NCBI GenBank assembly: GCA_947650365.1
Contig: CANTAL010000137.1
Coordinates: 434,001 to 498,000 of the forward strand
DNA from: Chamaelirium japonicum
Lineage: Eukaryota > Streptophyta > Magnoliopsida > Liliales > Melanthiaceae
DNA length: 64,000 bases
Direction of reading: 5' to 3'
The notes under the pieces are model-generated. The model saw only the letters and a list, made by a program, of their open reading frames with translations. It was not told the DNA's origin and did no database searches. Below are positions 1-64,000 of this stretch, piece by piece. Both the position numbers and the translations under genes were made by a program. Positions within the stretch are counted from its first letter, which is position 1; the number at the start of each line of letters is the position of its first letter.

Positions 1-253
1 GAATGAATTAGAATAGATCATACGAATTAATTAGAATGGATCTTACGAATGAATTAGAATGGATCGTACGAATGAATTAGAATGGATCGTACGAATGAAT
101 TAGAATGGATCGTGCGAATGAATTAGAATGGATCGTATGAATGAATAAGAATGGATCGTACGAATGAATTAGAATGGATCGTGCGAATGAATTAGCATGA
201 ATCGTACGAATGTATTAGAATGGATCGTACGAATGAATTAGAATGAATCATAC
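1..253 (+). repeat. Satellite block 1, F orientation
   Basis: About eleven 23 bp units cut by the window start. It ends at a switch centred on GTAC-like ATAC (GAATCATACGATCC). The last units (GCATGAATCG, then TATTAG) match those before the switches near 4,890, 48,580 and 58,697, so this is the tail of the same conserved module. Confidence 0.93.
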
Positions 254-1101
254 GATCCATTCTAATTCAATCGTCCGATCCATTCTAATTCTTTTGCATG
301 AATGTATCCATTCTAATTCATTCGTACAATCCATTCTATTTCATTCGTACGATCCATTCTTACTCATTCGTATGATCCATTCTAATTCATTCATATGATC
401 CATTCTAATTCATTCGTACGGTCCATTCTAATTCATTCGTACGATCCATTGTAATTCATTCGCACGATCCATTCTAATTCATTCATACGATCCATTCGAA
501 TTCATTCATACGATCCATTCTAATTCATTCCTACAATTCATTCTAATTCATTCGCCCGATCCATTCTAATTCATTCATACGATCCATTCTATTCGAATGG
601 ATCATGCGATCCATTCGAATTCATTCACACGATCCATTCTAATTCATTCATACGATCCATTCAAATTCATTCATACAATGCATTCTAATTCTTTCGCACG
701 ATCCATTCTAATTCATTCATACGATCCATTCTAATTCATTCGTACGATCCATTCTAATTCACTCATACGATACATTCTAATACATTCATACGATCCTTTC
801 TAATTCATTTGCACGAATATATCCATTCTAATTCATTCGTACGATCCATTCTAATTCCTTCGTACGATCCATTCTAATTCATTTGTACGATCTATTCTAA
901 TTCATTCGTACGATCCATTCTAATTCATTCGTACGATCCATTCTAATTCATTCGTACGATCCATTCGTACTATCCGTTCTAATTCACTCATACGATCCAT
1001 TCTAATTCATTCATACGTTCCATTCTAATTCATTTGCACAAAGGTATCCATTCTAATTCATTCGTACGATCCATTCTAATTCATTCACACGAATGTATCC
1101 A
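254..1101 (-). repeat. Satellite block 2, R orientation
   Basis: R units with 28 bp forms near 296, 814, 1,040 and 1,090. It holds a short hairpin element at 581-620. It ends in CATTCGTACGAATG, a 14 bp perfect palindrome that makes the switch to F. Confidence 0.93.
581..620 (-). repeat. Short hairpin element M4, R context
   Basis: GAATGGATC at 595 and GATCCATTC at 608 form a 9 bp hairpin with loop ATGC inside an R block. Reads CTATTCGAATGG on the left and CATTCGAATTC on the right. Confidence 0.88.
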
Positions 1102-3214
1102 TTCGTACGAATGAATTAGAATAGATTGTACGAATGAATTAGAATGGATCATACGAAGGAATTAGAATGGATCGTACGAAGGAATTAGAATGGATCGTAC
1201 GAATGAATTAGAATGGATCGTACGAATGAATTAGAATGGATCGTACGAAGGAATTAGAATGGATCGTGCGAATGAATTAGAATGGATCGTATGAATGAAT
1301 TAGAATGGATCGTACGAATGAACTAGAATGGATACATTCGTGCGAATGAATTAGAATGGATCGTACGAATGAACTAGAATGGATCGTACGAATGAATTAG
1401 AATGGATCGTACGAATGGATTAGAATGGATCATACGAATGAATTAGAATGGATCGTGCGAATGAATTAGAATGGATCGAACGAATGAATTAGAATGGATA
1501 TATTCGAGCGAATGAATTAGAATAGATCGTAGGAATGAATTAGAATGGATCATACGAATGAATTAGAATGGATCGTACGAACGAATTAGAATGGATTGTA
1601 TGAACGAATTAGAATGGATCATATGAACGAATTAGAATGGATCGTACGAATGAATTAGAATGGATACATTTGAGCGAATGAATTAGAATGGATCGTACGA
1701 ATGAATTAGAATAGATCATAGGAATGAATTAGAATGGATCGTGCAAATAAATTAGAATGGACACATTCGTGCGAATGAATTAGAATGGATTGTGCGAATG
1801 AATTAGAATGGATCGTACGAATGAATTAGAATGGATATATTTGAACGAATAAATTAGAATGGATCATACGAATGAATTAGAATGGATCGTACGAATGAAT
1901 TAGAATTGATAGTACGAATAAATTAGAATGGATCGTACGAATGAATTAGAATGGATACATTCGTGCGAATGAATTAGAATGGATCATACGAATGAGTAAG
2001 AATGGATCGTACGAAGGATCTTACGAATGAGTAAGAATGGATCGTACGAATGAATTAGAATGGATCTTACGAATAAATCAGAATGGATCGTACGAATAAA
2101 TTAGAATGGATCGTATGAATGGTTTAGAATGGATACATTCGTGCGAATGAATTAGAATGGATCGGATGAATGACTTAGAATGGATCGTACGAATGAATTA
2201 GAATGGATCAAATGAATGAATTAGAATGGTTACATTCATGCGGATGAATTAGAATGGATCGTACGAATAGATCATATGAATGGATTAGAATAGATACATT
2301 CGTGCGAATGAATTAGAATGGATCATACGAATGAGTAAGAATGGATCGTACGAATGAAATAGAATGGATTGTACGAATAAATTAGAATGGATCATGCGAA
2401 TGAATTTGAATGGATCGTACGAATGAATTAGAATGGATCGTGCTAATGAATTAGAATTGATCGTACGAATGAAATAGAATGGATTGTACGAATGATTTAG
2501 AATGGACCGTACGAATGAATTAGAATGGGTCGTACGAATGATTTAGAATGGATACATTCGTGCGAATGAATTAGAATGGATCATACGAATGAGTAAGAAT
2601 GGATCGTACGAATGAAATAGAATGGATTGTACGAATGAATTAGAATGGATTCGTACAAATGAATTAGAATGGATACATTCGTGCGAATGAATTAGAATGG
2701 ATCATACCAATGAGTAAGAATGGATCGTACGAATGAAATAGAATGGATTGTGCGAATGAATTAGAATGGATCGTATGAATGAATTAGAATGGATCGTGTG
2801 AAAGAATTAGAATGGATTGTATGAATGAATTAGAATAGATCGTATGAATGAATTAGAATGGATCGTACGAATGAATTAGAATGGATCGCACGAATGAATT
2901 AGAATGGATCGTATAAATGAATTAGAATGGATACATTCGTGCGAATGAATTAGAATGGATACATTCGTGCGAAAGAATTAGAATAGATCGTATGAATGAA
3001 TTAGAATGGATCCTATGAATGAATTAGAATGGATCGTGCGAATGAATTAGAATGGATCGTACGAATGAATTAGAATGGATCGTCCGAATGAATTAGAATT
3101 GATCGAACGAATGAATTACCATGGATCGTGCTAATGAATTAGAATGGAACGTACGAATGAATTAGAATGGATCGTGTGAAAGAATTAGAATGGATTTTAT
3201 GAATGAATTAGAAT
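1102..3214 (+). repeat. Satellite block 3, F orientation, about 2.1 kb
   Basis: F units with many 28 bp forms. The GAGTAAG then GAAATAG cassette occurs near 2,330, 2,590 and 2,715. A GGTTACATTC marker unit lies near 2,228. It ends at the GAATTCGTACGATCC switch shared with seven other places. Confidence 0.93.
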
Positions 3215-4210
3215 GAATTCGTACGATCCATTCGAATTCATTCGCACGATCCATTCTAATTCATTCATACGATCCATTCTAATTAATTCATACAATCCGT
3301 TCTAATTCTTTCACATGATCGATTCTAATTCATTCGTAGGATCCATTCTAATTCATTCGTACAATCTATTCTATTTCATTCGTACGATCCATTCTTACTC
3401 ATTCGTACGATCCATTCTAATTCATTCGTACGATCCATTCTAATTCATTCGTCCGATCCATTCTAATTCATTCGCACGAATTTATCCATTCTAATTCATT
3501 CGCACGAATGTATCCATTCTAATTCATTCGTACGATCCATTCTAATTCATTCGTACGATCCATTCTAATTCATTTGCACGAATGTATCCATTCTAGTTCA
3601 TTCGTACGATCCATTCTAATTCATTCATACAATCCATTCTAATTCATTCGCACGAATGTATCCATTCTAATTCATTCGTACGATCAGTTCTAATTCATTC
3701 ACAAAATCTATTCTAATTCATTCATACGATCCATTCTAATTCATTCACACGAATGTATCCATTCTAATTCATTCATACTATCCATTCTAATTCATTCGTA
3801 CGATCCATTCTAATTCACTCATACGATCCATTCTCATACATACATACGATCCATTCTAATTCATTTGCACGAATATATCCATCCTAATTCATTCGTACGA
3901 TCCATTCTAATTCCTTCGTACGATCCATTCTAATTCATTCGTACGATCTATTCTAATTCATTCGTATGATCCATTCTAATTCATTCGTACGATCCATTCT
4001 AATTCCTTCGTTCGATCCATTCTAATTCATTCGTACGATCCATTCTAATTCATTCATAAAATCCATTCTAATTCTTTCACACGATCCATTCTAATTCATT
4101 CGTACGATCCATTCTAAATCATTCATGCAATCCATTCTATTTCATTCGTACGATCCATTCTTACTCATTCGTACGATCCATTCTAATTCATTCACACGAT
4201 TGTATCCATT
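3215..4210 (-). repeat. Satellite block 4, R orientation
   Basis: Begins with the EcoRI-type switch (GAATTCGTACGATCC, then CATTCGAATTC). R forms of the cassette (CTATTTC, then CTTACTC) lie near 3,370 and 4,140. It ends in CATTCGTACGAATG. Confidence 0.93.
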
Positions 4211-4889
4211 CGTACGAATGAATTAGAATAGATTGTATGAATGAATTAGAATGGATCGTACGAATGAATTAGAATGGATCGTACGAAGGAATTAGAATGG
4301 ATCGTACGAATGAATTAGAATGGATCGTACGAATGAATTAGAGTGGATCGTATGAAGGAATTAGAATGGATCGTACGAATGAATTAGACTGGATCGTACG
4401 AATGAATTTGAATGGATACATTTGTGCGAATGAATCTAAATGGATTGTATGAATGAATTACAATGGATCGTACGAATGAATTAGAATGGATCGTACGAAT
4501 GAATTAGAATAGCTCATACGAATGAATTAGAATGAATCGTATGAATGAATTAGAATGTTTACATTCGTGCGAATGAATTCGAATAGATCGTACGAATGAA
4601 TTAGAATGGATCATACGAATGAATTAGAATGGATTGTGGGAATGAATTAGAATGGATCGTACGAATGAATTAGAATGGATCCACCGAATGAGTTAGAATG
4701 GATCATACGAATGAATTAGAATGGATTGTACGAATGAATTAGAATGGATTGTGCGAATGAATTAGAATGGATCGTATGAATGAATAAGAATGGATCGTAT
4801 GAATGAATTAGAATGGATCGTGCGAATGAATTAGCATGAATCGTACGAATGTATTAGAATGGATCGTACGAATGAATTAGAATGAATCG
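4211..4889 (+). repeat. Satellite block 5, F orientation
   Basis: Carries the GACTGG, AATCTAAATGG, AATAGCTCATACG and GGATCCACCG marker units in the same order as near 48,060-48,580 and 58,190-58,697, and ends at the same GAATCGTACGATCC switch. Confidence 0.93.
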
Positions 4890-4910
4890 TACGATCCAAT
4901 CTAATTCAAT
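4380..4910 (+). repeat. Switch-bearing module M1, copy 1
   Basis: Ordered marker units GACTGG, GAATTTGAATGG, CATTTGTGCG, AATCTAAATGG, AATAGCTCATACG, ACATTCGTGCG, GGATCCACCG, GAATAAG, GCATGAATCG and then the switch to R. Blocks 1-2 keep only the last part of this series. Confidence 0.88.
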
Positions 4911-7120
4911 CGTCCGATCCATTCTAATTCATTCACATGAATGTATCCATTCTAATTCATTCATACAATCCATTCTTTTTCATTCGTACGATCCATTCTT
5001 ACTCATTCGTATGATCCATTCTAATTCATTCACACGAATGTATCCATTCTAATTCATTCATACAATCCATTCTAATTCATTCCGTACAATCCATTCTAAT
5101 TCTTTCACACGATCCATTCTAATTCATTCGTACGTTCCCTTCTAATTCATTAGCACGATCCATGCTAATTCATTCATTCGATCCATTCTATTCGAATGGA
5201 TCATGCGATCCATTCGAATTCATTCACCCGATCCATTCTAATTCATTCATACGATCCATTCTAATTCATTCATACAATGCATTCTAATTCTTTCGCACGA
5301 TCCATTCTAATTCATTCATACGATCCATTCTAATTCGTTCGTACGATCCATTCTAATTAACTCATACGATCCATTCTAATACATTCATACGATCCATTCT
5401 AATTCATTTGCACGAATATATCTATTCTAATTCATTCATATGATCCATTCTAATTCCTTCGTACGATCCATTCTAATTCATTCGTTTGATTTATTCTAAT
5501 TCATTCGTACGATCCATTCTAATTCCTTCGTACGATCCATTCTAATTCATTCGTACGATCCATTCTAATTCATTCATACAATCCATTCTAATTCTTTCAC
5601 ACGATCCATTCTAATTCATTCGTACGATCTATTCTAATCCATTCGTGCAATCCATTCTATTTCATTCGTACGATCCATTCTTACTCATTCGTACGATCCA
5701 TTCTAATTCATTTGTACGATCCATTCTATTTCATTCATACGATCTATCCTAATTCATTCATACAATACATTCTAATTCTTTCACACGATCCATTCTAATT
5801 CATTCGTACGATCCATTCTAATTCATTCGCACAATCCATTCTATTTCATTCGTACGATCCATTCTTACTCATTGGTACGATCCATTCTAATTCATTCGCA
5901 CGAATGTATCCATTCAAATTCATTCGTACGAATCCATTCTAATTCATTCGTACAATCTATTCTATTTCATTCGTACGATCCATTCGTAATCATTCGTATG
6001 ATCCATTCTAATTCATTCGGATGAATGTATCCATTCTAATTTATTCGTACGATCCATTCTAATTCATTCGTTCGATCCATTCTAATTCATTCGTACGATC
6101 CATTCTAATTCATTCATCCGATCCATTCTAATTCATTCACACGAATGTATCCATTCTAATTCATTCGTATGATCCATTCTAATTCATTCGTAAGATCCAT
6201 TCTAATTCATTTATACGATCCATTCTAATTCATTCGTACGATCCATTCTAATTCATTCGCACGAATGTATCCATTCTAGTTCATTCGTACGATCCATTCT
6301 AATTCATTCGTACGATCCATTCTAATTCATTCACACGATCCATTCTAATTCATTCGTACGATCCATTCTAATTCATTCATACGATCCATTCTAATTCATT
6401 CGTACGATCCATTCTAATTCATTCGCACAAATATATCCATTCTAATACATTCGTACGATCCATTCTAATTCATTCGCACGATCCATTCTAATTTATTCGT
6501 ACGATCCATTCTAATTCTTTCACACAATCCATTCTAATTCATTCGTATGATCCATTCTAATTTATTTGCACGTTCCATTCTAATTCATTCGTAAGATCCA
6601 TTCTAATTCATTCATACGATCCATTCTAATTCATTCGTACGATCCATTCTAATTCATTCGCACAAATGTATCCATTCTAATTCATTCGTACGATCCATTC
6701 TAATTCATTCGCACAATCCATTCTAATTCATTCGTACGATCCATTCTAATTCATTCGTACGATCCATTCTAATTCATTCGTATGATCCATTCTAATTAAA
6801 TCGTATGATCCATTCTAATTCATTCGTACGATCCATTCTAATTCATTCATACAATCCATTCTAATTCATTCGCATGAATGTATCCATTCTAATTAATTCG
6901 TACGATCCATTCTAATTCATTCGTATGATCTATTCTTATTCATTCGCACGATCCAGTCTAATTGATTCACACGATCCATTCTAATTCATTCGCACGAATG
7001 TATCCATTCTAATTCATTCGTACGATCCATTCTAATTCATTAATATGATCCATTCTAATTCATTCATACGATCCATTCTAATTCATATGCACAAAGGTAT
7101 CCATTCTAATTCATTCGCAC
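4890..7120 (-). repeat. Satellite block 6, R orientation, about 2.2 kb
   Basis: R units with a hairpin element at 5,181-5,220 matching the one at 581-620. Near 7,085 it has the rare CATATGCACAAAGG unit. It ends in ATTCGCACGAAAGAATT, a switch type also seen at about 16,130. Confidence 0.93.
5181..5220 (-). repeat. Short hairpin element M4, R context, second copy
   Basis: Same sequence as 581-620, with the F piece at 5,194-5,206. The next 170 bp also match (CACCCG, ATGCATTC, CTTTCGCACG). Confidence 0.88.
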
Positions 7121-8069
7121 GAAAGAATTAAAATGGATTGTATGAAAGAATTAGAATGGATCGTGCGAATGAATTAGAATGGATCGTACGAAGGAATTAG
7201 AATGGATCGTACGAAGGAATTAGAATGGTTCGTACGAATGAGTAAAAATGGATCGTACGAATGAATTAGAATGGATCATACGAATGAATTAGAATGGATC
7301 GTACGAATTAATTAGAATGGATCGTACGAATGAATTAGAATGGATCGTACGAATGAATTAGAATGGATACATTCGTGCGAATGAATTAGAATGGATCGTA
7401 CGAATGAATTAGAATGGATCGTACGAATGAAATAGAATAGATACATTTGTGCGAATGAATTAGAATGGATCGTACGAATGAATTAGAATGGATCGTATGA
7501 ATGAATTAGAATGGATCGTACGAATGAATTAGAATGGATCGTGCGAATTAATTAGAATGGATCGTACGAATGAATTAGAATGGATCGTACGAATGAACTA
7601 GAATGGATACATTCGTGCGAATGAATTAGAATGGATCGTACGAATGAATTAGAATGGATCGTACGAATGAATTAGAATAGATCTTACGAATGAATTAGAA
7701 TGGATCGTACGAATGAATTAGAATGGATACATTCGTGCGAATGAATTAGAATGGATCGGACGAATGAATTAGAATGGATCGTACGAATTAATTAGAATGG
7801 ATCGTACGAATGAATTTGAATGGATCGTACGAATAAATTAGAATGGATACATTCGTCCGAATGAATTAGAATGGATCATACGAATGAGTAAGAATGGATC
7901 GTACGAATGAAATAGAATAGATTGTACGAATGAATTAGAAAGGATCCTACGAATGAATTAGAATGGATCGTGTGAAAGAATTAGAATGGATTGTATGAAT
8001 GAATTAGAATGGATCGTATGAATGAATTAGAATGGATCGTGTGAATGAATTCGAATGGATCGTACGAAT
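7121..8069 (+). repeat. Satellite block 7, F orientation
   Basis: 28 bp units start near 7,366, 7,440, 7,606, 7,726 and 7,846. The gaps of 74, 166, 120 and 120 bp equal 2, 6, 4 and 4 plain units plus one long unit. A cassette follows near 7,880. It ends in the GAATTCGAATGG switch (type B). Confidence 0.93.
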
Positions 8070-8307
8070 TCATTCTAATTCATTCATACAATCCATTCTA
8101 ATTCTTTCACACGATCTATTCTAATTCATTCGTAGGATCCATTCTGATTCATTCGTACAATCCATTCTTTTTCATTCATACGATCCATTCTTACTCATTC
8201 GTATGATCCATTCTAATTCATTCGCACGAATGTATCCATTCTAATTCATTCATACAATCTATTCTAATTCATTCCGTACGCTCCATTCTAATTCATTCGT
8301 ACGATCG
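8070..8307 (-). repeat. Satellite block 8, R orientation, short
   Basis: About ten R units. It ends in CGTACGATCGTACG, a palindrome centred on GATC, inside a longer perfect palindrome of about 28 bp. Confidence 0.92.
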
Positions 8308-8371
8308 TACGAATGAATTAGAATGGATAGTAAGAATTAAAATGGATTGTATGAACGAATTAGAATGAATT
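8308..8371 (+). repeat. Satellite block 9, F orientation, 64 bp
   Basis: The shortest block, under three units, between a GATC-centred switch and a type A EcoRI switch. One unit is shortened (GGATAGTAAGAATTAAAATGG). Confidence 0.9.
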
Positions 8372-8879
8372 CGTACGATCCATTCGAATTCATTCGCACG
8401 ATCCATTCTAATTCATTCATACGATCCATTCTAATTCATTCATACAATCCATTCTAATTCTTTCACACGATCCATTCTAATTCATTCGTAGGATCCATTC
8501 TAATTCATTCGTACAATCTATTCTAATACATTCGTACGATCCATTCTAATTCATTCGCATGAATGTAACCATTCTAATTCATTCATTTGATCCATTCTAA
8601 TTCATTCGTACGATCCATTCTAATTCATTCGTCCGATCCATTCTAATTCATTCGCACGAATGTATCCATTCTAATTCATTCGTACGATCCATTCTAATTC
8701 ATTCGTACGATCCATTCTAATTCATTCGTAAGATCCATTCTAATTCATTCGTACGATCCATTCTAATTCATTCATACGATCCATTCTAATTCATTCGCAC
8801 GATCCATTCTAATTCATTCGTACGATCAATTCTAATTCATTCGCACGAATGTATCCATTCTAATTCATTCGTACGTTCC
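8372..8879 (-). repeat. Satellite block 10, R orientation
   Basis: Starts with the type A switch. It ends in GTTCCTGAATTAGAATGG, the reverse complement of the switches at about 19,157 and 45,124. Confidence 0.92.
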
Positions 8880-9046
8880 TGAATTAGAATGGATCGTACG
8901 AATGAATTAGAATGGATACCTTTGTGCATATGAATTAGAATGGATCGTACGAATGAATTAGAATGGATCATATTAATGAATTAGAATGGATCGTACGAAT
9001 GAATTAGAATGGATACATTCGTGCGAATGAATTAGAATGGATCGTG
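8880..9046 (+). repeat. Satellite block 11, F orientation, short
   Basis: Seven units including the rare ACCTTTGTGCATATG and CATATTAATG units. It ends in CGTGCACG, centred on TGCA. Confidence 0.92.
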
Positions 9047-10033
9047 CACGAATGTATCCATTCTAATTCATTCGTACGATCCATTCTAATTCATTAATAT
9101 GATCCATTCTAATTCATTCGTACGATCCATTCTAATTCATATGCACAAAGGTATCCTTTCTAATCAATTCATAGGATCCATTCTAATCCATTCGTACGAT
9201 CCATTCTAATTCATTCGTACGATCCATTCTAATTCATTCGCTCGAATGTATCCATTCTAATCCATTCGTACGATCCATTCTAATTCATTCGCATGAATGT
9301 ACCCATTCTAATTCATTCATTTGATCCATTCTAATTCATTCGTACGATCCATTCTAATTCATTCGTCTGATCCATTCTAATTCATTCGCACGAATGTATC
9401 CATTCTAATTCATTCGTACGATCCATTCTAATTCTTTCGCACGATCCATTCTAATCCATTCGTACGATCCATTCTAATTCATTCGTACGATCCATTCTAA
9501 TTCATTCGCTCGAATGTATCCATTGTAATCCATTCGTACGATCCATTCTAATCCATTCGTACGATCCATTCTAATTCATTCGCATGAATATAACCATTCT
9601 AATTCATTCATACAATCCATTCTAATTCATTCATACGATCCATTCTAATTCATTCGTCCGATCCATTCTAATTCATTCGCACGAATGTATCCATTCTAAT
9701 TCATTCGCACGATCCATTCTAATTCATTCGTACGATCCATTCTAATTCATTCGTACGATCCATTCTAATTCATTCGTAGGATCCATTCTAATTCATTCGT
9801 ACAATCTATTCTATTTCATTCGTACGATCCATTCTTACTCATTCGTATGATCCATTCTAATTCATTCGGACGAATGTATCCATTCTAATTTATTCGTACG
9901 ATCCATTCTAATTCATTCGTATGATCCATTCTTACTCATTCGTACGATCCATTCTAATTCCTTCGTACGATCCATTCTAATTCATTCACACGATCCATTC
10001 TAATTCTTTCATACAATCCATTCTAATTCTTTC
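9047..10033 (-). repeat. Satellite block 12, R orientation
   Basis: R units rich in AATCCATTCG variants and GCTCGAATG long units. It ends with CTTTCGTGTGAATG and forms the first part of the conserved 620 bp module seen again near 40,195 and 59,213. Confidence 0.93.
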
Positions 10034-10400
10034 GTGTGAATGAATTAGAATGGATACCTTTGTGCATATGAATTAGAATGGATCGTACGAATGAATTAGA
10101 ATGGATCATATTAATGAATTTGAATGGATCGTACGAATGAATTAGAATGGATACATTCGTGCGAATGAATTAGAATGGATCGTGCGAATCAATTAGACTG
10201 GATCGTGCGAATGAATAAGAATAGATCATACGAATGAATTAGAATGGATCGTACGAATTAATTAGAATGGATACATTCGTGCGAATGAATTAGAATGGAT
10301 TGTATGAATGAATTAGAATGGAGCGTACGAATGAATTAGAATGGATCATACGAATTAATTAGAATGGATCGTACGAATGAATTAGAATGGATCGTACGAA
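9780..10400 (+). repeat. Switch-bearing module M2, copy 1
   Basis: An R half ending in CTTTCATACAATCC and CTTTCGTG, then an F half with ACCTTTGTGCATATG, CATATTAATG, GACTGG, GAATAAGAATAG and two long units. From ACCTTTG the long units follow at 94 and 214 bp in all three copies. Confidence 0.88.
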
Positions 10401-11374
10401 TGAATTAGAAAGGATCGTGCGAATGAATTAGAATAGATCGTACGAATGAATTAGAATGGATACATTTGTGCGAATGAATTAGAATGGATCGTATGAATGA
10501 ATTAGAATGGATCGTACGAATGAATTAGAATGGATCGTGCGAATGAATTAGAATGGATCGTACGAATGAATTAGAATGAATCGTGTGAAAGAATTAGAAT
10601 GGATCGTACGAATGAATTAGAATGGATCGTGCGAATGAATTAAAATAGATCGTACGAATGAATTAGAATGGATACATTTGTGCGAATTAATTAGAATGGA
10701 TCGTACGAATGAATTAGAATGGATCGTATGAATGAATTAGAATGGATCGTACGAATGAATTAGAATGGATCGTGCGAATGAATTAGAATGGATCGTACGA
10801 ATGAATTAGAATGGATCGTACGAATGAACTACAATGGATACATTAGTGTGAATGAATTAGAATGGATCGTACGAATGAATTACAATGGATCGTACGAATG
10901 AATTAGAATGGATCTTACGAATGAATTAGAATGGATCGTACGAATGAATTAGAATGTATCGTACGAATGAATTAGAAACGATACATTCGTGCGAATGAAT
11001 TAGAATGGATCGGACGAATGAATTAGAATGGATCGCACGAATGAATTAGAATGGATCGTACGAATGAATTAGAATAGATCGTACGAATAAATTAGAATGG
11101 ATACATTCGTCCGAATGAATTAGAATGGATCATACGAATGAGTAAGAATGGATCATACGAATGAAATAGAATAGATTTTACGAATGAATTAGAATGGATT
11201 CGTACGAATGAATTAGAATGGATACATTCGTGCGAATGAATTAGAATGGATCGTACCAATGAGTAAGAATGGATCGTACGAATGAAATAGAATGGATTGT
11301 ACGAATGAATTAGAATGGATACATTCATGCGAATGAATTAGAATGGATCGGACGATTGAATTAGATTGGATCGT
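10034..11374 (+). repeat. Satellite block 13, F orientation
   Basis: Begins with ACCTTTGTGCATATG. Long units recur at 120 bp steps near 10,151-10,271 and 11,101-11,221. Read on the minus strand, 11,092-11,328 is free of stops, but this is an effect of variant units and not a gene. Confidence 0.93.
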
Positions 11375-11815
11375 ACGATTCATTCTAATTCATTCGTACG
11401 ATCAATTCTAATACATTCGTACGATTCATGCTAATTCATTCGCACGATCCATTCTAATTCATTCGTACGATCCATTCTTATTCATTCATACGATCCATTC
11501 TAATTCATTCGCACAATCCATTCTAATTCATTCGTACAATCCATTCTAATTCATTCGTATGATCCATTCTAACTTATTCGGTGGATCCATTCTAATTTAT
11601 TCGTACGATCCATTCTAATTCATTCCCCCAATCCATTCTAATTTATTCGTATGATCCATTCTAATTCATTCGTACGATCTATTCGAATTCATTCGCACGA
11701 ATGTAAACATTCTAATTCATTCATACGATTCATTCTAATTCATTCGTATGAGCTATTCTAATTCATTAGTACGATCCATTCTAATTCATTCGTATGGTCC
11801 ATTGTAATTCATTCA
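11375..11815 (-). repeat. Satellite block 14, R orientation
   Basis: Starts at GTACGATTCATTC. Its run of markers (CATGCTAATTC, TTCGGTGGATCC, TTCCCCCAATCC, then AACATTC) repeats near 49,471-49,920 and 52,385-52,830. It ends in CATTCATGCGAATG. Confidence 0.92.
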
Positions 11816-11991
11816 TGCGAATGAATTAGAATGGATCGTACGAATGGATTAGAATGGATCGTATGAGTGAATTAGAATGGATACGAAGGAATTAGAATGG
11901 ATCGTACGAAGGAATTAGAATGGATCATACGAATGAAATAGAATGGATCGTACGAAGGAATTAGAATAGATCGTACGAAGGAATTAGAATG
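11816..11991 (+). repeat. Satellite block 15, F orientation, short
   Basis: About eight units, several with GGAATTAG in place of TGAATTAG. One unit (GGATACGAAGG) is shortened. It ends in GAATGCATTC, a 10 bp palindrome. Confidence 0.92.
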
Positions 11992-12465
11992 CATTCGTAT
12001 GATCCATTCTAATTCATTCGGACGAATGTATCCATTCTAATTTATTCGTACGAACCATTCTAATTCATTCATACGATCCATTCTAATTCATTCGTACGAT
12101 CCATTCTTACTCATTCGTATGATCCATTATAATTCATTCGTACGATCCATTCTAATTCATTCGCACGAATGTATCCATTCCATTCGTACGATCCATTCAT
12201 ACGATCCATTCTAATTCATTAGCACGATCCATTCTGATTCATTCGTACGTTCCATTCTAATTCATTCCCACGATCCATTCTAATTCATTCATAGGATCCA
12301 TTCTAATTCATTCATACGATCTATTCTAATTCTTTCGCACGAATGTATCCGTTCTAATTCATTCGCATGAATGTTTCCATTCTAATTCATTCGTACAATC
12401 CATTCTAATTCTTTCACACGATCCATTCTAATTTATTCGTAGGATCCATTCTAATTCATTCGTAC
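11992..12465 (-). repeat. Satellite block 16, R orientation
   Basis: R units with long forms near 12,165, 12,340 and 12,365. It ends abruptly in ACAATGAGTAAG, a switch type repeated at about 28,700. Confidence 0.92.
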
Positions 12466-12789
12466 AATGAGTAAGAATGGATCGTACGAATGAAATAGAA
12501 TGGATTGTACGAATGATTTAGAATGGATACATTCGTGCGAATGAATTAGAATGGATTGTGCGATTGAATTAGAATGGATCGTACGAATGAATTAGAATGG
12601 ATCGTGTGAAAGAATTAGAATGGATTGTATGAATGAATTAGAATAGATCGTATGAATGAATTAGAATGGATCGTATGAGTGAATTAGAATGGATACGAAG
12701 GAATTAGAATGGATCGTACGAAGGAATTAGAATGGATCATACAAATGAATTAGAATGGATCGTGCTAATGAATTAGAATTGATCGAACG
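12466..12789 (+). repeat. Satellite block 17, F orientation, short
   Basis: Starts inside a GAGTAAG unit, then GAAATAG. It repeats the shortened GGATACGAAGG unit of block 15. It ends at GAACGAATTCATTC, a partial type B switch. Confidence 0.92.
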
Positions 12790-13283
12790 AATTCATTCTA
12801 ATTCATTCATACAATCCATTCTAATTCTTTCACACGATCCATTCTAATTCATTCGTACGATCCATTCTTACTCATTGGTACGATCCATTCTAATTCATTC
12901 ACACGAATGTATCCATTCTAATTCATTCGTACGAATCCATTCTAATTCATTCGTACGATCCATTCTAATACATTCATACGATCCATTCTAATTCATTTGC
13001 ACGAATATATCCATTCTAATTCATTCGTACGATCCATTCTAATTCCTTCGTACGATCCATTCTAATTCATTCGTACGATCTATTCTAATTCATTCGTACG
13101 ATCCATTCTAATTCATTCATACGATCCATTCTAATTCCTTCGTATGATCCATTCTAATTCATTCGCACGAATGTATCCATTCTAGTTCATTCGTACGATC
13201 CATTCTAATTCATTCGTACGATCCATTCTAATTCATTCATACGATCTATTCTAGTTCATTCATACGATCTATTCTAATTCATT
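12790..13283 (-). repeat. Satellite block 18, R orientation
   Basis: Ends in CATTCATGAATG, a perfect 12 bp palindrome centred on CATG that makes the switch to F. Confidence 0.92.
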
Positions 13284-15097
13284 CATGAATGTATTAGAAT
13301 GGATCGTGCGAATGAATTAGAATGGATCGTACGAATGAATTAGAATGGATTGTATGAATGAATTAGAATGGATCTTACGAATGAATTAGAATGGATCGTG
13401 CGAATGAATTAGCATGAATCGTACGAATGTATTAGAATGGATCGTACGAATGAATGAATTAGAATAGATCGTATGAATGAATTAGAATGGATCGTACGAA
13501 TGAATTAGAATGGATCGTACGAATTAATTAGAATGGATCTTACGAATGAATTAGAATGGATCGTATGAATGAATTAGAATGGATCGTACGAATAAATTAG
13601 AATGGATACATTCGTCCGAATGAATTAGAATGGATCATACGAATGAGTAAGAATGGATCGTGCGAATGAATTAGAATGGATCTTACGAATGAATTAGAAT
13701 GGATTGTACGAATGAATTAGAATGGATCGTACGAATGAATTAGAATGGATCTTACGAATGAATTAGAATGGATCGTACGAATAAATTAGAATAGATCGTA
13801 TGAATGGTTTAGAATGGATACATTCGTGCGAATGAATTAGAATGGATCGGACGAATGAATTAGAATGGATCGTACGAATGAATTAGAATGGATCAAATGA
13901 ATGAATTAGAATGGTTACATTCATGCGAATGAATTAGAATGGATCGTACGAATGGATTAGAATGGATCGTACGAATAGATTAGAATGGATACATTTGTGC
14001 GAATGAATTAGAATGGAACATACGAATGAGTAAGAATGGATCGTACGAATGAAATAGAATGGATTGTACGAATGAATTAGAATGGATCGTGCGAATGAAT
14101 TTGAATGGATCGTACGAATGAATTAGAATGGATCGTACGAATGAATTAGAATGGATCGTACGAATGAATTAGAATGGATACATTCGTGCGAATGAATTAA
14201 AATGGATACATTCGTGCAAAAGAATTAGAATAGATCGTATGAATGAATTAGAATGGATCCTATGAATGAATTAGAATGGATCGTGCGAATGAATTAGAAT
14301 GAATCATACGAATGAATTAGAATGGATCGTACGAATGAATTAGAATGGATCGTACGAATGAATTAGAATGGATCATACGAATGAATTAGAATGGATCATA
14401 CGAATGAGTAAGAATGGATCGTACGAATGAAATAGAATGGATTGTATGAATGAATTAGAATGGATCGTACGAATGAATTAGAATGAATCGTGTGAAAGAA
14501 TTAGAATGGATTGTATGAATGAATTAGAATGGATCATATGAATGAATTAGAATGGATCGTGCGAATGAATTAGAATGGATCGTACGAATGAATTAGAATG
14601 GATCGTACGAATGAATTAGAATGGATCATACGAATGAATTAGATTGGATCATACGAATGAGTAAGAATGGATTGTACGAATGAAATAGAATGGATTGTAC
14701 GAATGAATTAGAATGGATACATTCGTGCGAATGAATTAGAATGGATCGTATGAATGAATTAGAATAGATTTTGTGAATGAATTAGAACTGATCGTACGAA
14801 TGAATTAGAATGGATACATTCGTGCGAATGAATTAGAATGGATTGTATGAATGAATTAGAATGGATCCTATGAATGAATTAGAATGGATCGTACGAATGA
14901 ATTAGAATGGATACATTCGTGTGAATGAATTAGAATTGATCGTACAAATGAATTAGAATGGATCGTACGTACGAATGAATTAGAATGGATCAAATGAATG
15001 AATTAGAATGGTTACATTCATGCGAATGAATTAGAATGGATCGTACGAATGGATTAGAATGGATCGTATGAATGGATTAGAATGGATACATTCGAGC
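13284..15097 (+). repeat. Satellite block 19, F orientation, about 1.8 kb
   Basis: GGTTACATTC marker units lie near 13,912 and 15,009, each after GATCAAATG. Cassettes lie near 13,640, 14,030, 14,405 and 14,660. A 4 bp duplication (CGTACGTACG) sits near 14,967. Confidence 0.93.
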
Positions 15098-16129
15098 GTA
15101 CGATCCATTCTAATTCATTCGTCCGATCCATTCTAATTCATTCGCACGAATGTATCCATTCTAATTCATTCGTACGATCTATTCTAATTCATTCGTACGA
15201 TCCATTCTAATTCATTCGCAAGATCCATTCTAATTCATTCGTACGATCCATTCTAATTCATTCGTATGATCCATTCTAATTCATTCGCACGAATGTATCC
15301 ATTCTAGTTCATTCGTACGATCCATTCTAATTCATTCATACGATCCATTCTAATTCATTCGCACGATCCATTCTAATTCATTCGTACGATCCATTCTAAT
15401 TCATTCATATGATCCATTCTAATTCATTCGCACAAATGTATCCATTCTAATTCATTCGCACAAATGTATCCATTCTAATTCATTCGTACGATCCATTCTA
15501 ATTCATTCACACGATCCATTCTAATTCATTCGTATGATCCATTCTAATTCTTTCACACGATCCATTCTAATTCATTCGAACGATCCATTCTAATTCATTC
15601 GCACGATCCATTCTAATTCATTCGTACGATCCATTCTAATTCATTCGTACGATCCATTCTAATTCATTCGCACAAATGTATCCATTCTAATTCATTCGTA
15701 CGATCCATTCTAATTCATTCGCACGATCCGTTCTATTTCATTCGTACGATCCATTCTAATTCATTCGTACGATCCATTCTAATTCATTCGTATGATCCAT
15801 TCTAATTAATTCGTATGATCCATTCTAATTCATTCGTACGATCTATTCTAATTCATTCATACAATCCATTCTAATTCATTCGCACGAATGTATCCATTCT
15901 AATTAATTCATACGATCCATTCTAATTCATTCGTATGATCTATTCTTATTCATTCGCACGATCCAGTCTAATTGATTCGCACGATCCATTCTAATTCATT
16001 CGCACGAATGTATCCATTCTAATTCATTCGTACGATCCATTCTAATTCATTAATATGATCCATTCTAATTCATTCGTACGATTCATTCTAATTCATATGC
16101 ACAAAGGTATCCATTCTAATTCATTCACA
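15098..16129 (-). repeat. Satellite block 20, R orientation
   Basis: R units ending with CATATGCACAAAGG and then CACACGAAAGAATT. The last 400 bp match the end of block 6 (about 6,700-7,120) unit for unit with few changes. Confidence 0.93.
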
Positions 16130-18990
16130 CGAAAGAATTAGAATGGATTGTATGAAAGAATTAGAATGGATCGTGCGAATGAATTAGAATGGATCGTACG
16201 AAAGAATTAGAATGGATCGTACGAAGGAATTAGAATGGATCGTACGAATGAGTAAGAATGGATCGTACGAATGAATTAGAATGGATCGTACGAATAAATT
16301 AGAATGGATACATTCGTCCGAATGAATTAGAATGGATCATACGAATGAGTAAGAATGGATCGTACGAATGAAATAGAATAGATTGCACGAATGAATTAGA
16401 ATGGATCGTACGAATGAATTAGAATGGATCGTGTGAAAGAATTAGAATGGATCGTACGAATGAATTAGAATGGATCGTACGAAGGAATTAGAATGGATCG
16501 TACGAATGAATTAGAATGGATCGTACGACTGAATTAGAATAGATTGTACGAATGAATTAGAATGGATCGTACGAAGGATTTAGAATGGATCGTACGAATG
16601 AATTAGAATGGATATATTCGTGCAAATGAATTAGAATGGATCGTATGAATGTATTAGAATGGATCGTATGAGTGAATTGGAATGGATCGTACGAATGAAT
16701 TAGAATTGATCGTACGAATGAATTAGAATGGATCGTGCAAATGAATTAGAATGGATCGTACGAATGAATTAGAATGGATACATTCGTGCGAATGAATTAG
16801 AATAGATCGTACGAATGAATTAGAATGGATCGTACGAATGAATTAGAATGGATACATTCGTGCGAATGAATTAGAATGGAACGGACGAATGAATTAGAAT
16901 GGATCGTAGGAATAAATTAGAATGGATCGTACGAATGAATTAGAATGGATCGTATGAATGAATTATAATGGATACATTCGTGCGAATGAATTAGAATTGA
17001 TCGTACGAATGAATTAGAATGGATCGTGCGAATGAATTAGAATGGAAACATTTGTGCGAATGAATTAGAATGGATCGGACGAATGAATTAGAATGGATCG
17101 TATGAATGCATTAGAATGGATCGTACGAATGAATTAGAATGAATACATTCGTGAGAATGAATTAGAATTGATCGTACGATTGAATTAGAATAGATCGTAC
17201 GAATGAATTAGAATGGATCGTACGAATGAACTAGAATGGATACATTCGTGCGAATGAATTAGAATGGATCGTACGAATGAATTAGAATGGATCGTACGAA
17301 TGAATTAGAATGGATCGTACGAATGAATTAGAATGGATCGTACGAATGAATTAGAATAGATCGTACGAATGAATTAGAATGGATCGTACGAAGGAATTAG
17401 AATGGATCGTACAAATGAATTAGAATGGATATATTCATGCAAATGAATTAGAATGGATCGTATGAATGTATTAGAATGGATCGTATGATTGAATTAGAAT
17501 GGATCATACGAATGAATAAGAATGGATCGCAAGAAAGAAATAGAATAGATTGCATGAATGAATTAGAATGGATCGCACGAATGAATTAGAATGGATCGTA
17601 CGAATGAATTAGAATGGATCGTGTGAAAGAATTAGAATGGATTGTATGAATGAATTAGAATGTATCGTACGAATGAATTAGAATGGATCGTACGAAGAAA
17701 TTAGAATGGATCGTACGAATGAATTAGAATGGATCGTACGAATGAATTAGAATAGATCGTACGAATGAATTAGAATGGATCGTACGAAGGAATTAGAATG
17801 GATCGTACGAATGAATTAGAATGGATATATTCGTGCAAATGAATTAGAATGGATCGTATGAATGTATTAGAATGGATCATATGAGTGAATTAGAATGGAT
17901 CATACTAATGAATTAGAATTGATCGTACGAATAAATTAGAATGGATCGTGCGAATGAATTAGAATGGATCATACGAATGAATTAGAATAGATCGTACGAA
18001 TGAATTAGAATAGATCATACGAATGAATTAGCATGGATCGTACGAATGAATTAGAATGGATACATTTGTGCGAATGAATTAGAATGGATCGGACGAATGA
18101 ATTAGAATGGATCGTACGAATAAATTAGAATGGATCGTACGAATGAATTAGAATGGATCGTATGAATGAATTAGAATGGATACATTCGTGCGAATGAATT
18201 AGAATTGATCGTACGAATGAATTAGAATGGATCGTGCGAATGAATTAGAATGGATACATTTGTGCGAATGAATTAGAATGGATCGGACGAATGAATTAGA
18301 ATGGATCGTACGAATAAATTAGAATGGATCGTACGAATGAATTAGAATGGATCGTATGAATGAATTAGAATGGATACATTCGTGCGAATGAATTAGAATT
18401 GATCGTACGAATGAATTAGAATGGATCGTGCGAATAAATTAGAATGGATCATACGAATGAATTAGAATGGATCGTACGAATGAACTAGAATAGATACATT
18501 CGTGCGAATGAATTAGAATGGATCGTACGAATGAATTAGAATGGATCGTACGAATGAATTAGAATGGATCGTACGAATGAATTAGAATGGATCGTACGAA
18601 TGAATTAGAATGGATACCTTCATGCAAATGAATTAGAATGGATCGGACGAATGAATTAGAATGGATCGTACGAATGAATTAGAATGGATCAAATGAATGA
18701 ATTAGAATGGTTACATTCATGCGAATGAATTAGAATAGATCGTACGAATGGATTAGAATGGATCGTATGAATGGATTAGAATGGATACATTCGAGCGAAT
18801 GAATTAGAGTGGATAGTACGAATAAATTAGAATGGATCGTAAGAATGGATATGAATGGATCCTATGAATGGATTAGAATGGATACCTTTGTGCATATGAA
18901 TTAGAATGGATCGTATGAATGAATTAGAATAGATCAGATTAATGAATTAGAATGGATCGTACGAATGAATTAGAATGGATACATTCGTGC
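16130..18990 (+). repeat. Satellite block 21, F orientation, about 2.9 kb
   Basis: One of the longest F runs. Sub-blocks with GCAAATGAATTAG then GTATGAATGTATTAG repeat near 16,622, 17,430 and 17,840. It ends in CGTGCACG, centred on TGCA like block 11. Confidence 0.93.
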
Positions 18991-19156
18991 ACGATCCATT
19001 CTAATTCATTTGCACAAATGTATCCATTCTAATTCATTCGTACGATCCATTCTAATTCATTAATATGATCCATTCTAATTCATTCGTACGATCCATTCTA
19101 ATTCATATGCACAAAGGTATCCATTCTAATTCATTCGTTCGATCCATTCTAATTCA
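18991..19156 (-). repeat. Satellite block 22, R orientation, short
   Basis: Seven units with ATTAATATG and CATATGCACAAAGG. It ends in AATTCAGGATCGTACG. The stretch is the inverted counterpart of 8,860-8,960. Confidence 0.92.
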
Positions 19157-20242
19157 GGATCGTACGAATGAATTAGAATGGATACATTCGTGCGAATGAA
19201 TTAGAATTGATTATACGAATGAATTAGAATGGATCGTGCGAATGAATTAGAATGGATCGTACGAATGAATTAGAATGGATCATACGAATGAACTAGAATT
19301 GATACATTCGTGCGAATGAATTAGAATGGATCGTACGAATGAATTAGAATGGATCGTACGAATGAATTAGAATGGATATATTCGTGCAAATGAATTAGAA
19401 TGGATCGTATGAATGTATTAGAATGGATCGTACGAATGAATTAGAATGGATTCGTACGAATGAATTAGAATGGATACATTCGTGCGAATGAATTAGAATG
19501 GATCGTAACAATGAGTAAGAATGGATCGTACGAATGAAATAGAATGGATCGTACGAATTAATTAGAATGGATCGTACGGAATGAATTAGAATGGATTGTA
19601 TGAATGAATTAGAATGGATCATAGAATGAATTAGAATGGATCGTACGAATGAATTAGAATGGATCGTGCGAATGAATTAGAATGGATCGTACGAATGAAT
19701 TAGAATGGATCGTGCTAATGAATTAGAATGGATCGTACCAATGAGTAAGAATGGATCGTACGAATGAAATAGAATGGATTGTGCGAATGAATTAGAATGG
19801 ATCGTACGAATGAATTAGAATGGATCGTGTGAAAGAATTAGAATGGATTGTATGAATGAATTAGAATAGATCGTATGAATGAATTAGAATGGATCGTACG
19901 AATGAATTAGAATGGATCGTACGAATGAATTAGAATGGATCGTAGGAATGAATTAGAATGGATCGTACGAATGAATTAGAATGGATCGTGTGAAAGAATT
20001 AGAATGGATTGTATGAATGAATTAGAATAGATCGTATGAATGAATTAGAATGGATCGTACGAATGAATTAGAATGGATCGTGCGAATGAATTAGAATGGA
20101 TCGTAGGAATGAATTAGAATGGATACATTCGTGCGAATGAATTAGAATGGATCGGACTAATGAATTAGAATGGATCGTACGAATGAATTAGAATGGATCA
20201 AATGAATTAGAATGGATCATAGAATGAACTAGAATGGATCGT
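19157..20242 (+). repeat. Satellite block 23, F orientation
   Basis: Minus-strand reading across 19,395-19,622 is stop-free by chance. It ends in GGATCGTACGATCC, a perfect 14 bp palindrome and the cleanest F-to-R switch in the window. Confidence 0.93.
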
Positions 20243-20919
20243 ACGATCCATTCTAATTTATTCATTTAATCCATTCTAATTCATTCGCACGATCCATTCT
20301 AATTCACTCATACGATCCATTCTAATACATTCATACGATCCATTCTAATTCATTTGCACGAATATATCCATTCTAATTCATTCGTACGATCCATTCTAAT
20401 TCATTCGTACGATCCATTCTAATTCATTCATAGGATCTATTCTAATTCATTCATACAATCCAATCTAATTCATTCGCACGAATGTATCCATTCTAATTCA
20501 TTCGTACGATCAGTTCTAATTCATTCACAAAATCTATTCTAATTCATTCATACGATCCATTCTAATTCATTCACACGAATGTATCCATTCTAATTCATTC
20601 ATACGATCCATTCTAATTCCTTCGTACGATCCATTCTAATTCCTTCGTACGATCCATTCTAATTCATTCGTACGATCCATTCTAATTCATTCGTACGGTC
20701 CATTCTAATTCCTTCGTACGATCCATTCTAATTCATTCGTACGATCCATTCTAATTCATTCATACAATCCATTCTAATTCTTTCACACGATCCATTCTAA
20801 TTCATTCGTACGATCCATTCTAATTCATTCGTGCAATCCATTCTATTTCATTCGTACGATCCATTCTTACTCATTCGTATGATCCATTCTAATTCATTCA
20901 CACAAATGTATCCATTCGT
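20243..20919 (-). repeat. Satellite block 24, R orientation
   Basis: The marker CAGTTCTAATTC then CACAAAATC near 20,510-20,535 matches 3,685-3,710 and 38,005-38,030. It ends in CATTCGTACGAATG. Confidence 0.92.
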
Positions 20920-21490
20920 ACGAATGAATTAGAATAGATTGTACGAATGAATTAGAATGGATCGTACGAATGAATTAGAATGGATCGTACGAAGGAATTA
21001 GAATGGATCGTACGAATGAATTAGAATGGATCGTACGAATGAATTAGAATAGATCGTACGAATGAATTAGAATGGATCGTACGAAGGAATTAGAATGGAT
21101 CGTACGAATGAATTAGAATGGATATATTCGTGCAAATGAATTAGAATGGATCATATGAATGTATTAGAATGGATCATATGAGTGAGTTAGAATGGATCGT
21201 ACGAATGAATTAGAATGGATCGTATGAATGAATTAGAATGGATACATTCGTGTGAATGAATTAGAATGGATCGATGAATGAATTAGAATAGATTTTGTGA
21301 ATGAATTAGAACTGATCGTACGAATGAATTAAAATGGATACATTCGTGCGAATGAATTAGAATGGATTGTATGAATGAATTAGAATGGATCCTATGAATG
21401 AATTAGAATGGATCGTACGAATGAATTAGAATGGATACATTCGTGCGAATTAAATAGAATGGATCATACGAATGAGTAAGAATGGATCGT
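20920..21490 (+). repeat. Satellite block 25, F orientation
   Basis: Ends abruptly (GGATCGTCATTC), one of the few switches without a clear palindromic centre. Confidence 0.92.
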
Positions 21491-22699
21491 CATTCTAATT
21501 CATTTGTATGATCCATTCTAATTCATTTGTATCCATTCTATTTCATTCGCACGATCCATTCTAATTCATTCGCGTAATCTATTCTAATTCATTCGTACGA
21601 TCCATTCTAATTCATTCGTACGATCCATTCTAATTCATTCTTACAATCCATTCTAATTCATTTGCATGATCCATTCTAATTCATTCCTATGATCTATTCT
21701 AATTCATTCGTACGATCCATTCTAATTCATTCTAATTCATTCGTACAATCCATTCTACGATCCATTCTAATTCATTCGTATATTCCATTCTAATTTATTA
21801 GCACGATCCATGCTAATGAATTAGAATGGATCGTACGATCCAATCTAATTCATTCATACGATCCATTCTTACTCATTCGTATGATCCATTCTAATTCAAT
21901 CGAACGATCCATTCTAATTCATTCGTACGATCCATTCTAATTCCTTCGTACGATCTATTCTAATTCATTCGTACGATCCATTCTAATTCCTTCGTACGAT
22001 CCATTCTAATTCCTTCGTACGATCCATTCTGATTCATTCGTACGATCCATTCTAATTCATTCGCGCAATCTATTCTAATTCATTCGTACGATCCATTCTA
22101 ATTCATTCGTACGATCCATTCTAATTCATTCATACAATCCATTCTAATTTATTCGCACGAATGTATCCATTCTAATTCATTTGTACGATCCATTCTAATT
22201 CATTAATATGATCCATTCTAATTCATTCGTACGATCCATTCTAATTCATTCGTAGGATCCATTCTAATTCATTCGTACAATCTATTTTATTTCATTCGTA
22301 CGGTCCATTCTTACTCATTCGTATGATCCATTCTAATTCATTCGGACGAATGTATCCATTCTAATTTATTCGTACGATCCATTCTAATTCATTCGTACAA
22401 TCCATTCTAATTCATTCGTACGATCCATTCTTACTCATTCGTATGATCCATTCTAATTCATTCGTAGGATCCATTCTAATTCATTCGTATGATCGATTCT
22501 AATTCATTCGCACTATCCATTCTAATTCATTCGTACGATCCATTCTAATTCATTCGTATGATCCTTTCTAATTTATTCGTTCAAATATATCCATTCTAAT
22601 TCATTCGTACGATCCATTCTAATTCATTCGTACGGTCCATTCTAATTCATTCGCACAATCCATTCTATTTCATTTGTATGATCCATTCTTACTCATTCG
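21491..22699 (-). repeat. Satellite block 26, R orientation
   Basis: Contains a 21 bp F insert at about 21,812-21,832 made by the fold-back quasi-palindrome. It ends in CATTCGTGCGAATG. Confidence 0.92.
21792..21838. repeat. Fold-back quasi-palindrome M3, copy 1
   Basis: Same element with one arm mismatch (TTTATTAGC). Flanks (CGTATATTCC to the left, CCAATCTAATTC and CTTACTC to the right) match the other two copies over several hundred bases. Confidence 0.9.
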
Positions 22700-23214
22700 T
22701 GCGAATGAATTAGAATGGATCATACGAATGAGTAAGAATGGATCGTACGAATGAAATAGAATGGATTGTGCGAATGAATTAGAATGGATCGTATGAATGA
22801 ATTAGAATGGATCGTGTGAAAGAATTAGAATGGATCGTGCTAATGAATTAGAATGGATCGTACGAATGGATTAGAATGGATACATTCAAGCGAATGAATT
22901 AGAATGGATCGTACGAATGAATTAGAATGGATCATACGAATGAGTAAGAATGGATCGTACGAATGAATTAGAATGGATCGTACGAATAAATTAGAATGGA
23001 TACATTCGTCCGAATGAATTAGAATGGATCATACGGATGAGTAAGAATGGATCGTACGAATGAAATAGAATAGATCGTACGAATGAATTAGAATGGAATA
23101 TACGAATGAATTAGAATGGATCGTACGAATGAATTAGAATGGATCGTATGAATGAATTAGAATGGATCGTACGAATGAATTAGAATGGATCGTGCGAATG
23201 AATTCGAATGGATC
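22700..23214 (+). repeat. Satellite block 27, F orientation
   Basis: Cassettes near 22,725, 22,935 and 23,040. It ends at GAATTCGAATGGATC, a variant type B switch lacking the second GAATTC. Confidence 0.92.
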
Positions 23215-24290
23215 ATACAATCCATTCTAATTCATTCATACAATCCATTCTAATTCTTTCGCATTAATGTATCCATTCTAATCCATTCGTACGATCCATT
23301 CTAATCCATTCGTACGATCCATTCTAATTCATTCGCACAAATATATCCATTCTAATTCATTCGTACGATCCATTCTAATTCATTCATACGATCCATTCTA
23401 ATTCATTCGTACGATCCATTCTAATTCATTCGTATGATCCATTCTAATTAATTTGTATGATCCATTCTAATTCATTCGTACGATCCATTCTAATTCATTC
23501 GTACGATCTATTCTAATTCATTTGTACGATCCATTCTAATTCATTCGTATGATCCATTCTAATTAATTCGTATGATCCATTCTAATTCATTCGTACGATC
23601 CATTCTAATTCATTCGTACGATCCATTCTAATTCATTCGCACAATCCATTCTATTTCATTCGTACGATCCATTCTTACTCATTGGTACGATCCATTCTAA
23701 TTTATTCTAATTCATTCTATTTCATTCGTACGATCCGTTTTAATTCACTCATACGATCCATTCTAATTCATTCATACGATCCATTCTAATTCATTTGCAC
23801 GAATATATCCATTCTAATTCATTCGTACGATCCATTCTAATTCCTTCGTACGATCCATTCTAATTCCTTCGTACGATCCATTCTAATACCTTCGTACGAT
23901 CCATTCTATTTCATTCGTATGATTCATTCTAATTCATTCGTACGATCCATTCTAATTCATTCATACGATCCATTCTAATTCATTCATACAATCCATTCTA
24001 ATTCTTTTACACGATCCATTCTAATTCATTCGTAGGATCCATTCTAATTCATTCGCACAATCCATTCTAATTTATTCGTACAATCCATTCTAATTCATTC
24101 GTATCAACCATTCTAACTCATTCGGTGGATCCATTCTAATTCATTTGTACGATCCATTCTAATTCATTCCCACGATCCATTCTAATTTATTCGTACGATG
24201 CATTCTAATTCATTCGTACGATCTATTCGAATTCATCCGCACGAATGTAACCATTCTAATACATTCATACGATTCATTCTAATTCATTCG
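23215..24290 (-). repeat. Satellite block 28, R orientation
   Basis: First copy of a 1.8 kb duplicated segment starts here. It ends at TTCGGGATACATTCG, an abrupt switch that recurs at 26,100. Confidence 0.93.
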
Positions 24291-25068
24291 GGATACATTC
24301 GTGCCAAAGAATTAGAATAGATCGTATGAATGAATTAGAATGGATCCTATGAATGAATTAAAATGGATCGTGCGAATGAATTAGAATGGATCGTACGAAT
24401 GAATTAGAATGGATCGTGCTAATGAATTAGAATTGATCGAACGAATGAATTAGCATGGATCGTGCTAATGAATTAGAACGGAACGTACGAATAAATTAGA
24501 ATGGATCATGTGAAAGAATTAGAATGGATTGTATGAATGAATTAGAATGAATTCGTACGATCCATTCGAATTCATTCGCACGATCCATTCTAATTCATTC
24601 ATACGATCCATTCTAATTCATTCATACAATCAATTCTAATTCTTTCACACGATCCATTCTAATTCATTCGTAGGATCCATTCTAATTCATTCGTACAATC
24701 TATTCTATTTCATTCGTACGATCCATTCTTACTCATTCGTATGATCCATTCTAATTCATTCGCACGAATGTATCCATTCTAATTTATTCGTACGATCCAT
24801 TCTAATTCATTCGTACGATCCATTCTAATTCATTCGTACAATCCATTCTAATTCTTTCACACGATCTAGTCTAATTCATTCGTATGATCCATTCTAATTC
24901 ATTCGTAAGATCCATTCTAATTCATTCGTACGATCCATTCTAATTCATTCGTACGATCCATTCTAATTCATTCGCACGAATGTATCCATTCTAGTTCATT
25001 CGTACGATCCATTCTAATTCATTCGTACGATCCATTCTAATTCATTCGCACGATCCATTCTAATTCAT
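23240..25068 (+). repeat. 1.8 kb tandem duplication, copy 1
   Basis: The offset to copy 2 is 1,833 bp at GATCCGTTTT (23,732 and 25,565) and 1,810 bp at GGGATACATTCG (24,290 and 26,100). The 23 bp change is one CCTTCGTACG unit lost from copy 2 near 25,700. Several substitutions separate the copies, so it is older than the 2,914 bp event. Confidence 0.9.
24291..24553 (+). repeat. Satellite block 29, F orientation, short
   Basis: Eleven units starting with a GTGCCAAAG long unit and ending in a type A switch. It is matched unit for unit by block 31. Confidence 0.93.
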
Positions 25069-26100
25069 TCATACAATCCATTCTAATTCATTCGCATGAA
25101 TGTATCCATTCTAATCCATTCGTACGATCCATTCTAATCCATTCGTACGATCCATTTTAATTCATTCGCACAAATGTATCCATTCTAATTCATTCGTACG
25201 ATCCATTCTAATTCATTCGTACGATCCATTCTAATTCATTCGTACGATCCATTCTAATTCATTCATATGATCCATTCTAATTGATTTGTATGATCCATTC
25301 TAATTCATTCGTACGATCCATTCTAATTCATTCGTACGATCTATTCTAATTCATTTGTACGATCCATTCTAATTCATTCGTATGATCCATTCTAATTAAT
25401 TCGTATGATCCATTCTAATTCATTCATACGATCCATTCTAAATCATTCGTACGATCCATTCTAATTCATTCGCACAATCCATTCTATTTCATTCGTACGA
25501 TCCATTCTTACTCATTGGTACGATCCATTCTAATTCATTCTAATTCATTCTATTTCATTCGTACGATCCGTTTTAATTCACTCATACGATCCATTCTAAT
25601 TCATTCATACGATCCATTCTAATTCATTTGCACGAATATATCCATTCTAATTCATTCGTACGATCCATTCTAATTCCTTCGTACGATCCATTCTAATTCC
25701 TTCGTACGATCCATTCTATTTCATTCGTATGATCCATTCTAATTCATTCGTACGATCCATTCTAATTCATTCATACGATCCATTCTAATTCATTCATACA
25801 ATCCATTCTAATTCTTTTACACGATCCATTCTAATTCATTCGTAGGATCCATTCTAATTCATTCGCACAATCCATTCTAATTCATTCGTACAATCCATTC
25901 TAATTCATTCGTATGATCCATTCTAACTCATTCGGTGTATCCATTCTAATTCATTCGTACGATCCATTCTAATTCATTCCCACGATCCATTCTAATTTAT
26001 TCGTACGATCCATTCTAATTCATTCGTACGATCTATTCTAATTCATTCACACGAATGTAACTATTCTAATACATTCATACGATTCATTCTAATTCATTCG
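24554..26100 (-). repeat. Satellite block 30, R orientation
   Basis: Holds the end of the first and the start of the second 1.8 kb segment, meeting near 25,069. Markers GATCCGTTTTAATTC lie at 23,732 and 25,565. Confidence 0.93.
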
Positions 26101-26878
26101 GGATACATTCGTGCCAAAGAATTAGAATAGATCGTATGAATGAATTAGAATGGATCCTATGAATGAATTAGAATGGATCGTGCGAATGAATTAGAATGGA
26201 TCGTACGAATGAATTAGAATGGATCGTGCTAATGAATTAGAATTGATCGAACGAATGAATTAGCATGAATCGTGCTAATGAATTAGAATGGAACGTACGA
26301 ATAAATTAGAATGGATCATGTGAAAGAATTAGAATGGATTGTATGAATGAATTAGAATGAATTCGTACGATCCATTCGAATTCATTCGCACGATCCATTC
26401 TAATTCATTCATACGATCCATTCTAATTCATTCATACAATCAATTCTAATTCTTTCACACGATCCATTCTAATTCATTCGTAGGATCCATTCTAATTCAT
26501 TCGTACAATCTATTCTATTTCATTCGTACGATCCATTCTTACTCATTCGTATGATCCATTCTAATTCATTCGCACGAATGTATCCATTCTAATTTATTCG
26601 TACGATCCATTCTAATTCATTCGTACGATCCATTCTAATTCATTCGTACGATACATTCTAATTCTTTCACACGATCCAGTCTAATTCATTCATATGATCC
26701 ATTCTTATTCATTCGTAAGATCCATTCTAATTCATTCGTACGATCCATTCTAATTCATTCGTACGATCCATTCTACTTCATTCGCACGAATGTATCCATT
26801 CTAGTTCATTCGTACGATCCATTCTAATTCATTCGTACGATCCATTCTAATTCATTCGCACGATCCATTCTAATTCAT
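25069..26878 (+). repeat. 1.8 kb tandem duplication, copy 2
   Basis: Repeats copy 1 through two switches, including the abrupt TTCGGGATAC join and the type A join. Similarity stops near 26,878, where copy 1 has CATACAATCC and this copy has GCACGAATG. Confidence 0.9.
26101..26363 (+). repeat. Satellite block 31, F orientation, short
   Basis: Second copy of block 29, 1,810 bp downstream, with the same odd GTGCCAAAG start and type A end. Confidence 0.93.
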
Positions 26879-27680
26879 TCGCACGAATGTATCCATTCTA
26901 ATTCATTCGTATATACGATCCATTCTAATTCATTCGCACGAATGTATCCATTCTAATTCATTTGTATAATCCAATCTAATTCATTCGCACGATCCATTCT
27001 AATTCATTCGTACGATCCATTCTAATTCATTCGTACGATCCATTCTAATTCATTCGTATGATCCATTCTAATTAATTCGTATTATCCATTCTAATTCATT
27101 CGTACGATCCATTCCAATTCATTTGCACGAATATATCCATTCTAATTCTAATTCATTAGCACGATCTATTCTAATTCATTCATACGATCCATTCTAATTC
27201 ATTCGCACGAATGTATCCATTCTAATTCATTAATACGATCCATTCTAATTCATTCGCATGATCCATTCTAATTCATTAGCACGAATATATCCATTCTAAT
27301 TCATTCGCACGATCTATTCTAATTCATTCGTACGATCCATTCTAATTCATTCGCACGAATGTATCCATTCTAATTCATTAGCACGATCCATTCTAATTCA
27401 TTCGTATGATCCATTCTAATTCCTTCGTACGATCCATTCTAATTCCTTCGTATCCATTCTAAGTCACTCATACGATCCATTCTAATTCATTCATATGATC
27501 TATTCTAATTCATTCATACAATCCATTCTAATTCTTTCACATGATCCATTCTAATTCATTCGTACGATCCATTCTAATTCATTCGCACAATCCATTCTAA
27601 TTCATTCGCACGAATGTATCCATTCTAAATCATTCGTACAATCCATTCTATTTCATTCGTACGATCCATTCTTACTCATT
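26364..27680 (-). repeat. Satellite block 32, R orientation
   Basis: After the 1.8 kb copy ends near 26,878, 28 bp units are frequent. Partial units (CTAATTCTAATTC near 27,142) show small indels. It ends in CATTGTACGAATG. Confidence 0.92.
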
Positions 27681-28322
27681 GTACGAATGAATTAGAATGG
27701 ATCCTACGAATGAATTAGAATTGATCATGTGAAAGAATTAGAATGGATCGTACGAATGAATTAGAATGGATACATTCATGCGAATGAATTAGAATGGATA
27801 CATTCGTGCGAAAGAATTAGAATAGATCGTATGAATGAATTAGAATGGATCCTATGAATGAATTAGAATGGATCGTGCGAATGAATTAGAATGGATCGTG
27901 CTAATGAATTAGAATTGATCGAACGAATGAATTAGCATGGATCGTGCTAATGAATTAGAATGGAACGTACGAATGAATTAGAATGGATCGTGTGAAAGAA
28001 TTAGAATGGATTGTATGAATGAATTAGAATGGATCGTACGAAGGAATTAGAATGCATCGTGCGAATGAATTAGAATGGATCGTACGAATAAATTAGAATG
28101 GATACATTCGTGCGAATGAATTAGAATGGATCATACAAATGAGTAAGAATGGATCGTACGAATGAAATAGAATAGATTGTACGAATGAATTAGAATGGAT
28201 CCTACAAATGAATTAGAATGGATCGTGTGAAAGAATTAGAATGGATTGTATGAATGAATTAGAATGGATCGTATGAATGAATTAGAATGGATCGTGCGAA
28301 TGAATTCGAATGGATCGTACGA
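27681..28322 (+). repeat. Satellite block 33, F orientation
   Basis: Contains TAGCATGG then GTGCTAATG hairpin units near 27,940 and ends in a full type B switch. Confidence 0.92.
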
Positions 28323-28460
28323 ATTCATTCTAATTCATTCATACAATCCATTCTAATTCTTTCACACGATCCATTCTAATTCATTCGTACGTTCCATTCT
28401 AATTCATTAGCACGATCCATGCTAATTCATTCGTTCGATCAATTCTAATTCATTAGCACG
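28200..28460 (-). repeat. Type B EcoRI switch module (representative, inverse of type A)
   Basis: Read on the minus strand this is the type A module: the right flank ATACAATCC, CTTTCACACG, CGTACGTTCC, ATTAGCACG, CATGCTAATTC, CGATCAATTC is the reverse complement of the type A left flank. Other type B switches lie near 8,070, 30,493, 39,775 and 46,768, with partial forms near 12,790 and 23,215. Confidence 0.88.
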
Positions 28461-28699
28461 ATCCATTCTAATTCATTCGTACGATACATTCTAATTCATT
28501 CGCACGATCCATTCTAATTCATTCATAGGATCCATTCTAATTCATTCATACTATCTATTCTAATTCTTTCGCACGAATGTATCCATTCTAATTCATTCGC
28601 ACGAAAGTATCCATTCTAATTCATTCGTACGATCCATTCTAATTCTTTCACACGATCCATTCTAATTCATTCGTAGGATCCATTCTAATTCATTCGTAC
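28323..28699 (-). repeat. Satellite block 34, R orientation
   Basis: Starts as the exact reverse complement of a type A switch flank: ATACAATCC, CTTTCACACG, CGTACGTTCC, ATTAGCACG and CATGCTAATTC in that order. It ends in ACAATGAGTAAG. Confidence 0.92.
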
Positions 28700-30492
28700 A
28701 ATGAGTAAGAATGGATCGTACGAATTAAACAGAATAGATTGTACGAATGATTTAGAATGGATACATTCGTGCGAATGAATTAGAATGGATTGTGCGAATG
28801 AATTAGAATGGATCGTACGAATGAATTAGAATGGATCGTGTAAAAGAATTAGAATGGATTGTATGAATGAATTAGAATAGATTGTATGAATGAATTGGCA
28901 TGGATCGTGCTAATGAATAAGAATGGATCGTACGAATGAATTTGAATGGATCGTACGAATGAACTAGAATGGATACATTCGTGCGAATGAATTAGAATGG
29001 ATCGTACGAATGAACTAGAATGGATACATTCGTGCGAATGAATTAGAATGGATCGTACGAATGAATTAGAATGGATCGTACAAATGAATTAGAATGGATA
29101 CATTCGTGCGAATGAATTAGAATGGAACATACGAATGAATTAGAATGGATCGTGCGAATGAATTAGAATGGATCGTACGAATGAATTAGAATGGATTCGT
29201 ACGAATGAATTAGAATGGATACATTCGTGCGAATGAATTCGAATGGATCGTACCAATGAGTAAGAATGGATCGTACGAATGAAATAGAATGGATCGTAAG
29301 AATGAATCGTATGAATTAGAATGGATCGTACGAATGGATTAGAATGGATCGTACGAATGGATTAGAATGGATACATTCGAGCGAATGAATTAGAATAGAT
29401 CGTACGGAATGAATTAGAATGGATTGTATGAATGAATTAGAATGGATCGTACGAATTAATTAGAATGGATACATTCGTGCGAATGAATTAGAATAGATTG
29501 TGTGAATTAATTAGAATGGATCATACGAATGAATTAGAATGGATCGTACGAATGAATTAGAATGGATCGTACGAATGAATTAGAATGGATCGTACGAATG
29601 AATTAGATTGGATCGTACGAATAAATTAGAATGGATACATTCGTACGAATGAATTAGAACGGATCATACGAATGAGTAAGAATGGATCGTACGAATGAAA
29701 TAGAATGGATTGTACGAATGATTTAGAATGGATCGTACGAATGAATTAGAATGGATCATACGAATGGTTTAGAATGGATACATTCGTGCGAATGAATTAG
29801 AATGGATTTTATGAATGAATTAGAATGGATCGTAAGAATGAATTAGAATGGATCGTATGACTGAATTAGAATGGATACGAAGGAATTAGAATAGATCGTA
29901 CGAATGAATTAGAATGGATCGTACGAAGGAATTAGAATGGATCGTATGAATGATTTAGAATGGATCGTACGAATGAATTAGAATAGATCGTACGAATGAA
30001 TTAGAATGGATCGTACGAAGGAATTAGAATGGATCGTACGAATGAATTAGAATGGATCGTACGAATGAACTAGAATGGATAAATTCGTGTGAATGAAATA
30101 GAATGGATCGTACGAATGAATTAGAATGGATCTTACGAATGAATTAGAATGGATCGTACAAATGAATTAGAATGAATACATTCGTGCGAATGAATTAGAA
30201 TTGATCGGACGAATGAATTAGAATGGATCGTACGAATGAATTAGAATGGATCGTACGAATGAATTAGAATGGATAGTACGAATAAATTAAAATGGATACA
30301 TTCGTCCGAATGAATTAGAATGGATCATACGAATGAGTAAGAATGGATCGTACGAATGTATTAGAATAGATTGTACGAATGAATTAGAATGGATTGTGTG
30401 AAAGAATTAGAATGGATTGTATGAATGAATTAGAATGGATCGTATGAATGAATTAGAATGGATCGTGTGAATGAATTCAAATGGATCGTACG
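28700..30492 (+). repeat. Satellite block 35, F orientation, about 1.8 kb
   Basis: Ordinary F units with long forms near 28,755, 28,975, 29,030, 29,100, 29,220 and 29,635. It ends in a type B switch with one substitution (GAATTCAAATGG). Confidence 0.93.
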
Positions 30493-30845
30493 AATTCATT
30501 CTAATTCATTCATACAATCCATTCTAATTCTTTCACACGATCCATTCTAATTCATTCGTAGGATCCATTCTAATTCATTCGTACAATCTATTCTATTTCA
30601 TTCGTATGATCCATTCTTACTCATTCGTATGATCCATTCTAATTCATTCAGACGAATGTATCCATTCTAATTTATTCGTACGAGCCATTCTAATTCATTT
30701 GTACGATCCATTCTAATTCCTTCGTATGATCCATTCTAATTCATTCGTACTATCCATTCTAATTCATTCATACGATCCATTCTAATTCATTCGTACGATC
30801 CATTCTAATTCATTCGCACTAATGTATCCATTCTAATTCATTCGT
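30493..30845 (-). repeat. Satellite block 36, R orientation
   Basis: Ends at TTCGTACGAAGG, the left edge of the segment copied 31,029 bp downstream. Confidence 0.92.
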
Positions 30846-31251
30846 ACGAAGGAATTAGAATGGATTGTACGAATGAATTAGAATTGATCGTACGACTGAA
30901 TTAGAATGGATCTTACGAATGAATTAGAATGGATCGTACGAATGAATTAGAATGGATCGTACGAATGAATTAGAATGGATATATTCGTGCAAATGAATTT
31001 GAATGGATCGTATGAATGTATAAGAATGGATCGTATGAGTGAATTAGAATGGATCGTACGAATGAATTTGAATAGATCGTATGAATGAATTAGAATGGTT
31101 ACATTCGTGCGAATGAATTAGAATAGATCGTACGAATGAATTAGAATTGATCGTACGAATAAATTAGAATGGATCGTGGGAATGATTTAGAATGGATCAT
31201 ACGAATGAATTAGAATGGATCCACCGAATGAGTTAGAATGGATCATACGAA
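30846..31251 (+). repeat. Satellite block 37, F orientation
   Basis: Carries GGATCCACCG near 31,210 and ends at GAATGATCCATTC. Block 63 is its copy, with the same switch 31,029 bp away. Confidence 0.92.
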
Positions 31252-31696
31252 TGATCCATTCTAATTCATTCATACGATCCATTCTAATTAATTTGCACGA
31301 ATATATCCATTCTAATTCATTCGTACGATCCATTCTAATTCCTTCGTACGATCCATTCTAATTCCTTCGTACGGTCCATTCTAATTCCTTCGTACGATCC
31401 ATTCTATTTCATTCGTATGATCCATTCTAATTCCTTCGTACGATCCATTCTAATTCCTTCGTATCCATTCTAATTCACTCATACGATCCATTCTAATTCA
31501 TTCATACGATCTATTCTAATTCATTCATACAATCCATTCTAATTCTTTCACACGATCCATTCGAATTCATTCGAACGATCCATTATAATTCATTCGCATA
31601 ATCCATTCGATTTCATTCGTACGATCCATTCTTACTCATTGGTACGATCCATTCTAATTCATTCGCACGAATGTATCCATTCTAATTCATTCGTAC
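31252..31696 (-). repeat. Satellite block 38, R orientation
   Basis: Has a shortened CTTCGTATCC unit at 31,457 and ends in CATTCGTACGAATG. Block 64 matches it without length change. Confidence 0.93.
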
Positions 31697-33745
31697 GAAT
31701 GAATTAAAATGGATCGTACGAATGAATTAGAATGGATCGTGCGAATGAATTAGAATGGATCGTACGAATGAATTAGAATGGATCGTACGAATGAACTAGA
31801 ATGGATACATTCGTGCGAATGAATTAGAATGGATCGTACGAATGAATTAGAATGGATCGTACGAATGAATTAGAATGGATCTTACGAATGAATTAGAATG
31901 GATCGTACGAATAAATTAGAATGGATCGTATGAATGGTTTAGAATGGATACATTCGTGTGAATGAATTAGAATGGATCGGACGAATGAATTAGAATGGAT
32001 CGTACGAATGAATTAGAATGGATCAAATGAATGAATTAGAATGGTTACATTCATGTGAATGAATTAGAATGGATCGTACGAATGGATTAGAATGGATCGT
32101 ACGAATGGATTAGAATGGATACATTCGTGCGAATGAATTAGAATGGATCATACGAATGAGTAAGAATGGATCGTACGAATGAAATAGAATGGATTGTACG
32201 AATGAATTAGAATGGATCGTGCGAATGAATTTGAATGGATCGTATGAATGAATTAGAATGGATCGTACGAATAAATTAGAATGGATCGTATGAATGGCTT
32301 AGAATGGATACATTCGTGCGAATGAATTAGAATGGATCGTACGAATGAATTAGAATGGATCAAATGAATGAATTAGAATGGTTACATTCATGCGAATGAA
32401 TTAGAATGGATCGTACGAATGGATTAGAATGGATCGTATGTATGAATGAATTAGAATGGATACATTCGTGCGAATGAATTAGAATGGATCGTACGAATGA
32501 ATTAGAGTGGATCGTGCGAATGAATTAGAATGGATCGTACGAATGAATTAGAATGGATCATACGAATGAATTAGAATGGATCTTACGAATGAATTAGAAT
32601 GGATCGTACGAATAAATTTGCATGGATCGTATGAATGGTTTAGAATGGATACATTCATGCGAATGAATTAGAATGGATCGGATGAATGAATTAGAATGGA
32701 TCGTAGGAATGAATTAGAATGGATCAAATGAATGAATTAGAATGGTTACATTCATGCGAATGAATTAGAATGGATCGTACGAATGGATTAGAATGGATCG
32801 TACGAATGGATTAGAATGGATACATTCGTGCGAATGAATTAGAATGGATCATACAAATGAGTAAGAATGGATCGTACGAATGAAATAGAATGGATTGTAC
32901 GAATGAATTAGAATGGATCGTGCGAATGAATTTGAATGGATCGTACGAATGAATTAGAATGGATCGTGCTAATGAATTAGAATTGATCGTACGAATGAAA
33001 TAGAATGGATTGTACGAATGATTTAGAATGGATCGTACGAATGAACTAGAATGGATCGTACGAATGATTTAGAATGGATATATTCGTGCGAATGAATTAG
33101 AATGGATCATACGAATGAGTAAGAATGGATCATACGAATGAAATAGAATGGATTGTACGAATAAATTAAAATGGATTCGTACGAATGAATTAGAATGGAT
33201 ATATTCATGCGAATGAATTAGAATGGATCGTACCAATGAGTAAGAATGGATCGTACGAATGAAATAGAATGGATTGTGCGAATGAATTAGAATGGATCGT
33301 ACGAATGAATTAGAATGGATCGTGTGAAAGAATTAGAATGGATTGTATGAATGAATTAGAATAGATCGTATGAATGAATTAGAATGGATCGTACGAATAA
33401 ATTAGAATGGATCGTATGAATGAATTAGAATGGATCGTACGAATGAATTGGAATGGGTACATTCGTGCGAATGAATTAGAATGGATACATTAATGCGAAA
33501 GAATTAGAATAGATCATATGAATGAATTAGAATGGATCCTACGAATGAATTAGAATGGATCGTGCGAATGAATTAGAATGGATCATACGAATGAATTAGA
33601 ATGGATCGTGCTAATGAATTAGAATTGATCGAACGAATGAATTAGCATGGATCATGCTAATGAATTAGAATGGAACGTACGAATGAATTAGAATGGATCA
33701 TGTGAAAGAATTAGAATGGATTGTATGAATGAATTAGAATGAATT
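31697..33745 (+). repeat. Satellite block 39, F orientation, about 2.0 kb
   Basis: GATCAAATG plus GGTTACATTC marker pairs at 32,021, 32,358 and 32,722 show an internal duplication. It ends in a type A switch. Confidence 0.93.
31790..33000 (+). repeat. About 0.7 kb tandem duplication with a partial third copy
   Basis: TCTTACG at 31,880 and 32,581, and GTGCGAATGAATTTG at 32,219 and 32,920, are 701 bp apart. GATCAAATG also occurs between them at 32,358, so a partial copy lies in the middle. The distant relative at 62,725-64,000 has a single copy, so this duplication came after the two regions separated, or was lost there. Confidence 0.85.
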
Positions 33746-33860
33746 CGTACGATCCATTCGAATTCATTCGCACGATCCATTCTAATTCATTCATACGATC
33801 CATTCTAATTCATTCATACAATCCATTCTAATTCTTTCAGACGATCCATTCTAATTCATT
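33600..33860 (+). repeat. Type A EcoRI switch module (representative)
   Basis: Left flank units TTGATCG, TAGCATGG, GTGCTAATG, GGAACG, GTGTGAAAG and GATTGTATG lead to GAATTCGTACGATCC. The right flank has CATTCGAATTC, ATACAATCC, CTTTCA and CGTAGGATCC. GTGTGAAAG..GATTGTATG on the left and ATACAATCC..CTTTCA on the right are inverted repeats about 100 bp apart. Other copies have their switch near 3,215, 8,372, 24,554, 26,364, 51,592, 54,506 and 61,590. Confidence 0.88.
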
Positions 33861-35454
33861 CGTAGGATCCATTCTAATTCATTCGTACAATCTATTCTAT
33901 TTCATTCGTACGATCAATTCTTACTCATTCGTATGATCCATTCTAATTCATTCGAACGAATGTATCCATTCTAATTTATTCGTACGATCCATTCTAATTC
34001 ATTCGCTCGAATGTATCCATTCTAATCCATTCGTATGATCCATTCTAATCCATTCGTACGATCCATTCTAATTCATTCATAGGATCCATTCTAATTCATT
34101 CATACGATCTATTCTAATTCTTTCGCACGAATGTATCCATTCTAATTCATTCGCACGAATGTATCCATTCTAATTCATTCGCACGATCCATTCTAATTCA
34201 TTCATAGGATCCATTCTAATTCATTCATACGATCTATTCTAATTCTTTCGCACGAATGTATCCATTCTAATTCATTCGCACGAATGTATCCATTCTAATT
34301 CATTTGTACGATCCATTCTAATTCATTCGTACGAGCCATTCTAATTCATTCATACGACCTATTCTAATTCATACATACAATCCATTCTAATTCTTTCACA
34401 CGATCCATTCTAATTCATTCATATGATCCATTCTAATTCATTCGTACGATCCATTCTAATTCATATGCACAAAGGTATCCATTCTAATCCATTCGTAGGA
34501 TCCATTCTAATCCATTCGTAGGATCCATTCTAATTCATTCGTACGATCCATTCTATTCATTCGCTCGGATGTATCCATTCTAATCCATTCGTTCGATCCA
34601 TTCTAATCCATTCGTACGATCCATTCTAATTCCTTCGCATGAATGTAACCATTATAATTCATTCATACGATCCATTCTAATTCATTCGTACGATCCATTC
34701 TAATTCATTCGTACGATCCATTCTAATTCATTCGCACGAATGTATCCATTCTAATTCATTCATATGATCCATTCTAATTCATTCATATAATCCATTCTAA
34801 TTCTTTCACACGATCCATTCTAATTCATTCGTACGATCCATTCTAATTCATTCGTACAATCCATTCTAATTCATTCGCACGAATGTATCCATTCTAATTC
34901 ATTCATACGATCCATTCTAATTCATTCGTACGATCCATTCTAATTCCTTCATACGATCCATTCTAATTCATTCGTACGATCCATTCTAATTCATTCGTAC
35001 GATCTATTCTAATTCATTCGTAAGATCCATTATAATTCATTCGTACGATCCATTCTAATTCATTCGTACGATCCATTCTAATTCATTCGCACGAATGAAT
35101 CCATTCTAGTTCATTCGTACGATCCATTCTAATTCATTCGTACGATCCATTCTAATCCATTCGTACGATCCATTCTAATTCATTCATACGATCCATTCTA
35201 ATTCATTCATACAATCCATTCTAATTCCTTCGTAGGATCCATTCTAATTTATTCGTACAATCTATTCTATTTCATTCGTACGATCCATTCTTACTCATTC
35301 GTATGATCCATTCTAATTCATTCGGACGAATGTATCCATTCTAATTTATTCGTACGATCCATTCTAATTCATTCGTACGATCCATTCTAATTCATTCGTA
35401 CAATCCATTCTTACTCATTCGTATGATCCATTCTAATTCATTCGTACGATCCAT

Positions 35455-36504
35455 TCTAATTCATTCGTACGATCGATTCTAATTCATTCGCACTATCCAT
35501 TCTAATTCATTTGTACGATCCATTCTAATTCATTCTTATGATCCATTCTAATTTATTCGTTCAAATATATCCATTCTAATTCATTCCGTACGATCCATTC
35601 TAATTCATTCGTACGATCGATTCTAATTCAATCGTACGAATGTATCCGTTCTAATTCATTCGTACGATCCATTCTAATTCATTCGGACGAATATATCCAT
35701 TCTAATTTATTCGTACGATCCATTCTAATTCATTCATTTGATCCATTCTAATTCATTCGTACGATCCATTCTAATTCATTCGTCCGATCTATTCTAATTC
35801 ATTCGCACGAATGTATCCATTCTAATTCATTCGTACGATCCATTCTAATTCATTCATACGATCCATTCTAACTCATTCGTAAGATCCATTCTAATTCATT
35901 CGTACGATCCATTCTAATTCATTCGTACGATCCATTCTAATTCATTCGCACGAATGTATCCATTCTAGTTCATTCGTACGATCCATTCTAATTCATTCGT
36001 ACGATCCATTCTAATTCATTCGCACGATCCATTCTAATTCATTCGTACGATCCATTCTAATTCATTCATAAGATCCATTCTAATTCATTCGCACGAATGT
36101 ATCCATTCTAATTCATTCATACGATCCATTCTACTTCATTCGTACTATCCGTTCTAATTCACTCATACGATCCATTCTAATTCATTCATACGATCCATTC
36201 TAATTCATTTGCACGAATATATCCATTCTAATTCATTCGTACGATCCATTATAATTCCTTCGTACGATCCATTCTAATTTCTTCGTACGATCCATTCAAT
36301 TTCATTCGTATGATCCATTCTAATTAATTCGTACGATCCATTGTAATTCATTCGTATGATCCATTCTAATTCATTCGTACGATCCATTCTTACTCATTCG
36401 TACGATCCATTCTAATTCATTCATACAATCCATTCTAATTCATTCCGTACGATCCATTCTAATTCATTCATACGATCCATTATAATTCATTCTGTACGAT
36501 CCAT
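35455..36504 (-). repeat. 1,050 bp tandem duplication, copy 1
   Basis: TTCAAATATATCC at 35,560 and GTACTATCCGTTC at 36,142 each recur 1,050 bp later. Between them each copy has one 23 bp unit the other lacks, at different places, so the length is unchanged. Confidence 0.88.
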
Positions 36505-37554
36505 TCTAATTCATTCGTACGATCGATTCTAATTCATTCGCACTATCCATTATAATTCATTTGTACGATTCATTCTAATTCATTCTTATGATCCATTCTA
36601 ATTTATTCGTTCAAATATATCCATTCTAATTCATTCCGTATGATCCATTCTAATTCATTCGTACGATCGATTCTAATTCATTCGTACGAATGTATCCATT
36701 CTAATTCATTCATACGATCCATTCTAATTCATTCGTATGATCCATTCTAATTCATTCGGACGAATATATCCATTCTAATTTATTCGTACGATCCATTCTA
36801 ATTCATTCATTTGATCCATTCTATTTCATTCGTACGATCCATTCTAATTCATTCGTCCGATCCATTCTAATTCATTCGCACGAATGTATCCATTCTAATT
36901 CATTCGTACGATCCATTCTAATTCATTCGTACGATCCATTCTGATTCATTCGTAAGATCCATTCTAATTCATTCGTACGATCCATTCTAATTCATTCGCA
37001 CGAATGTATCCATTCTAGTTCATTCGTACGATCCATTCTAATTCATTCGTACGATCCATTCTTATTCATTCGCACGATCCATTCTAATTCATTCGTACGA
37101 TCCATTCTAATTCATTCATATGATCCATTCTAATTCATTCGCACGAATGTATCCATTCTAATTCATTCATACGATCCATTCTACTTCATTCGTACTATCC
37201 GTTCTAATTCACTCATACGATCCATTCTAATTCATTCATACGATCCATTCTAATTCATTTGCACGAATATATCCATTCTAATTCATTCGTACGATCCATT
37301 ATAATTCCTTCGTACGATCCATTCTAATTCCTTCGTACGATCCATTCTATTTCATTCGTATGACCCATTCTAATTAATTCGTACGATCCATTGTAATTCA
37401 TTCGTATGATCCATTCTAATTCATTCGTACGATCCATTCTTACTCATTCGTACGATCCATTCTAATTCATTCATACAATCCATTCTAATTCATTCCGTAC
37501 GATCCATTCTAATTCATTCATACGATCCATTCTAATTCATTCCGTACGATCCAT
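36505..37554 (-). repeat. 1,050 bp tandem duplication, copy 2
   Basis: Contains the same shortened and lengthened units (CATTCCGTACG, TTCAAATATATCC, CTACTTC). Divergence is clearly higher than in the 2,914 bp pair. Confidence 0.87.
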
Positions 37555-38991
37555 TCTAATTCATTCGTACGAACCATTCTAATTCATTCGTACGATCCAT
37601 TCTAATTCATTCGCACGAATGTATCCATTCTAGTTCATTCGCACGATCCATTCTAATTAATTCGTATGATCCATTCTAATTAATTCGTATGATCCATTCT
37701 AATTCATTCGTACGATCCATTCTAATTCATTCATACAATCCATTCTAATTCATTCGCCCGAATTTATCCATTCTAATTAATTCGTACGATCCATTCTAAT
37801 TCATTCGTATGATCCATTCTTATTCATTCGCACGATCCAGTCTAATGGATTCGCACGATCCATTCAAATTCATTCGCACGAATGTATCCATTCTAATTCA
37901 TTCATACGATCCATTCTAATTCATTCGTACGATCCATTCTAATTCATTCGCACAAATGTATCCATTCTAATTCATTCGTACGATCCATTCTAATTCATTC
38001 GTACGATCAGTTCTAATTCATTCACAAAATCTATTTTAATTCATTCATACGATCCATTCTAATTCATTCGCACGATCCATTCTAATTCATTTGTACGATC
38101 CATTCTAATTCTTTCACATGATCCATTCTAATTCATTCGCACGATCCATTCTAATTCATTCATACGATCCATTCTAATTCATTCGTACGATCCATTCTAA
38201 TTCATTCGCACAAATGTATCCATTCTAATTCATTCGTACGATCCATTCTAATTCATTCGCACGATCCATTCTAATTCATTCGTACGATCCATTCTAATTC
38301 ATTCGTATGATCCATTCTAATTAATTTGTATGATCCATTCTAATTCATTCGTACGATCCATTCTAATTCATTCATACAATCCATTCTAATTCATTCGCAC
38401 GAATGTATCCATTCTAATTAATTCGTACGATCCATTCTAATTCATTCGTATGATCTATTCTTATTCATTCGCACGATCCAGTCTAATTGATTCGCACGAT
38501 CCATTCTAATTCATTCGTACGATCCATTCTAATTCATTCGCACGATCCATTCTAATTTATTCGTACGAGCCATTCTAATTCATTCATACGATCCATTCTA
38601 ATTCATTCGTACGATCCATTCTAATTCATTCATACGATCCATTCTAATTCTTTCGTACGATCCATTCTAATTCATTCGCACGATCCATTCATTCACACGA
38701 TCCATTCTAATTCATTTGTATCCATTCTATTTCATTCGCACGATCCATTCTAATTCATTCGCGCAATCTATTCTAATTCATTCGTACGATCCATTCTAAT
38801 TCATTCGCACGATCCATTCTAATTCATTCATACAATCCATTATAATTTATTCTCACGAATGTATCCATTCTAATTCATTTGCATGATCTATTCTAATTCA
38901 TTCCTATGATCTATTCTAATTCATTCGTACGATCCATTCTAATTCATTCGTACAATCCATTCTACGATCCATTCTAATTCATTCGTATATT

Positions 38992-39036
38992 CCATTCTAA
39001 TTCATTAGCACGATCCATGCTAATGAATTAGAATGG
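38992..39036. repeat. Fold-back quasi-palindrome M3, copy 2
   Basis: Left arm CCATTCTAATTCATTAGC, loop ACGATCCAT, right arm GCTAATGAATTAGAATGG: 18 bp perfect arms and a 9 nt loop. The ordinary R unit series contains ATTAGC, the same loop and GCTAAT, so the right arm looks copied back from the left arm at this small hairpin. About 20 bp of F results, then GATCGTACGATCC returns the array to R. Confidence 0.92.
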
Positions 39037-39485
39037 ATCGTACGATCCAATCTAATTCATTCATACGATCCATTCTTACTCATTCGTATGATCTATTCTA
39101 ATTCAATCGTACGATCCATTCTAATTCATTCGTACGATCCATTCTAATTCATTCGTACGATCCATTCTAATTCCTTCGTACGATCCATTCTAATTCATTT
39201 GTACGATCCATTCTAATTCATTCGCGCAATCTATTCTAATTCATTCGTACGATCCATTCTAATTCATTCGTACGATCCATTCTAATTCATTCATACAATC
39301 CATTCAAATTTATTCGCATGAATGTATCCATTCTAATTCATTCGTACGATCCATTCTAATTCATTCGTAGGATCCATTCTAATTCATTCGTACAATCTAT
39401 TCTATTTCATTCGTACGATCCATTCTAATTCATTCGTATGATCCATTCTAATTCATTCGTACGATCCATTCTAATTCATTCATAT

Positions 39486-39774
39486 TCGTGCAAATGAATT
39501 AGAATGGATCGTATGAATGAATTAGAATGGATCGTATGAGTGAATTAGAGCGGATAGTACGAATGAAGTAGAATGGATCGTATGAATGAATTAGAATGGA
39601 TACATTCGTGCGAATGAATTAGAATGGATCGTACAAATGAATTAGAATGGATCGTACGAATGAATTAGAATGGATCTTACGAATGAATTAGAATGGATCG
39701 TACGAATGAATTAGAATGGATCGTACGAATGAATTAGAATGGATCGTGCGAATGAATTCGAATGGATCGTACGA
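39486..39774 (+). repeat. Satellite block 41, F orientation, short
   Basis: Marker units GTATGAGTG, GGATAGTACG and GAAGTAG in order, also seen at 45,170-45,240 and 59,845-59,890. It ends in a type B switch. Confidence 0.92.
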
Positions 39775-40463
39775 ATTCATTCTAATTCATTCATACAATC
39801 CATTCTAATTCTTTCACACGATCTATTCTAATTCATTCGTAGGATCCATTCTAATTCATTCGTACAATCCATTCTATTTCATTTGTACGATCCATTCTTA
39901 CTCATTCGTATGATCCATTCTAATTCATTCGTACGATCCATTCTAATTCATTTGTACGATCCATTCTAATTTATTCGCACGAATGTATCCATTCTAATTC
40001 ATTCGTACGATCCATTCTAATTCATTCGCACAATCTATTCTAATTCATTCATACGATCCATTCTAATTCATTCGCACGAATGTATCCATTCTAATTCATT
40101 CATACGATCCATTCTACTTCATTCGTACTATCCGTTCTAATTCACTCATACGATCCATTCTAATTCATTCATACGATCCATTCTAATTCATTCTAATTCA
40201 TTTGTACAATCTATTCTATTTCATTCGTACGATCCATTCTTACTCATTCATATGATCCATTCTAATTCATTCGGACGAATATATCCATTCTAATTTATTC
40301 GTACGATCCATTCTAATTCATTCGTACGATCCATTCTTACTCATTCGTATGATCCATTCTAATTCCTTCGTACGATCCATTCTAATTCCTTCGTACGATC
40401 CATTCTAATTCATTCGCACGATCCATTCTAATTCTTTCATACAATCCATTCTAATTCTTTCGT
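39775..40463 (-). repeat. Satellite block 42, R orientation
   Basis: Left half of the second copy of the 620 bp module. It ends in CTTTCGTGCGAATG. Confidence 0.92.
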
Positions 40464-40830
40464 GCGAATGAATTAGAATGGATACCTTTGTGCATATGAA
40501 TTAGAATGGATCGTACGAATGAATTAGAATTGATCATATTAATGAATTAGAATGGATCGTACGAATGAATTAGAATGGATACATTCGTGCGAATGAATTA
40601 GAATGGATCGTGCGAATCAATTAGACTAGATCGTGCGAATGAATAAGAATAGATCATACGAATGAATTAGAATGGATCGTACGAATTAATTAGAATGGAT
40701 ACATTCGTGCGAATGAATTAGAATGGATTGTATGAATGAATTAGAATGGATCGAACGAATGAATTAGAATGGATCATACGAATTAATTAGAATGGATCAT
40801 ACGAATGAATTAGAATGGATCGTACGAATG
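40195..40830 (+). repeat. Switch-bearing module M2, copy 2
   Basis: Offset 30,428 bp from copy 1 with the same 94 and 120 bp spacings. A partial re-copy of its F half lies at 41,280-41,500. Confidence 0.88.
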
Positions 40831-41923
40831 AATTAGAATGGATCATACGAATGAGTTAGAATGGATCGTACGAATGAATTAGAATGGATACATTTGTGCG
40901 AATGAATTAGAATGGATCGTACGAATGAATTAGAATGGATCGTATGAATGAATTAGAACGGATCGTACGAATGAATTAGAATAAATCGTGCGAATGAATT
41001 AGAATGGATCGTACGAATGAATTAGAATGGATCACGTGAAAGAATTAGAATGGATCGTACGAATGAATTAGAATGGATCGTGCGAATGAATTAGAATGGA
41101 TCGTATGAATGAATTATAATAGATTTTGTGAATGAATTAGAACTGATCATACGAATGAATTAGAATGGATCATACGAATGAATTAGAATGGATACATTTG
41201 TGCGAAAGAATTAGAATGGATCGTACGAATGAATTAGAATGGATCGTATGAATGAATTAGAATGGATACATTCATGCGAATGAATTAGAATGGATCGTGC
41301 GAATCCATTAGACTGGATCGTGCGAATGAATAAGAATGGATCATACGAATGAATTAGAATGGATCGTACGAATTAATTAGAATGGATACATTCATGCGAA
41401 TGAATTAGAATGGATTGTATGAATGAATTAGAATGGATCGTACGAATGAATTAGAATGGATCATACGAATTAATTAGAATGGATCATACGAATGAATTAG
41501 AATGGATCGTACGAATGAATTAGAATGGATCGTACGAATGAACTAGAATGGATCGTACGAATGAAATAGAATAGATTGTACGAATGAATTAGAATGGATT
41601 CGTACGAATGAATTAGAATGGATACATTCGTGCGAATGAATTAGAATGGATACATTCGTGCGAAAGAATTAGAATAGATCGTATGAATGAATTAGAATGG
41701 ATCCTATGAATGAATTAAAATGGATCGTGCGAATGAATTAGAATGGATCGTAGGAATAAATTAGAATGGATCGTGCTAATGAATTAGAATTGATCGAACG
41801 AATGAATTAGAATGCATCGTACGAAAGAATTAGAATGGATATATTCGTGCGAATGAATTAGAATGGATCGTATGAATGAATTAGAATGGATCGTCCGAAT
41901 GAATTAGAATGGATCATACGAAT
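40464..41923 (+). repeat. Satellite block 43, F orientation
   Basis: Begins with ACCTTTGTGCATATG. A second, partial copy of the GACTGG / GAATAAG series follows near 41,290-41,390. It ends in GAATGCATTC, the same palindrome as block 15. Confidence 0.93.
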
Positions 41924-44900
41924 GCATTCTAATTCCTTCGTACGATCCATTCTATTTCATTCGTACGATCCATTCTATTTCATTCGTATGATCCATTCTA
42001 AATCCTTCGTACGATCCATTCTAATTCCTTCGTATCCATTCTAATTCACTCATACGATCCATTCTAATCTATTCGTACGATCCATTCTAATTCATTCGCA
42101 TGAATGTAACCATTCTAATTCATTCATTTGATCCATTCTAAATCATTCGTATGATCCATTCTAATTTATTCGTACGATCCATTGTAATTTATTCATACAA
42201 TCCGTTCTAATTCATTCGTACGATCCATTCTAGTTCATTCGTACGATCGATTCTAATTCATTCGCACTATCCATTCTAATTCATTCGCACGATCCATTCT
42301 AATTCATTCGTATGATCCTTTCATTCATACGATCCATTCTAATTCATTCGTACGATCCATTCTAATTCATTCATACAATCCATTCTAATTCATTCGTACG
42401 ATCCATTCTAATTCATTCGTACGATCGATTCTAATTCATTCGCACTATCCATTCTAATTCATTCGTTCGATCCATTCTAATTCATTCGTATGATCCATTC
42501 ATTCATACGATCCATTCTAATTCATTCGCACTATCAATTCTAATTCATTCGTACGATCCATTCTAATTCATTCGTATGATCCAATCATTCATACAATCCA
42601 TTCTAATTCATTCGTACGATCCATTCTAATTCATTCATACAATCCATTCTAATCCATTCTAATTCATTCGTACGATCCATTCTAATTCATTCATACGATC
42701 CATTCTAATTCATTCATACAATCCATTCTAATTCTTTCACACGATCCATTCTAATTCATTCGTTGGATCCATTCTAATTCATTCGTACAATCTATTCTAT
42801 TTTATTCGTACGATCCATTCTTAGTCATTCGTATGATCCATTCTAATTCATTCGGACGAATGTATCTATTCTAATTTATTCGTACGATCCATTCTAATTC
42901 ATTCGTACGATCCATTCTAATTCATTCGTACGATCCATTCTTACTCATTCGTATGATCCATTCTAATTCATTCGTACGATCCATTCTAATTCATTCGTAC
43001 GATCGATTCTAATTCATTCGCACTATCCATTCTAATTCATTCGTACGATCCATTCTAATTCATTCGTATGATCCATTCTAATTTATTCGTTCAAATATAT
43101 CCATTCTAATTCATTCGTACGATCCATTCTAATTCATTCGCATGATCCATTCTAATTCATTCGTACGATCCATTCTACGATCCATTCTAATTCATTCGTA
43201 TATTCCATTCTGATTCATTAGCACGATCCATGCTAATGAATTAGAATGGATCGTACGATCCAATCTAATTCATTCATACGATCCATTCTTACTTATTCGT
43301 ATGATCCATTCTAATTCAATCGTACGATCCATTCTAATTCATTCGTACGATCCATTCTAATTCCTTTGTACGATCCATTCTAATTCATTCGTACGATCCA
43401 TTCTAATTCATTCGCGCAATCTATTCTAATTCATTCGTACGATCCATTCTAATTCATTCGTACGATCCATTCTAATTCATTCATACAATCCATTCTAATT
43501 TATTCGCACGAATGTATCCATTCTAATTCATTCGTACGATCCATCCTAATTCATTCGCACAATCTATTCTAATTCACTCATACGATCCATTCTAATTCTT
43601 TCGCACGAATGTATCCATTCTAATCCATTCATACTATCCATTCTAATCCATTCGTACGATCCATTCTAATTCATTCGCAAGAATGTAACCATTCTAATTC
43701 ATTCATTTGATCCATTCTAATTCATTCGTACGATCTATTCTAATTCATTCGCACAATCCATTCTAATTCATTCGTACAATCCATTCTAATTCATTCGTAT
43801 GATCCATTCTAACTCATTCGGTGGATCCATTCTAATTCATTCGTACGATCCATTCTAATTCATTCCCACGATCCATTCAAATTTATTCGTACGATCCATT
43901 CTAATTCATTCGTACGATCACGAATGTATCCATTATAATTCATTCGTATGATCCATTCTAATTCATTCGTACGATCCATTCTAATTCATTCGTAAGATCC
44001 AATCTAATTCATTCGTACGATCCATTCTAATTCATTCGTACGATCCATTCTAATTCATTCGCACGAATGTATCCATTCTAGTTCATTCGTACGATCCATT
44101 CTAATTCATTCGTATGATCCATTCTAATTCATTCGTAAGATCCATTATAATTCATTCGTACGATCCATTCTAATTCATTCGTACGATCCATTCTAATTCA
44201 TTCGCACAAATGTATCCATTCTAATTCATTCATACGATCCATTCTAATTCATTCGTACGAACCATTCTAATTCATTCATACGAACTATTCTAATTCATTC
44301 ATACAATCCATTCTAATTCTTTCACACGATCCATTCTAATTCATTCGTATGATCCATTCTAATTCATTCGCACAATCCATTCTATTTCATTCGTACGATT
44401 CATTCTTACTCATTGGTACGATCCATTCTAATTCATTCGCACGAATGTATCCATTCTAATTCATTTGTACGAATCCATTCTAATTCATTCGTACAATCCA
44501 TTCTATTTCATTCGTACGATCCATTCTTACTCATTCGTATGATCCATTCTAATTCATTCGCACGAATGTATCCATTCTAAATCATTCGTACGATCCATTC
44601 TAATTCATTCGTACGATCCATTCTAAATCATTCGTACAATCCATTCTATTTCATTCGTACGATCAATTCTAATTCATTAGCACGATCCATTCTAATTCAT
44701 TCGTATGATCCATTCATATTCTTTCGCACGATCCATTCTAATTCATTCGTACAATCCATTCTATTTCATTCGTACGATCCATTCTAATTCATTCGTACGA
44801 TCCATTCTAATTCATTCGTACGATCCATTGTAATTCATTCATACAATCCATTCTAATTCATTCGCACGATCCATTCTAATTCATTCGTACGATCCATTCT

Positions 44901-45123
44901 AATTCGTTCGCACGAATGTATCCATTCTAATTCATTCGTACAATCCATTTTATTTCATTCGTACGATCCATTCTTACTCATTCGTATGATCCATTCTAAT
45001 TCATTCGTACGATCCATTCTAATTCATTCGTATGATCCATTCTAATTCATTCGTACGATCCATTCTAATTCATATGCACAAAGGTATCCATTCTAATTCA
45101 TTCGTACGATCCATTCTAATTCA
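41924..45123 (-). repeat. Satellite block 44, R orientation, 3.2 kb
   Basis: Several shortened units (GATCCTTTCATTCATACG near 42,313, and again near 42,488 and 42,582) recur at about 90-180 bp steps. An F insert lies at about 43,232-43,252. It ends in AATTCAGGATCGTACG. Confidence 0.93.
43203..43258. repeat. Fold-back quasi-palindrome M3, copy 3
   Basis: Same element with CTGATTC in the left arm. Shared flanks show that the three copies descend from one fold-back event and spread by segmental copying. Confidence 0.9.
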
Positions 45124-45550
45124 GGATCGTACGAATGAATTAGAATGGATATTTTCATGCAAATGAATTAGAATGGATCGTATGAATGAATTAGAATGGA
45201 TCGTATGAGTGAATTAGAACGGATAGTACGAATGAAGTAGAATGGATCGTATGAATGAATTAGAATGGATATATTCGTGCGAATGAATTAGAATGGATCG
45301 TATGAATGAATTAGAATAGATTGTGCGAATGAATTAGAATGGATCGTACGAATGAAGTAGAATGGATACATTCGTGCGAATAAATTAGAATGGATTGTAT
45401 GAATGAATTAGAATGGATCGTACGAATGAATTAGAATGGATCGTACGAATGAATTAGAATAGATTGCGCGAATGAATTAGAATGGATCGTGCGAATGAAA
45501 TAGAATGGATACAAATGAATTAGAATGGATCATACGAATGAATTAGAATG
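45124..45550 (+). repeat. Satellite block 45, F orientation
   Basis: Repeats the GGATAGTACG, GAAGTAG series of block 41. It ends abruptly (TTAGAATGACGATCC) without a clear palindromic centre. Confidence 0.92.
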
Positions 45551-45703
45551 ACGATCCATTCTTACTCATTCGTTTGATCCATTCTAATTTATTCGCATGA
45601 ATGTATCCATTCTAATTCATTCGTACGGTCCATTCTAATTCATTCGCACAATCCATTCTATTTCATTCGTACGATCCATTCTTACTCATTCGTATGATCC
45701 ATT
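45551..45703 (-). repeat. Satellite block 46, R orientation, short
   Basis: Under seven units, starting and ending in CTTACTC units. It ends abruptly in ATTACGGATACATTCG. Confidence 0.91.
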
Positions 45704-46767
45704 ACGGATACATTCGTGCGAATGAATTAGAATGGATCATACGAATGAGTACGAATGGATCGTACGAATGAAATAGAATGGATTGTGCGAATGAATTAGA
45801 ATGGATCGTACGAATGAATTAGAATGGATCGTGTGAAAGAATTAGAATGGATTATATGAATGAATTAGAATGGATCGTACGAATGAATTAGAATGGATCG
45901 TACGAATGAATTAGAATGGATACATTCGTGCGAATGAATTAGAATGGATACATTCGTGCGAAAGAATTAGAATAGATCGTATGAATGAATTAGAATGGAT
46001 CCTATGAATGAATTAGAATGGATCGTGCGAATGAATTAGAATGGATCGTACGAATGTATTAGAATGGATGGTGCTAATGAATTAGAATTGATCGAACGAA
46101 TGAATTAGCATGGATCGTGCTAATAGATTAGAATGGATCGTACAAATGGATTAGAATGGATCGTACGAATGGATTAGAATGGATCGTACGAATGAATTAG
46201 AATGGATACATTCGCGAATGAATTAGAATGGATCGTATGAATGAATTAGAATGGATCGTACGAATGAATTAGAATGGATACATTCGTGCGAATGAATTAG
46301 AATTGATCGTACGAATGAATTAGAATGGATCGTGCGAATGAATTAGAATGGATCGTACGAATGAATTAGAATGGATCGTACGAATGAACTAGAATAGAAT
46401 GGATCATACGAATGAATTAGAATGGATCGTACGAATGAATTAGAATGGATACATTCGTGCGAATAAATTAGAATGGATCAGACGAATAAATTAGAATGGA
46501 TCGTACGAATGAATTAGAATGGATCGTACGAATAAATTAGAATGGATACATTCGTCCGAATGAATTAGAATGGATCATACGGATAAGTAAGAATGGATCG
46601 TACGAATGAAATAGAATAGATTGTACGAATGAATTAGAATGGATCCTACGAATGAATTAGAATGGATCGTGTGAAAGAATTAGAATGGATTGTATGAATG
46701 AATTAGAATGGATCGTATGAATGAATTAGAATGGATCGTGCGAATGAATTCGAATGGATCGTACGAA
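45704..46767 (+). repeat. Satellite block 47, F orientation
   Basis: One long unit is shortened (ACATTCGCGAATG near 46,206). It ends in a full type B switch. Confidence 0.92.
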
Positions 46768-46835
46768 TTCATTCTAATTCATTCATACAATCCATTCTAA
46801 TTCTTTCACACGATCTATTCTAATTCGTTCGTAGG
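46768..46835 (-). repeat. Satellite block 48, R orientation, 68 bp
   Basis: Three units with ATACAATCC, CTTTCACACG and CGTTCGTAGG, the start of a type B right flank, then an abrupt switch at GGATCGGACG. Confidence 0.9.
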
Positions 46836-48579
46836 ATCGGACGAATGAATTAGAATGGATCGTACGAATGAATTAGAATGAATTAGAATGGATCGTACGA
46901 ATGAATTAGAATGGATCGTACGAATGAATTAGAATGGATCGTACGAATGAACTAGAATGGATACATTCGTGCGAATGAATTAGAATGGATCGTACGAATG
47001 AATTTGAATGGATCGTACGAATGAATTAGAATGGATCTTACGAATGAATTAGAATGGATCGTATGAATGGTTTAGAATGGATACATTCGTGCGAATGAAT
47101 TAGAATGGATCGGACGAATGAATTAGAATGGATCGTACGAATGAATTAGAATGGATCAAATGAATGAATTAGAATGGTTACATTCATGCGAATGAATTAG
47201 AATGGATCGTACGAATGGATTAGAATGGATACATTCGTGCGAATGAATTAGAAGGATCATACGAATGAGTAAGAATGGATCGTACGAATGAAATAGAATG
47301 GATTGTACGAATAAATTAGAATGAATCGTGCGAATGAATTTGAATGGATCGTACGAATGAATTAGAATGGATCGTACGAATGAATTAGAATGGATACATT
47401 CGTGCAAATGAATTAGAATGGATACATTCATGCGAAAGAATTTGAATAGATTGTATGAATGAATTAGAATGGATCCTATGAATGAATTAGAATGGATCGT
47501 GCGAATAAATTAGAATGGATCGTACGAATGAATTAGGATGGATCGTACGAATGAATTAGAATGGATCGTACGAATGAATTAGAATGGATCGTACGAATGA
47601 ATTAGAATGGATCATACGAATGAGTAAGAACGGATCGTACGAATGAAATAGAATGGATTGTACAAATGAATTAGAATGGATCGTACGAATGAATTAGAAT
47701 GGATCGTGTGAAAGAATTAGAATGGACTGTATGAATGAATTAGAATGGATCATATGAATGAATTAGAATGGATCGTGCGAATGAATTAGAATGGATCGTA
47801 CGAATGAATTAGAATGGATCGTACAAATGAATTAGAATGGATCATACGAATGAATTAGAATGGATCATACGAATGAGTAAGAATGGATCGTACGAATGAA
47901 ATAGAATGGATTGTACGAATGAATTAGAATGGATACATTCGTGCGAATGAATTAGAATGGATCATACGAATGAATTAGAATGGATCGTACGAATGAATTA
48001 GAATGCATCGTACGAAAGAATTAGAATGGATATATTCGTGCGAATGAATTAGAATGGATCGTACGAATGAATTAGACTGGATCGTACGAATGAATTTGAA
48101 TGGATACATTTGTGCGAATGAATCCAATTGGATTGTATGAATGAATAACAATGGATCGTATGAATGAATTAGAATGGATCGTACGAATGAATTAAAATAG
48201 CTCATACGAATGAATTAGAATGAATCGTATGAATGAATTAGAATGGTTACATTCGTACGAATGAATTAGAATAGATCGTACGAATGAATTATAATAGATC
48301 GTACGAATAAATTAGAATGGATCGTGGGAATGAATTAGAATGGATCGTACGAATGAATTAGAATGGATCCACCGAATGAGTTAGAATGGATCATACGAAT
48401 GAATTAGAATGGATTGTACGAATGAATTAGAATGGATTGTGCGAATGAATTAGAATGGATCGTATGAATGAATAAGAATGGATCGTACGAATGAATTAGA
48501 ATGGATCGTTCGAATGAATTAGCATGAATCGTACGAATGTATTAGAATGGATCGTACGAATGAATTAGAATGAATCGTA
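46836..48579 (+). repeat. Satellite block 49, F orientation, about 1.7 kb
   Basis: From about 47,230 onward it matches 57,350-58,697 with one-unit indels. Stop-free minus-strand readings at 47,156-47,431 and 47,975-48,205 come from long and CTTACTC units, not from a gene. Confidence 0.93.
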
Positions 48580-48600
48580 CGATCCATTCTAATTCATTCG
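47230..48600 (+). repeat. Switch-bearing module M1, copy 2
   Basis: Same series as copy 1 (offset 43,688 bp at AATGGATACA) with a longer shared left part that matches only copy 3. Variants AATCCAATTGG and GAATAACAATGG are private to this copy. Confidence 0.88.
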
Positions 48601-49119
48601 TACGATCCATTCTAATTCATTCGCTCTAATATATCCATTTTAATTCATTCATATGATCTATTATAATTCATTCATACAATCCATTCTAATTCTTTCACAC
48701 GATCCATTCTAATTCATTCGTACGATCCATTCTAATTAATTCGTACGATCCATTATAATTCATTCGTATGATCCATTCTATTTCATTCCTACGATCTATT
48801 CTAATTCATTCGCTCGAATATATCCATTCTAATTCATTCGTTCGATCCATTCTAATTCATTCGCACGATCCATTCTAATTCATTCGTATGATCCATTCTA
48901 ATCCATTTGTACGATCCATTCTAATTCATTCGTACGATCCATTCTAATTCATTCGTACGATCCATTCTAATTCATTCGCACGAATGTATCCATTCTAGTT
49001 CATTCGTACGATCCATGCTAATTCATTCGTACGATCCATTCTAATTCATTCGCACGATCCATTCTAATTCATTCGTACGATCCATTCTAATTCATTCATA
49101 CGATCCATTCTAATTCATT
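48580..49119 (-). repeat. Satellite block 50, R orientation
   Basis: The 2,914 bp duplicated segment starts within it at about 48,999. It ends in the odd TTCATTTTAGAATGG switch. Confidence 0.93.
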
Positions 49120-49470
49120 TTAGAATGGATACATTCGTGCGAATGAATTAGAATGGATCGTACGAATGAATTAGAATGGATCGTACGAATGAATTAGAAT
49201 GGATCTTACGAATGAATTAGAATGGATCGTACGAATGAATTAGAATGGATCGTACGAATGAATTAGAATGGATCGTACGAATGAATTAGAATGGATCAAA
49301 TGAATGAATTAGAATGGATCGTACGAATGAATTAGAATGGATCGTACGAATGATTTAGAATGGATCGTACGAATGAATTAGAATGGATCGTACGAATGAA
49401 CTAGAATGGATACATTCGTCGTGCGAATGAATTAGAATGGATCGTACGAATGAATTAGAATGGATCGTAT
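49120..49470 (+). repeat. Satellite block 51, F orientation
   Basis: Ends after a long unit with a 3 bp repeat (TTCGTCGTGCG at 49,416). Copied exactly as block 55. Confidence 0.93.
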
Positions 49471-50395
49471 GATTCATTCTAATTCATTCGTACGATCCAT
49501 TCTAATACATTCGTACGATTCATGCTAATTCATTCGCACGATCCATTCTAATTCATTCATACGATCCATTCTTATTCATTCATACAATCCATTCTAATTG
49601 ATTCGCACAATCCATTCTAATTCATTCGTACAATCCATTCTAATTCATTCGTATGATCTATTCTAACTCATTCGGTGGATCCATTCTAATTCATTCGTAC
49701 GATCCATTCTAATTCATTCCCACGATCCATTCAAATTTATTCGTACGATCTATTCTAATTCATTCGTATGATCTATTCTAATTCATTCGCACGAATGTAA
49801 CCATTCTAATTCATTCATACGATTTATTCTAATTTATTCGTATGAGCTATTCTAATTCATTCGTACGATCCATTCTAATTCATTCGTACGATCCATTGTA
49901 ATTCATTCATACAATCCATTTAGATTCATTCGCACAAATGTATCCATTAAAATTCATTCGTACGATCCAGTCTAATTCATTTGTACGATCCATTCTAATT
50001 CATTCGCATGAATATATCCATTCTAAGTCTTTCGTACGATGCATTCTAATTCATTCGTACGATCCATTCTAATTCATTCATTTGATCCTTTCTAATTCAT
50101 TCGTACGATCCATTCAAATTCATTCGTCCGATCCATTCTAATTCATTCGCACTAATGTATCCATTCTAATTCATTCGTACGATCCATTCTAATTCATTCG
50201 TACGATCCATTCTAATTCATTCGTAAGATCCATTCTAATTCATTCGTACGATCCATTCTAATTCATTCGTACGATCCATTCTAATTCATTTGCACGAATG
50301 TATCCATTCTAGTTCATTCGTACGATCCATTCTAATTCATTCGTACGATCCATTCTAATTCATTCCGTACGATCCATTCTAATTCATTCGTACGA
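49471..50395 (-). repeat. Satellite block 52, R orientation
   Basis: Resembles block 14 in marker order over its first 450 bp. It ends in CGTACGATCGTACG. Confidence 0.93.
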
Positions 50396-51591
50396 TCGTA
50401 CGAATGAATTAGAATGAATTAGAATGGATCGTACGAATGAATTAGAATGGATCTTACGAATGAATTAGAATGGATCGTAGGAATGAATTAGAATGGATCG
50501 TACGAATGAATTAGAATGGATACATTCGTGCGAATGAATTAGAATGGATCGGACGAATGAATTAGAATGGATCGTACGAATGAATTAAAATGGATCAAAT
50601 GAATTCATTAGAATGGTTACATTCATGCGAATGAATTAGAATGGATCGTACGAATGGATTAGAATGGATCGTACGAATGGATTAGAATGGATACATTCGA
50701 GCGAATGAATTAGAATGGATCGTACGAATGAATTAGAATGGATCGTATGAATGGATTAGAATGGATCCTACGAATGGATTAGAATGGATACCTTTGTGCA
50801 TATGAATTAGAATGGATCGTATGAATGAATTAGAATGGATCGTAGAATGGATCGTACGAATGAATTAGAATGAATTAGAATGGATCGTACGAATGAATAA
50901 GAATAGATCATAGGAATGAATTAGAATGGATCGTGCAAATGAATTAGAATGGATACATTCGTACGAATGAATTAGAATGGATCGTACGAATGAATTAGAA
51001 TGGATCGTACGAATGTATTAGAATGGATCGTACGAATGAATTAGAATGGATCATACGAATGAATTAGAATGGATCATACGAATGAGTAAGAATGGATCGT
51101 ACGAATGAAATAGAATGGATTGTACAAATGAATTAGAATGGATCGTACGAATGAATTAGAACGGATCGTGTGAAAGAATTAGAATGGATTGTATGAATGA
51201 ATTAGAATGGATCATATGAATGAATTAGAATGGATCGTGCGAATGAATTCGAATGGATTGTACGAATGAATTAGAATGGATCGTACGAATGAATTAGAAT
51301 GGATACATTCGTGCGAATGAATTAGAATGGATACATTCGTGCGAAAGAATTAGAATAGATCGTATGAATGAATTAGAATGGATCCTATGAATGAACTAGA
51401 ATGGATCGTGCGAATGAATTAGAATGGATTGTGCGAATGAATTAGTATGGATCGTGCAAATGAATTAGAATTGATCGAACGAATGAATTAGCCTGGATCG
51501 TGCTAATGAATTAGAATGGAACGTACGAATGAATTAGAATGGATTGTGTGAAAGAATTAGAATAGATTGTATGAATGAATTAGAATGAATT
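50396..51591 (+). repeat. Satellite block 53, F orientation
   Basis: Has an unusual GAATTCATTAGAATGG unit near 50,600 and ends in a type A switch. Copied as block 57. Confidence 0.93.
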
Positions 51592-52033
51592 CGTACGATC
51601 CATTCGAATTCTTTCGCACGATCCATTCTAATTCATTCATACGGTCCATTCTAATTCATTCATACAATCCATTCTAATTCTTTCACACGATCCATTCTAA
51701 TTCATTCGTAGGATCCATTCTAATTCATTCGTACAATCTATTCTATTTCATTCGTACGATCCATTCTTACTCATTCGTATGATCTATTCTAATTCATTCG
51801 GACGAATGTATCCATTCTAATTTATTCGTACGATCCATTCTAATTCATTCGTATGATCCATTCTAATTCATTCGTACGATCCATTCTTACTCATTCGTAT
51901 GATCCATTCTAATTCATTCGTACGATCCATGCTAATTCATTCGTACGATCCATTCTAATTCATTCGCACGATCCATTCTAATTCATTCGTACGATCCATT
52001 CTAATTCATTCATACGATCCATTCTAATTCATT
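51592..52033 (-). repeat. Satellite block 54, R orientation
   Basis: Contains the junction at about 51,912 between the two 2,914 bp copies. Confidence 0.93.
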
Positions 52034-52384
52034 TTAGAATGGATACATTCGTGCGAATGAATTAGAATGGATCGTACGAATGAATTAGAATGGATCGTAC
52101 GAATGAATTAGAATGGATCTTACGAATGAATTAGAATGGATCGTACGAATGAATTAGAATGGATCGTACGAATGAATTAGAATGGATCGTACGAATGAAT
52201 TAGAATGGATCAAATGAATGAATTAGAATGGATCGTACGAATGAATTAGAATGGATCGTACGAATGATTTAGAATGGATCGTACGAATGAATTAGAATGG
52301 ATCGTACGAATGAACTAGAATGGATACATTCGTCGTGCGAATGAATTAGAATGGATCGTACGAATGAATTAGAATGGATCGTAT
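52034..52384 (+). repeat. Satellite block 55, F orientation
   Basis: Copy of block 51, identical by eye, including the TTCGTCGTGCG unit at 52,330. Confidence 0.93.
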
Positions 52385-53309
52385 GATTCATTCTAATTCA
52401 TTCGTACGATCCATTCTAATACATTCGTACGATTCATGCTAATTCATTCGCACGATCCATTCTAATTCATTCATACGATCCATTCTTATTCATTCATACA
52501 ATCCATTCTAATTCATTCGCACAATCCATTCTAATTCATTCGTACAATCCATTCTAATTCATTCGTATGATCTATTCTAACTCATTCGGTGGATCCATTC
52601 TAATTCATTCGTACGATCCATTCTAATTCATTCCCACGATCCATTCAAATTTATTCGTACGATCTATTCTAATTCATTCGTATGATCTATTCTAATTCAT
52701 TCGCACGAATGTAACCATTCTAATTCATTCATACGATTTATTCTAATTTATTCGTATGAGCTATTCTAATTCATTCGTACGATCCATTCTAATTCATTCG
52801 TACGATCCATTGTAATTCATTCATACAATCCATTTAGATTCATTCGCACAAATGTATCCATTAAAATTCATTCGTACGATCCAGTCTAATTCATTTGTAC
52901 GATCCATTCTAATTCATTCGCATGAATATATCCATTCTAAGTCTTTCGTACGATGCATTCTAATTCATTCGTACGATCCATTCTAATTCATTCATTTGAT
53001 CCTTTCTAATTCATTCGTACGATCCATTCAAATTCATTCGTCCGATCCATTCTAATTCATTCGCACTAATGTATCCATTCTAATTCATTCGTACGATCCA
53101 TTCTAATTCATTCGTACGATCCATTCTAATTCATTCGTAAGATCCATTCTAATTCATTCGTACGATCCATTCTAATTCATTCGTACGATCCATTCTAATT
53201 CATTTGCACGAATGTATCCATTCTAGTTCATTCGTACGATCCATTCTAATTCATTCGTACGATCCATTCTAATTCATTCCGTACGATCCATTCTAATTCA
53301 TTCGTACGA
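52385..53309 (-). repeat. Satellite block 56, R orientation
   Basis: Copy of block 52. One difference seen: C at 52,514 against G at 49,600. Confidence 0.93.
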
Positions 53310-54505
53310 TCGTACGAATGAATTAGAATGAATTAGAATGGATCGTACGAATGAATTAGAATGGATCTTACGAATGAATTAGAATGGATCGTACGAATGA
53401 ATTAGAATGGATCGTACGAATGAATTAGAATGGATACATTCGTGCGAATGAATTAGAATGGATCGGACGAATGAATTAGAATGGATCGTACGAATGAATT
53501 AAAATGGATCAAATGAATTCATTAGAATGGTTACATTCATGCGAATGAATTAGAATGGATCGTACGAATGGATTAGAATGGATCGTACGAATGGATTAGA
53601 ATGGATACATTCGAGCGAATGAATTAGAATGGATCGTACGAATGAATTAGAATGGATCGTATGAATGGATTAGAATGGATCCTACGAATGGATTAGAATG
53701 GATACCTTTGTGCATATGAATTAGAATGGATCGTATGAATGAATTAGAATGGATCGTAGAATGGATCGTACGAATGAATTAGAATGAATTAGAATGGATC
53801 GTACGAATGAATAAGAATAGATCATAGGAATGAATTAGAATGGATCGTGCAAATGAATTAGAATGGATACATTCGTACGAATGAATTAGAATGGATCGTA
53901 CGAATGAATTAGAATGGATCGTACGAATGTATTAGAATGGATCGTACGAATGAATTAGAATGGATCATACGAATGAATTAGAATGGATCATACGAATGAG
54001 TAAGAATGGATCGTACGAATGAAATAGAATGGATTGTACAAATGAATTAGAATGGATCGTACGAATGAATTAGAACGGATCGTGTGAAAGAATTAGAATG
54101 GATTGTATGAATGAATTAGAATGGATCATATGAATGAATTAGAATGGATCGTGCGAATGAATTCGAATGGATTGTACGAATGAATTAGAATGGATCGTAC
54201 GAATGAATTAGAATGGATACATTCGTGCGAATGAATTAGAATGGATACATTCGTGCGAAAGAATTAGAATAGATCGTATGAATGAATTAGAATGGATCCT
54301 ATGAATGAACTAGAATGGATCGTGCGAATGAATTAGAATGGATTGTGCGAATGAATTAGTATGGATCGTGCAAATGAATTAGAATTGATCGAACGAATGA
54401 ATTAGCCTGGATCGTGCTAATGAATTAGAATGGAACGTACGAATGAATTAGAATGGATTGTGTGAAAGAATTAGAATAGATTGTATGAATGAATTAGAAT
54501 GAATT
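53310..54505 (+). repeat. Satellite block 57, F orientation
   Basis: Copy of block 53. One difference seen: C at 53,394 against G at 50,480. Confidence 0.93.
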
Positions 54506-54931
54506 CGTACGATCCATTCGAATTCTTTCGCACGATCCATTCTAATTCATTCATACGGTCCATTCTAATTCATTCATACAATCCATTCTAATTCTTTCAC
54601 ACGATCCATTCTAATTCATTCGTAGGATCCATTCTAATTCATTCGTACAATCTATTCTATTTCATTCGTACGATCCATTCTTACTCATTCGTATGATCTA
54701 TTCTAATTCATTCGGACGAATGTATCCATTCTAATTTATTCGTACGATCCATTCTAATTCATTCGTATGATCCATTCTAATTCATTCGTACGATCCATTC
54801 TTACTCATTCGTATGATCCATTCTAATTCATTCGTACGATCCATTCTAATTCATTCGTACGATCCATTCTAATTCATTCGCACAATCTATTCTAATTCAT
54901 TCGTACGATCCATTCTAATTCATTCGTACGA
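54506..54931 (-). repeat. Satellite block 58, R orientation
   Basis: Contains the right end of the 2,914 bp duplication near 54,826. It ends in CGTACGATCGTACG. Confidence 0.93.
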
Positions 54932-55299
54932 TCGTACGAATAAATTAGAATGGATCGTACGGAATGAATTAGAATGGATTGTATGGATGAATTAGAATGG
55001 ATACATTCGTGCGAATGAATTAGAATGGATCATACGAATGAGTAAGAATGGATCGTACGAATGAAATAGAATGGATTGTACGAATGAATTAGAATGGATC
55101 GTACAAATGAATTAGAATGGATCGTACGAATGAATTAGAATGGATCATACGAATGAGTAAGAATGGATCGTACAAATGAAATGGAATGGATTGTACGAAT
55201 GAATTAGAATGGATCGTACGAATGAAATAGAATGGATTGTACGAATGAATTAGAATGGATACATTCGTGCGAATGAATTAGAATGGATCATACGAATGA

Positions 55300-55987
55300 A
55301 TTAGAATGGATCTTACGAATGAATTAGAATGGATCGTACGAATGAATTAGAATGGATCGTACAAATGAATTTGAATGGATACATTCGTGCGAATGAATTA
55401 GAATGGATTGGACGAATGAATTAGAATGGATCGTACGAATGAATTAGAATGGATCGTACGAATAAATTAGAATGGATACATTCGTCCGAATGAATTAGAA
55501 TGGATCATACGAATGAGTAAGAATGGATCGTACGAATGAAATATAATAGATTGTACGAATGAATTAGAATGGATTCATACGAATGAATTAGAATGGATAC
55601 ATTTGTGCGAATGAATTAGAATGGATCGTATCAATGAGTAAGAATGGATCGTACGAATGAAATAGAATGGATTGTGCGAATGAATTAGAATGGATCGTAC
55701 GAATGAATTAGAATGGATCGTACGAATGAATTAGAATGGATCCTATGAATGAATTAGAATGGATCGTGCGAATGAATTAGAATGGATCGTACGAATGAAT
55801 TAGAATGGATCGTGCTAATGAATTAGAATTGATCTAACGAATGAATTAGAATGGATACATTCGTGCGAATGAATTAGAATGGATCGGACGAAAGAGTTAG
55901 AATGGATCGTACGAATGAGTAAGAATGGATCGTACGAATGAATTAGAATGGATCGTACGAATGAATTAGAATGGATCGTACGAATGA
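55300..55987 (+). repeat. 688 bp tandem duplication, copy 1
   Basis: TCTTACG at 55,311 and GATCTAACG at 55,831 each recur 688 bp later. Includes GATTGGACG, cassette and GATTCATACG units in the same order. Confidence 0.88.
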
Positions 55988-56675
55988 ATTAGAATGGATC
56001 TTACGAATGAATTAGAATGGATCGTACGAATGAATTAGAATGGATCGTACAAATGAATTAGAATGGATACACTCGTGCGAATGAATTAGAATGGATTGGA
56101 CGAATGAATTAGAATGGATCGTACGAATGAATTAGAATGGATCGTACGAATAAATTAGAATGGATACATTCGTCCGAATGAATTAGAATGGATCATACGA
56201 ATGAGTAAGAATGGATCGTACGAATGAAATAGAATAGATTGTACGAATGAATTAGAATGGATTCATACGAATGAATTAGAATGGATACATTCGTGCGAAT
56301 GAATTAGAATGGATCGTACCAATGTGTAAGAATGGATCGTACGAATGAAATAGAATGGATTGTGCGAATGAATTACAATGGATCGTACGAATGAATTAGA
56401 ATGGATCGTACGAATGAATTAGAATGGATCCTATGAATGAATTAGAATGGATCGTGCAAATGAATTAGAATGGATCGTACGAATGAATTAGAATGGATCG
56501 TGCTAATGAATTAGAATTGATCTAACGAATGAATTAGAATGGATACATTCGTGCGAATGAATTAGAATGGATCGGACGAATGAGTTAGAATGGATCGTAC
56601 GAATGAGTAAGAATGGATCGTACGAATGAATTAGAATGGATCGTACGAATGAATTAGAATGGATCGTACGAAGGA
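55988..56675 (+). repeat. 688 bp tandem duplication, copy 2
   Basis: Same unit order as copy 1 with scattered substitutions (for example GTGTAAG against GAGTAAG near 56,325). Ends where a GAAGGAATTAG unit replaces the expected one. Confidence 0.87.
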
Positions 56676-57349
56676 ATTAGAATGGATCGTGCTAATGAAT
56701 TAGAATGGAATAGAATAGATTGTACGAATGAATTAGAATGGATTCGTATGAATGAATTAGAATGGATACATTCGTGCGAATGAATTAGAATGGATTGTAC
56801 CAATGAGTAAGAATGGATCGTACGAATGAAATAGAATGGCTTGTGCGAATGAATTAGAATGGATCGTACGAATGAATTAGAACGGATCGTGTGAAAGAAT
56901 TAGAATGGATTGTATGAATGAATTAGAATAGATCGTATGAATGAATTAGAATGGATCGTATGAGTGAATTAATATGGATACGAAGGAATTAGAATGGATC
57001 GTACGAAGGAATTAGAATGGATCATACAAATGAAATAGAATGGATCGTATGAATGAATTAGAATGGATCGTACGAAGGAATTAGAATGGATCGTACGAAG
57101 GATATAGAATGGATCGTACGAATGAATTAGAATGGATATATTCGTGCAAATGAATTAGAATGGATCGTATGAATGAATTAGAATGGATCGTATGAGTGAA
57201 TTTGAACGGATCGTACGAATGAAATAGAATGAATTAGAATGAATTAGAATTGATCGTACAAATGAAATAGAATGGATTGTACGAATGATTTAGAATGGAT
57301 CGTACGAATGAATTAGAATGGATCGTACGAATGATTTAGAATGGATACA

Positions 57350-58715
57350 TTCATGCGAATGAATTAGAATGGATCATACGAATGAGTAAGAATGGATCGT
57401 ACGAATGAAATAGAATGGATTGTACGAATGAATTAGAATGGATCGTGCGAATGAATTTGAATGGATCGTACGAATGAATTAGAATGGATCGTACGAATGA
57501 ATTAGAATGGATCGTACGAATAAATTAGAATGGATACATTCGTGCGAATGAATTAGAATGAATACATTCGTGCGAAAGAATTAGAATAGATCGTATGAAT
57601 GAATTAGAATGGATCCTATGAATGAATTAGATTGGATCGTGCGAATGAATTAGAATGGATCGTACGAATGAATTAGAATGGATCGTACAATTGAATTAGA
57701 ATGGATCGTACGAATGAATTAGAATGGATCGTACGAATGAATTAGAATAGATCATACGAATGAATTAGAATGGATCGTACGAATGAAATAGAATGGATTG
57801 TACGAATGAATTAGAATGGATCGTACGACTGAATTAGAATGGATCGTGTGAAAGAATTAGAATGGATTGTATGAATGAATTAGAATGGATCATATGAATG
57901 AATTAGAATGGATCGTGCGAATGAATTAGAGTGGATCGTACGAATGAATTAGAATGGATCATACGAATGAATTAGAATGGATCATATGAATGAGTAAGAA
58001 TGGATCGTACGAATGAAATAGAATGGATTCTACGAATGAATTAGAATGGATACATTCGTGCGAATGAATTAGAATGGATCGTACGAATGAATTAGAATGG
58101 ATCGTACGAATGAATTAGAATGCATCGTACGAAAGAATTAGAAACGATATATTCGTGCGAATGAATTAGAATGGATCGTATGCATGAATTAGACTGGATC
58201 GTACGAATAAATTTGAATGGATACATTTGTGCGAATGAATCTAAATGGATTGTATGAATGAATTACAATGGATCGTACGAATGAATTAGAATGGATCGTA
58301 CGAATGAATTAGAATAGCTCATACGAATGAATTAGAATGAGTCGTATGAATGAATTAGAATGGTTACATTCGTGTGAATAAATTAGAATAGATCGTACGA
58401 ATGAATTAGAATGGATCGTACGAATAAATTAGAATGGATCGTGGGAATGAATTAGAATGGATCGTACGAATGAATTAGAATGGATCCACCGAATGAGTTA
58501 GAATGGATCATACGAATGAATTAGAATGGATTGTACGAATGAATTAGAATGGATTGTGCGAATGATTTAGAATGGATCGTATGAATGAATAAGAATGGAT
58601 CGTACGAATGAATTAGAATGGATCGTGCGAATGAATTAGCATGAATCGTACGAATGTGTTAGAATGGATCGTACGAATAAATTAGAATGAATCGTACGAT
58701 CCATTCTAATTCATT
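57350..58715 (+). repeat. Switch-bearing module M1, copy 3
   Basis: Offset from copy 2 is 10,117 bp at GCATCGTACGAAAG and 10,140 bp at ATCCTATG further left, so one unit was gained or lost. Ends in the same GAATCGTACGATCC switch. Confidence 0.88.
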
Positions 58716-59450
58716 CGTACGATCCATTCTAATTCATTCGCATGAATGTATCCATTCTAGTTCATTCATACGATCCATTCTAGTTCATTCGTACGATCCA
58801 TTCTAATTCATTCGTACGATCCATTCTAATTCATTCGTATGATCCATTCTAATTAATTCGTATGATCCATTCTAATTCATTCGTACGATCTATTCTAATT
58901 CATTCATACAATCCATTCTAATTCATTCGCACAAATGTATCCATTCTAATTAATTCGTACGATCCATTCTAATTCATTCGTATGATCCATTCTTATTCAT
59001 TCGCACGAACCAGTCTAATGGATTCGCACGATCCATTCTAATTCATTCGCACGAATGTATCCATTCTAATTCATTCGTACGATCCATTCTAATTCATTAA
59101 TATGATCCATTCTAATTCATTCGCACGATCCATTCTAATTCATTCGTACGATCCATTCTAATTCATTCGTACGATCCATTCTAATTCATTCGCACGATCC
59201 ATTCTAATTCATTCGTACAATCTATTCTATTTCATTCGTACGATCCATTTTTACTCATTCGTATGATCCATTCTAATTCATTCGCATGAATGTATCCATT
59301 CTAATTTATTCGTACGATCCATTCGAATTCATTCGTACGATCCATTCTTACTCATTCGTACGATCCATTCTAATTCCTTCGTACGATCCATTCTAATTCA
59401 TTCGCACAATCCATTCTAATTCTTTCATACAATCCATTCTAATTCTTTCG
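58697..59450 (-). repeat. Satellite block 60, R orientation
   Basis: Its middle (58,920-59,110) resembles 37,735-37,900 in marker order. Its end is the left half of the third copy of the 620 bp module. Confidence 0.92.
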
Positions 59451-59835
59451 TACGAATGAATTAGAATGGATACCTTTGTGCATATGAATTAGAATGGATC
59501 GTACGAATGAATTAGAATGGACCATATTAATGAATTAGAATGGATCGTATGAATGAATTAGAATGGATACATTCGTGCGAATGAATTAGAATGGATCGTG
59601 GGAATCAATTAGACTGGATCGTGCGAATGAATAAGAATAGATCATACGAATGAATTAGAATGGATCGTACGATTTAATTAGAATGGATACATTCGTGCGA
59701 ATGAATTAGAATGGATTGTATGAATGAATTAGAATGGATCATACGAATGAATTAGAATGGATCATACGAATTAATTAGAATGGATCGTACGAATTAATTA
59801 GAATGGATCGTACGAATGAATTAGAATGGATCGTG
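59213..59835 (+). repeat. Switch-bearing module M2, copy 3
   Basis: Offset 49,416 bp from copy 1. The switch here reads CTTTCGTACGAATG, where the others have GTGT or GTGC. Confidence 0.88.
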
Positions 59836-60124
59836 CGAATGAATTAGAATGGATCGTATGAGTGAATTAGAACGGATAGTACGAATAAAGTAGAATGGAT
59901 CGTATGAATGAATTAGAATGGATACATTCGTGCGAATGAATTAGAATGGATCGTATGAATGAATTAGAATGGATCGTACAAATGAATTAGAATGGATCTT
60001 ACGAATGAATTAGAATGGATCGTACGAATGAATTAGAATGGATACATTCGTGCGAATGAATTAGAATGGATCGGACGAATGAATTAGAATGGATCGTATG
60101 AATGAATTAGAATGGATCGTGCGA

Positions 60125-60165
60125 ATGAATTCGAATAGATCGTATGATCCATTCGAATAGAATGG
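60125..60165 (+). repeat. Short hairpin element M4, inverted copy in F context
   Basis: GAATTCGAATAG, then GATCCATTC at 60,146, then GAATAGAATGG: the reverse complement of the element at 581-620 apart from two or three substitutions. Confidence 0.86.
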
Positions 60166-60800
60166 ATCGTATGAATGAATTAGAATGGATCGTGCGAATG
60201 AATTAGAATGGATTGTATGAATGGATTAGAATAGATTGTACGAATGAATTAGAATTGATCGTACGAATGAATTAGAATGGATCGTACGAAGGAATTAGAA
60301 TGGATCGTACGAATGAATTAGAATGGATCGTACGAATGAATTAGAATGGATCGTGCGAATGAATTAGAATGGATCATACGAATGAGTAAGAATGGATCGT
60401 ACGAATGAAATAGAATGGATTGTGCGAATGAATTAGAATGGATCGTACGAATGAATTAAAATGGATCGTGTGAAAGAATTAGAATGGATTGTATGAATGA
60501 ATTAGAATAGATCGTATGAATGAATTAGAATGGATCGTACGAACGAATTAGAATGGATCGTACGAATGAATTAGAATGGATCGTGCGAATGAATTAGAAT
60601 GGATCGTACGAATGAATTAGAATGGATCGTGTGAAAGAATTAGAATGGATCGTACGAATGAATTAGAATGGATCGTGCGAATGAATTAGAATGGATCGTA
60701 CGAATGAATTAGAATGGATACATTCGTGCGAATGAATTAGAATGGATCGGACGAATGAATTAGAATGGATCGTATGAATGAATTAGAATGGATCGTGCGA

Positions 60801-60841
60801 ATGAATTCGAATGGCTCGCATGATCCATTCGAATAGAATGG
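60801..60841 (+). repeat. Short hairpin element M4, inverted copy, duplicated
   Basis: Second F-context copy, 676 bp after the first, with GGCTCGCATG in place of AGATCGTATG. Confidence 0.86.
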
Positions 60842-61589
60842 ATCGTATGAATGAAATAGAATGGATCGTGCGAATGAATTAGAATGGATTGTATGAATGA
60901 ATTAGAATAGATTGTACGAATGAATTACAATGGATCGTACGAATGAATTAGAATGGATCGTAGGAAGGAATTAGAATGGATCGTACGAATGAATTAGAAT
61001 GGATTGTATGAATGAATTAGAATGGATCGTACGAATGAATTAGAATGGATCGTGCGAATGAATTAGAATGGATCATACGAATGAGTAAGAATGGATCGTA
61101 CGAATGAAATAGAATGGATTGTGCGAATGAATTAGAATGGATCGTACGAATGAATTAGAATGGATCGTGTGAAGGAATTAGAATGGATTGTATGAATGAA
61201 TTAGAATAGATCGTATGAATGAATTAGAATGGATCGTACGAATGAATTAGAATGGATCGTACGAATGAATTAGAATGGATCGTACGAATGAATTAGAATG
61301 GATACATTCTTGCGAATGAATTAGAATGGATACATTCATGAGAAAGAATTAGAATAGATCATATGCATGAATTAGAATGGATCCTATGAATGAATTAGAA
61401 TGGATCGTGTGAATGAATTAGAATGGATCATACAAATGAATTAGAATGGATCATGCTAATGAATTAGAATTGATCGAACAAATGAATTAGCATGGATCGT
61501 GCTAATGAATTAGAATGGAACGTACGAATGAATTAGAATGGATCGTGTGAAAGAATTAGAATGGATTGTATGAATGAATTAGAATGAAT

Positions 61590-61875
61590 TCGTACGATCC
61601 ATTCGAATTCATTCGCACGATCCATTCTAATTCATTCATACGATCCATTCTAATTCATTCATATAATCCATTCTAATTCTTTCACACGATCCATTCTAAT
61701 TCATTCGTAGGATCCTTTCTAATTCATTCGTACAATCTATTCTATTTCATTCGTACGATCCATTCTTACTCATTCGAATGATCCATTCTAATTCATTCGG
61801 GCGATCCATTCTAATTCATTCGTACGATCCATTCTAATTCATTCGCACAAATGTATCCATTCTAATTCATTCGTA
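61590..61875 (-). repeat. Satellite block 62, R orientation
   Basis: Short right flank of a type A switch, ending at TTCGTACGAAGG as block 36 does. Confidence 0.92.
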
Positions 61876-62282
61876 CGAAGGAATTAGAATGGATCGTACG
61901 AATGAATTAGAATGGATCGTACGAATGAATTAGAATGGGTCTTACGAATGAATTAGAATGGATCGTACGAATGAATTAGAATGGATCGTACGAATGAATT
62001 AGAATGGATATATTCGTGCAAATGAATTAGAATGGATCGTATGAATGTATTAGAATGGATCATATGAGTGAATTAGAATCGATCATACGAATGAAATAGA
62101 ATGGATCGTATGAATGAATTAGAATGGTTACATTCGTGAAAATGAATTAGAATAGATCGTACGAATGAATTAGAATGGATCGTACGAATAAATTAGAATG
62201 GATCGTGTGAATGAATTAGAATGGATCGTACGAATGAATTAGAATAGATCCACCGAATGGGTTAGAATGGATCATACGAATG
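61876..62282 (+). repeat. Satellite block 63, F orientation
   Basis: Distant copy of block 37, including the GGTTACATTC unit and the GAATGATCC switch. Confidence 0.92.
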
Positions 62283-62724
62283 ATCCATTCTAATTCATTC
62301 ATACGATCCATTCTAATTCATTTGCAAGAATATATCCATTCTAATTCATTCGTACGATCCCTTCTAATTCCTTCGTACGATCCATTCTAATTCCTTTGTA
62401 CGATCCATTCTAATTCCTTCGTACGATCCATTCTATTTCATTCGTATGATCCATTCTAATTCCTTCGTACGATCCATTCTAATTCCTTCGTATCCATTCT
62501 AATTCACTCATACGATCCATTCTAATTCATTCATACGATCTATTCTAATTCATTCATACAATCCATTCTAATTCTTTCACACGATCCATTCTAATTCATT
62601 CGTACGATCCATTCTAATTCATTCGCACAATCCATTCTATTTCATTCGTACGATCCATTCTTACTCATTGGTACGATCCATTCTAATTCATTCGCACGAA
62701 TGTATCCATTCTAATTCATTCGTA
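62283..62724 (-). repeat. Satellite block 64, R orientation
   Basis: Distant copy of block 38 with the same shortened CTTCGTATCC unit at 62,486. Confidence 0.93.
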
Positions 62725-64000
62725 CGAATGAATTAGAATGGATCGTACGAATGAATTAGAATGGATCGTGCGAATGAATTAGATTGGATCGTACGAATGA
62801 AGTAGAATGGATCGTACGAATGAACTAGAATGGATACATTCGTGCAAATGAATTAGAATGGATCGTACGAATGAATTAGAATGGATCATACGAATGAATT
62901 AGAATGGATCTTACGAATGAATTAGAATAGATCATACGAATAAATTAGAATGGATCGTATGAATGGTTTAGAATGGATACATTCGTGCGAATGAATTAGA
63001 ATGGATCGAACGAATTAATTAGAATGGATCGTACGAATGAATTAGAATGGATCAATTGAATGAATTAGAATGGTTACATTCATGCAAATGAATTAAAATG
63101 GATCGTACGAATCGATTAGAATTGATCGTACGAATGGATTAGACTGGATACATTTGTGCGAATGAATTAGAATGGATCATACGAATGAGTAAGAATGGAT
63201 CGTACGAATGAAATAGAATAGATTGTACGAATGAATTAGAATGAATCGTGCGAATGAATTTGAATGGATCGTACGAATGAATTAAAATGGATCGTGCTAA
63301 TGAATTAGAATTGATCGTACGAATGAAATAGAATGGATTGTACGAATGATTTAGAATGGATCGTACGAATGAATTTGAATGGATCTTACGAATGATTTAG
63401 TATGGATACATTCGTGCGAATGAATTAGAATGGATCATACGAATGAGTAAGAATGGATCGTACGAATGAAATAGAATGGATTGTACGAATGAATTAGAAT
63501 GGATTCGTACGAATGAATTAGAATTGATACATTCGTGCGAATGAATTAGAATGGATCGTACCAATGAGTAAGAATGGATCGTACGAATGAAATAGAATGG
63601 ATTGTGCGAATGAATTAGAATGGATCGTACGAATGAATTAGAATGGATCGTGTAAAAGAATTAGAATGGATTGTATGAATGAATTAGAATAGATCTTATG
63701 AATGAATTAGAATGGATCGTACGAATTAATTAGAATGGATCGTACGAATGAATTAGAATGGATTGTACGAATGAATTAGAATGTATACATTCGTGCAAAT
63801 GAATTAGAATGAATACATTCATGCAAAAGAATTAGAATAGATCGTATGAATGAATTAGAATGGATCCTATGAATGAATTAGAATAGATCGTGCGAATGAA
63901 TTACAATGGATCGTACGAATGAATTAGAATGGATCGTGCTAATGTATTAGAATTGATCGAACGAATGAATTTGCATGAATGAATTAGAATGAATTCCTAC
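62725..64000 (+). repeat. Satellite block 65, F orientation, cut by window end
   Basis: Copy of block 39 without its internal duplication. The last bases (GAATTCCTAC) look like the start of a type A switch reached after loss of about four units. Confidence 0.92.

What the first reader, a model, noticed from the sequence alone, without database searches (positions are those of the whole stretch)
1..64000. A 23 bp satellite that changes orientation about 64 times in 64 kb
Seen directly: 65 alternating blocks, with about 53% F and 47% R. Most satellites keep one orientation for long runs; here the median block is only several hundred bases. Repeated inversion or fold-back synthesis, followed by spread of the switch points, is inferred. 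Many inverted arms in close pairs could form cruciforms or double-stranded RNA if transcribed.
Basis: partly seen in the sequence, partly recalled or inferred. Interest (0 to 1): 0.75.

Follow-up and report, generated by a model that had tools for sequence, protein, structure and literature searches.

The report
Orientation-scrambled holocentromere satellite (Chio1/Chio2)
This stretch is part of the known centromere satellite of a lily relative whose chromosomes carry many centromere units; its repeat flips direction every few hundred bases, and most of the flip points look like copies of a limited set of older joins, not independent new flips.

Summary
The window is wholly a 23-bp satellite with a 28-bp variant, in 72-75 alternating blocks (53% F, median about 0.5 kb). 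What could be tested fits the published Chio1/Chio2 centromere satellite of the holocentric plant Chionographis japonica, whose mixed, "frequently alternating" orientation is already in print.

The addition is how the switches behave. In 264 kb of contiguous array, 275 usable junctions fall into 26 repeated families (237 junctions) plus 38 singletons; artificial junctions hardly cluster. One 31-bp junction occurs exactly 13,935 times in the genome, half on each strand. In three stretches on two other contigs, picked because they hold a known junction, 28 of 39 switches match C149 junctions. A second assembled copy (50 kb, aligned segments 99.5% identical) shares 53 switches; the 10 that differ lie in or beside stretches present in one copy only, and I found no inversion. 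Arms flanking switches are no more mirror-like than random arms, which speaks against recent fold-backs. Families favour the unit's 8-bp palindrome TCGTACGA.

Best reading: rare founder joins, multiplied passively by duplication and reoriented by exchange between opposite blocks. Alternation already known; clonal switch points are the addition. CENH3 binding, raw reads and function were not tested.

The parts
1..64000 (.). Chio1/Chio2-type satellite array: 23-bp units with 28-bp variants in alternating orientation; no insert detected inside the window
   Evidence: 200-bp stretches with under 80% match were found only outside the window
6595..58856 (+). Stretch colinear with contig C8:34601-84600 (anchored segments 99.47% identical over 41,044 bp); 53 switches shared
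48988..52019 (+). First copy of a direct tandem duplication with 2,914-bp spacing, carrying four switches (99.77% identical to the second copy)
51902..54933 (+). Second copy of the same duplication; C8 is 2,914 bp shorter here and has four switches fewer
8681..10389 (+). Segment with three switches absent from C8, where one switch stands at the join (C8:36691) that matches no junction family of the 264 kb
19662..20899 (+). Segment present once here but in two direct copies on C8, inside a C8 insertion that holds two further switches
21815..21838 (+). 24-bp F island inside an R block (double switch, junction B); exact 45-bp form found 2,889 times genome-wide
39022..39045 (+). Second copy of the 24-bp F island (junction B)
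43235..43258 (+). Third copy of the 24-bp F island (junction B)
3208..3238 (+). Exact copy of junction A (switch family 1, F to R); 13,935 exact copies genome-wide
8048..8078 (-). Exact copy of junction A
8360..8390 (+). Exact copy of junction A
24542..24572 (+). Exact copy of junction A
26352..26382 (+). Exact copy of junction A
28303..28333 (-). Exact copy of junction A
33734..33764 (+). Exact copy of junction A
39755..39785 (-). Exact copy of junction A
46747..46777 (-). Exact copy of junction A
51580..51610 (+). Exact copy of junction A (first copy of the tandem duplication)
54494..54524 (+). Exact copy of junction A (second copy of the tandem duplication)
61579..61609 (+). Exact copy of junction A
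31647..31701 (-). Pair of 28-bp (Chio2-type) monomers in R orientation
62676..62730 (-). Pair of 28-bp (Chio2-type) monomers in R orientation

Best explanation
The window is an inner part of an array of the Chio1 (23 bp) / Chio2 (28 bp) centromere satellite of Chionographis japonica. Orientation switches arose rarely as single joining events, often where F and R share the unit's self-complementary 8-mer TCGTACGA. They were then multiplied passively as cargo of segmental duplications of about 0.2 to 3 kb. Cassettes holding several switches were also copied or flipped in opposite orientation, probably by homologous exchange between opposite blocks, which needs no new switch; over time this brings orientation near 50:50. 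Shown: clustering of junctions, high exact copy number of two junctions on both strands, sharing with sampled stretches of two other contigs, and one duplication that added four switches at once. Inferred: the joining mechanism at the palindrome, and the exchange that reorients cassettes.
For: Identity: 23-bp unit plus a 28-bp form differing by 5 bp and one base, as published (PMC10264360); TCGTACGAA, reverse complement of the published TTCGTACGA; assembly of 1.519 Gb against 1.526 Gb published; contig C8 of 81,106,678 bp against a published scaffold N50 of 81.11 Mb. Junctions: 236 with clean arms form 48 clusters at the chosen threshold, against 229 for pseudo-junctions of the same phases; at a looser and a stricter threshold 39 against 159 and 68 against 235. 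Exact copies: A 6,996 + / 6,939 -, B 1,452 / 1,437, reversed-pattern control 0. Other stretches: 11 of 14, 8 of 10 (both C1), 9 of 15 (C118) and 6 of 6 (far end of C149) switches match a C149 junction, no pseudo-junction does. Two copies: 53 switches shared; the 7 C149-only and 3 C8-only lie in or at the edge of stretches present in one copy only. Palindrome: 14 of 64 families have their axis exactly there, against 1/23 expected (binomial p 5e-7); microhomology averages 3.0 bp against 1.0 for random joins. Near-identical copies of at least 200 bp: 2,127 direct, 2,056 inverted; at least 1,000 bp: 38 direct, 1 inverted. Copies of at least 500 bp carry switches at the array average, 1.26 against 1.27 per kb.
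Against: At the level of 24 exact bases, 80 of 111 distinct junction cores are single, and 38 of 64 clusters are singletons, so new joins do arise; three singletons tested have 3, 47 and 1 exact copies genome-wide. The C8 join at 36691 matches no family (best score 147 of 200) and has hardly any microhomology. The C1 and C118 stretches were picked because they hold junction B or a junction; without families 6 and 7 the two C1 stretches give 13 of 18. The 64 families may not be independent, which would weaken the palindrome test. Of the 25 longest copies listed, 15 lie within one region, C149:386-407 kb. Sorted by identity instead of length, copies show no clear trend from direct to mixed (direct share 0.50, 0.51, 0.53, 0.47, 0.55). 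Ends of inverted copies of at least 500 bp are mildly enriched at switches that the partner lacks (12.0% against 6.9%), so some inverted copies did make new joins. About 11 kb of the C149 stretch lies outside anchored segments, so a small inversion there is not excluded.
Confidence: 0.72

Rival explanations
1. Frequent independent fold-back synthesis or small inversions keep making new switches at random places.
For: A tail of singleton junctions exists. One family of 7 copies (family 11) has arms averaging 93% mirror identity, at the 96.9th percentile of random arms, and one singleton reaches the 98th.
Against: Mirror identity over all 236 arm pairs averages 0.857 against 0.851 for random arms; 4 of 236 reach 0.95, as do 1.4% of random pairs. 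Junctions are clustered. No inversion was found between the two near-identical copies.
Confidence: 0.14
2. The switches are assembly or library artefacts (mis-joins or fold-back chimeric reads).
For: Satellite arrays are hard to assemble; raw reads were not available here.
Against: Fold-back chimeras would give near-perfect mirrored arms, which are not in excess; one exact junction recurs 13,935 times; C8 and C149 share 53 switches; blocks of several hundred bases are short compared with HiFi reads (read length recalled); the mixture is published for a HiFi assembly, though this is probably the same assembly.
Confidence: 0.03
3. Switch points are kept by selection because they do something, for example as hairpin loops or protein sites in centromeric chromatin, as considered for conserved inversion sites in Tribolium madens.
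For: A few junction types are very common; published work links dyad symmetry with centromeres (PMC10264360, PMC13081366; passages).
Against: Switch density inside near-identical copies equals the array average, as passive carriage predicts. The palindrome is among the most variable parts of the unit, mostly by CpG-type transitions, and is intact in 967 of about 2,689 monomers.
Confidence: 0.1

Closest known systems
Chio1/Chio2 satellite of Chionographis japonica (Kuo et al. 2023, PMC10264360; Kuo et al. 2025, PMC12722358)
   Same: 23- and 28-bp monomers with a 5-bp and 1-base difference, shared 9-mer, palindromic elements, mixture of forward and reverse arrays in centromere units, matching assembly size and scaffold N50
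   Different: In the passages and sections that I read, the papers describe the mixture but not individual switch junctions, their families or copy numbers
Tribolium madens TmSat1/TmSat2 macro-dyad symmetries (PMC13081366, passages read)
   Same: Satellite arrays change orientation, and the inversion sites are of few types and highly conserved (2,044 INV_1a and 3,486 INV_1b sequences)
   Different: There predominantly two subarrays of several kb per array and three named site types; here blocks of about 0.5 kb and dozens of junction families, of which those counted have 1 to 13,935 exact copies
Chama satellite of Chamaelirium luteum (PMC12722358, passages read)
   Same: Sister genus; shares TTCGTACGA with Chio
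   Different: 60-bp unit, consistently oriented over hundreds of kilobases in one large centromere per chromosome

Membership tests
Chio1/Chio2 satellite of Chionographis japonica | 23-bp dominant monomer | tested here: met
Chio1/Chio2 satellite of Chionographis japonica | Less abundant 28-bp variant; [quoted passage not shown]
   GGAT-CGTAC against GGAT-ACATT-CGTGC; about 367 of 2,689 monomers; description
Chio1/Chio2 satellite of Chionographis japonica | Contains the 9-mer TTCGTACGA | tested here: met
   Its reverse complement TCGTACGAA lies across the unit boundary (unit; description)
Chio1/Chio2 satellite of Chionographis japonica | Genome assembly matches the published one (1,526 Mb primary; scaffold N50 81.11 Mb) | tested here: met
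   1,518.7 Mb in 3,253 contigs; C8 is 81,106,678 bp; published values. Match by size only
Chio1/Chio2 satellite of Chionographis japonica | Several centromere units per chromosome, about 10 Mb apart on average, with both orientations | tested here: inconclusive
   Junction B on C1 clusters near 1.4-3.3, 10.4-10.7, 17.2-18.3 and 27.4-28.2 Mb on both strands, as expected, but only the first 100 of 2,889 places were listed
Chio1/Chio2 satellite of Chionographis japonica | Letter-for-letter identity with the published consensus | not testable with these tools
   The consensus is in a figure that is not held
Chio1/Chio2 satellite of Chionographis japonica | CENH3 ChIP enrichment at this locus | not testable with these tools
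   No ChIP data on hand
Macro-dyad satellite arrays as in Tribolium madens | Recurrent, conserved inversion sites | tested here: met
   26 repeated families hold 237 of 275 junctions
Macro-dyad satellite arrays as in Tribolium madens | Predominantly two long opposing subarrays per array | tested here: not met
   71-74 switches in 64 kb

The most novel reading that the evidence does not exclude
Orientation switches in this satellite are clonal markers: a limited set of founder joins, many seeded at the palindrome TCGTACGA, that multiply as cargo and were carried between centromere units on different chromosomes. Because holocentric chromosomes may tolerate the dicentric or broken products of exchange between inverted arrays, orientation would be free to drift to 50:50 here, whereas the macro-monocentric sister Chamaelirium keeps one orientation. 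Tribolium, thought to be monocentric (recalled), speaks against holocentry being necessary.
Probability: 0.2. Interest if true: 0.7.

Novelty: already known. Interest (0 to 1): 0.42.

Why it matters
How centromere units came to be distributed along the chromosomes of Chionographis is stated to be unknown (PMC12722358, section 12). Switch junctions are discrete, countable characters that can be traced like alleles: shared rare junctions between units would show which unit seeded which. The two-copy comparison also separates making a switch from multiplying one (a single duplication with 2,914-bp spacing added four at once), so a scrambled array need not imply frequent inversion. This offers a passive explanation to test against functional readings of conserved inversion sites in other satellites.

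Tried and rejected
A search of the own genome with a four-unit consensus gave nothing; the tool warns that it skips common words. Exact junction patterns worked instead. The mirror-arm test for fold-back was negative, though old fold-backs could have lost the signal. Four-junction orders seemed strongly shared in reversed order (53 pairs against a shuffle maximum of 22), but 30 of these pairs come from an alternating run of families 3 and 5, so I rely only on three-junction (71 against 41) and five-junction orders (8 against 6). The agreement of orientation at 11,376 of 11,376 anchors is built in, because those anchors are same-strand matches, and is not used as evidence; instead I looked at opposite-strand anchors. 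Before clustering, 58 of 335 switches of the 264 kb were dropped because they fall in low-match stretches, and two more at the ends. The first 100 Chio2 places listed on C1 are all forward; I set this aside because the forward density there is like that of the C149 array, so the list probably shows forward places first. In one search the 'implied Mb' for pattern D is meaningless because its count in the sample was zero; D, the consensus join, occurs 1,095 times elsewhere, so family make-up differs between units. Phase labels '21.5' are an alias of the two-length model and were replaced by a direct fit. Of the paper searches I saw only the listings, apart from two listed papers that I opened (PMC13081366, PMC10264360).
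Full report
WHAT IS THERE. The whole 64-kb window is one satellite. Tandem Repeats Finder gives a 23-bp unit, GAATGAATTAGAATGGATCGTAC, and some 28-bp pairs. Two hidden Markov models give 75 blocks (23-bp unit only) or 72 blocks with 71 switches (23- and 28-bp units); the forward share is 53.4% and the median block 537 bp. The array goes on for at least 100 kb on each side with the same texture, interrupted by a few inserts. The first 10 kb of the 841-kb contig C149 do not fit the satellite model.

WHAT IT IS. The window lies at C149:434001-498000 of an assembly of 1,518,659,071 bases in 3,253 contigs. Kuo et al. 2023 (PMC10264360; abstract, passages and section 14 read) describe in holocentric Chionographis japonica the satellites Chio1 (23 bp) and Chio2 (28 bp), Chio1 lacking 5 bp and differing by one base. 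The units here are related in just this way: GGAT-CGTAC against GGAT-ACATT-CGTGC. Their primary assembly has 1,526,137,861 bp and the scaffolds an N50 of 81.11 Mb; contig C8 here has 81,106,678 bp. [quoted passage not shown] Kuo et al. 2025 (PMC12722358; abstract, passages and section 12 read) speak of "frequently alternating orientation" and of the 9-mer TTCGTACGA, which the unit here contains as its reverse complement. TTTAGGG repeats are present, the usual plant telomere repeat (recalled). The published consensus itself stands in a figure that I could not see, and no record name was available, so the identification rests on these agreements.

ARE THE SWITCHES INDEPENDENT? Mostly not. In 264 contiguous kb, 277 of 335 switches lie outside low-match stretches. 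Of 275 usable ones, clustering of 200-bp windows at a score of at least 170 of 200 gives 26 families of two or more (237 junctions) and 38 singletons. Among the 236 junctions with clean 100-bp arms there are 48 clusters, while 236 pseudo-junctions, built from random arms at the same phases, give 229; at scores of 160 and 180 the figures are 39 against 159 and 68 against 235. At the level of exact 24-base cores, 111 forms are distinct and 80 single, so families have diverged and a real tail of rare joins exists. Genome-wide, the exact 31-bp junction A occurs 6,996 times forward and 6,939 times reverse, and the exact 45-bp junction B 1,452 and 1,437 times, with no match to the reversed-pattern control. 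A consensus join at the palindrome occurs 1,095 times, though never in the 264 kb. Three window singletons occur exactly 3, 47 and 1 times. In four 10-kb stretches elsewhere, 11 of 14 (C1, 17.6 Mb), 8 of 10 (C1, 27.9 Mb), 6 of 6 (end of C149) and 9 of 15 (C118) switches match a C149 junction; no pseudo-junction does. These stretches were not random: the two on C1 hold junction B and that on C118 a junction. Without families 6 and 7 (junction B) the C1 stretches give 13 of 18.

A SECOND COPY OF THE LOCUS. C8:34601-84600 is colinear with C149:440595-492856 (window 6595-58856). Anchored segments are 99.47% identical over 41,044 bp. It is probably the other haplotype, but a recent duplicate is not excluded. 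Of 60 switches on C149 and 56 on C8, 53 are shared within 30 bp. The seven C149-only and three C8-only switches fall in or at the edge of stretches present in one copy only: four at a direct tandem duplication on C149 (copies 99.77% identical, spacing 2,914 bp, each with four switches; C8 is 2,914 bp shorter there); two in a 1.4-kb C8 insertion that partly repeats its neighbour and whose second switch matches an existing C149 junction (194 of 200); and three C149-only switches against one C8-only switch at a segment of about 1.7 kb missing from C8. That last join matches no family (best 147 of 200) and has hardly any microhomology: a switch can be made without inversion, by a deletion that joins opposite blocks. 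Which copy is ancestral was not determined. Unique opposite-strand matches near the expected place are few (94 of 1,353 within 2 kb), and 30 of the 32 that I listed lie in stretches that also align colinearly on the same strand, so they are local inverted repeats and not in-place inversions. About 11 kb of the C149 stretch has no anchored segment, so a small inversion there is not excluded. Ten of 19 length differences between segments are multiples of 23 bp.

HOW ORIENTATION GETS MIXED. Within the 264 kb, near-identical copies (at least 97%) of 200 bp or more are 2,127 direct and 2,056 inverted, but those of 1,000 bp or more are 38 direct and 1 inverted (15 of the 25 longest listed lie within C149:386-407 kb). 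Copies of 300 bp or more are direct in 75% of 16 pairs closer than 2 kb, falling to 45-50% beyond 50 kb; with shorter copies the trend is weaker, and sorting by identity instead of length or distance shows no clear trend. Copies of 500 bp or more carry switches at the array average, 1.26 against 1.27 per kb. Orders of three junction families recur reversed more often than in any of 500 shuffles (71 pairs, maximum 41), five-family orders likewise (8, maximum 6), for example 1-6-7-2 and 2-7-6-1 among four-family orders; the total for four-family orders is inflated by an alternating run. Ends of inverted copies coincide with a switch private to one copy somewhat more often than expected (12.0% against 6.9% for copies of at least 500 bp; direct copies 5.3% against 7.8%), so most but not all inverted copies appear to have been made without a new join, as far as alignment ends mark true ends. 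I infer homologous exchange or copying between opposite blocks, which flips cassettes but conserves junctions.

HOW SWITCHES ARE BORN. Of the 23 possible phases of an F/R join, only one lets both orientations share 8 bases, TCGTACGA; the next best share 4. By direct fit, 14 of 64 families have exactly this phase and 27 of 64 lie within one base (binomial p 5e-7 and 8e-9, assuming independent families). Microhomology averages 3.0 bp against 1.0 for random joins, and is at least 6 bp in 20% against 2%. Mirror identity of arms is 0.857 on average over 236 pairs against 0.851 for random F/R arms; family 11 averages at the 96.9th percentile and one singleton at the 98th. So recent fold-backs are rare; old ones cannot be excluded. 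The Chio2 insert makes CATTCG-TG-CGAATG, a perfect 6-bp inverted repeat; this looks like a templated change at the same palindrome (inference), and a Chio2 dimer folds better than a Chio1 dimer (z -3.3 against -1.2). The palindrome is more variable than the rest of the unit (11.8% non-consensus against 3.7% for positions 1-17), mostly by C to T and G to A changes at CpG and an A to G change, and is intact in 967 of about 2,689 monomers, close to the 945 expected if positions were independent. That does not suggest selection on it in this array.

COMPARISON. The nearest precedent for conserved inversion sites is Tribolium madens (PMC13081366, passages read), with 2,044 and 3,486 copies of two site types; its authors consider a structural role but also the way in which the repeats are distributed and exchanged. 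Here families are more numerous and the data fit passive carriage.

VERDICT. The alternation is real and already published. The added result is that most sampled switches are copies of older joins. I put 0.72 on that mechanism and 0.97 on the identification.

Noticed in passing
L009, about 2700-8650 (C149:416.7-422.65 kb), outside the window: A non-satellite insert of about 5.9 kb with a Retrotrans_gag frame (PF03732, E 1.4e-8) and similar reading frames near both ends, so probably an LTR-type retroelement inside the array; smaller inserts at C149 341.8, 376.0-376.6 and 574.2-575.0 kb.
   Followed up: partly
window 1-64000: GATC occurs 1,915 times in the window, about every 33 bp; the published Hi-C scaffolding used GATC as restriction site, so these arrays may be cut too finely to scaffold, which could explain unplaced contigs such as C149 (inference).
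   Followed up: no
window, 28-bp monomers: The 28-bp variant contains the perfect inverted repeat CATTCG-TG-CGAATG and may have arisen by templated insertion at the palindrome of the 23-bp unit.
   Followed up: partly
G000 C1:105.031-105.052 Mb: TTTAGGG blocks in both orientations inside a 137-Mb contig, in line with the interstitial telomere signals mentioned in PMC10264360, or a scaffold join.
   Followed up: no
L024 (C149:831256-841255): The end of C149 repeats a higher-order unit also found at C149:386-402 kb (98.7-99.5%), with switch families 3 and 5 alternating.
   Followed up: no
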